From assembly GCA_030066075.1 (NCBI GenBank), contig JASJCH010000007.1, positions 1 through 40,243 on the forward strand: a stretch of DNA of 40,243 bases, written 5' to 3'. The position numbers and the translations under genes are program-made. Under the pieces are notes generated by a model. That model worked only from the letters and a program-made list of their open reading frames with translations. It was not told the origin of the DNA and searched no databases. Shown piece by piece: positions 1-40,243 of this stretch (within the stretch, counting starts at the first letter, position 1; each line of letters begins with the position of its first letter). This DNA is from Woeseiaceae bacterium. GTDB lineage: Bacteria > Pseudomonadota > Gammaproteobacteria > Steroidobacterales > Woeseiaceae.

Positions 1-31
1 GGCCGGGAGAGCGATCTCCCGGCCTTTTTTT
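1..31 (+). terminator. Intrinsic terminator of an upstream gene
   Basis: A perfect 10-bp stem (GGCCGGGAGA at 1-10 pairing with TCTCCCGGCC at 15-24) with a GCGA tetraloop is followed by seven T residues (25-31). This is the classic Rho-independent layout for transcription entering from the left edge. The gene it ends is outside the window. Confidence 0.93.
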
Positions 32-88
32 GCCCCAAATCTCTATAAGTAGATGTACGAAGCCCCGCACGGTAGGCCCCGATATAGG

Positions 89-105
89 GTTAGACCCCAT
101 CTAAC
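89..105. promoter_or_regulatory. Short dyad upstream of the electron-conduit operon
   Basis: GTTAGA (89-94) and TCTAAC (100-105) form a perfect 6-bp inverted repeat around CCCCA. It lies in the 149-base gap (32-180) between the terminator and the decaheme gene, about 75 bases before the start codon, where a regulator could bind. I could not assign a convincing -35/-10 pair in this gap. An operator role is a guess from symmetry and position only. Confidence 0.3.
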
Positions 106-180
106 TAGACTTCGTAATCAGCAAGAAAAGAATGACAGCTAAGTTATTGCTGCCGCTCAAATTAACCAGGGTGAAATAAC

Positions 181-2454
181 ATGTTGATTCCTAAGAGCTT
201 CTGGGCCCGCTTTGCGGCCATTGCAGTACTCGGTGTCTCTCTCGCCGCCTGCAGCGGCGACGACGGCAAGAACGGCGACGCCGGACCGGCCGGCCCGACC
301 GGCCCGACGGGTCCGCAGGGGCCGTCCGGCGGCACCGGCCTGCCCGTTGATTCGGCCGAGCTGATCAACATCGGCGTGGCCAGCGTGACGGTTCCGGCCG
401 GCGGCGGCGCCCCGGTTGTCGAGCTGACCCTGGCCAATGACGACCAGGTAGGGCTGTACGGACTGCCTGCAGGCCAGATCCGCTTCACGATTGCGCAGCT
501 GACCCCGGGCAGCGGCGGCGGTTCGAGCGAGTGGCAGTCCTACGTGACGCGCGACAGCGCGGGCATAACGGATGCCCAGGCGACCACGGAAACGGCAACT
601 GCCGGAACCTGGGTGGACAACAACGACGGCACCTACCAGTACACCTTCGAGCTGTCGCTCACCGACTACCCGGCGGGCCCGGTCTATGACGAGACCAAGA
701 CCCACCGCATCGGCATCGAGATTCGCGGCCAGGCCCCGATCTCCGGTAACGGCATTTACGACTTCGTGCCGGCTGGCGGCGACCCGCTGTTCGAGCGGCG
801 CATCGTCGACAACGACACCTGCTTTGCCTGCCACGACATCATCAACTTCCACGGCGGACCGCGCACCGATATCGACTACTGCGTCACCTGCCACAACCCG
901 TACTCTATTGACGGCGACACGGTCAGCGAGGCCTGGGGCGGCACCGTCGACATGACGCCCATGATTCACAAGATTCACTACGGCGAGAACCTGACTAACG
1001 GTTACTTCATCTTCGGCTTCGGCGGTAGCCTGCACGATTACTCCGACGTGGTCTTCCCGCAGGATGTTCGCAACTGCACCACCTGTCACGAAGAGTCCGA
1101 TGCGAACACGCCGCAGGCCAGTAACTGGCGCGAAGTTCCGAACAAGGTCGCGTGCGGTTCCTGCCACGACGACATCGACTGGGATGCGGGCGACCACGTT
1201 GGCGGCATCAACAACGACGACTCGTGCGTCATCTGCCACGGACCTGAATCCTCGGTCGACGGCGGCAGCCTGCGCGTCGAGGTCGTGCACGAGTTGCCCG
1301 TCCAGATCTCGAGCCAGAACTACCAGTACAACATCGAGAACGTCCTCGACATGACGGTAGGCTCGAACCCGACGGTCGAATTCTCGGTCACGAACCCGAA
1401 TGACGGTTCGTACTACGACATCCTGAACGATCCTGAATGGACGACCTGCGCCGGCGGCGCAAGCCGGCTCCAGATCGGTATCGCCTGGAACACTGACGAT
1501 TACACCAATACCAACAGTGGCTCCAACCCGGCGCAGCCGATGTCTGCCGGCCTGAACGCGCTGGCGTGCTTCGGTAACCCGGGCGCAACGCCTGTTGCCG
1601 GCAGCCCGGGCTGGTTCAGCGTCACGACAACCGATCCGCTGCCCGCTGATGCGACCGGCACGGCGGCGGTCACGATCGACGGCCACCCGGCCGAAACGAT
1701 CGACGGCAGTGTCGAGCGCATCCCGGTGCGTAACGTGATCGAGTACGTTGGCATCGACGGCGGCGACGCAGATTCGCGCCGGGAAGTCGTCGATATCGCG
1801 AACTGCAACAACTGCCACCAGGAGCTCGTACTGCACGGCAACAACCGCACCGACGAGCCCGCGGTCTGCGCGACCTGCCACAACCCGAATGCGACGGATG
1901 CCAGGCAGCGCGTACCGGTGGCTGATCCGGAGGATCCGCCGGTCGACTGCGTCAATGTCCTCGGCACAGACGATGTCACGATCGACATGAAGGTCATGGT
2001 CCACGCGATCCATGCCGGTGGCGCGACTGGTGAGATCTACGAGGTCTGCGGCTTCCGCAACTCGGTGCATACCTACGACTTCGCGTACCCGGGCAGGCTC
2101 AACAACTGCGAAGGCTGCCACATCCGCAGGGAAGACCTCGGCCGCGGGCAGAGCCCCACGTACTTCCCGGTCGACCCGAGTGAAGTTCTCGGCACGACGG
2201 TCAGCGTTGGCGCGGACCCGACGCCGATCGACGACGTTGTCGTCTCGCCGAACACGGCCGCCTGCTCCGGCTGCCACGTCTCCGACCTGGCTCGTAATCA
2301 CATGATCCAGAACGGCGGCGACTTTAATGCCGGCAAAGCGGCTGACAGTTCGCTGATCTCCTCGGGAGTCGAAACCTGCGAGCTCTGCCATGGCGAAGGC
2401 CGCTCGGCCGACGTCGAGGAGGTTCATGGCGTACGCAACTTCCCGCTGAACTGA
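181..2454 (+). CDS. Surface decaheme c-type cytochrome lipoprotein, OmcA/MtrC family
   Basis: Probable terminal, cell-surface electron carrier of an MtrCAB-type conduit that passes electrons between the outer membrane and extracellular acceptors or donors. The 757-residue product starts with a lipoprotein signal (lipobox LAAC, Cys24). A collagen-like stretch of Gly-X-Y repeats follows (about residues 29-53). Ten CxxCH heme sites fall in two groups of five: CFACH (Cys214), CVTCH, CTTCH, CGSCH, CVICH, then, after a beta-rich spacer, CNNCH, CATCH, CEGCH, CSGCH, CELCH. This 5+5 pattern with an intervening domain and N-terminal beta domain matches OmcA/MtrC proteins (about 670-735 residues). The start ATG has an AGGGTG Shine-Dalgarno. 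The MtrA-like gene begins 19 bases after the stop. Family assignment is firm. The direction of electron flow and the substrate are unknown. Confidence 0.93.
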   Translation: MLIPKSFWARFAAIAVLGVSLAACSGDDGKNGDAGPAGPTGPTGPQGPSGGTGLPVDSAELINIGVASVTVPAGGGAPVVELTLANDDQVGLYGLPAGQIRFTIAQLTPGSGGGSSEWQSYVTRDSAGITDAQATTETATAGTWVDNNDGTYQYTFELSLTDYPAGPVYDETKTHRIGIEIRGQAPISGNGIYDFVPAGGDPLFERRIVDNDTCFACHDIINFHGGPRTDIDYCVTCHNPYSIDGDTVSEAWGGTVDMTPMIHKIHYGENLTNGYFIFGFGGSLHDYSDVVFPQDVRNCTTCHEESDANTPQASNWREVPNKVACGSCHDDIDWDAGDHVGGINNDDSCVICHGPESSVDGGSLRVEVVHELPVQISSQNYQYNIENVLDMTVGSNPTVEFSVTNPNDGSYYDILNDPEWTTCAGGASRLQIGIAWNTDDYTNTNSGSNPAQPMSAGLNALACFGNPGATPVAGSPGWFSVTTTDPLPADATGTAAVTIDGHPAETIDGSVERIPVRNVIEYVGIDGGDADSRREVVDIANCNNCHQELVLHGNNRTDEPAVCATCHNPNATDARQRVPVADPEDPPVDCVNVLGTDDVTIDMKVMVHAIHAGGATGEIYEVCGFRNSVHTYDFAYPGRLNNCEGCHIRREDLGRGQSPTYFPVDPSEVLGTTVSVGADPTPIDDVVVSPNTAACSGCHVSDLARNHMIQNGGDFNAGKAADSSLISSGVETCELCHGEGRSADVEEVHGVRNFPLN

Positions 2455-2473
2455 CAAGAGGTAGGTTGCTGCC

Positions 2474-3397
2474 ATGAGGCTGCTCATACAATTCATCGCA
2501 ATTGCGATGCTGACGACCCTGGCTGCCGGCACCGCCGGCGGCCAGGAAGCCAACTACAGCCGCGAGGGCGCAGACACCTGTCTCTCCTGTCACGATGACG
2601 AAGTGACACTGGCGCTGTTCCGCGGCGCGCACGCCGTGCCGAGCAACCCGAACGGCCCCTTCGGCCACGGCCAGTTGCAATGCGAGTCCTGTCACGGTCC
2701 CGGCGGGGATCACTCGGGGCGTGTCCGGCGCGGCCAGGAGCGCCCACAGATCTCGATCAATTTCGGGCCGGGCTCGGCGACACCGGTCGCCGACCAGAAT
2801 GCGGCGTGCATCGACTGCCACACGGCCGACGTCGGACGCGGCTGGCACGGCAACGACCACGACATGAACGAGGTCGCCTGCGCCGACTGCCACTCGAGTC
2901 ACGCTGCCACTGACCCGGTGCTCAGGACGGCGACGCAGCCGGAAGTCTGCTTCGACTGCCACCAGCAGCAACGCACCCAGGTGCTAAAGGCATTTTCGCA
3001 CCCGATTCGCCAGGGCAAGATGGACTGCGCCGGATGCCATAGCCCGCACGGCGACAGCAGCGAGTGGGCGTTCGCACAACAGACGCTGAACCAGACCTGC
3101 TTCGACTGCCACGCCGAGAAGCGCGGCCCCTACCTGTGGGAGCACGCCCCGGCCGCGGAGGACTGCGGCAACTGCCACGACCCGCACGGCTCGAACTATC
3201 CCGGCATGCTCACGATGCGCGCGCCGATGCTCTGCCAGAGCTGTCACTCGCAGGAGGGGCACCCGAGCGTGCCGGCCGATAGCGACGGCCTGCCCTCCGG
3301 CATGGCGTCAGGGCTGATGCTCGGCCAGAACTGCATGAATTGCCACAGCCAGGTGCATGGCTCCAACCATCCGTCAGGATCGAGGTTGATGCGATGA
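2474..3397 (+). CDS. Periplasmic decaheme c-type cytochrome, MtrA/DmsE family
   Basis: Expected to sit inside the beta-barrel encoded next and carry electrons from periplasmic donors to the surface cytochrome. The 307-residue product has a Sec signal peptide (hydrophobic stretch about residues 3-19, probable cleavage near residue 23) and ten CxxCH motifs: CLSCH, CESCH, CIDCH, CADCH, CFDCH, CAGCH, CFDCH, CGNCH, CQSCH and CMNCH. Many are followed by SPHG- or DPHG-type segments typical of the DmsE/MtrA/PioA family. Length is close to Shewanella MtrA (about 330). An AAGAGGTAGG ribosome-binding site precedes the ATG. The stop overlaps the next gene's start (ATGA), so translation is probably coupled to the barrel gene. 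Confidence 0.93.
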   Translation: MRLLIQFIAIAMLTTLAAGTAGGQEANYSREGADTCLSCHDDEVTLALFRGAHAVPSNPNGPFGHGQLQCESCHGPGGDHSGRVRRGQERPQISINFGPGSATPVADQNAACIDCHTADVGRGWHGNDHDMNEVACADCHSSHAATDPVLRTATQPEVCFDCHQQQRTQVLKAFSHPIRQGKMDCAGCHSPHGDSSEWAFAQQTLNQTCFDCHAEKRGPYLWEHAPAAEDCGNCHDPHGSNYPGMLTMRAPMLCQSCHSQEGHPSVPADSDGLPSGMASGLMLGQNCMNCHSQVHGSNHPSGSRLMR

Positions 3398-5496
3398 GGC
3401 GGAACACGAACTTCAGATATGTAATCACGACAGTCCTGCTGGCGCCGGCGGCGGCAATGGCGCAGGTCGACACCAGCGACTGGAATTGCGAATACTGCCC
3501 GTTCGACGAGGGCTACCGGGCGGAGTACGAGGCCGGCGCGGCCCAGATCACGGACGACGCGTTCCGCTTCGGCAACGGCACCGGGCTGGGCGAGGAAGGC
3601 ACCGAGGCGATACTCAACGGCGAAGGCCGTTATCTCGGGGAGAGCTCCGAGGTGACCTGGTACGCCGAGGAACTCGGCACAGATGCGCGGTTCTTCGAAA
3701 TGGGCGCCGGCAAACCCGGACGCTTCGGCGTCGAACTCGGTTACCGCGAACTGCCCTACCGGCGGTTCGGCGACACCGAGACTCCTTACAGCGGCAGCGG
3801 TGAGGTCCTGAACCTGCCGGCCGGCTGGGTGCCGGGCGCCACAACGGGCACGATGCCCGGCCTGGCGGATGCGCTCGCCGTTCACGAGATCGAGACGGAC
3901 CGCACGGTCCTCGACCTGGGTATGAACTACCTGGCGACGAGGAATGTGCGGTTGCTGGTCGATTACGAGCGCCAGGAACGCGACGGCACCGGCATCATGC
4001 CCGGCTCCTTCTTCTCGCAGGGCGCATACCTGCCGCGCCCGATTGACGACTACACGGATCGTTTCGACGCCGCTGTGGCCTATTCGAACGAATCCTTCGA
4101 TTTGAAGCTGGCTTACTACGGCTCGTTCTACCGCAACGAGCTCGAGTCGCTAACCTGGGACAACGCCTTTACGCCATTCCCCGGCGCGGACCAGGGACGG
4201 CTGGCGCTCGAACCCGATAACGACTTCCAGCAGTTCTCGATCTCGGGTGCTTACCGGGCGGCATCGGCGTGGAACACGGTCGTTGGTTTCTCGGCCGCCA
4301 TCGGCCAGGGCGAACAGACGGCCAGCTTGCTGCCGTACACGATCAACCCGCTAATCGTTACGGCGCCGATCAACGTATCCGACATCGACGGTGAGGTCGA
4401 CACGACGAACTACGCGCTGAAGATAACGGCTCGGCCGTTGCCCAAGCTCAACGTCCGCGCGTCGTACCGCTACGACGAACGCGACAACAGCACGCCGGCC
4501 GAGACGTGGACGCGGGTCATTACCGACGCGCTGACGTCCGGAGACATCGAGCCGAACGTGCCCTACTCGTTCGACCGGGCGCGCCTGAATCTCACCGGCA
4601 ACTACCGGCTGCTGGACACGCTCACGGTCTCGGCGGCCTATGTCCGCACAGAGATCGATCGCGACTTCCAGGAAGTGGCGAGCCAGGACGAGGACACGGG
4701 CTGGGGCAAGCTGCGCTGGCGACCGACGCCCTATCTCGAGGCGACGTTCAAGGGCGGTACCTCGACGCGCTCCATCAACAAGTACGACACCGACGTCGGG
4801 TTGCTCTTCAACCAGAACCCGCTGATGCGCAAGTACAACCTCGCGCATCGCTACCGTGAGTTCGCCGAAGTCGGCTTGTCGGCATCACTGATCGATACGC
4901 CCATTTCGATCGGCATGACCTACCTGTGGACCGACGACGACTACTCGAAGTCGGACCTCGGCCTGCTCGAAGGCACGGAAGATCGTTTCACGGTCGACTT
5001 CAACTGGGCGGTCAGCGAGCGGTCGTCGCTATACCTCAATGCCGGCAGCGAGGCGATCGAGTCCCTGCAGGTCGGCAGCGAGTCGTTTGCCGGACCCGAG
5101 TGGGAAGCAACGCATGACGACGACTTCTTCCACTACGGCGGCGGCTTCACGATCCGGGGTGCGGGTGAGAAGGTCGACCTGACCTTCGACTACACGCGCG
5201 CCGAAGGCGAGACCGAGATCCTGTTTGACGGTCAGTCCGTGGCGGCCGAACCGCTGCCCGAACTCGAGTCGACGATGGACTCGTTGCGCTTCCGGCTGGA
5301 CTACAACGTCTCCCAGAAGCTGACCATCAACGCCAGCGCGCGCTGGGAGCGCTTCGAAGCCGAGGACTGGGGCCTGCAAGATGTCGCTGTCGACACGATT
5401 TCGAACGTGCTGACGATGGGCGCCGACCCTTACGACTATGACGTATGGGTCTTCGGGATCGGCTTCCGCTACAGCGTCGGAGCCGACCCCGAATAG
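3394..5496 (+). CDS. Outer-membrane beta-barrel of the electron conduit, MtrB/PioB family
   Basis: Forms the outer-membrane sheath that holds the periplasmic decaheme cytochrome in contact with the surface lipoprotein. From the ATG at 3394 the product is 700 residues, the size of Shewanella MtrB. It has a signal peptide ending near AAAMAQ, then the N-terminal CxxC (CEYC) typical of MtrB. The remainder is alternating aromatic/charged beta-strand sequence ending in an outer-membrane-like FGIGFRYSV segment near the C-terminus. An in-frame ATG at 3340 would add 18 residues ahead of the signal peptide and lies inside the upstream gene. The 3394 start, in an ATGA overlap with that gene's stop, is preferred. 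The stop codon falls in the left arm of a REP-like element. Confidence 0.9.
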   Translation: MRRNTNFRYVITTVLLAPAAAMAQVDTSDWNCEYCPFDEGYRAEYEAGAAQITDDAFRFGNGTGLGEEGTEAILNGEGRYLGESSEVTWYAEELGTDARFFEMGAGKPGRFGVELGYRELPYRRFGDTETPYSGSGEVLNLPAGWVPGATTGTMPGLADALAVHEIETDRTVLDLGMNYLATRNVRLLVDYERQERDGTGIMPGSFFSQGAYLPRPIDDYTDRFDAAVAYSNESFDLKLAYYGSFYRNELESLTWDNAFTPFPGADQGRLALEPDNDFQQFSISGAYRAASAWNTVVGFSAAIGQGEQTASLLPYTINPLIVTAPINVSDIDGEVDTTNYALKITARPLPKLNVRASYRYDERDNSTPAETWTRVITDALTSGDIEPNVPYSFDRARLNLTGNYRLLDTLTVSAAYVRTEIDRDFQEVASQDEDTGWGKLRWRPTPYLEATFKGGTSTRSINKYDTDVGLLFNQNPLMRKYNLAHRYREFAEVGLSASLIDTPISIGMTYLWTDDDYSKSDLGLLEGTEDRFTVDFNWAVSERSSLYLNAGSEAIESLQVGSESFAGPEWEATHDDDFFHYGGGFTIRGAGEKVDLTFDYTRAEGETEILFDGQSVAAEPLPELESTMDSLRFRLDYNVSQKLTINASARWERFEAEDWGLQDVAVDTISNVLTMGADPYDYDVWVFGIGFRYSVGADPE

Positions 5497-5542
5497 TAGG
5501 AGCGGCCCATGGCCGCGATCGCGCCCGCGGGGCGCTCCTACT
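5495..5542. repeat. REP-like cruciform element between convergent genes
   Basis: Outer arms AGTAGGAGCG (5495-5504) and CGCTCCTACT (5533-5542) are perfect inverted repeats. Inside are two further perfect hairpins: GCGGCC-CAT-GGCCGC (5502-5516) and GCGCCC-GCG-GGGCGC (5521-5535). They are joined by GATC, giving a three-way-junction shape. GTAGGAGCGG...CTCCTAC resembles the repetitive extragenic palindromes of pseudomonads and Xanthomonadaceae. The element lies between tail-to-tail genes and its arms contain most of one stop codon and all of the other (5494-5496 and 5538-5540). It lacks a T-run, so it is not a standard intrinsic terminator, though it may protect both transcript ends. Confidence 0.8.
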
Positions 5543-7979
5543 CGTAGCGTAGCGCCAGTACCGGGTTGGCGCGCGCGATGCGAATCGCGTGCCCGGCCAC
5601 GGTGCCCCATGCCAACATGACGGCTATCGCTCCCGAGACCGCCAGGATCACGATCGGCGATTCGATGCGATCGGCAAAGAAGTCCAGGTAACCCTTCGAG
5701 GCCACATACGCGGCCGGCAGTGCGACCGCCAGCGCCCACATGACCGGCTTGGAGAACTGCCATACGAGCAGCCTGGCAATCTGCGCCGAGCTCGCGCCCA
5801 GCACCTTGCGCACGCCGATCTCCTTGGTGCGCTGCGCGGCCATGAACGCGGCCAGGCCGAACAGTCCGATCATCGCCAGCGACAGCGCGACGAACGCGAA
5901 GCCGCCGAGCGCCATGTTCATGTACTTGAGCACGTTGTAGACGTCGTCGAACGTTTCATCGAGGAAGCGGCCCTGCACTGGGTAATCGGGAATTACGCGC
6001 TTCCAAACGCTCTCGATCTCCTCGATCGTGCTCAGCATACTGCCGCCCGTGATCCGGATTGAAGCGATTCGCATCGCATTCGGCGAGTAGGCGAAAATCC
6101 ACGGCTTCTCCTCGTTGAAGAGACCGAGGATGTTTTGCGTCGGCACCACGCCCACGATGATCAGTTCGCGCAGCGGGCCCGCATCCTCGTCGTCACCGAC
6201 GTTGCGAAACAGGCGCTGGTTGATCGCGTCCTGCGGATTGTCGATGCCCATGCGCGCAAGCGTCAGCTCGTTGACGATGACGTTAAGAGTCTCTGACGTT
6301 TCAAAATCGAACACGTCGCCGGCGATGTCCTTATCGATGTTGCGGCCCGCCAGCAATGGTATGTCGTAGGTGCCGAAAAACTCCGGCGTCACACGCATCG
6401 AATTGACCCGGAACTCGCCCGCCTCATCACCTGGCGTCGTCGAGTAGTCGCGTTGCGAATTGCTCTGCTCGTAGGGCACCTGCGAGGAGAATGCGACGCT
6501 GTCGACGTTGGGAAGCGCTTCCAGTTCGTACTGCAAGGTATCGAGGCGGTCGCGGATATCCTCTACGTTGAGCCTGGCCAGGTTGTAAATCTCGGAGCGC
6601 GGGAAAATGTAGCTGGACTCCTTGACGCGTTCATTCTGGATGAAAACGATCGCGACCAGCGCGAGCATGAACGCTGAGATTCCGAACTGGATACCGATCA
6701 TCACCGAGCGCATCGCCGAACCCTTCTTGCCCTTGCGCGCGATATCGCGCAGCGCGTCGATCGGCGCAGCGCGCGTGATCAACCAGGCGGGGTACAGGCC
6801 TGCCAGCAGACCAACGAGCGCGGTCGTCGCCACCAGCCAGGGCAACGTGCGCAGGTAGTCGATCGTCATGGCCTTGTTGGTCGCATTGTTCATGAGGGGT
6901 ATCAGCACCTCGATGGCGGCGATCGCGATCACCATTGCGATCGTGGCGATGACGAGACTTTCGACGAGGAACTGCGTCAGCAGCTGCATCTGGCCCGCAC
7001 CCATCGTCTTGCGCATGCCGACTTCGCGGCTGCGGCCCAATGACTGCGCCGTAGCAAGATTCGTGTAGTTGACACAGGCGATGACGAGCACGAGGAAGCC
7101 GAGCAACTGGATGACGGTGATCACGGGCATCCCGATCGCGTCCCAGATCGCCGCGTTGGCGTGCGTCAGCGGATCGACGTAGAAGCTCGCGACGACCTCC
7201 TTGACCTCGTCGTCTACGAGGCGCTCAAAGATGCTGTCGATTTGTGTCTGGAGCCAGGCGCCGTCGAGCGTCTCGGGCAGCATCACATAGGTCATGTTGC
7301 CCATCGACAGGTTGTTCCAGTTACCCTCCAGCGGCTCTTCCGTCAGTGTGACGAAAGCCTGCATGGGCGCGAAAAGGCCGGTGGTACCGTCAATGATCAT
7401 TGAGGACACGAAGTGCGAGTTGAGCGGGATGTCCTCAATCACGGCGCCGATCGTGAAGTCGTATTCGTTATCAAACGTGATCACTTCGCCGAGCACGTTC
7501 GTATTCCCGAAATACTTGATGGCCTGCGACTCCGTGATCAGCAGGTTGGTCGGTACGTCCAGCACCTTGGCGTCACCGGCGATGTAGTTGAAGTCGAAGA
7601 TCTCGAGCAGCTCCGGGTCGGCGAAGTTAACGGCCTCGTAGAAGCTGCTGTCGCCCCGGGAAACGAGATACTCATTCCTAATCGTCCGCGCCACGGCATC
7701 GACGTCGGTTAGCTCGCCGGCCACGATCGGTCCGAGCGCGGATTGCACGACGTTCATCTTGTCGATACCGACGTTGAGCCCGGGCGCCGCGTTGACGCCG
7801 AGCGTGTAGGTGCGATGACTGTTCGCGAAAAACGCGTCGTGCGTGTCCTCGTACTTCGCGATGAGCCCGGCGAGGACGTAGATGGTCATGCCGAGCGCGA
7901 GCCCGAGGATGTTGATTGCCGCGAATACCTTGTTCTTGCGCAGGTTGCGCAGCGCGATGGTTACGTTGTTCCAAAACAT
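5538..7979 (-). CDS. FtsX-like ABC transporter permease with MacB-type periplasmic core
   Basis: Inner-membrane permease of a MacB-like mechanotransmission exporter, 813 residues. Visible parts: an N-terminal amphipathic and membrane segment (NVTIALRNLRKNKVFAAINILGLALG), a long periplasmic MacB-type domain, and an FtsX block of about three membrane segments (roughly residues 270-440, with the REVGMRKTMGA coupling motif). A further transmembrane segment, a second periplasmic domain, and a C-terminal FtsX block (EIGVRKVLGAS) ending ...ALRYE follow. It is thus a fused, two-FtsX-domain permease rather than a half-size MacB. ATG 7979 is chosen over the upstream ATG at 8036 because AGGGTGGA lies just ahead of it and the longer form would run into the ATPase gene. 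Transcribed with the ATPase and HlyD-type adaptor. No TolC-like channel is in the window. Substrate unknown. Confidence 0.9.
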   Translation of the reverse strand: MFWNNVTIALRNLRKNKVFAAINILGLALGMTIYVLAGLIAKYEDTHDAFFANSHRTYTLGVNAAPGLNVGIDKMNVVQSALGPIVAGELTDVDAVARTIRNEYLVSRGDSSFYEAVNFADPELLEIFDFNYIAGDAKVLDVPTNLLITESQAIKYFGNTNVLGEVITFDNEYDFTIGAVIEDIPLNSHFVSSMIIDGTTGLFAPMQAFVTLTEEPLEGNWNNLSMGNMTYVMLPETLDGAWLQTQIDSIFERLVDDEVKEVVASFYVDPLTHANAAIWDAIGMPVITVIQLLGFLVLVIACVNYTNLATAQSLGRSREVGMRKTMGAGQMQLLTQFLVESLVIATIAMVIAIAAIEVLIPLMNNATNKAMTIDYLRTLPWLVATTALVGLLAGLYPAWLITRAAPIDALRDIARKGKKGSAMRSVMIGIQFGISAFMLALVAIVFIQNERVKESSYIFPRSEIYNLARLNVEDIRDRLDTLQYELEALPNVDSVAFSSQVPYEQSNSQRDYSTTPGDEAGEFRVNSMRVTPEFFGTYDIPLLAGRNIDKDIAGDVFDFETSETLNVIVNELTLARMGIDNPQDAINQRLFRNVGDDEDAGPLRELIIVGVVPTQNILGLFNEEKPWIFAYSPNAMRIASIRITGGSMLSTIEEIESVWKRVIPDYPVQGRFLDETFDDVYNVLKYMNMALGGFAFVALSLAMIGLFGLAAFMAAQRTKEIGVRKVLGASSAQIARLLVWQFSKPVMWALAVALPAAYVASKGYLDFFADRIESPIVILAVSGAIAVMLAWGTVAGHAIRIARANPVLALRYE

Positions 7980-8004
7980 GGCTGTTCCACCCTGAATTCG
8001 TTGC

Positions 8005-8685
8005 CTATGCGGCGCGCTGTGCGTCCGTGACGACATGGCCGTCGAACAGGTTGACCGTCCGCCGCGCGTAGTCGGCGTGCGCCGGAGAGTGCGTCACCAT
8101 GACGATCGTCGTGCCCTCGGTATTCAGCGTGCGCAGCATCTCCATAACCTCCTGGCCGTGCGCCGAGTCGAGGTTGCCGGTCGGCTCGTCAGCCAGGATC
8201 AGCGGCTGGTCACCGACGACGGCCCTCGCGACGGCGACGCGCTGCTGCTGACCACCGGATAGCTGCCCCGGCATGTGCCTGGCGCGATGCGCGATGCCCA
8301 TGCGGTCCATGACCTCGGCGACGCGGCGCTTGCGCTCCTTGGCCGGCATGTCGTGGTACAGCAGCGCCAGCTCGATGTTCTCGGCCACGTTGAGCTCGTC
8401 GATCAGGTTGAAGCTCTGGAAGATGAAGCCGATGTTTTTCTTGCGGATCACGGCGCGCTGCGCCTCGGAGTACTTCGCGACGTTCTCGTCGAAGAAGAAG
8501 TAGTCACCGTCGGTCGGGTTGTCGAGCAGGCCGACGATGTTCAGCAGCGTGGACTTGCCGCAGCCGGACGGGCCCATGACGGCAACGAAGTCGCCCTGGT
8601 CGATCTCGACGTTAACGCCGTTGAGAGCGACAGTCTCGACTTCGTCGGTGCGATAAACTTTCATCAGGTTGTGTAGCTTCAGCAT
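8005..8685 (-). CDS. ABC transporter ATP-binding protein, MacB/LolD type
   Basis: Cytoplasmic ATPase that powers the adjacent FtsX-type permease. The 226-residue product carries a Walker A (GPSGCGKST), a Q-loop (FIFQSFNL), the ABC signature (LSGGQQQR), a Walker B (LILADEP) followed by TGNLDS, and the switch histidine (VTHSP). The LNxVGLLDxPTxG and EPTGNLDS sequences are characteristic of the LolD/MacB/FtsE group. I chose ATG 8685 (MLKLHNLMKVY) instead of the ATG at 8712, which adds nine poorly matching residues and overlaps the upstream adaptor gene. The permease start lies 25 bases past its stop. Confidence 0.93.
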   Translation of the reverse strand: MLKLHNLMKVYRTDEVETVALNGVNVEIDQGDFVAVMGPSGCGKSTLLNIVGLLDNPTDGDYFFFDENVAKYSEAQRAVIRKKNIGFIFQSFNLIDELNVAENIELALLYHDMPAKERKRRVAEVMDRMGIAHRARHMPGQLSGGQQQRVAVARAVVGDQPLILADEPTGNLDSAHGQEVMEMLRTLNTEGTTIVMVTHSPAHADYARRTVNLFDGHVVTDAQRAA

Positions 8686-8704
8686 TGCTCTGGTACCCCC
8701 AGCT

Positions 8705-10018
8705 CTAGTCAAGCGTTAAACGGTCCATGTCGACGTAGCTCGTGTACGGCGACGTGATAACTCGCTCGCCGGGCTCCAGCCCGTCGAGTACTTCAATAAA
8801 ATCGGTGTTGCGGCGGCCCAGGCGCACGTTGCGCTTCACGGCCTCGCTGCCGTCAGGCGAGACGACGAAGATCCAGCTGCCCCCGGTCTCCTGGTAGAAC
8901 GAGCCGTTCGGGATCAGGATAGCGTCGGCGTTGTCGCCGAGCGTCAGCCTGAGCTGCAGCGTTTGGCCACGGCGCATGCCTTCCGGCTCCCGGTCGAAGA
9001 CCATGTCGACCTCGAACTGCCCGTTGTTGACCTGCGGATAGATCTTGGCGATGCGCAGTTCGTACTCGTCGCGGCCATGGTCCGCCATGGCGACCTGGCC
9101 GAGATCGACGCGGCCGAGGTAGAACTCGTCGATCTGCACGTTGAGCTTGTAGCCGTCGGGGTCGTCTATCTGGCCCAGGCGACCGCCGCGCTCGATGGAC
9201 TGACCGATCTCGATGTTGAAGCCGGACAGCTTGCCTTCTACCGGCGCGCGTACATTCAGGTCATCGAGGTTCTTGCGCGCGAATGCCAGGCTCGTCTCGA
9301 GCTGTTCGCCCGCAGCACGCAGCTGCGCGAGCTGCTGCTCCTGCAGGCGTGCGTCTGTCGCCTGGCTCTCGAGCGTCACCTCGCGACGGTTGACGTAGTA
9401 GTCGAGCTCGTCCCGCAGCTCGTCGACCGTGGACTGCGACACGAGATTCTGCTCGGCCAGCTCACGCTGCCGCTCTATGCTGCGGTTCAGACGAATGATC
9501 TGGTAGTCGATCTCGACGAGATTGCGCTTGTGCGAGAGGCGATTCTGTTCGAGCTGCAGTTCGATGGTACGCATGTTGTTGAGCTGCTCGGTAACTGCGG
9601 CCTCACGACCCAGCACCTCGAGCTGCAGGTTGGTATTGGACAACCGCGCGATCGGGTCACCCGCCGCAACAATCGCGCCGTCTTCGATGAGCACCTCCTC
9701 GACGCGCCCGCCTTCGATGGCGTCCAGGAAGACCGTGCTGCTCGGCACGAGTCGGCCGCGCAACGGGATGAAGTCCTCGAACGTGCCGACAGTGACTTCC
9801 GACACCATGACACGCTGCGAATTGACGCTGAGGCTGCGACCGCCGAGAAGCGTGTCCACGAGCCAGTATACGAACAGCGCCGCGAGGATCGCGCCAAGCC
9901 CGTAAGCGGCCTTGCGGCCCCACGGCGTCTTTTTTGCGACGACGCGATCCATCCCCTGGCCCGAAATGTTGACCCCCTGGCTGCTGCGGTTTTCTGCGAG
10001 TTGGCTGATTTTGCTCAC
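8705..10018 (-). CDS. HlyD/MacA-type periplasmic adaptor (membrane fusion protein)
   Basis: Links the inner-membrane FtsX permease to an outer-membrane channel, or modulates the permease. The 437-residue product has a short cytoplasmic N-terminus and one membrane anchor (about residues 35-56, GLGAILAALFVYWLVDTLL). A split lipoyl/barrel domain surrounds a long alpha-hairpin coiled coil (roughly residues 110-260, rich in Q/E/L heptads), then the closing beta-barrel and membrane-proximal domain (GQTLQLRLTLGDN...LIPNGSFYQ). The start is GTG 10018: AAGGAGG lies five bases upstream. The alternative ATG 10063 would lie upstream of the sigma-54 promoter described here. It is the first gene of the operon adaptor-ATPase-permease. 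Confidence 0.9.
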   Translation of the reverse strand: MSKISQLAENRSSQGVNISGQGMDRVVAKKTPWGRKAAYGLGAILAALFVYWLVDTLLGGRSLSVNSQRVMVSEVTVGTFEDFIPLRGRLVPSSTVFLDAIEGGRVEEVLIEDGAIVAAGDPIARLSNTNLQLEVLGREAAVTEQLNNMRTIELQLEQNRLSHKRNLVEIDYQIIRLNRSIERQRELAEQNLVSQSTVDELRDELDYYVNRREVTLESQATDARLQEQQLAQLRAAGEQLETSLAFARKNLDDLNVRAPVEGKLSGFNIEIGQSIERGGRLGQIDDPDGYKLNVQIDEFYLGRVDLGQVAMADHGRDEYELRIAKIYPQVNNGQFEVDMVFDREPEGMRRGQTLQLRLTLGDNADAILIPNGSFYQETGGSWIFVVSPDGSEAVKRNVRLGRRNTDFIEVLDGLEPGERVITSPYTSYVDMDRLTLD

Positions 10019-10041
10019 GGCGTCCTCCTTACCCTGTATAG

Positions 10042-10058
10042 AGCAATACCCGTGCCAA
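10042..10058 (-). promoter_or_regulatory. Sigma-54 (-24/-12) promoter of the export operon
   Basis: On the minus strand TTGGCACGGGTATTGCT matches the sigma-54 consensus (TGGCACG-N4-TTGCW) at every position. GG occupies 10056-10055 and GC 10044-10043, which places the transcription start near 10031. That gives a leader of only about 13 bases, almost filled by the AAGGAGG ribosome site (10030-10024) ahead of GTG 10018. The divergent neighbour encodes a GAFTGA-bearing sigma-54 activator. Confidence 0.9.
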
Positions 10059-10062
10059 GTCA

Positions 10063-10075
10063 TAAGTCATTGATT
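10063..10075 (-). promoter_or_regulatory. IHF consensus match
   Basis: AATCAATGACTTA on the minus strand fits the IHF consensus WATCAANNNNTTR at every fixed position. It lies between the -24/-12 promoter and the two upstream dyads. This is where an IHF-induced bend would bring a bound activator to sigma-54 polymerase. IHF binding is inferred. Confidence 0.6.
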
Positions 10076-10109
10076 CTATGGATCACGGTAGCTCCTTGGC
10101 ATCGAATAC

Positions 10110-10125
10110 TGTTCGGAAACGGACA
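10110..10125. promoter_or_regulatory. Upstream activator dyad, promoter-proximal copy
   Basis: TGTTCGGAAACGGACA is a 16-bp imperfect palindrome (TGTTCG-N4-CGGACA, one mismatched pair). It is centred about 86 bases upstream of the predicted sigma-54 start. A related dyad begins exactly 21 bases away. Likely the binding site of the adjacent response regulator. Confidence 0.7.
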
Positions 10126-10130
10126 TTGGG

Positions 10131-10146
10131 TGTACGATTCCGGACA
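10131..10146. promoter_or_regulatory. Upstream activator dyad, promoter-distal copy
   Basis: TGTACGATTCCGGACA (TGTACG-N4-CGGACA) repeats the pattern of the dyad at 10110-10125, sharing TGTNCG-N4-CGGACA. The 21-base offset places both on the same helix face. It ends 15 bases before the response-regulator start at 10162, so it could also mediate autoregulation. Confidence 0.7.
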
Positions 10147-10161
10147 GTTTCGAGGCCCGCT

Positions 10162-11533
<1,372 letters not shown>

Positions 11534-11544
<11 letters not shown>

Positions 11545-12886
11545 GCGATTCTCAATGCGACTCGCCGTACGCCTCGTCGTACTGGCGGTCGCGATCGCGG
11601 CGGCATTGTGGCTGATGATGCAACCGGGCTTGCACAGCGCCACCCTGCTCGCGCTCGGCATGGTCGCCATCATGGCCGGCGAACTCTGGTGGTTCATCAG
11701 CCGCACCAATCGCGAGGTCGCGCGCTTCCTGGACGCGGCGCGGCATGCGGACTACTCGCAGCGTTTCGGCTACGAGGATCTCGGCACGGGATTCGGCGAG
11801 CTGGCCGCGGCGTTTACCGACATCCTCAACCGCATGTACGAACAGCGCTCCAGCCTCGAGACCGACCTGCGCCGGCTGCGTGCACTGATCGACCACATCC
11901 CGATTCCACTCATGACGCTGCACGGCGACCGCTCTATTACGCTGCAGAACAACGCCGCCCGGCGTCTCTTCGGCGCGGCGCATGTCACGCAACTCGCCGA
12001 CCTGCGCCAGTTCGGCAAGAGCTTCCATGACGCGGTCGCCGAGGCGGTGCCCGGGCAGCGCGAGCTCGTGACCTTCGAGGTCGAGGGCATCGATTACAAG
12101 CTCACGCTGGCCACATCCGAAAACATCGTTGCGGGCGAGAGCAGCCGCCTGCTGTCGTTGCAGGACATCCAGAGCGAACTCAACATCACCCAGGCCGAGG
12201 CCTGGCAGGATCTCGTTCGCGTCCTCACGCACGAGATCATGAATTCGATTACGCCAGTCACCTCGCTGGCAGCCACCGCCTCTGAAGTGGTCGACGATGT
12301 CGTTCGCAAAGCCGGAGACAACCCGGCGCTCAGCGAGGACCTCGACGACCTGCAGGATGCCGTGCATACGGTCGCGCGGCGTTCCGACAGCCTGATGCAG
12401 TTCGTCAACAGCTATCGCCAGATCACGCGCCTGGCGCCGCCCGAGAAAAAGCGCGTCCACGTGGGCGACCTTTTCGAGTCCGTGCGCCTGCTTGCCGAGG
12501 CGGAGTGGCCCGGTTGCGATGAGATCCTGAGCGTCCAGGTCGATCCGGCCGAACTCGACGTTTACGCCGATCGCGACCTGCTCGAGCCCGTGGTCATGAA
12601 CCTGCTGCGCAACGCGTTCCAGGCAACCCGGGGCATCGACGACGCGCACATCGAGCTGCGCGGGCGCCTCAACCGGCGCGGCAACGTCGTGATCGAGGTC
12701 GTCGACAACGGGCCGGGCATCCCGGACGACATCGCAAGAAAAATTTTCGTGCCCTTCTTCACGACCAAGAAGGAAGGTTCAGGCGTGGGCCTCGCGCTCG
12801 CCCGCCAGGTCATGACGGCTCACGGCGGCTTCGTGCGGCTCGCCGAGAGCGACGGCGGCGGCGCGACGTTTACGCTGACTTTCTAG
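11534..12886 (+). CDS. Membrane sensor histidine kinase
   Basis: Partner kinase of the preceding sigma-54 regulator, 450 residues. Two N-terminal membrane segments (about residues 10-28 and 35-55) are separated by only a short loop, so there is almost no periplasmic sensor domain. A HAMP-like linker (about 56-105) and a PAS-like segment (about 108-205) follow. The H-box is VLTHEIMNSITPV, the N-box NLLRNAFQAT, the G1 box VVDNGPGIP and the F/G2 region FVPFFTTKKEGSGVGLALARQV. A start eight codons in (ATG 11555) is possible. The near absence of an external domain suggests that it senses the membrane or a partner such as the permease. This is inference. Confidence 0.9.
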
Positions 12887-12895
12887 GAGAACACC

Positions 12896-14590
12896 ATGTA
12901 CAAACACAGGCGCTCTTACTTGCTGGCCCTCGGCCTCGTCCTCGGCTGCATCGCCGCATGCTCTCCGCCACCGGCGTCTTACGATGTGATCCTGCGCGAC
13001 GGGACGATCTACGACGGCAGCGGCGAGCCGCCGTTTGTTGGCGACGTGGCGTTCACCGGCGACAAGATTGCCGCGCTGGGCGATATCGGCAAGGCGTCGG
13101 CCACCCTCGAGATCGACGCCGAAGGGCTGGCCGTGGCGCCCGGCTTCGTCAACATGATGTCGTGGGCCAACGAATCGCTGATTCACGACGGCCGATCCCA
13201 GAGTGACATCCGCCAGGGCATCACCCTGGAAGTCATGGGCGAAGGGTCGTCGATGGGCCCTCTCAATGACGCGATGAAGTTCGAGATGGTCCAGCGGCAA
13301 TCCGATATTCGCTATGACGTGGAATGGACGACCCTCGACGAGTACCTCCAGTTTCTCGAACGGCGCGGCATCTCGCCGAACGTCGCGTCTTTCATCGGCG
13401 CCGCCACGCCGCGCAAGTACGTGATCGGCTACGAGGACCGCGAGGCCACAGCCGAAGAACTGGACCAGATGCGCGAGCTCGTCCGCCAGGCGATGGAGGA
13501 CGGCGCCATGGGTGTCGCGTCGTCCCTGATCTACCCGCCCGGAAGCTTCGCCGACACCGATGAACTGATCGCCCTGTCCGAGGTGGCCGCCGAGTATGAC
13601 GGCATGTACGCCTCCCACCTGCGCGACGAGGGCGCCAACATGCTGGCCGCGGTCGAGGAGCTCATCACCATCGCCCGCGAGGCCGGCATCCGGGCGGAGA
13701 TTTACCACATCAAGTCGTCGGGGCAGTCCAACTGGCCGTTGTTCGACAAGGCCGTCGCCATGGTCGAGGAAGCCAGGGCCGAAGGCCTGGAGATCTTTGC
13801 CGATGTCTACACCTATCCCGCCGGCAGCACCGGCCTGAATGCGGCCATCCCGCCCTGGGTCCAGGAGGGCGGATTCGAGGCGTCGCTCGAGCGCATGCAG
13901 GACGAGGAACTGCGCGGCCGCATCGCAGAGGAGATGAGCACGCCGACCCTCGAGTGGGACAACATGTACGTCGGCGCGGGCACGCCGGACAACATCCTGC
14001 TGGTCGGCTTCAAGTCGGATGCGCTGAAACCGCTGACCGGCAAGACCCTCGCCGAGGTCGCCGAGATGCGCGGTACCGACCCGCGCTACACGGCGATGGA
14101 CCTGATCGTCGAGGACGGCAGCCGGGTCGGCACCGTCTACTTCACGCAGTCCGAGGACATCGTCAGAAAAGCGGTCGCATTGCCGTGGGTCAGTTTCAAT
14201 ACCGACGCCGCGTCACTGGCGCCCGAAGGCCTGTTCCTGGAGAGAGCCACGCACCCGCGCGCCTATGGCAGCCTGACCCGGGTGCTGAGCAAGTACGTGC
14301 GCGACGAGCAGGTGCTCTCGATGGAAGAAGCTATTCGCAAGCTGGCGGCCCTGCCGAGCCGCAACCTCAGGATCGACCGTCGCGGGGAACTGAAAGAGGG
14401 TTACTTCGCCGACGTGGTCGTGTTCGACCCCGAGACCATCCAGGACCACGCCACGTTCGTCGACCCGCACCAGTACTCGACCGGCATGGTGCACGTGTTC
14501 GTGAACGGCGGGCACGTCATTAAGGACGGCGAACACACCGGCGCCACCCCGGGCCGGGTCGTGCGCGGGCCGGGGTGGACCGGTGACTGA
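12896..14590 (+). CDS. Lipoprotein of the D-aminoacylase-like amidohydrolase family, metal site altered
   Basis: A 564-residue exported protein with a lipobox (IAAC, Cys22) and an amidohydrolase fold resembling N-acyl-D-amino-acid deacylases: N-terminal beta-sandwich strands (VILRDGTIYDGSG), PGF strand, TIM-barrel histidines in SHLRDEG and YHIKSSG, Asp in FNTDAAS, and the C-terminal GELKEGYFADVVVFDP sandwich. The usual His-X-His after PGF is replaced by PGFVNMMSW (residues 82-90). The Cys that binds metal in D-aminoacylase is replaced within GEGSSMGP. It may therefore bind one metal or use different chemistry. It follows the kinase by nine bases with an AGGAGA ribosome site and may share its transcript. 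The substrate is unknown. Confidence 0.82.
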   Translation: MYKHRRSYLLALGLVLGCIAACSPPPASYDVILRDGTIYDGSGEPPFVGDVAFTGDKIAALGDIGKASATLEIDAEGLAVAPGFVNMMSWANESLIHDGRSQSDIRQGITLEVMGEGSSMGPLNDAMKFEMVQRQSDIRYDVEWTTLDEYLQFLERRGISPNVASFIGAATPRKYVIGYEDREATAEELDQMRELVRQAMEDGAMGVASSLIYPPGSFADTDELIALSEVAAEYDGMYASHLRDEGANMLAAVEELITIAREAGIRAEIYHIKSSGQSNWPLFDKAVAMVEEARAEGLEIFADVYTYPAGSTGLNAAIPPWVQEGGFEASLERMQDEELRGRIAEEMSTPTLEWDNMYVGAGTPDNILLVGFKSDALKPLTGKTLAEVAEMRGTDPRYTAMDLIVEDGSRVGTVYFTQSEDIVRKAVALPWVSFNTDAASLAPEGLFLERATHPRAYGSLTRVLSKYVRDEQVLSMEEAIRKLAALPSRNLRIDRRGELKEGYFADVVVFDPETIQDHATFVDPHQYSTGMVHVFVNGGHVIKDGEHTGATPGRVVRGPGWTGD

Positions 14591-14599
14591 ACGGCTGCG

Positions 14600-16618
14600 T
14601 CAGTTCTGCGCGACCGTGACTTCCGGCGCATCCGCGAAGGGACGTATGCCGAACCACGGGTAAATCTCGCTCGGGAAGTAGACGACACCGTCGGACACCA
14701 CCATCGAGATCTGCCTGATGGCGGACAGGTCCCGGGTCGGGTCCCCGGGCACCAGGAAGAAGTCGGCGTACTTGCCTTTCTCGATCGAGCCGAGGTCTTC
14801 CACCTGGTCGAGGTAGGTGGCCATATCGTAAGACGCGCGCCGCAGTACCTCGGCCGGCGTCAGGCCAATCTCCTGGAACAGCTCGAGCTCGCGGTGATAG
14901 GCAAGCCCGCCGCCCAGATCGGTACCCGGTAACAGCATCACGTCTTCCTGGTGCAGCCTGCTCAGCACCTCGAGGATGAACTCGAATGCGGCGACGTACT
15001 CGGCCCGCTCCTCGGGCGACTCGGTGCCGAACAGCTCGGACTTCAGGCCACGCTGCTCGTTGGTCGGCAAGTGATCGATAATCGCGCGCGCCAGCGGCGC
15101 GGGCTCGCCGTTGACGGCGGTCAGGCCGTGTTCGTGAATCGCGATCGTCGGGTCGTGGGCAACGTTGTTTTCGACCATGCGGCTGATCGTGTAGCGGACG
15201 ACCTCACCGTCCGGATCCAGCGCCGGGAAGCGTTTCATCGCAATGAAGCGGAACAGCGTGCGCGTATCCTCGCCATCCTCGAGCACCCAGCCGAGCATGA
15301 GCTGGTTGGCGTGGGTAATCTCGTCGAAGCCGGCTTCGATCATTGCGTTCGCGGTCGAGAATGCGGGCACGTGGCCGGCGACGCGCATACCCAGCCGGTG
15401 CGCCTCGGCGACGAGGGTTTCCGCCCACTCGGGTTTCATCGAGTTGTACAGCTTGACCTGGTGAAAATCGCGCGCGCCGCACCAGCGCACCAGGTAGAGC
15501 GCCTCTTCCAGCGTCGCGACCGTTTCGCCGGTTGCCGCCGAGAATTCGCTTTCCCCTTCAATGAAGCACGAGCGCGTGATGCGCGGGCCGGCAATTGTGC
15601 CGTCATTAATGCGGTTGACCAGGTCCTCGAGCACCGCGTTTTCGTTGCCGGTGTCACGCACGGACGTCACGCCGGCAGCCACGTTCAGAAGCGCGTTTTC
15701 CTGCCCGATGTGGCCGTGCATCTCGTACATACCCGGTACGAGCGTGCCACCAGCGCCGTCGATCAGTACCTCGCCTTCGGTCACCACGCTGCCGGCCGCC
15801 TGCACGCTCGAGATGTGCTTGCCATAGATCAGCACGTCACTCGGTTCCGTCAGCTCGAGGCGCACGGGATCGAAGATGCGCACGTTGCGAATGCGCACCG
15901 GGGCGTCGAAGTTGTGCGCGACCTCGGCCTGGATCTCGACGAAGCGCTCCGTGGATAACTTCTCGGCGTATTGGCGCAGGCGCTCGTCGGCGGCCTCGAA
16001 GCCCTCGCGCACGATGCTGAAACGCGGGCTCGCCGTGGCAAAGAACTCACGATCCTGGTCCAGGATCACCAGGGCGGGATTGTAGGAAAGGCCCAGAATC
16101 TCGTAAGCCGTGACGTCCACGGCGCCGTCCGGGCCTTCGACCGCGATCGTGTCGCGCTCGACAATGCTGGCTTCGCCGCCAGGCAGGACCTGCAACTTGC
16201 CGTCCGCATCGGCGAGCAGCGCCCGGGCGAGGAGCGCGGCCGAGTAAATGCTGCCGTCCTGGTCGATATAGAAGCGGTTCTCTTTCCCGACCTCGGCCTC
16301 ACCGGTGCCGGTTGCGTCCTGCCAGCGAGCGACGCCGTCTTCGACGCGATAAAATTCGTCGACGGTGCTGCCGAAAGTCGTGGTCCCGGTGATCGTCCAT
16401 TCCACGGGCAAACCGCTCTCATCGAGGGTGAGCTCCTCCGCCATGGTCGGGCCGCGGCCGTTCTGTTTGAAATCAAAATCGATTGCAATCCGGTTCTCGT
16501 GCCTGTCCACGATCAGGTGCCCGGTATCGTCGCCGGCAAACAGAACACGGTAGGTTATGGTTTCCGCCCAAAGCGGCGCCGCGACAAGGATCAGTAAGAG
16601 GCCAGCCCAGTTTTTCAT
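14600..16618 (-). CDS. Exported amidohydrolase with extra N-terminal domain
   Basis: A 672-residue protein with a Sec signal peptide (cleavage near PLWAE, residue 19). Residues about 20-230 form a beta-rich region that resembles no amidohydrolase part and that I do not recognise. An imidazolonepropionase/prolidase-like amidohydrolase domain follows (about 240-660), with metal ligands HGH (301, 303), Lys389 in HQVKLYN, His416 in AGHVP, His436 in ITHANQ and the catalytic Asp in LLPGTDLGGG. The domain ends with a GSIEKGKYADFFLVPGDP strand. All usual binuclear ligands appear present, so it is probably an active periplasmic hydrolase of peptide-like or cyclic amide substrates. It converges with the D-aminoacylase-like gene. 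The gap of 65 bases to the next gene upstream leaves it unclear whether it belongs to the polyene operon. Confidence 0.82.
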   Translation of the reverse strand: MKNWAGLLLILVAAPLWAETITYRVLFAGDDTGHLIVDRHENRIAIDFDFKQNGRGPTMAEELTLDESGLPVEWTITGTTTFGSTVDEFYRVEDGVARWQDATGTGEAEVGKENRFYIDQDGSIYSAALLARALLADADGKLQVLPGGEASIVERDTIAVEGPDGAVDVTAYEILGLSYNPALVILDQDREFFATASPRFSIVREGFEAADERLRQYAEKLSTERFVEIQAEVAHNFDAPVRIRNVRIFDPVRLELTEPSDVLIYGKHISSVQAAGSVVTEGEVLIDGAGGTLVPGMYEMHGHIGQENALLNVAAGVTSVRDTGNENAVLEDLVNRINDGTIAGPRITRSCFIEGESEFSAATGETVATLEEALYLVRWCGARDFHQVKLYNSMKPEWAETLVAEAHRLGMRVAGHVPAFSTANAMIEAGFDEITHANQLMLGWVLEDGEDTRTLFRFIAMKRFPALDPDGEVVRYTISRMVENNVAHDPTIAIHEHGLTAVNGEPAPLARAIIDHLPTNEQRGLKSELFGTESPEERAEYVAAFEFILEVLSRLHQEDVMLLPGTDLGGGLAYHRELELFQEIGLTPAEVLRRASYDMATYLDQVEDLGSIEKGKYADFFLVPGDPTRDLSAIRQISMVVSDGVVYFPSEIYPWFGIRPFADAPEVTVAQN

Positions 16619-16683
16619 TATTCGTATCCCGCTGTCAGAAACCGGGCCGAGTATAGACGAAAGGCGGGCCGAGTCGCGATGGG

Positions 16684-17421
16684 CTAGTAAGCGACCGAGA
16701 AGCGCTTGCCGGTGTGCCTCTCCAGTTCGGCCTCATCGAGAACCGCAACCGCGAAGTCGGCGCGCGAGATGCGGCTCTTGCCGCGACGATCTTCCATGAA
16801 CCGGTCGCCGCCCACCCGGAAGTTGCCGGTGCGCGGGCCGTCCGTGAACGTCCTCGGCGGAGTGGCATAGCTCCACGCGACGTCGTCGAGGTCCCGCAAG
16901 TACTCGAGCGCGAGAACCTGCCCCTCGATCTCGGCCTTCAGCGCCCTGGACATGAACAGCTTCGGCAGCCTGTCGGCGAAGAGCTTGCCCTCCGCGACCT
17001 CCAGCGAGCCGGCCCCGCCGACATGGATCAGCCGGCCGGACCCGTCGCCGAGTGCGCGCAGCTGTTCGGTCACGTTCACGACGGCGAGGTATTGCAGTGA
17101 ATCTTCCCCGCTTTTTCGCTCGCCGATGACGCCCCGGACCGAGGTAACCACCACGTCCTTGCCGGCAACAAGCGCCCCCACACTTTCAGGGTCGAGCAGG
17201 TCGCCGGCCACGGCGGCAAGGTTGGGGTGCTGCTTCGTAATGCGCGTCGGATCGCGGGATACGGCGGTGACGAGGTGGCCCCGGGCCAGCGCCTCGTCGA
17301 CGATATGCGTGCCGATACTGCCCGTTGCGCCATACACGAGGATTTGCAGTCCGGGACGCGGCTCCTGCGGCTGCGCGGCGCACGCGAACAGCGCGAGCGC
17401 GGCCAGCCACCAGGCTTTCAT
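16684..17421 (-). CDS. NAD(P)-binding Rossmann-fold protein with N-terminal export-like signal
   Basis: A 245-residue protein of the NmrA/NAD(P)H-binding atypical SDR group. The dinucleotide motif YGATGSIG lies near residues 30-37, followed by an acidic/basic turn (VSRDPTR), a DLLDPES strand and a conserved VGGAGS segment. An odd N-terminus precedes the fold: MKAWWLAALALFACAAQ, a typical Sec or lipoprotein signal (possible LFAC lipobox, Cys14). The ATG shares one base with the stop of the chorismatase gene (TGATG), so it is translated with the polyene genes. It might be a reductase or isomerase acting on the pigment or its head group. This is speculative. Confidence 0.75.
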   Translation of the reverse strand: MKAWWLAALALFACAAQPQEPRPGLQILVYGATGSIGTHIVDEALARGHLVTAVSRDPTRITKQHPNLAAVAGDLLDPESVGALVAGKDVVVTSVRGVIGERKSGEDSLQYLAVVNVTEQLRALGDGSGRLIHVGGAGSLEVAEGKLFADRLPKLFMSRALKAEIEGQVLALEYLRDLDDVAWSYATPPRTFTDGPRTGNFRVGGDRFMEDRRGKSRISRADFAVAVLDEAELERHTGKRFSVAY

Positions 17422-18437
17422 CAGCGCAGCCCGGCGAGACGGGTTGCGTCGATTTCTACGTGCAGCTCTCGCCGGCAGATATCGGCGTTGAGGAAGACCA
17501 CGTTACTGAAGCTGCCGCCGAGGAACTGGCCGACCGCCTGCTCGATGGCGTCCCTGTCACTTTTGTCGCGAACATAGACTCGTACGATACTGTCCGCATC
17601 GAGCGTCGCAGCAGCACCGAGACCTTCGAGCTCGCTAATCGTCTTGCCGAGACTCTGCAGGTTGTTGAGCGTCTCGTCACACTGCAGCCGAACGTCATCG
17701 GCGTGCACCGATTCATGGCCGACAATCGCCGCGGTGCCGGAGATGAGTATCAAACGCTGGTCGCCAACACTAAGGCAGCCGGCGCGGCTGAACTTCGGGC
17801 TGCGCGGGCCGTAAAGTCGCGGGTAGCGATATGCGCTGACCTGGCGCGGATTCTCGACTTTCCGGAAGTCATGCTTCGACGCCAGCGCGATGACGGAGAA
17901 GTTGCCGCTGCGAATACAGCCGATGCCCGTGGCCGCCGGGACGACCTCGTCGGTCATGCCGGCGATATCGAACGCCTCCGCTCTGCCCACCGAAAACTGG
18001 CGGTACTTTTCGTCGTCACCTTCGCCGAGGTTGATGTCGCTGAAGTAATTCCAGACGCGCACCAGTTGCCGATGCCCGGTTTCCTGCATTGCGGCGAGCA
18101 GATCCTGGTAAACGGTTTTGGACAGCGCCCGAAACTCGGTCGGCGGCGCATCCGGAACCTGCAGGATGATCGCGGCGAAATCGTCACACTCCGCGATTCG
18201 CGCAGTGCCGACGTTGCGGTAACTGACCTTCCCCCGGTACCGCCAGCACTCGTAGACGTCGTCGCCGTCGATCGGGTCGATGCCGATGCTGACCAGTCCC
18301 GGCACGTTATCGGCGGGAGTCGTCGGTCCGAAATGAAACCCGAGCAACAGGCTGCCGTCGGCGGTCGCGGACGGCCGTTCGGACTCCAGCGAGATGTGCA
18401 GGTCGTCGCTGCGCGCGACTGGCGCCGGGTTATTCAC
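17421..18437 (-). CDS. Chorismatase / hydroxybenzoate synthase, XanB2-FkbO-Hyg5 family
   Basis: Hydrolyses chorismate to pyruvate plus 3- or 4-hydroxybenzoate, which would supply the aryl starter for the polyene. The 338-residue product shows family hallmarks: the PAATGIGC segment (about residues 167-174), YRYPRLYGPRSPKFSRAG (about 203-220) and the RidA-like SGTAAIVGHESVHADD (about 233-248) with LQCDETLNNL. I chose GTG 18437, which overlaps the stop of the upstream flavoprotein by eight bases (GTGAATAA). The ATG at 18587 would read 150 bases into that gene and give a Cys/Arg-rich nonsense N-terminus. In Xanthomonas, XanB2 plays this role for xanthomonadin and coenzyme Q. No ammonia lyase is present, consistent with this route. 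Confidence 0.87.
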   Translation of the reverse strand: MNNPAPVARSDDLHISLESERPSATADGSLLLGFHFGPTTPADNVPGLVSIGIDPIDGDDVYECWRYRGKVSYRNVGTARIAECDDFAAIILQVPDAPPTEFRALSKTVYQDLLAAMQETGHRQLVRVWNYFSDINLGEGDDEKYRQFSVGRAEAFDIAGMTDEVVPAATGIGCIRSGNFSVIALASKHDFRKVENPRQVSAYRYPRLYGPRSPKFSRAGCLSVGDQRLILISGTAAIVGHESVHADDVRLQCDETLNNLQSLGKTISELEGLGAAATLDADSIVRVYVRDKSDRDAIEQAVGQFLGGSFSNVVFLNADICRRELHVEIDATRLAGLR

Positions 18438-19746
18438 TCGCGACGTTTCCGGTTCGCTGCGGACGGGCGCGCGGCCGCGGGCTCTGCGACTCGTCGAGAA
18501 TGCCGACGCGCAGCAACATAGCGACCAGCGCATACATGCCCTTGAAAACCAGCAGCCTGCGCCGCACAGCCCGGTTGCTGAAGACATCGCCCGCCAGCAT
18601 CGATATGACGCCTTCGACCATGCGGAACGCGTTGCGCGGGTTGCTGAACAGGTAGTTCATGGCAGGCGTACGGAAGCGATAAATGAACCAGGTGAACGCG
18701 TTCAGCCCGAGCTGCGTCTCTTTCTCATAGCTGCGACAGGCCCGACGATAGGCACGCTGGTCTCCCGCCAGCCAGGCGTCGGCCATGTCAATTCCCCGCT
18801 GGGCGCTGCTCATTGCGAGATGCACGCCGCTCGAGAAAATGGGATCGACGAATGCAAACGCGTCCCCAACCATCAGGAAGCCGGGACCCATCATGCGGTC
18901 GGACAGGTAAGAATAATTGCCGGTCGCCTGCGCAGGCATCTCCTGCGTGGCGTCGCGGATGCGCGAACGGGTGCCGACCATGCGGTTGACGGTCTCGAGC
19001 AGAAAGTCGTCCAGGGAGCCGCGGCGCGACTTGATGTACTCCGGGTCACAAACCGCCCCGACGCTCGTGATGTCATCGCGCAGCGGGATCATCCACACCC
19101 AGCCGTGTTCGAACCAGTAGATGCTGATGTCGCCCTGGCGCTCCCCGGAGCGGCGCTTGACGCCCCGGAAATGGCTGAAGACCGCGGCGCTGGCATGCTT
19201 GGGATTGCGATGCTTCCAGCCCTCCTTGCCGGACAGGAACGTGTCCCGGCCCGAGGCATCCACGAGGAACTTCGCCAGCCAGGTTGACTCCCGCCCCGCC
19301 GCATCGGACACGGTGACCCGGTGGCTGCCGGATTCGAGCCGCTCGACCTTCGTTACCGACATCTCCTCGTGGGCATCGACCCCGGCTCGCCTGCAGCCCT
19401 CGAACAGCATGTGATCGAACTCGGAGCGGCGCACCTGGAAGGCATGGTCAGGGCTGTCCCCGAGGGCGCGGGCAAACGGGTAGCTGTTGCTGAACGCGCC
19501 CGCGCGAAAACTCGTGAAGTCCGCGCCGTTCTTGCGCACGCCGATAGCCTCAAGCTCCTCACGCAGATCCAGTCGATCGATGATCGGCATCGTCATCGGC
19601 AGCAGCGATTCGCCGATGTGGAAACGCGGATGCTTCTCTTTCTCGAACAGAGTGACCTGCCAGCCCCGCTGCGCAGCCAGGTTGCCGAAAGTCGAGCCGG
19701 CGGGGCCACCGCCGATAATCAGGATATCTGTCGTGTTGGTCGTCAT
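18430..19746 (-). CDS. FAD-dependent halogenase-like flavoprotein 1
   Basis: A 438-residue flavoprotein of the tryptophan-halogenase/geranylgeranyl-reductase superfamily. It has the FAD-binding GGGPAG (12-17), an ESLLP segment, and a Lys at 72 (RKNGADF) in the region of the halogenase catalytic lysine. The halogenase-type WxWxIP (WVWMIP, 216-221), the GDAFAFVDP FAD site and the FxxPxxSxG pattern (299-307) are also present. The last ~90 residues are Arg-rich and hydrophobic, suggesting membrane association. It could halogenate the aryl head group, as expected for brominated xanthomonadins. Flavoproteins with these motifs can also be hydroxylases or reductases. First gene of the minus block, divergent from the acyl carrier protein gene. 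Confidence 0.85.
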   Translation of the reverse strand: MTTNTTDILIIGGGPAGSTFGNLAAQRGWQVTLFEKEKHPRFHIGESLLPMTMPIIDRLDLREELEAIGVRKNGADFTSFRAGAFSNSYPFARALGDSPDHAFQVRRSEFDHMLFEGCRRAGVDAHEEMSVTKVERLESGSHRVTVSDAAGRESTWLAKFLVDASGRDTFLSGKEGWKHRNPKHASAAVFSHFRGVKRRSGERQGDISIYWFEHGWVWMIPLRDDITSVGAVCDPEYIKSRRGSLDDFLLETVNRMVGTRSRIRDATQEMPAQATGNYSYLSDRMMGPGFLMVGDAFAFVDPIFSSGVHLAMSSAQRGIDMADAWLAGDQRAYRRACRSYEKETQLGLNAFTWFIYRFRTPAMNYLFSNPRNAFRMVEGVISMLAGDVFSNRAVRRRLLVFKGMYALVAMLLRVGILDESQSPRPRARPQRTGNVASE

Positions 19747-19771
19747 TGCCGGGCCGGCGCTGGGCGTGTAT

Positions 19772-19797
19772 TGATAATTCCGGTCAACAAATTATCA
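19772..19797. promoter_or_regulatory. 26-bp inverted repeat in a divergent promoter region
   Basis: TGATAATT (19772-19779) and AATTATCA (19790-19797) are perfect 8-bp arms around a 10-base centre. They are the only AT-rich sequence in the 96-base gap between the divergent flavoprotein and carrier-protein genes. On the plus strand, TTGATA (19771-19776) and TATCAT (19793-19798), 16 bases apart, could serve as -35/-10 elements. The dyad would then be an operator overlapping the promoter. No regulator gene for it is seen in the cluster. Confidence 0.5.
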
Positions 19798-19842
19798 TGC
19801 GTCATCAACGGAAACAAAGACCTCTACAGGCACGGAAACGCC

Positions 19843-20109
19843 ATGCGGCCCCAGTCTGAATTCGAGCAGGAAGTTGCGCAGCTCATCGTCGAATCGCTGA
19901 ATCTCGAGGATATTGGCGCCCCGGACATCGACCCGGACGATGCGCTATTCGGCGAGGGCCTGGGACTGGATTCCATCGATGCCCTCGAGCTCGCGCTCGC
20001 CATCTCCCAGAAGTACTCGGTGCAGCTCAAAGCCGATGATGCGAACGTCCAGGAAGTGTTCGGTTCGCTCGGCAGTCTCAGCGCCTACGTAGCCGAGAAC
20101 GCGCCCTAA
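19843..20109 (+). CDS. Acyl carrier protein 1 of the polyene pathway
   Basis: An 88-residue carrier protein carrying the phosphopantetheine attachment motif GLDSIDALEL (Ser44). It is acidic and four-helix in outline, typical of aryl-polyene carrier proteins (ApeE/ApeF type). The reading frame stays open upstream to 19321, across the divergent flavoprotein gene. ATG 19843 is chosen because it gives a normal carrier-protein length and lies outside that gene. The Shine-Dalgarno is weak. It leads the block carrier protein, ligase, LolA-like protein, exporter. Being next to the ligase, it is the likely acceptor of the aryl starter. Confidence 0.9.
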   Translation: MRPQSEFEQEVAQLIVESLNLEDIGAPDIDPDDALFGEGLGLDSIDALELALAISQKYSVQLKADDANVQEVFGSLGSLSAYVAENAP

Positions 20110-20126
20110 GCCAGTTCTACCGGCCG

Positions 20127-21440
20127 TTGAAAACTTCTTACCCGCTCACCACTCGCAGGCTGGACGACGTCATCGCCTGCGTCGATGGCGTCGACGTCCG
20201 CGTCGGCGAGTTTCTCGGGCAGGTGCAGGCGCTGGCAGCCACGCTGCCGAATCACCGTTATGTCATCAACCTGGCGGGCAATCGCTACCAGTTCCTGCTC
20301 GGGTTTTGCGCGGCCATCGCCGCCGGGCAGTGCACGCTGCTGCCGCCGAACCGGCAGAAGGCAACGATTGCGGGCATTGCCGCTGAGTACGGCGACAGCT
20401 ATGTCTTCGAGGAGGCCACCGTGCCGCCAGCGGCGCCGGTAAGGGAGGTACCCGAAGTCCCGGCCGACCGGCTCGTGGCCATGATTTTCACGTCGGGCAG
20501 CACGGGTGACTCCACCGCGCATCCGAAGTACTGGCGCATGCTGCGCGACGGCGCCGTCGCCAACACGGAGTGCTATGGCATCGGGCGCGAGCGCATCTAC
20601 ATGCTGGCCACCGTGCCGCCGCAGCACAACTGGGGCCTCGAGACCTCGGTGCTGCTGCCGCTGATCGCCGATATCGCTGTCAGCAGCGAAACGCCGTTTT
20701 TTCCGCAGGATATTGCCGACGCTCTCGCCAGGCTGCCCGAGCCCCGGGTCATCGTCTCCTCGCCCATTCACCTCGAGTCGCTGCTCAATTCCGGAATCGA
20801 CGCGATCACGATCGACCTTATCCTGAGCGCCACGGCGCCGCTCTCGCAAAGGCTCGCGGGCGAACTCGAGACGCACTTCTCGGCCCGGGTCAACGAGGTG
20901 TTCGGCTGTACCGAGGCCGGCTCGCTGGCATCGCGAGCGACCGCCAGCGAATCGTTGTGGCAGGTCGCCGCGCCGTTCCGGTTCGACGTTCTCGATAACA
21001 GGGTTCGAATCAGCGCCGACCACCTCCCCGAACCCGTGGTTCTCAATGACATCATCGAGCTGGTCGGGGACGCTTCGTTCCGCTGGCTGGGCCGCGACCA
21101 GGACATGATCAATATCGCCGGCAAGCGCGGGTCACTGGCTCACCTCAATCACCGGCTGGCGCAGATACCGGGCGTCGTCGACGGCGTCATCTTCCTGCCG
21201 GGCGAGGACAGCAAGCGGCTCGCCGCCCTCGTCGTCGCGCCGGGCCTTGAACCGTCTGCTATTCTGGACGCGCTCAAAGAGACCATCGATCCTGCCTTCC
21301 TGCCGCGGCCTTTGTACCTGGTACCGACGTTGCCGCGACAGGAAACCGGCAAGCTGGCGAGGAAGATGGTCCTCGACCTGTTCGAGGCTACAAGGAATCT
21401 CTCCGAAGACGATGGCGCGCCTGCCGACAAGCCCGCGTAA
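20127..21440 (+). CDS. Stand-alone adenylating ligase loading the aryl starter
   Basis: A 437-residue ANL-superfamily acyl-AMP ligase, short like ApeH-type enzymes. The phosphate-binding motif FTSGSTG (121-127) runs into DSTAHPK, the A5-like region is EVFGCTEAG, the A7 motif is RWLGRDQDMINIAGKR, and the C-terminal catalytic Lys is in QETGKLARK. It probably activates hydroxybenzoate as the adenylate and transfers it to a carrier protein. The apparent start is TTG 20127, 17 bases after the carrier-protein stop, without a clear ribosome site. Translation may depend on coupling, or the true start may lie slightly downstream. In E. coli- and Xenorhabdus-type clusters the ligase sits with the second carrier protein. 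Here it sits in the export arm. Confidence 0.85.
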   Translation: MKTSYPLTTRRLDDVIACVDGVDVRVGEFLGQVQALAATLPNHRYVINLAGNRYQFLLGFCAAIAAGQCTLLPPNRQKATIAGIAAEYGDSYVFEEATVPPAAPVREVPEVPADRLVAMIFTSGSTGDSTAHPKYWRMLRDGAVANTECYGIGRERIYMLATVPPQHNWGLETSVLLPLIADIAVSSETPFFPQDIADALARLPEPRVIVSSPIHLESLLNSGIDAITIDLILSATAPLSQRLAGELETHFSARVNEVFGCTEAGSLASRATASESLWQVAAPFRFDVLDNRVRISADHLPEPVVLNDIIELVGDASFRWLGRDQDMINIAGKRGSLAHLNHRLAQIPGVVDGVIFLPGEDSKRLAALVVAPGLEPSAILDALKETIDPAFLPRPLYLVPTLPRQETGKLARKMVLDLFEATRNLSEDDGAPADKPA

Positions 21441-22017
21441 ATCGACACGTCACGGTGCGCGCGCACTGTTGGCGCTGGCAGCCGTGTTCCTGGGTTCGCC
21501 GGGCTGGTCCGCCGACCTGGCGACGATCCTGGCCTCGACAGCGGTCGAGCCGCCGGCCCGGATCGGCTTCCGCGAGGAGCGGCATAACCCGATGTTCAAG
21601 GAGCCGATGGTGCTCGCCGGCCGCCTCGAGTACCTCGACAGCGGCACGTTACGCAAGGTAGTGGAGATCCCGTTCGAGGAAGACATCCTCGTGCAAGCGA
21701 ACCGCGTCATCGTGACCAGGGACGGTAAGACCCGCAAGCTGTCGCTAAACCGCAGCCGGGCGCTCAAGACCATTCTCGGCGCCATCGAAGCTGTGCTGGC
21801 CGGCAACCAGGAACGGCTCGAGGAGTCCTTCCTGTGTGACGTCGCAGCCACCGACGACGGCTGGTCGCTGCACATGACGCCGCTGTCGAAAGGCGTAGCG
21901 AAGCGCCTGTCCGGGCTCCAGGTTACCGGCAACGAGCAGGCCGTCACCAGCATCCGCATCAACCTGCCCAATGACGAGTGGCACCTGATGCGGATCGGCG
22001 ACGAACTGCCCAAGTAA
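21412..22017 (+). CDS. LolA-like outer-membrane lipoprotein carrier homologue
   Basis: A 201-residue periplasmic protein with a twin-basic N-region, hydrophobic core (ALLALAAVFLG) and cleavage near GWSA. The mature part has the LolA/LolB-like open-barrel pattern: F-x-E-x-R-x-NPMFKEPMVLAGRLEYLDSGTLRK, then VTRDGKTRKLSLNRSR and a C-terminal TGNEQAVTSIRI region. Aryl-polyene clusters usually encode such a protein beside an MMPL exporter, where it is thought to ferry the lipid-linked pigment across the periplasm. I take ATG 21412, which overlaps the ligase end by 29 bases. The open frame upstream (to 21247) is an out-of-frame shadow of the ligase. Confidence 0.82.
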   Translation: MARLPTSPRKSTRHGARALLALAAVFLGSPGWSADLATILASTAVEPPARIGFREERHNPMFKEPMVLAGRLEYLDSGTLRKVVEIPFEEDILVQANRVIVTRDGKTRKLSLNRSRALKTILGAIEAVLAGNQERLEESFLCDVAATDDGWSLHMTPLSKGVAKRLSGLQVTGNEQAVTSIRINLPNDEWHLMRIGDELPK

Positions 22018-22028
22018 AGGCCGCCTGC

Positions 22029-24305
22029 GTGTCTGTCGCGTTGCAACGGTCGCTCTGGTGGCTCGGCGCTATCGCCGTTGCCGTCCTCATACTACTAACC
22101 CGGCTGCAACTGAGCTTCGACCTCAGCGCGTTCTTTCCCCGCCAGGCCACGTTGTCCCATGAAATCCTGATCGAGCAGGTTCGCAACGGTCCGGCGTCCC
22201 GCCTGCTGGTGATCGGCGTCGGCGCCGCCAGTCCGGACGACGCGGCCGAGGCGGGGCGGCTGCTGCAAGCGACGCTCGTGGACGATCCGGCTTTCGTCGC
22301 GGTTCTCAACGGCGAGTTCGACGAGCAATCGGCCGACGTGCCGTTCCCGGTCAGCGACTACTACCTGCTCATGGACGATCTCGACTTCGCAGCGGACGCA
22401 CTGCAATCGGTGCTGCAGGACCGGCTGCGCGACCTCGCGTTCGGCGGCGGCGCGGATTTGCTGGCGCTGATCGCTCGCGACCCCTACCTCGCGACAATCA
22501 ACGTGCTCGAATCCCTCTCGCCAGCCGAGCTCAGCGGCGATCCCTGGATCGCGCAGAACGGCAGCGCGGTGCTGCTGGCCGAGACGGCGGCCGCCTCGAT
22601 CGACATCGACGCCCAGGCGCGCGCCGTGGAGGCTATCAGCGCCGGGTTTGCCGCCCTGCCCGGCAGCGGGGGGCTGACGCTCGATATCACCGGGGTGGGC
22701 GCCTTCAGTGTCGAGCTGCAGGAAACGATACGCGCCGAGGCCACGTTGCGCAGCGTGCTCGCCAGCATCGCACTGCTGGCGGTGCTGTTCCTCGTGTTCC
22801 GCAACGTCCGCAAGTTGTTGCTCGCGGCGCTGCCGCTGCTCACGGGGTTTGTCGCCGGGCTCACCGTCGTCGCGGTCCTGTTCGACACGGTACACGGCAT
22901 CACGCTGGCATTCGGGTTCACGCTGCTCGGTGTGGCCATCGACTACCCGCTGCACCTGTTCAGTCACGCGCGGCGCGACTCGGGTTTGGCGGCCATTCGC
23001 CGCATCTGGCCCACGATGCGCCTCGGCGCCGCAAGCACGGTCGCCGCTTACCTTGCACTCGTGTTCTCCAACTCGACGGGGCTCGCGCAACTCGGTGTAT
23101 TCACCGCGGTTGGCGTGATCGTCGCGAGCCTGGCGACGCGCACCTGGCTGCCCTGGTTATTGGACGACAGCGCAGCGGCGGCGACCGATGCCGCACCGGC
23201 AAGCACTCCGCGGCTCTCCTTCCTGGTGGCCCCCGGCGTGCTGCTGATCGCTGCGCTGGCCGCGTGGCCGCGTTTCGATGCAGGGCTCTGGGACGACAAC
23301 CTGTCCAGCCTGAGTCCGGTCGCCCCGGAGCGGCTGCAATCGGATCACGTGCTGCGCTCCGCCGCCGTGACGGCAGACCTGCGCTACCAGCTAACGCTGC
23401 ACGCCGGCTCGCTCGAGCAGCTGCTGCGCGACAGCGAAACCCTGGATGCGGTCCTCGCAGATGCGGTTGACGAGGGAATCCTCGGCAGCTGGCAATCGGT
23501 AACCCAGGTCCTGCCCAGCGCACGCGTCCAGGAAACCCGTCGGGCGAGGATTCCGGAACGCGATGCGCTCGCCGCCAGCATTGCCGCGGCGATCGAGGGC
23601 ACGCCGTTCCGGGCCGACGCTTTCAATACCTTCCTCGACGCCGCTGACGCCGCGAAAGCCGCGCCGGCGCTGACCGCGGCCGACATCGAGGGGTCAGTCC
23701 TGGGATCATGGCTCGACGCCCACCTGCTGCAACTCGACGACCGCTGGGTCGCGCTGACGTCGCTGGTCGGTCCCGACCCGGGGCGGCTGGCAACCCATAT
23801 CGCGAACGCCGGGGTCGCTGCCGACCTCGTCGATTTCCAGGAGGCTTCCGTTGCGCTGATGCGCGACTATCGCGGCACGGCACTGCGCACCATCCTCGTG
23901 GCCGCATTGCTCATCGTCGCCATACTCTGGTGGGTGCGCGGCAATCTCGCGCAGACTGCCTGGGTAACGCTTACGGTCGCGGCCTCATTGACGGTAACCA
24001 TCGCGGCGGTTGTTTTTGTGCACGGCAGCCTGACCGTGATCCACATGGTCGCTCTCCTGCTCGTGCTGGGCCTCGGCCTGGATTACGCGCTGTTCCTGAG
24101 CCGATCGGAACCTGCTGGCGAACGAGCGGCAACCGATAAGGGCGTGATGGCGTGCGCCGCCTCGACGACCATCGCGTTCGCGATCCTCGCAGCGTCGTCA
24201 ATCCCGGTGCTCAGGTTCCTCGGGCTGACGGTCGCTGCTGGCTCGCTCATCAGTTTCGCGATCGCCTGGGGAGGCAGCCGCTTGCGCTTGCGGCGGGTTA
24301 GTTGA
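22029..24305 (+). CDS. MMPL/RND-superfamily exporter of the polyene product
   Basis: A 758-residue inner-membrane exporter with the two-fold RND layout: one membrane segment (about residues 8-26), a periplasmic domain, and about five segments (about 230-400, including LAFGFTLLGVAIDYPLHLFSHARR with the intramembrane acidic residue). Then come a membrane segment, a second periplasmic domain, and another five segments (about 610-755, VLGLGLDYALFLSRSE). Half-length compared with HAE-RND pumps, as for aryl-polyene and hopanoid MMPL exporters. It likely moves the lipid-linked polyene toward the LolA-like carrier. GTG 22029 has an AAAGG site eight bases upstream. The ATG at 21978 would overlap the LolA-like gene. 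Its stop overlaps that of the opposing halogenase-like gene by eight bases. Confidence 0.87.
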   Translation: MSVALQRSLWWLGAIAVAVLILLTRLQLSFDLSAFFPRQATLSHEILIEQVRNGPASRLLVIGVGAASPDDAAEAGRLLQATLVDDPAFVAVLNGEFDEQSADVPFPVSDYYLLMDDLDFAADALQSVLQDRLRDLAFGGGADLLALIARDPYLATINVLESLSPAELSGDPWIAQNGSAVLLAETAAASIDIDAQARAVEAISAGFAALPGSGGLTLDITGVGAFSVELQETIRAEATLRSVLASIALLAVLFLVFRNVRKLLLAALPLLTGFVAGLTVVAVLFDTVHGITLAFGFTLLGVAIDYPLHLFSHARRDSGLAAIRRIWPTMRLGAASTVAAYLALVFSNSTGLAQLGVFTAVGVIVASLATRTWLPWLLDDSAAAATDAAPASTPRLSFLVAPGVLLIAALAAWPRFDAGLWDDNLSSLSPVAPERLQSDHVLRSAAVTADLRYQLTLHAGSLEQLLRDSETLDAVLADAVDEGILGSWQSVTQVLPSARVQETRRARIPERDALAASIAAAIEGTPFRADAFNTFLDAADAAKAAPALTAADIEGSVLGSWLDAHLLQLDDRWVALTSLVGPDPGRLATHIANAGVAADLVDFQEASVALMRDYRGTALRTILVAALLIVAILWWVRGNLAQTAWVTLTVAASLTVTIAAVVFVHGSLTVIHMVALLLVLGLGLDYALFLSRSEPAGERAATDKGVMACAASTTIAFAILAASSIPVLRFLGLTVAAGSLISFAIAWGGSRLRLRRVS

Positions 24306-25866
24306 GTCGCTGCGCCAAATCGCCGGTGAGCTCGCACGAGCTGCGGCCCGCCGGCGTCTCGTTGGCGAGTATCGCCAGCAGCCTGGGCGCCAGCGCGCCC
24401 AGGCGCTCGCAGTTGTCGTGAAACTCCTTCGACAGGTCCGCCGGCGTTTCCAGTAGAGAGCTGTTCAGGTCGTAGAAGATCGGGATGGCGGTCTGGTCGA
24501 CGAAGCGACCGCTGCCCTGGTCGACGATGCCCTCGGCGGCACGCTCCCGAAAAGCTGCCTGCATCCTGTCGTTCAACGCGCGCATGGCGACGAGCTGCGG
24601 CCGCGCGGCCAGCAGGAAGTCGAGGTCGGTCAACACGTCGCGGAAGAACAGCCAGCTCAGCACCGACCAGTAATACGCATAGTCCCAGGTGGTCTTGACG
24701 ACCATCAGGCGCGTGTCACCGAAACCCGCGTACTGGTGCTCGTAAAGACTCATCGTGCTCTCGTAGAACGAGCGATACATCCGCTCGTACAGGGTCGCGC
24801 GCAGCGCCCAGTCCTCGCCGCTGCGTTCACGACGAACGAGATCGGCCACGAACGTATTGTTGATGCCGATAAAGTCGGATCCCGGTGAGTAGAACGGATC
24901 GGCGAACGCGCCCGCTTCGCCGGTCAGCGCCCAGCGATCCGTGGACCAGAATTGCTCGCTGTCCTGCGACAGGTTCTTGCAGAACTTGAAATCCATCAGC
25001 GCGTCGGCGGCCGCGGCCACCTCCTCGCCGAGAATCGGCTGGTGCGAGCCCAGCCACTCGGAGAACTTTTCGAAGTTGCCGTAGGACGAGAACGGATGAA
25101 TCTCCGGGTCAGCGACCAGCCCGATACTCGTGCGGTCGTCCACGAGCGGAATGATCCAGACCCAGTAGCCGTTACCCATCAGGTGGTTGGTCGAGTACAG
25201 GCGCGGCCGGTTGCACAGGTCCTGCCAGTCCTGCGACTGCGACCAGTCATCCACCGCTATCGCCTTGTCCAGCCGGAACCAGGCCGACGCAATCTTGTGG
25301 TCACAGGACCGGCTGATGCCGAGGTTGCGCTTGATGAGCGCTGCACGTGACGTGCCGTCGACCAGCCAGCGGCAGCTCAGCTTCCTGGGCTCGCCGTTCA
25401 CGGTCGCCGCCACCTGGTGACCCCTGCCGTTGCTACTGATGTCGATGTCGCGAACGACGCATTCATCGACGATAGCGACGCCGCGTTCCTGCAGGATCTC
25501 CGCGAGATCGGCCTCGAGCCTGCCGCGATCGATCTGGTAGCTCTTGGCGGGCAGCAGGCGGCTGGCGCCGAGCTCGTCGGCATTCGCCAGGTCCTGCTGC
25601 ACACCGCTGCCGAAGAACAGGCGCAGCCCGAACTTCCTGAGCTGGGTCCGCTCCAGCAGGTCCTCCAGCCCGAGAGTCTCGGCCAGGTAGTGGGCGCCGA
25701 TTTCCACGGTCGACTCGCCGACCTTGTGGGCGGCGACGGGTGGCGGCAGGCTGCTGCGCTCGAGCACGGCAATCGACAGGTCGGGATTGTCCTGCTGCAG
25801 CTGCGCCGCCAGCGTCAGGCCCGCGAGGCCGCCGCCGATAATGGCCAGGTCGTATTCGGTGTTCAT
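24298..25866 (-). CDS. FAD-dependent halogenase-like flavoprotein 2
   Basis: A 522-residue flavoprotein in the tryptophan-halogenase family. It carries the FAD motif GGGLAG (11-16), VGEST in place of the common ES segment, a Lys at 78 (QLRKFG), the halogenase WxWxIP (WVWIIP, 235-240), GEAGAFADP, and the FxxPxxSxG pattern (321-329). The C-terminal ~180 residues form a helical lid-like extension with many aromatic residues. It is clearly distinct in sequence and length from the other flavoprotein of the cluster. ATG 25866 follows the stop of the upstream ketosynthase-like gene with one base between. The ATG at 26031 lies within that gene. Possible roles are halogenation, hydroxylation or desaturation of the polyene. 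Confidence 0.85.
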   Translation of the reverse strand: MNTEYDLAIIGGGLAGLTLAAQLQQDNPDLSIAVLERSSLPPPVAAHKVGESTVEIGAHYLAETLGLEDLLERTQLRKFGLRLFFGSGVQQDLANADELGASRLLPAKSYQIDRGRLEADLAEILQERGVAIVDECVVRDIDISSNGRGHQVAATVNGEPRKLSCRWLVDGTSRAALIKRNLGISRSCDHKIASAWFRLDKAIAVDDWSQSQDWQDLCNRPRLYSTNHLMGNGYWVWIIPLVDDRTSIGLVADPEIHPFSSYGNFEKFSEWLGSHQPILGEEVAAAADALMDFKFCKNLSQDSEQFWSTDRWALTGEAGAFADPFYSPGSDFIGINNTFVADLVRRERSGEDWALRATLYERMYRSFYESTMSLYEHQYAGFGDTRLMVVKTTWDYAYYWSVLSWLFFRDVLTDLDFLLAARPQLVAMRALNDRMQAAFRERAAEGIVDQGSGRFVDQTAIPIFYDLNSSLLETPADLSKEFHDNCERLGALAPRLLAILANETPAGRSSCELTGDLAQRLN

Positions 25867-25867
25867 G

Positions 25868-26680
25868 TCAGGCCTGCGCGGCCTTTGCGGCAGTCGCGAA
25901 CTCGAGGGAAAGATCCAGCGTGGAACCGCTGGACAGCGGCAACGCCGTCGTCGATGCCTCGCCGTGTGCGAGCGCTGCCAGCAGCGGCAGCAGCGGGGCA
26001 ACGAAGTTGTCGCTGAACCCGGTGCCCGCAATTTCCATTGCCGCGGGCGTGTCGGCAGCCTCCGCGCGCACCCCGAGGCTCAGCGCCGCGAGCGGCGCGG
26101 CTGCGTGGCCCTTCGGCGTCAACAGCAGCGCCGTGGCCAGGGGCTCTTCGGTTTCGATAACCGACCGGAACGGCTGCGGCGCAGCGAGCTCCTCGAGCGC
26201 CACCAGCACCGGGACCTGCTCCTCGACGGCTTGCACCGCCCCCTCGAGCAGCGACGCGGCGACCGTGTTCGAGTGAGCCGAGATAGCGTTTGCCGGTAAA
26301 TGTGACCCGGTCGCAATCGACCAGTAGCCCGTCGACGCGTTGTGCACCGAGTTGTGAAACTTGGTCGGCGACACCATGCGCGGCGCATCAGCAAGCGTCC
26401 GGCAGATGTAGTCCGTGATCTGCATGTCGCCCATGCCCGAACCGAAGACTGTCGCGACATCGGTCGCGTCTATGCCCGCCATCCGGCAGGCCTGGTCCAT
26501 GACCTCGACCGCCATTTTCACCGCCGCCGGCGCGCGCCGCCGCTCCCGGGCCGGAATCAGCTCCGGCTTCAGCGCGCCCGCCGCTTCCGGCGTCGCTCCG
26601 GCAAGGGCGTCCCGGAACTCGTCCCAGTTCGCGAATCTCTCGCTCCAAATGCCGATGCCCGCGATATCGACGTCAGTCAT
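25868..26680 (-). CDS. Ketosynthase-like protein without active-site Cys (chain-length-factor type)
   Basis: A 270-residue beta-ketoacyl-synthase N-terminal domain protein. It shows thiolase-fold landmarks (VFGSGMGDMQITDYICRTL, FHNSVHNASTGYWSIATG), but where ketosynthases have Thr-Ala-Cys-Ser it reads ISAHSNT. A Ser (137) therefore replaces the nucleophile. The C-terminal half is short and lacks the HGT and GH histidine motifs. Aryl-polyene systems pair an ApeO ketosynthase with an ApeC chain-length factor, and this gene directly follows a full ketosynthase, overlapping it by eight bases (ATGACTGA). ATG 26680 is preferred to 26719 on that basis. It probably acts only as a partner subunit. Confidence 0.85.
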   Translation of the reverse strand: MTDVDIAGIGIWSERFANWDEFRDALAGATPEAAGALKPELIPARERRRAPAAVKMAVEVMDQACRMAGIDATDVATVFGSGMGDMQITDYICRTLADAPRMVSPTKFHNSVHNASTGYWSIATGSHLPANAISAHSNTVAASLLEGAVQAVEEQVPVLVALEELAAPQPFRSVIETEEPLATALLLTPKGHAAAPLAALSLGVRAEAADTPAAMEIAGTGFSDNFVAPLLPLLAALAHGEASTTALPLSSGSTLDLSLEFATAAKAAQA

Positions 26681-27860
26681 GCGCTGCTCCGAACGCCAGC
26701 GTGGCGTTGTTGCCGCCAAAGCCGAACGAGTTGGTCATCGCGTAACGGACCGGCTTGTGCACGTTCTCACGGGTCACCCCGAACGCGAAGTCCTCTTCAG
26801 GCTCCTCGCAGTTGAGCGTGCCCGGCACCTCGTCATGGCGCATCGCCTCGAGCGTGATGATGGCCTCGAGGATGCCGGCAGCACCGAGCGTATGGCCCGT
26901 CCAGCCCTTGGTGGAACTCGCCAGCGTGCCGGCCATGAACAGCTGGCCGAGCGCGTGCGCCTCGATGCGATCGTTAGCCTGGCTCGCCGTGCCGTGGAGA
27001 TTGATGTAGTCGACGTCCTTCGCATCCAGGTCCGCGCGCTGCAGCGCCTGGGTCATCGCCAGCAGGGCGCCCTTGCCTTCCGGGTGCGGGTGCGACATAT
27101 GGTAGGCATCGGCGCTTTCGCCGTAGCCGAGCAGGAACAGGTCCGCGGCATCAGCGAGGTCTTCCCGGAGGAGAATCGCGTAGCCGCAGCTCTCACCGAT
27201 GTTGATGCCGTTGCGGCGCCGGTCGAACGGCCGACAGACGTCTGCCGACACGAGCTCGAGCGAGTTGAAACCGTACAGGATGCTCAGGCACAGGCTGTCC
27301 ACGCCGCCGACGAGGACGGCGTCGACGAGGCCATGATTGATCCAGCGCGCCGCCGACGCGAACACCTTGGCGCTCGACGAGCAGGCCGTGCTGATCGTGA
27401 GCGACGGGCCGCGGATGCCGGTCACTTCCTGCACGAAGATACCGGGTGAATGCAGGTTATGAACCAGCGGCTGGCGGTACTCGGGCGGCATCTCGTCCGA
27501 CGGCAGCAGCTCGCGGTAGGCCTCTTCGGTTCTGCCGATGCTCGATGTGCTCGTGCCCATCACGATACCGATGCGGTCGGGTCCAACCTGCTCTTTCAGT
27601 GCGGCGATGCTGTCCAGCATGCCGTCCTGCTGCAACCCCAGCCAGGCGAGCTGGTTGTTGCGGCTATGCAGATGCGCGACGGCCTCCGGGAGCACGACGG
27701 ACTCGACGCCTTCGACGCGCCCGATCCAGGTATCGAGGTCGCAGTGTTCGAGGTCGTTGCGCCGCAGCCCCGAGCGGCGGTCGCGGATCGCCGCGCGCAT
27801 CGCATCGCGTCCGGCGCCGACTGCGGAAGTCGCCGTGTATTGGCCAATAGCCAGTCGCAT
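26673..27860 (-). CDS. Beta-ketoacyl-ACP synthase of the polyene pathway (ApeO-like)
   Basis: Condenses malonyl units onto the growing aryl-polyene chain. The 395-residue product has the full Cys-His-His set: STACSSS (Cys160), NLHGTAS (His289) and KGWTGHTLGAAG (His323). It also has the C-terminal NSFGFGGNNA loop of the FabF fold. It forms the likely heterodimer with the cysteine-less neighbour encoded immediately downstream. First gene of its block, divergent from the PlsC-like acyltransferase gene across an 85-base gap. Confidence 0.9.
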   Translation of the reverse strand: MRLAIGQYTATSAVGAGRDAMRAAIRDRRSGLRRNDLEHCDLDTWIGRVEGVESVVLPEAVAHLHSRNNQLAWLGLQQDGMLDSIAALKEQVGPDRIGIVMGTSTSSIGRTEEAYRELLPSDEMPPEYRQPLVHNLHSPGIFVQEVTGIRGPSLTISTACSSSAKVFASAARWINHGLVDAVLVGGVDSLCLSILYGFNSLELVSADVCRPFDRRRNGINIGESCGYAILLREDLADAADLFLLGYGESADAYHMSHPHPEGKGALLAMTQALQRADLDAKDVDYINLHGTASQANDRIEAHALGQLFMAGTLASSTKGWTGHTLGAAGILEAIITLEAMRHDEVPGTLNCEEPEEDFAFGVTRENVHKPVRYAMTNSFGFGGNNATLAFGAAHD

Positions 27861-27886
27861 TCGAATCAGTAGTCCCGTGTTTGACG

Positions 27887-27906
27887 TGCACCCGCGAAGC
27901 GGTGCA
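27887..27906. promoter_or_regulatory. Inverted repeat in the second divergent promoter region
   Basis: TGCACC (27887-27892) and GGTGCA (27901-27906) are perfect arms around eight bases, in the 85-base gap between the divergent ketosynthase and acyltransferase genes. TTGACG lies just left of it (27881-27886), and a -10-like TAGAAT (27922-27927) lies 18 bases before the plus-strand start codon. An operator is possible. The evidence is symmetry and location only. Confidence 0.4.
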
Positions 27907-27945
27907 AATGGCCCGTTTGTGTAGAATAAGCCGAACTCCCCCGCT

Positions 27946-28746
27946 ATGAAACATCTCTTCTACGTCTACCGCTTCATCGGCACGTCGCTATTCTGGTTTT
28001 TCTTCGGCGTCATCGGGCTGATCTACGGTTTCCTGCTCCTGCCGCTGGTGTACCTCGTCATCCGGCGGCCGGAAAGGCGCCAGGTGATCGCGCGCGACAT
28101 GATCCGGGGCGCGTTCGTTATGTTTGTCTGGGTAGCGCGCACAATGCGGCTGATACGGTGCGACATAACGGGCATGGAGCATTGGGACCCGCAGCGGAGC
28201 CAGCTATTGCTGGCCAACCACCTGACGCTGATCGACGTGGTCATCCTGCTGTCGCTGTTCCCGCAGGTGGACTGCGTCGTCAAAGCCGCGGTCACCCGCA
28301 ATCCCGTGCTGCGCGTATCGGCAGGCACGGCCAACTACATCTCCAACCGGGCCCCGGACGAGCTGCTCGACTTCTGCGTCGGGCGCCTCGACTCCGGCTC
28401 CAGCCTGCTGCTGTTCCCCCAGGGAACCCGCGCCATTCGCGGCGAGCCGCTCGCCTTCAAACTCGGCGCCGCCGAAATCGCGCTGCGCGCCAACGCCACG
28501 ATCGTGCCGATCGCCCTCGACTGCAACCCGCAAATGCTGGCCAAGCGCGTCCCCTGGTACCGGATACCGCCGTCGCAACCACACTTTCGCATCAGCCTGC
28601 TGCCGCCGGTCGCTGCTGACTCGCTCGTTCCCGAGGGCACCGATTCGCGCCGCGCGCGCCACGAACTCAATGCGGCGCTGGAGGGGCTTATCGGGGCGGA
28701 ATTGGCGCGGCGCGAGGCAGAAAACCGGTCGCCTTTGCAAAGTTGA
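27946..28746 (+). CDS. PlsC-family 1-acyl-glycerol-3-phosphate-type acyltransferase
   Basis: A 266-residue membrane acyltransferase. A hydrophobic N-terminal pair of segments (about residues 8-40) is followed by the catalytic NHLTLIDVV (NHxxxxD box) and FPQGTR (the FPEGTR substrate site with Gln for Glu). Such an acyltransferase opens many aryl-polyene operons and is thought to help attach the chain or a fatty acid to the lipid anchor. It begins the longest block of the cluster (to 34768). The second carrier protein starts 17 bases after its stop. Confidence 0.87.
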   Translation: MKHLFYVYRFIGTSLFWFFFGVIGLIYGFLLLPLVYLVIRRPERRQVIARDMIRGAFVMFVWVARTMRLIRCDITGMEHWDPQRSQLLLANHLTLIDVVILLSLFPQVDCVVKAAVTRNPVLRVSAGTANYISNRAPDELLDFCVGRLDSGSSLLLFPQGTRAIRGEPLAFKLGAAEIALRANATIVPIALDCNPQMLAKRVPWYRIPPSQPHFRISLLPPVAADSLVPEGTDSRRARHELNAALEGLIGAELARREAENRSPLQS

Positions 28747-28763
28747 TCTCTTAGAATTGCGGC

Positions 28764-29000
28764 ATGGATAAAGACGAACTCTACGGACAGCTCAAGGGCA
28801 TACTGATTGACCAATTCGAGCTGGAAGAGTCTTCGATTACACCGGACGCAAACCTGTACGACGAGCTGGAGCTCGACAGCATCGACGCCGTGGATCTCCT
28901 CGTACAGCTCAAGAACATCACCGGCAAGAAAATCTCGCCGGATGATTTCAAGGATGTCCGCACGATCAACGATGTCATCAACGCCCTGACGGCCCTTTGA
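28764..29000 (+). CDS. Acyl carrier protein 2 of the polyene pathway
   Basis: A 78-residue acidic carrier protein with the attachment motif LELDSIDAVDLL (Ser39) and a C-terminal helix typical of short aryl-polyene carrier proteins. It differs clearly from the 88-residue carrier protein at 19843. One may hold the aryl starter and the other the elongating chain. It lies between the PlsC-like acyltransferase and the first dehydratase. Confidence 0.92.
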   Translation: MDKDELYGQLKGILIDQFELEESSITPDANLYDELELDSIDAVDLLVQLKNITGKKISPDDFKDVRTINDVINALTAL

Positions 29001-29053
29001 GATGACACGTCCGGCTCGACGATAGGAGCTGGCGCCAGGGCACCGATTCAGTC

Positions 29054-29464
29054 ATGCAGGATTCCTTGCTGAAGCGCTTCATTCGCGAGCCCGCGCTGCT
29101 GGCGCAGCAGGTCAGCGGCGACTTTCCGGCCGTTGTCTCCGTCACGCTTAGCGACGGTCGAGTTACCGTCGAGCTCGAGGTAACGCCTGACCTCGCCTGG
29201 TTCCGCGGACATTTTCCCGACCAGCCCGTTCTTCCCGGCGTAATCCAGCTGCACTGGGCCGCCGAAGTCGCGGCCATCCTCTTCGATCTCGACGGCCCGC
29301 CGCAGCACATCAAGCGCCTGAAGTTCAGCAACGTCATCGTCCCGCCGCGCGTCATCGAGCTGAGCCTCGAGAAACACGGCGACCGTGAGGTCCAGTTCCA
29401 TCTCCAGGGTGATGGCCTGCAGCACTCCCAGGGGCGGCTGGTCTTCGCCGAGCCGGGACAATGA
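29054..29464 (+). CDS. Hot-dog dehydratase, FabA/FabZ-like (ApeI-like)
   Basis: A 136-residue hot-dog-fold protein that would dehydrate 3-hydroxyacyl-ACP to create each double bond. The catalytic-region signature FRGHFPDQPVLPGVIQLHW matches FabZ/FabA-type active sites, with His in GHFP. A full-length partner is encoded at 31614. In characterised aryl-polyene systems ApeI and ApeP work as a heteromeric dehydratase. The 53-base gap before it is the longest in the block and holds a 10-bp palindrome CTGGCGCCAG (29029-29038). The ribosome site is weak. Its last four bases overlap the next start (ATGA). Confidence 0.88.
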   Translation: MQDSLLKRFIREPALLAQQVSGDFPAVVSVTLSDGRVTVELEVTPDLAWFRGHFPDQPVLPGVIQLHWAAEVAAILFDLDGPPQHIKRLKFSNVIVPPRVIELSLEKHGDREVQFHLQGDGLQHSQGRLVFAEPGQ

Positions 29465-30207
29465 AACTCTGCCTGGTGGTTCCGCACTACGATCACGTCA
29501 CCCAGTTCCGGCGCCTCATGCCGTCACTGCTGGCGACTGAACTGCCCCTGGTGATCGTCGATGACGCGAGTCCGGCCGACGCCTTCTCCGAGCTGCAGCA
29601 ACTGGTTGCCGCGAGCGCCGGCGACATCCAGCTGGTGCGGCACGACGAAAACCAGGGCAAAGGCGGCGCGGTAACCACGGGCCTGATGACAGCGCACGAC
29701 GCCGGATACTCGCACGCGTTACAGATCGATGCCGACGGCCAGCACGACGTGAGCTATTTCGACGACCTGCGCGCGCTGTCCCGGGAACACCCGGATGCGA
29801 TCATCTGCGGAGAACCGATGTTCGACGCCTCGATTTCCAGGGTGCGCTATTACGGGCGTTACCTGACCCACGCGCTCGTCTGGCTGGAAACGCTCAGCAC
29901 GGATATTCGCGACGCCATGTGCGGCTTTCGCATCTACCCGACCGACGCGGTCGTCGCCCTGATCAAAAAGAAGGCCCCCGGACCGCGGATGGCGTTCGAC
30001 CCCGAGCTGCTCGTCAGGGCATCCTGGGCCGGCATCCCGATTCGTTACACGCCGGTCACCGTGCGTTATCCGGAGGACGGTGCGTCACACTTCCACTACT
30101 TCCGCGACAACGCCATCATCTCCTGGATGCATACGCGGCTGATCGTCGGGATGATCCTGCGGCTGCCCATGCTGTTGTGGCGCAAAGTCCGGGGGCGGCG
30201 ATCGTGA
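29461..30207 (+). CDS. Family 2 glycosyltransferase
   Basis: A 248-residue GT-A enzyme, DPM1/WcaA-like. It has an N-terminal nucleotide-binding strand (LVIVDDASP), the DENQGKGGAV loop, the metal-binding DADGQHD and a C-terminal amphipathic segment near MILRLPMLLWRKVRGRR suited to membrane contact. In many aryl-polyene clusters a glycosyltransferase domain is fused or adjacent to the LpxL-like acyltransferase, and here they are separate genes overlapping by four bases (GTGA). It likely adds a sugar to the lipid anchor or head group. Donor unknown. Confidence 0.88.
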   Translation: MKLCLVVPHYDHVTQFRRLMPSLLATELPLVIVDDASPADAFSELQQLVAASAGDIQLVRHDENQGKGGAVTTGLMTAHDAGYSHALQIDADGQHDVSYFDDLRALSREHPDAIICGEPMFDASISRVRYYGRYLTHALVWLETLSTDIRDAMCGFRIYPTDAVVALIKKKAPGPRMAFDPELLVRASWAGIPIRYTPVTVRYPEDGASHFHYFRDNAIISWMHTRLIVGMILRLPMLLWRKVRGRRS

Positions 30208-31178
30208 GCGAGAACCGCCACTGGGCATCGATCGGCGAGGCCGGCGCGCTGGCCGGGCTGCGCTTCATGGCCTGGACGTACCGGCTGCTCGGGCGCGTCG
30301 GTTTCAACATCGTGCTCGCGCCGGTTATGTTTTACTTTCTGCTGCGCCGGACCACGGCACGCCGCGCCTCGCTCGACTACCTGCGCCGCGTCAAGCGCGA
30401 GTACCCCGACAGCCTCCGCGGCAGCCCGGGGCTGTGGATGACGTTCCGGCACTTTCTCGCATTCGGCCGCTCGCTGCTCGACAAGTACATCGCGCTAACG
30501 GGCGAGCCGACCAACATCGATATTCGTCAGCAGGATGCCGACCTGGTGCTACCCGTTATCGAGTCGCGCAAGGGCATCCTCCTGGTCGGCTCTCACTTCG
30601 GCAACCTCGAGTACTCCAAGGGTCTCGCGAGGCGACACCCGGAGCTCGTAATCAACGTGCTCCTGTATGACCGGCACGCCGCCAACTTCGCGAAGCTGAT
30701 GGGCGACGCGTCGCCGGATTCGCGCCATAACCTGATCCAGGTCACCGACCTCGATCTCGATCTCGCGCTGCGCCTCAAGGAGCGGGTAGACAATGGCGAG
30801 TGGCTTTTGATCGCAGGCGACCGCGTGCCCGTCGGTCTCAGTGATAACGTCTGCCCGGTCAGGTTCCTCGGCGACACGGCGAATTTCCCGATCGGCCCTT
30901 ACGTGCTCGGCAACCTGCTGCACTGCCCTGTCTACATCATGCACTGCTACTTCGAGTCCGGCATGCATCGGCTTCGTGTAGAGTTGCTCGAGGAGGAAAT
31001 CACGGCAACGAGGAAGGACCGGCAGCGCAATTACGAACCGCAGGCACAGAAGTTCGCGTCGGCCCTGGAATCCCAGGTGAGCAAGGCGCCGCTGCAGTGG
31101 TTCAACTTCTACGACTTCTGGGCGAGCCAGACGCGCTCCGCCGCCGGCGACGACAAGACCCCCGATGATAAAGACTGA
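30204..31178 (+). CDS. LpxL/HtrB-family acyltransferase
   Basis: A 324-residue inner-membrane acyltransferase related to lipid A late acyltransferases. It has a membrane segment near residues 30-47, the HX4E catalytic motif in GSHFGNLE, LYDRHAANF, IAGDRVPVG and a C-terminal WFNFYDFW. Such proteins in aryl-polyene clusters are thought to transfer an acyl or polyene chain to the anchor. GTG 30204 is chosen because it overlaps the glycosyltransferase stop as GTGA and follows GGGGGCGG. The frame open from 29919 is a shadow. It overlaps the thioesterase gene by 14 bases. Confidence 0.87.
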   Translation: MSENRHWASIGEAGALAGLRFMAWTYRLLGRVGFNIVLAPVMFYFLLRRTTARRASLDYLRRVKREYPDSLRGSPGLWMTFRHFLAFGRSLLDKYIALTGEPTNIDIRQQDADLVLPVIESRKGILLVGSHFGNLEYSKGLARRHPELVINVLLYDRHAANFAKLMGDASPDSRHNLIQVTDLDLDLALRLKERVDNGEWLLIAGDRVPVGLSDNVCPVRFLGDTANFPIGPYVLGNLLHCPVYIMHCYFESGMHRLRVELLEEEITATRKDRQRNYEPQAQKFASALESQVSKAPLQWFNFYDFWASQTRSAAGDDKTPDDKD

Positions 31179-31617
31179 TTTTTCGAACTGCCTGACTGCT
31201 GCCGTCGACGTGCGTATCCCCTTCTTCGACCTCGACCCGGCAGGCGTCGCCTGGCACGGCCGTTATTTCCAGTATTTCGAGCTGGCGCGCTGCGCGCTGT
31301 TCGAAGGCTTCGACTACAGCTACGACGCCATGGAGGACTCGGGTTTCCTGTGGCCGGTCGGGGACACGGAGGTTCGCTACGTGCGGCCGCTATTGCTGAA
31401 CCAGTCGGTACGGGTCACGGCGTGCCTGCGCGAATGGGAATTGCGGCTCGTCGTGGACTACAAGATCGAGGATGCCGACGGTGTCTTGTACACGAAAGCC
31501 CGCACCGTGCAGGTGCCCGTCGATGCCGAGACCCACGAACTCGTGCTCGGGTCGCCGCAGGTCCTGATCGATCGCGTTGAGAGGCGGCTCGCGGAGGCGG
31601 GCCTGGGGACGGAATGA
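31165..31617 (+). CDS. 4-hydroxybenzoyl-CoA thioesterase-family hot-dog protein
   Basis: A 150-residue YbgC/4HBT-type acyl thioesterase. The signature FFDLDPAGVAWHGRYFQYFE places the catalytic Asp and conserved His/Tyr as in the family. It probably releases or edits chains on the carrier proteins, the ApeK-like role in aryl-polyene clusters. It overlaps the preceding gene by 14 bases and the next by four (ATGA). Confidence 0.9.
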   Translation: MIKTDFSNCLTAAVDVRIPFFDLDPAGVAWHGRYFQYFELARCALFEGFDYSYDAMEDSGFLWPVGDTEVRYVRPLLLNQSVRVTACLREWELRLVVDYKIEDADGVLYTKARTVQVPVDAETHELVLGSPQVLIDRVERRLAEAGLGTE

Positions 31618-32087
31618 ACGACCAGGCCTTTATCGACGCGCTGCAGCAACTGGCGGGATCGCCGGCCAGCCGCTTCGTTTTGCACCGCGAACCCATGCTG
31701 TTCGTGGACCGGCTGACGGCGATCGGGCCCGAGTTCGCCGAGTGTGAATGGGAGGTCCGGGAGGACTTCGCCCTGCTCGTCCATGGGCACGGCGTACCGA
31801 GTTATGCCGGCATCGAGTATATGGCACAATGCGTCGCCGTCCATTCGGGCGCGCGGGCGCACGTGCGCGGCCAGGAGCCGCCTCTCGGCATGCTGCTGGG
31901 AACTCGCAATTACCAGTGTTCGGTCCCGTACTTCGAGGTGGGCGGCAAGTTCAGGACGGTTTGCCAGGAGCTGGTGCGCGACTCGCAGGGAATGGGCTCC
32001 TTCGCGTGCCGCATCGAGGCGCAGGACGTTGTTATTGCGGAGGCCAACCTGGCGGTCTTCGAAACCCCGGACGATTCGGATGAATAG
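31614..32087 (+). CDS. Second hot-dog dehydratase (ApeP-like)
   Basis: A 157-residue FabZ-like protein recognisable by the aryl-polyene-specific pattern VPSYAGIEYMAQCVAVHSG together with HREPMLFVDRL at the N-terminus. It lacks the GHFPxxPxxPG loop of its partner at 29054. In studied systems ApeP needs ApeI for full dehydratase activity, and the same pairing is expected here. Its stop overlaps the ketoreductase start by eight bases (ATGAATAG). Confidence 0.87.
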   Translation: MNDQAFIDALQQLAGSPASRFVLHREPMLFVDRLTAIGPEFAECEWEVREDFALLVHGHGVPSYAGIEYMAQCVAVHSGARAHVRGQEPPLGMLLGTRNYQCSVPYFEVGGKFRTVCQELVRDSQGMGSFACRIEAQDVVIAEANLAVFETPDDSDE

Positions 32088-32814
32088 CGAACAATCGAGC
32101 ATTCTGGTGACCGGCACGAGCTCGGGCATCGGCCGGGCCATCGCGGTGCGGCTCGCAGCCGACGGCTACACGGTGGCCGCCCACTACGGCCGCAACAAGG
32201 AAGGCGGCGAAGCGACCCGCGACGCTATCGAGGCAGCCGGCGGGACCTGCCGCCTGATGTCCTTCGACATCAGCGACGCCGAGGCCACGCGGGCTGCCCT
32301 GGAGCAGGACATCGCCGACAACGGCGCCTACTACGGCGCCGTTTGCAACGCGGGCATGACCAGGGACGGACCGTTCCCGATGCTGTCCGACGAAGACTGG
32401 AACCGCGTCATCGACGTCAACCTGAACGGCCTTTACAACGTCCTGCACCCGATCGTGATGCCGATGCTCCGCCGCCGCAAGCCCGGCCGGATCGTCACGA
32501 TTTCATCGGTCTCCGGGCTGATGGGCAACCGCGGCCAGGTCAATTACAGCGCATCGAAAGCCGGCATCATTGGTGCGACCAAGGCGCTCGCCATCGAGCT
32601 GGCCAAGCGGCAGATCACGGTCAACTGCGTCGCGCCGGGCCTGATCGAGTCGGACATGACCGAGGAGCTGCCGCTGGAGCAGATGCTCGAGGCGATTCCG
32701 CTGCGTCGCATCGGCCAGGCCGACGAGGTCGCCGCGCTGGTGTCATTCCTGTGCTCCCCGGATGCGGGTTACATTACGCGCCAGGTGATCTCAATTAACG
32801 GGGGGCTGTGTTGA
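32080..32814 (+). CDS. 3-ketoacyl-ACP reductase, FabG-like
   Basis: A 244-residue classical short-chain dehydrogenase/reductase that reduces the 3-keto group in each elongation round (ApeQ-like). It has the cofactor site VTGTSSGIG, NAG in VCNAGMT, the catalytic Ser in TISSVSG, YxxxK in YSASK and the PG motif in CVAPGLIESDM. ATG 32080 gives the normal length. The longer open frame from 31744 is a shadow of the dehydratase. It overlaps the next ketosynthase gene by up to seven bases. Confidence 0.92.
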   Translation: MNSEQSSILVTGTSSGIGRAIAVRLAADGYTVAAHYGRNKEGGEATRDAIEAAGGTCRLMSFDISDAEATRAALEQDIADNGAYYGAVCNAGMTRDGPFPMLSDEDWNRVIDVNLNGLYNVLHPIVMPMLRRRKPGRIVTISSVSGLMGNRGQVNYSASKAGIIGATKALAIELAKRQITVNCVAPGLIESDMTEELPLEQMLEAIPLRRIGQADEVAALVSFLCSPDAGYITRQVISINGGLC

Positions 32815-34040
32815 CGAGGCGTGTCGTAATCACGGGTGTCGGGGCGTATTCGCCCATCGGCAATGACTGGCCGACGATCGAGGCGAACCTGCGCGCGCTC
32901 AGCAGCGGCGTTCGCCACGTGCCCGAGTGGGAAGAGTACGAAGGTCTCAACACGAAACTCGGCGCGCCGGTTCCGGACTTCGAACCGCCCGCGAGTTTCA
33001 CGCGCAAGCGTACGCGCAGCATGGGTCGGGTCGCGATGCTCGCGACGGCCGCCAGCGAGCACGCGCTCACGGACGCCGGCCTGCTCGGCGACCCGGTATT
33101 GCAGTCCGGACGCGTTGGCGTGGCGTACGGCTCATCGACGGGCAGCACCCAGGCGATCACCGACTTTGCCAACATGCTCCTGACCAAGTCGCTCGACGGC
33201 ATCACGGCGACAACCTACATCCGCATGATGGGTCATACGACGCCGGTCAATATCGGCGTGTTCTTCGGCCTCAAGGGCCGGGTCATCACAACATCGAGCG
33301 CCTGCACGTCGGGGAGCCAGGGTATCGGCTACGCCTTCGAGGCGGTGCGCAGCGGCGCGCAGGACATCATGGTCGCTGGCGGCGCGGAAGAACTGTGCCC
33401 GACCGAGGCCGCGGTCTTCGACACCTTGTACGCGACCAGCACGATGAATGACCAACCGGAGCGGTCGCCGCGGCCGTTCGACGTCGACCGGGACGGCCTG
33501 GTGATCGGCGAGGGGGCCTGCACGCTCATCGTCGAAGATCGTGACCACGCGCGCGCGCGCGGCGCTAACATCTACGCCGAGATCGTCGGTTTTGACACCA
33601 ACGCCGATGGCGCTCATGTCACCCAGCCGTCCTCGGACATGATGCAGCGCGTGATGGAGATGGCGCTGGCCGACGCCGGGCTCGAGCCCGACGCGATCGG
33701 CTACGTCAGTGCACACGGCACGGCCACAGAACGCGGCGACATCGCCGAGTCGCATGCGACAGAGCGCGTGCTCGGCGGCACGGTCCCGGTCAGCTCCCTC
33801 AAGAGTTACATGGGGCACACGCTGGGCGCCTGCGGCGCGCTCGAGACGTGGCTCGCCGTGGAGATGATGAATCGCGGCTGGTTTGCGCCCACGATCAACC
33901 TGGACAACGTCGATCCCGAGTGCGCGGCGCTGGACTACATTCGCGGCGACGGCCGGGAGCTCGAGACCGAGTACGTGATGAACAACAACTTCGCGTTCGG
34001 CGGCATCAATACGTCGCTGATCATGCGACGGCACCCCTGA
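32808..34040 (+). CDS. Second beta-ketoacyl-ACP synthase, FabF-like (ApeR-like)
   Basis: A 410-residue full FabF-type condensing enzyme with SSACTSGS (Cys166), SAHGTATERGD (His303), KSYMGHTLGACG (His337) and NNNFAFGGINTS. In aryl-polyene systems the ApeR ketosynthase is considered to start the chain on the aryl-ACP. The start is uncertain between GTG 32808 and TTG 32811. The latter overlaps the reductase stop as TTGA and sits at better distance from the G-rich ribosome site (32799-32805). Confidence 0.9.
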   Translation: MLTRRVVITGVGAYSPIGNDWPTIEANLRALSSGVRHVPEWEEYEGLNTKLGAPVPDFEPPASFTRKRTRSMGRVAMLATAASEHALTDAGLLGDPVLQSGRVGVAYGSSTGSTQAITDFANMLLTKSLDGITATTYIRMMGHTTPVNIGVFFGLKGRVITTSSACTSGSQGIGYAFEAVRSGAQDIMVAGGAEELCPTEAAVFDTLYATSTMNDQPERSPRPFDVDRDGLVIGEGACTLIVEDRDHARARGANIYAEIVGFDTNADGAHVTQPSSDMMQRVMEMALADAGLEPDAIGYVSAHGTATERGDIAESHATERVLGGTVPVSSLKSYMGHTLGACGALETWLAVEMMNRGWFAPTINLDNVDPECAALDYIRGDGRELETEYVMNNNFAFGGINTSLIMRRHP

Positions 34041-34057
34041 GCGATTCAGCGCAAGCG

Positions 34058-34768
34058 ATGAAACCAGCGACCCTGAGCGTCGCCTGGGCGACAAACGCCG
34101 ACCTGGCGAGCGTACCCGACAGCGACCTGCCAGCGGCGGAGCTCGAACGGGCCAGCCGCTTCGGGTCGGAACTGCGCCGACAGCAGTACACCGCCTCGCG
34201 CGCAATGCTGCGCGCGCTTCTCGCCGACTACACCGGCCGGCCGGCCTCTTCCTTCCAACTCGGCGCCGACGACCGTGGCAAACCGCTTTGCGTGGACGGT
34301 CCGGCCGTGAGCATCTCCCACAGTGGCGATTTTGTCGCGTGCGCGGTCTGCGACGTCGGCGATATCGGCGTCGACCTCGAATTCTGGAATCGCTCCAGGG
34401 ACGTCGAGGCCATCGCGCGGCGGTTTTTCTCACCCGAGGAATCCGAGTGGCTGGCGACTCAGCCGGCGGACCATTTCTACCGGTTGTGGGTCCTCAAGGA
34501 GGCATGGCTCAAGGCAACCGGCGTTGGCCTTTCGGGCGGCCTCGACAAGCTGCGCTGCATTGTGAAACCACCGGTGATCGAGACGCTCGCAGGCTCCGCG
34601 CCGGTCGCGGCCCTGCGGCTATACGCATTGCGCGACGGGCTGCTCGGCATCGCCGCCGTTGACGAGCGGCCCGCAGGCATCGAGGTGCGGCGCTGGTCAC
34701 CCGCGCAGAGCGAATTCGTTGCCGATGACGACCTGCGGCTGATCGCCGACAGCGAAGCGGACGACTAG
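34058..34768 (+). CDS. 4'-phosphopantetheinyl transferase, Sfp type
   Basis: A 236-residue enzyme that would convert the two apo carrier proteins to their active form. It carries the family motifs SISHSGDFVACAV, GVDLEFWN (metal-binding Asp/Glu) and FYRLWVLKEAWLKATG. ATG 34058 is chosen as it follows the ketosynthase stop by 17 bases. The frame is open from 33848 but only within that gene. It closes the polyene block. A dedicated transferase in the cluster suggests the carrier proteins are not served by the housekeeping AcpS alone. Confidence 0.9.
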   Translation: MKPATLSVAWATNADLASVPDSDLPAAELERASRFGSELRRQQYTASRAMLRALLADYTGRPASSFQLGADDRGKPLCVDGPAVSISHSGDFVACAVCDVGDIGVDLEFWNRSRDVEAIARRFFSPEESEWLATQPADHFYRLWVLKEAWLKATGVGLSGGLDKLRCIVKPPVIETLAGSAPVAALRLYALRDGLLGIAAVDERPAGIEVRRWSPAQSEFVADDDLRLIADSEADD

Positions 34769-34826
34769 TTGTTTCATGTTGTTTCCCCGGGCGCTGCACG
34801 GGGCGGCGGCGGGATAGACTGCGGCG

Positions 34827-35555
34827 ATGGTTAGTTCCGCAAAAATCCTGACAATCGCCGCATCGTGCTTCCTGCTCGCCGGTTGTTTCGGTATGGCGCC
34901 CACCCAGGTGCCGATACCGGCGATCGAGACCAGTTCGGCCGACGCGCGCAGCAAGACCCTGGTCGTCATGCTGCCCGGCCGGGGCGACCGCGCGGACGTG
35001 TTCATTCGTGAGGGCTTCGAGCAGGCGGGACTGCAACACGGCTTCGACACCGTCGCCGTCGATGCGCACCTGGGCTATTACATGCGCCGCAGCCTGCTCG
35101 AGCGCCTGCATGACGACGTAATCACGCCCGCCAAAGCAGCGGGTTACGAGAACATCTGGATGCTGGGCATCTCGATGGGCGGGCTCGGAACGCTGCTCTA
35201 CGCTTCCGAGTACCCGGAAGAAGTCGCGGGCGTGATCCTGCTCGCCCCGTTCCTCGGCGATCGGAGCGCCATCGAGACGATCGTCGAGGCCGGCCCGCTC
35301 GAAGACTGGGATGGCCAGGGCGAAGGCCTCAAGGACTACGAGATCATGGTGTGGTCGTACATCCGCGATGCGCGGACCGGCGGAGGCTCGACGCCGCTCG
35401 TCCTCGGCTACGGCCTGTCGGACGGCATGGCGGAAGGCTTCGACAAGCTCATCGACTTCATGAATCCGTCGAGCGTTTACACCCTCGAGGGCGGGCACAA
35501 GTGGACAACGTGGCGGCCGCTCTGGGACCAGATCGCCGCGGACCTGCCTCTTTAG
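34827..35555 (+). CDS. Alpha/beta-hydrolase lipoprotein
   Basis: A 242-residue lipoprotein (lipobox LAGC, Cys20) with an alpha/beta-hydrolase fold. It has MLPGRGDR as the oxyanion strand, the nucleophile elbow GISMGG (Ser116), a probable Asp near 199 and the terminal His in EGGHKW (224). All three catalytic positions seem filled. It lies 58 bases after the phosphopantetheinyl transferase on the same strand and may be the last gene of that block or a separate unit. Substrate unknown. An esterase acting at the envelope is the cautious reading. Confidence 0.8.
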   Translation: MVSSAKILTIAASCFLLAGCFGMAPTQVPIPAIETSSADARSKTLVVMLPGRGDRADVFIREGFEQAGLQHGFDTVAVDAHLGYYMRRSLLERLHDDVITPAKAAGYENIWMLGISMGGLGTLLYASEYPEEVAGVILLAPFLGDRSAIETIVEAGPLEDWDGQGEGLKDYEIMVWSYIRDARTGGGSTPLVLGYGLSDGMAEGFDKLIDFMNPSSVYTLEGGHKWTTWRPLWDQIAADLPL

Positions 35556-35558
35556 ACG

Positions 35559-36002
35559 TTATTCGCCGAGAGTAACGACGTCGCCGATCATCGTGACACC
35601 GGCGACCATCGTGCCCGCGCCGCACTCGAACTCCGTCTGGCTGACGAAAGTGTTCTTGTAGTAGTAGCTGTAGATGTTGATCACGGCGTTGCCACCTTCT
35701 TTGCGCGCCCGCTCCTGCAGCGCTTTAACGGCTGTCAGGAACACCCAGCTACAGGCCTCCTCGTCGCTCTTGTTGAACGCATTGGTCTTGCGGTTGGCCG
35801 TAAACTCGCCGTGATTCTTCTCGACGGCGGGAGTCGCTGCATCCCCGAAGTAGAGTGCGATGCCGTCGATGAGCACGCCCTTCTCCTCGCCTTCGGCCAG
35901 CGCGTCTGCGATCGACAACTGGTGAATCGTGTTGCGCGCATCACCGGTCGAAGCGCTGAACAACAGCGCAAAAACGGACATGAAAACAGCTAGTTGTTTC
36001 AT
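35559..36002 (-). CDS. Conserved secreted protein often mislabelled as an excinuclease subunit
   Basis: A 147-residue protein with a signal peptide (cleavage near TGDA). The conserved block TNAFNKSDEEACSWVFLTA...EGGNAVINIYSYYYKN...FECGAGTMVAGV recalls a small secreted family found in pseudomonads and relatives that databases often call 'excinuclease ATPase subunit'. There is no ATPase motif and the signal peptide rules that out. The two Cys (in EEAC and FECG) may form a disulfide. The start is ATG 36002. The longer frame to 36167 reads into the cytochrome gene. Function unknown. Confidence 0.8.
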   Translation of the reverse strand: MKQLAVFMSVFALLFSASTGDARNTIHQLSIADALAEGEEKGVLIDGIALYFGDAATPAVEKNHGEFTANRKTNAFNKSDEEACSWVFLTAVKALQERARKEGGNAVINIYSYYYKNTFVSQTEFECGAGTMVAGVTMIGDVVTLGE

Positions 36003-36027
36003 TGCTCCAGTCTCCCGTGAGATTGAA

Positions 36028-36651
36028 TCAGTCGTTATCGCGGGTGCGGTAAACGCCGAAGTAGACGAACGGTTTGTCGGTTGACCGGCCCGGCAACACC
36101 TCTTCGGGAACCGTGTGACGAACCGGCTTGATGCTGCGGAGGTAGGCGACGATCGCCGCAACGTCATCGTCGGTCATCTTGTTATAGCCTTGCCACGGCA
36201 TGATGACGATCCTGCGGCCCGTGTGCCGACCCGCCCCGAGCCGAAGCGCATCCGCGATTTGTTGATCGCTCCATGAGCCCAGCCCCGTTTCCTGGTCAGG
36301 CGTCAGGTTAGGCGGGAATACGATGCCCGGCCGCCGGTCGCCCATGGGATTCGAAAACGCGATGCCGATGCTGGAACCCGCCAGCGCCCTGTCGAAATTC
36401 GGCACGCCCTCGAGCGCACCATCCGTATGGCAGGATCCGCAACCCAGCAGTTCGACGAGGTACTCGCCGCGCTTGACCTGGAACAGGTTCTCGGGCGCAA
36501 AACTGCCGGGAATTGGCTCCGGTGCGTTAAGAACCGTGGTTGCCGCGACCTCCTCATAGCCCTGCATCGGGTCCTGCGCAGGTTCGACCGGGGTATCGGC
36601 TGCGCAGCTTGCAAGGAAGGCACACGCCAGTGTCATGCTGCGGATTTTCAT
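36028..36651 (-). CDS. Monoheme c-type cytochrome lipoprotein
   Basis: A 207-residue lipoprotein (lipobox LASC, Cys16) with one heme site CGSCH (71-75), a long loop, and Met151 in VIMPWQGY as the likely distal ligand. Its C-terminal MTDDDVAAIVAYLRSIKPV helix is typical of class I cytochromes that feed gluconate, aldose or alcohol dehydrogenases. ATG 36651 has GAGG at a good distance. The ATG at 36672 is less favoured. It follows the sugar-locus serine hydrolase by about 35 bases on the same strand. It may accept electrons from a periplasmic dehydrogenase, but no partner is in the window. Confidence 0.88.
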   Translation of the reverse strand: MKIRSMTLACAFLASCAADTPVEPAQDPMQGYEEVAATTVLNAPEPIPGSFAPENLFQVKRGEYLVELLGCGSCHTDGALEGVPNFDRALAGSSIGIAFSNPMGDRRPGIVFPPNLTPDQETGLGSWSDQQIADALRLGAGRHTGRRIVIMPWQGYNKMTDDDVAAIVAYLRSIKPVRHTVPEEVLPGRSTDKPFVYFGVYRTRDND

Positions 36652-36686
36652 GGCAATGCCCTCCTCACCCAATCAACAGTATGCGC

Positions 36687-37952
36687 TCAATCCGTTTTTT
36701 CCGGTAGCCCCGGGAATACCGCGGCCAGCAGCTCGGTCACCACTTGTTCGAGATTGACCTCGCTGTAATCGTCCTTGACGAAGGACGTGAATACGGCAAC
36801 CACGTCCTGGCGCGTGTCGATGATGAGCCCCTGGCCGCCCCAGCCACCGTGGCTGATGATCCCGCGCTCCGGCTCGACCGACCACTGGTACGCGATGTGA
36901 CTGAAGGCCCCGTCCGCGGACTCCCACGCCGGGTTGCCGCTATGGTCATTGAAGACCACATCGAAGAAATCACCGGGGATGACCTCGTGATCGGAGACGA
37001 CCCGGTAGCTCGGTGTAAACAGCAGGCCGAACCTGCCAAGGTCCCGCATCCTGGCGATGAACCCGCCGTGCGACAGCGCGATGCCGTAGCGATAGGCGAT
37101 GTAGGCGGCGTCGTTTTCCGCGCCGATGCGCGACCAGAACTCCCGGGTGACCAGGTCCTGCAGCGGGTAGCCCGTCACTTCCTGGATGAGCCATGCGACG
37201 ATGAAGTTGTTGACGCCCGAGTAGTCGAACCGCGCGCCGGGCTCGAAGATCCGGCCGATTTCCGCGGTGGCGAGGTACTCATACGGATCGTCGGCCGCCG
37301 ACGCGTCGCGATGGTTGTCGCCGATCGCCATCGAGTACTGGTAGTAGCAGCTCTCGGGGTCCTCGTAGTTCTCGCTGCAGTCGACACCCGATGAGTGCTC
37401 GAGGAAGTTGCGGACCGTGATGCCGGCGAAGGCGCTGTCGGCGAGGCGCGGGATGTAGGTTTCGATCGGCGCCTGCGTATCCACCTCGCCGCGCGCCTCG
37501 AGCAGGTACACAATGGTGCCGGCCATCGGCTTGGCCACCGACCAGTAGGTGACTTTCTCGTAGTCCCGCATGCGCGGGTAGCTTTCGAACACCACCTTGC
37601 CCCGGTGCAGGATGACCACGCCAAGCGCCGTGGACTGGTCGTCGGCGAGAAACTCCTCGAAGCGCATCGTTCCCTCCGGTGTCTCCACCGCAAAGTCGGC
37701 GATCGCCGCCATCGGCGCGGACTCGAGTTCGCGAACCGGGCCCGCGCGGTAGACCGGCACCGTCGGGAACATCTGCTGCGTGTTCTTGTGCATCCAGCCC
37801 ATCTGGTCGCCGGTAACGGCCCACCAATGGTCGTCCCGCGGCACGCGGCGCTGGCGCTCGAGGACCTCCTCCATGGTGTAGGCGGGCTCGAACTCCTGCG
37901 CCGGGGCCGGCAACACGAACAGCGCGGCCAGAAGCAGCGTCGCCAGGCGCAT
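36687..37952 (-). CDS. Exported serine hydrolase, class C beta-lactamase/esterase fold
   Basis: A 421-residue protein with a signal peptide (cleavage near APAQ). The penicillin-binding fold motifs are visible: SxxK as SVAK (Ser138, Lys141), YSG at 244-246 in the Tyr-x-Asn position, and HGG (368-370) in place of the KTG triad. This pattern is typical of EstB-like esterases and D-amino-peptidases rather than true beta-lactamases. ATG 37952 lies two bases after the symporter stop. The frame open to 38168 is a shadow. Its presence after a beta-galactosidase and a sugar symporter suggests a deacylase acting on substituted glycans, but that is inference. Confidence 0.85.
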   Translation of the reverse strand: MRLATLLLAALFVLPAPAQEFEPAYTMEEVLERQRRVPRDDHWWAVTGDQMGWMHKNTQQMFPTVPVYRAGPVRELESAPMAAIADFAVETPEGTMRFEEFLADDQSTALGVVILHRGKVVFESYPRMRDYEKVTYWSVAKPMAGTIVYLLEARGEVDTQAPIETYIPRLADSAFAGITVRNFLEHSSGVDCSENYEDPESCYYQYSMAIGDNHRDASAADDPYEYLATAEIGRIFEPGARFDYSGVNNFIVAWLIQEVTGYPLQDLVTREFWSRIGAENDAAYIAYRYGIALSHGGFIARMRDLGRFGLLFTPSYRVVSDHEVIPGDFFDVVFNDHSGNPAWESADGAFSHIAYQWSVEPERGIISHGGWGGQGLIIDTRQDVVAVFTSFVKDDYSEVNLEQVVTELLAAVFPGLPEKTD

Positions 37953-37954
37953 TG

Positions 37955-39514
37955 CTACCACCATACGGTGTACAGGCCCGTCAGGATCAGGATGATGGCG
38001 ACGGACGCCCAGTTGAACCCGGCGCTGGTCGAGGTATCGATCTTGCTGTACTCGATCGCATCCGGATGATCTTCGCCACCGCCCAACCGGGAAACGAGCA
38101 TGCCGAGCGCCGCGCACAGAACGAACGCCAGCCCCACGCGGTCGATAAACGGCAGCGACGGCCACCACAGCTTGGCGCCGACCGAGAACGCGGCCGAGCC
38201 GATCGCGGCAGCCAGCGCGCCGCTCGCAGTCGCCTTCTTCCAGAAGATCGCCATCAGGAAGATCGCGACGATGCCCGGCGTAAAGAAGCCCGTGAACTCC
38301 TGGATGTACTGGAAGGCCTGGTCGAAGTTGCCGAGCAGGGGCCGGGCGGCGATCACGGCAATGACCAGCGCGGAAAAACTGACGACGCGCCCGATGGTGA
38401 CGAGCTGCTGTTCGGTGCCGGAGGAATAGTGCTTGACGATGTCCATCGTGAAGATCGTCGAGATGCTGTTCATCATCGAGGCCAGCGACGACACTATGGC
38501 GGCGATCAGCGCGGCGAACACGAGACCCATGATGCCGGCGGGCAGCAGCTTCATGACCTCGGGGTAGGCTTTGTCGGGCGCCGACAGGTCGGGCGCGAGT
38601 ATGACCGCGGCGATGCCCGGCAGCACGACCAGCACCGGCATCAGCAGCTTGAGGAAGGCCGCGAAGATGATGCCCTTTTGCGCCTCGCGAGCGTTCTTCG
38701 CCGCCAGCGCGCGCTGGATGATGTACTGGTTAAAGCCCCAGTACGACAGGTTCATAATCCACATACCGCCGACCAGCACGGAGATGCCGGGCAGGTGGAC
38801 GTAGTGGGGGCTGTCCTTCGACAGGATCATGTCGAATTTTTCGGGCACCTGCTCGAGCACCATGCCGAAACCGGCCAGCACGCCGGCGCCGCCGGATATC
38901 TCGTTCATCGAGATATACGCAATCATCAGACCGCCCATCACGAGCAGGACGACCTGGATGATGTCGGTCAGTGCGACGGCCTTCAGGCCGCCGTACAGTG
39001 AGTAGGCGGCGGCGAACGACGCGAGAACGAGTAACGCCCAGGTGAGTTCCAGGCCCGTCACCGTGTTGATTGCGAGCGCCCCGAGCCACAGGATCGACGT
39101 CAGGTTGACGAACACGTACACCCCGAGCCAGAAGACCGCCAGCACCATGCGCACGCGATGGTCGTAACGCTGCTCGAGAAACTGCGGCATCGTGTAGATC
39201 TTGTGCTCGAGGAACACCGGCAGCAGGTACTTGCCGACGATGACCAGCGTCAGCGCCGCCATCCACTCGTAGGACGCGATCGCGATGCCCATCACGAACG
39301 CCGAGCCCGACATGCCGATGATCTGCTCGGCGGAGATGTTGGCCGCGATCAATGAGGCGCCGATGGCCCACCACGGCAGCGCGCGGCCGGCCAGGAAGTA
39401 GTCCTTTGTGTCTTTCTGGTGGCCGGCCTTCTCACGCGATACCCACTGCGCGAGTACGAGCAGCACGATTCCGTAAATCGCAACGACGGTGAAATCCAGG
39501 GTACTCAGGTGCAT
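37955..39514 (-). CDS. Sodium:solute symporter (SSS family), sugar type
   Basis: A 519-residue inner-membrane symporter with about 14 hydrophobic segments, close in layout and sequence to Vibrio vSGLT. It has an N-terminal TM followed by DYFLAGRALPWWAIGASLIAANISAEQIIG, the substrate/sodium region SYWGFNQYIIQRALAAKN and SSLASMMNSISTIFTMDI. It most likely imports galactose or a related sugar released by the beta-galactosidase encoded directly upstream (5 bases between). A GGGGAG ribosome site precedes the ATG. The hydrolase gene follows at once. Confidence 0.92.
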   Translation of the reverse strand: MHLSTLDFTVVAIYGIVLLVLAQWVSREKAGHQKDTKDYFLAGRALPWWAIGASLIAANISAEQIIGMSGSAFVMGIAIASYEWMAALTLVIVGKYLLPVFLEHKIYTMPQFLEQRYDHRVRMVLAVFWLGVYVFVNLTSILWLGALAINTVTGLELTWALLVLASFAAAYSLYGGLKAVALTDIIQVVLLVMGGLMIAYISMNEISGGAGVLAGFGMVLEQVPEKFDMILSKDSPHYVHLPGISVLVGGMWIMNLSYWGFNQYIIQRALAAKNAREAQKGIIFAAFLKLLMPVLVVLPGIAAVILAPDLSAPDKAYPEVMKLLPAGIMGLVFAALIAAIVSSLASMMNSISTIFTMDIVKHYSSGTEQQLVTIGRVVSFSALVIAVIAARPLLGNFDQAFQYIQEFTGFFTPGIVAIFLMAIFWKKATASGALAAAIGSAAFSVGAKLWWPSLPFIDRVGLAFVLCAALGMLVSRLGGGEDHPDAIEYSKIDTSTSAGFNWASVAIILILTGLYTVWW

Positions 39515-39519
39515 TGTTG

Positions 39520-40243
39520 TTATCTCCCCGTGAGGCGGTCGAGCTGGCCCGGTTCAGGCGTATACGGTCGAAGCACGAAGCCGTAGCGATAATCGGTTTC
39601 CGTGAATGAGTATTCCATCAGCGTACGCTTGCCCCAGGAATCGTCGCCGCCCACGCCCATCTGGCCGAGGTCGATGTTCAGCGACACCAGGTCACGCGGC
39701 TTGATGTCGTTGACGTGAATATTGACGCGCTCCTCGTTGTCGCGCGCACCGGGGCCGTCTTCACTCGTAATGGCGATCTTTACGGGCGGAGTGAAGTCGC
39801 TCATGCGATTGTGGTGTACACCGAAGCTGAGCAGGTCGCGCCCCAGAACCAGCAGGCCGTGATCAGAACTGTCGTCCAGCGACAACCAGCGCGTGTCGGT
39901 TTTGTAGCCGTTCTCCTGCGGCCGCATGTAGGGCACATAATGATCCGCGACCTTGTTGCTGTAACGGCCGACGTCGGCAGCGACCTTGCGGTCCCAGTAG
40001 TTCTCGAACGGGCCGCGACCGAACCACTCGACGTTATCCAGCTCGCGCCGCAGTTCCACGTTCATGCCGATGCGCGGGATGACCGGCAGGTCCGCATCGC
40101 GGGAAAATGCGTTGTTGACGTGGATATAGCCGTAAGGGTCGAACGCGAACTCTGTCGTCCAGCTGGCAACGCTATCGCCGGTATCGTTGCGCAGCGCATA
40201 GCGGGCCGTAACCAGGATGCGGTCGCCGTCATCGGCGACATCG
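39520..40243 (-). CDS. Beta-galactosidase (GH2), C-terminal part; 5' end beyond the window
   Basis: Only the last ~240 codons are present and the frame is open to the window edge. Reading through from the edge gives a beta-strand domain with NVEWFGRGPFENYWDRK, YMRPQENGYKTDTRWL and MGVGGDDSWG. These are signatures of the C-terminal 'small chain' domain 5 of LacZ/EbgA-type enzymes. The catalytic TIM barrel lies outside. The internal ATG at 40065 (MNVELRREL) is not a start. It heads the operon with the SSS symporter and serine hydrolase, so the unit probably degrades and imports a galactoside. Confidence 0.9.
   Translation of the reverse strand, partial: DVADDGDRILVTARYALRNDTGDSVASWTTEFAFDPYGYIHVNNAFSRDADLPVIPRIGMNVELRRELDNVEWFGRGPFENYWDRKVAADVGRYSNKVADHYVPYMRPQENGYKTDTRWLSLDDSSDHGLLVLGRDLLSFGVHHNRMSDFTPPVKIAITSEDGPGARDNEERVNIHVNDIKPRDLVSLNIDLGQMGVGGDDSWGKRTLMEYSFTETDYRYGFVLRPYTPEPGQLDRLTGR

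Follow-up and report, generated by a model that had tools for sequence, protein, structure and literature searches.

The window, a 40,243-nucleotide stretch of DNA from a Woeseiaceae bacterium, contains a complete xanthomonadin/aryl-polyene gene set at positions 16684–34768, in which each named component is an open reading frame identified by Pfam and motif checks. At its left end three genes lie on the reverse strand; they encode an NAD(P)-binding protein (NAD_binding_10; 16684–17421), a XanB2/ArcB-type chorismatase (FkbO_Hyg5-like_N; 17421–18437), and a flavoprotein with the fold of flavin-dependent halogenases in the position of XanB1/ArcA, here termed F1 (18430–19746). With its start set at the GTG at 18437, the chorismatase gene overlaps the end of the F1 gene. 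Four genes on the forward strand follow: acyl carrier protein 1 (ACP1, 19843–20109; PP-binding, with the serine motif GLDSID), an aryl-ACP/AMP ligase (20127–21440; AMP-binding, 8.6e-13), a LolA-like carrier (21412–22017; LolA_3, start chosen), and an MMPL/RND exporter (22029–24305; MMPL, start uncertain). The next three are again reversed, namely a second flavoprotein, F2 (24298–25866; Trp_halogenase, 3.6e-13), in the position of the Xanthomonas “halogenase” behind the ketosynthase/chain-length factor pair, a half-size chain-length factor (CLF) of the ORF16/ArcJ type (25868–26680; Ketoacyl-synt_2), which by alignment lacks the cysteine motif of ketosynthases, and ketosynthase 1 (KS1) of the ORF17/ArcK type (26673–27860; Pfam, ACSSS). 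For F2 the ATG at 25866 was taken as the start, giving 522 amino acids, rather than the mechanically assigned TTG at 26031.

The remaining genes all lie on the forward strand. They encode a phospholipid-type acyltransferase (27946–28746), acyl carrier protein 2 (ACP2, 28764–29000; an open frame with the serine motif ELDSID), an ApeI-type dehydratase (29054–29464; ApeI-like), a family 2 glycosyltransferase (GT2, 29461–30207), a lipid A-type acyltransferase (30204–31178; start chosen), a 4HBT thioesterase (31165–31617), an ApeP-type dehydratase (31614–32087; ApeP-like), a ketoreductase (32080–32814; start chosen), ketosynthase 2 in the position of ApeR (KS2, 32808–34040; SACTSG), and an Sfp-type phosphopantetheinyl transferase (PPTase, 34058–34768; ACPS/4PPT_N, start chosen); the two acyltransferases, the glycosyltransferase, the thioesterase, the ketoreductase, and KS2 were assigned with Pfam. 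Every component of the core set listed in the initial annotation was thus recovered by Pfam and motifs at agreeing coordinates; that list had left out the glycosyltransferase and the NAD(P)-binding protein.

Upstream of the pigment genes, at 181–5496, the window encodes an MtrC/OmcA-like cytochrome and an NrfB-like multiheme protein (10 CXXCH motifs each) together with an MtrB/PioB porin, which looks like an outer-membrane electron conduit. Between the cytochrome and the pigment genes (5538–16618) are genes for a MacB-like/FtsX permease, an ABC ATPase, and HlyD-type proteins, as well as a sigma-54 response regulator with histidine kinase and two amidohydrolases. The locus extends the xanthomonadin cluster type to an uncultured lineage, the neighboring genes of which suggest extracellular electron transfer.

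The arrangement of the cluster is kept in three genomes of the same genus (G024, G020, and G016) and is therefore not due to chance. All 20 cluster queries were matched in G024 and G020, and 19 of 20 in G016, where the NAD(P)-binding protein is missing and the match to the PPTase is short, weak, and located elsewhere. ACP1 identity ranges from 51 to 97% across four same-genus loci, and in G024 it is the carrier domain itself that matches at 97%; ACP2 was matched in all four same-genus loci examined. The gene for the NAD(P)-binding protein adjoins that of the chorismatase in two of three same-genus clusters, and also at loci L029 and L030. In a fourth congener, G012, the aryl-polyene cluster is of another sort and encodes a flavoprotein of a third type (F3). 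Layouts related to that of the window's cluster occur in other Gammaproteobacteria (e.g., L087, L105, and L107). Gene order was compared with that of reference clusters, as had been proposed beforehand. The block acyltransferase–ACP2–ApeI–GT2/lipid A-type acyltransferase–thioesterase–ApeP–ketoreductase–KS2 is collinear with the published E. coli ape genes D, E/F, I, J, K, P, Q, and R, and the chorismatase, F1, F2, and KS1 with its partner match xanthomonadin clusters, so that two published layouts are united here. As a cluster the locus is ordinary, a further example of the xanthomonadin type that has the customary pair of flavoproteins; it has a XanB2-family chorismatase within its bounds, and KS1 is followed at once by its half-size, Cys-less partner.

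The chorismatase scores 206.6 bits against TIGR04444, which is under the cut-off of 325. Aligned to Hyg5, it has the glycine of the motif SGTA and the cysteine and glutamate of DICRRELHVE, positions at which FkbO, by alignment, has alanine, alanine, and glutamate. Published work names three residues for enzymes forming 3-hydroxybenzoate, of which the glycine and the cysteine correspond to two, and an active-site residue, to which the glutamate corresponds; the comparison covers these three positions, Gly-164 lying outside it, and the matching of residue numbers is our own. Whether a chorismatase of this kind yields 3-hydroxybenzoate only, or both 3- and 4-hydroxybenzoate, is not readable from sequence alone according to the Azoarcus work (PMC3949708). 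The predicted product is likely to be 3-hydroxybenzoate, with a mixture of the 3- and 4-isomers being possible. The proposal of a hydroxybenzoate-primed, xanthomonadin-like route agrees well with a chorismatase inside the cluster that has the glycine and cysteine of 3-hydroxybenzoate formers. Priming by an ammonia-lyase, as for flexirubin, was considered and rejected, no such Pfam match being present among the 36 open reading frames scanned.

The two flavoproteins are divergent, and both are predicted to adopt halogenase-like folds; halogenases and monooxygenases share one fold. That both have intact WxWxIP and FxxPxxSxG signatures, as initially described, was borne out, and both families keep them. 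F1 matches Trp_halogenase, and its GxGxxG, WxWxIP, and Fx.Px.Sx.G motifs and a lysine of the catalytic type (K72) are invariant in all 16 aligned rows; its halide motif is the regular S-S-G. Its best sequence matches in the PDB are Mpy16, CmlS, CndH, and ChlB4 or, with the family profile, Mpy16, CndH, ChlB4, and FasV. With the profile, one geranylgeranyl reductase scored 71 bits versus 284 for the best halogenase, the halogenase MalA' scoring 61–64. Among the fold matches listed for F1, the best is an uncharacterized flavoprotein, 3nix. F2 has GxGxxG, K78, WVWIIP, and FADPFYSPG, the catalytic lysine and the motif letters being invariant in all 47 rows of its alignment (the window plus 46 of 80 kept loci). 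The F2 model has a pLDDT of 93.7, and CtcP, PltM, CmlS, Bmp2, and PltA are among its listed fold matches. For both proteins, the best characterized sequence matches are halogenases.

In a first tree long branches were prominent: a geranylgeranyl reductase fell inside F1 (branch length 5.92), and F2 joined tryptophan halogenase (94/87). The tree was rebuilt without six rows (the geranylgeranyl reductase, the tryptophan halogenase, an FAD oxidase, the L100 flavoprotein, and two KMO-like proteins); as these were dropped, nearness to geranylgeranyl reductases or tryptophan halogenases is not read from it. In the rebuilt tree neither F1 nor F2 groups with the UbiH hydroxylases, F2 sitting on a long stem. 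A phylogeny placing both flavoproteins among non-halogenating reductases or hydroxylases, which had been named as an outcome that would speak against halogenation, was thus not obtained as far as the rebuilt tree goes; AU tests of F1 or F2 grouping with reference halogenases gave no decision (p 0.43 and 0.32). Membership of F1 in the F3 group, formed by 3nix and proteins of G012 and Steroidobacter, was ruled out by the tree. The F3 group, which includes the structural-genomics protein 3nix, is represented in an aryl-polyene cluster of a congener and in Steroidobacter; its loci are L017 (8458–9855), L183, L185, L186, and L189.

The halide site of flavin-dependent halogenases consists of two backbone NH groups, with glycine usual at the second position and the role of the site debated; the associated motif is given as Fx.Px.Sx.G (PMC7336383). 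In F2 the halide motif reads S-P-G in all 47 aligned sequences, so proline, which has no NH, stands at the first site, as judged by alignment and not by model geometry; in the F2 of the window this residue is Pro328. S-P-G was part of one of the two F2 search patterns, which makes its constancy in L029–L108 partly a matter of construction; the motif also occurs in the 10 other aligned F2 rows, which were found without that pattern. In the seven halogenases aligned for comparison (Mpy16, CndH, ChlB4, FasV, CmlS, PltA, and RadH) the first site is serine, threonine, or glutamine; PltM and CtcP, which are near F2 in fold, lie outside this set. By motif F1 would be the better halogenase candidate, while by distribution F2 would be the better candidate for a brominase.

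That F2 might be an oddity of the lineage was rejected: relatives are encoded, with E values of 1e-3 or lower, in at least 556 stretches of the named genome contigs scanned, of which 80 loci were kept. Of the 80 loci, 74 extend more than 2.3 kb upstream of F2, and 67 of these have KS1 and CLF upstream in the same orientation as F2, CLF being no more than 1.5 kb away; in 16 of the 67 a GT2 match lies between KS1/CLF and F2, as in Xanthomonas. A whole-genome search for F1 covered 46 of the 80 F2 genomes: 37 were positive with E values no higher than 2.1e-167, a Steroidobacter genome had only an F3-like match (1.9e-69), and eight had none at 1e-60. All 35 genomes of the genus of Xanthomonas prunicola encode F2, which is split into two pieces in one of them, and 33 of the 35 encode F1 as well as F2. 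The genome with the split F2 (L150, G474:C1) still has matches to F1 and the other X. prunicola-matching cluster genes, and its pigment would be informative; two others (L151 and L152, in G462 and G477) keep F2 and lack F1 at the threshold of 1e-60. In the genus Steroidobacter, F2 proper was found in 8 of 14 genomes (E 1.4e-219 or better) and F1 proper in none of the 14, the best match to the F1 profile (6.0e-75) being of the F3 type; such F3-type matches at 1e-40 are present in 11 of the 14.

In a class-wide sample of 369 genomes, 63 besides that of the window had a strong CLF match (E 1.5e-38 or better); 31 of these encode only F1 (E below 1e-150), five only F2, one both, and 26 neither, absences being soft since for most genomes the number of initial candidates scored was just 3, 4, or 7. 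F1 is thus the commoner of the two, and no positive association between F1 and F2 was found in this sample (Fisher p 0.10). In the window F1 adjoins the chorismatase and ACP1, and 18 of the 28 F1 stretches examined in the class also contain a chorismatase match, a comparison in which weak “flavo1” labels were ignored, some of these queries coming from loci without F1 and possibly being F2-like.

Xanthomonadins are diagnostic brominated pigments; a literature search, with most subscription papers outside its reach, found no experiment assigning the xanthomonadin brominase. A published legend to the Xanthomonas cluster labels H as halogenase and XanB1 as putative reductase/halogenase (PMC3838355); we take H to be F2 and XanB1, which lies beside XanB2, to be F1 by position. 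X. campestris has three characterized brominating halogenases, Xcc4156 among them (PMC7336383). The pigment of S. cummioxidans 35Y is dibrominated, C27H28Br2O3, a table in the same paper giving O2 (PMC5979037). For L. enzymogenes neither a halogenase gene nor a bromine pattern of the pigment is reported (PMC3691225). In Azoarcus, arcA is listed as “halogenase” beside the XanB2-type arcB, and the pigment, arcuflavin, is a nonbrominated heptaene (PMC3949708); by gene order and annotation ArcA (azo3921) is apparently the counterpart of F1. Bromination thus goes with F2 in a few cases, Xanthomonas and Steroidobacter, 35Y not being known to be among the 14 genomes searched; as X. campestris has three other brominating halogenases, the link is a correlation. 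F1 looks neither necessary nor sufficient for bromination, provided that ArcA is F1 and that 35Y resembles its genus; alternatively, bromide missing from the medium could be why the Azoarcus pigment is unbrominated. The few known chemistries therefore tie bromination to F2 and not to F1, whereas the motifs point the opposite way as to which is the regular halogenase.

The initial annotation had concluded from the two flavoproteins that a mono- or dihalogenated product is plausible. A brominated yellow, xanthomonadin-like product is indeed plausible from the gene content, but the presence of two halogenase-like enzymes is unremarkable, both having relatives in Xanthomonas, and F1 alone is a weak argument for halogenation of the product, because the “halogenase” in the F1 position of Azoarcus goes with an unbrominated pigment. 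The further deduction that the product should lack a methyl branch, as the cluster has no methyltransferase gene, is unsupported. The published Lysobacter cluster is without such a gene, yet its pigment is drawn as methylated by the authors, who propose that the activity is recruited; in Azoarcus the methyltransferase gene belongs to a second arc locus, apart from that of the chorismatase. Given these two cases and a window genome that is 79.69% complete in 114 contigs, the missing gene does not indicate an unmethylated product.

We favor, at a probability of about 0.55, the explanation that this is a xanthomonadin-type aryl-polyene cluster in which F2 is the tailoring halogenase and F1 acts at the stage of the starter acid. 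From the ape and xanthomonadin literature we infer the following order of reactions. The chorismatase would provide 3-hydroxybenzoate, perhaps also 4-hydroxybenzoate, which the ligase would load onto a PPTase-primed carrier protein; KS2 would start the chain, and KS1 with its Cys-less partner would extend it with malonyl units, the ketoreductase and the two dehydratases giving the polyene. Thioesterase, acyltransferases, and glycosyltransferase may then join the polyene to lipid, and the MMPL and LolA-like proteins would serve transport to the outer membrane. F2, probably a brominase, would work with the elongating ketosynthase pair, and F1, the gene of which neighbors those of the chorismatase and ACP1, would act on the starter acid. 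The role of F2 is favored by its presence in the genera Xanthomonas (35/35) and Steroidobacter (8/14), for the latter of which strain 35Y is reportedly dibrominated, and by L. enzymogenes, for which neither a halogenase gene nor bromine is reported. Against it stand the proline in the halide motif, the long stem, the other halogenases available (three in X. campestris, two in the genome of the window), and F3, which most of the 14 Steroidobacter genomes also carry; the coexistence of F1 and F2 in a single one of the 63 CLF-bearing class genomes speaks against a pairing of the two.

A rather doubtful alternative makes F1 the aryl halogenase acting on 3-hydroxybenzoyl-ACP, with F2 halogenating the ring-proximal end of the polyene. 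PltA, Mpy16, and ChlB4 act on carrier-bound rings, and Mpy16, CmlS, CndH, and ChlB4 are the best PDB matches of F1, which has the canonical S-S-G and lies beside the chorismatase and ACP1. Such a split would fit xanthomonadin I, in which ring and chain each bear one bromine, as well as the joint presence of both proteins in 33 of 35 Xanthomonas genomes. However, arcuflavin is unbrominated although the arc cluster has a gene in the F1 position, and the genus Steroidobacter is without F1 proper, yet a member reportedly makes a dibrominated pigment. Less probable still, F1 and F2 would be oxidases or hydroxylases acting on the aryl moiety or the polyene, and the pigment would be halogen-free or halogenated by an enzyme encoded elsewhere. 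The fold common to halogenases and monooxygenases, the proline in F2, and 3nix as best fold match of F1 would all suit this, as would two other Trp_halogenase genes elsewhere in the genome, but halogenase motifs kept throughout both aligned families, characterized halogenases as best sequence matches, and F2 in genera reported to make brominated pigment argue otherwise. Those two genes (G000, contig C99, 11770–13119 and 15112–16503) match Trp_halogenase far more strongly (610 and 402 bits). Least probable is a speculative scheme in which F1 brominates the carrier-bound ring and F2, an isolated family with a Pro-disrupted halide site, brominates the polyene end of a chain bound to KS/CLF, which would be a vinylic halogenation at an unconventional halide site.

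The cluster preferred here as xanthomonadin-type, with F2 as tailoring halogenase, resembles four known systems to differing degree. With Xanthomonas pig/xan (L149) it has in common chorismatase, ligase, ACP, KS with Cys-less partner, and GT2, and also LolA, MMPL, acyltransferases, ketoreductase, F1, and F2; it differs from X. prunicola in the presence of KS2, a second ACP, thioesterase, ApeP, and PPTase, queries for which were unmatched in the 20 kb X. prunicola stretch, where diverged or distant copies are possible. For the other three, the comparison follows published descriptions. The arc genes of Azoarcus sp. BH72 likewise place a “halogenase” next to a XanB2-type enzyme and include KS with partner, glycosyltransferase, acyltransferase, exporter, and LolA, but differ in their two unlinked loci, a methyltransferase, a separate dialkylresorcinol cluster, a single gene labeled halogenase in the table, and an unbrominated product. 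The pigment cluster of Lysobacter enzymogenes OH11 shares the type II PKS, the ORF16/17 pair, and ORF5, the XanB2 homolog, but is without a halogenase gene. E. coli CFT073 ape shares the order acyltransferase, ACP, ApeI, glycosyltransferase/acyltransferase, thioesterase, ApeP, ketoreductase, KS, whereas its table of 18 genes has neither chorismatase nor flavoprotein and includes the methyltransferase ApeB.
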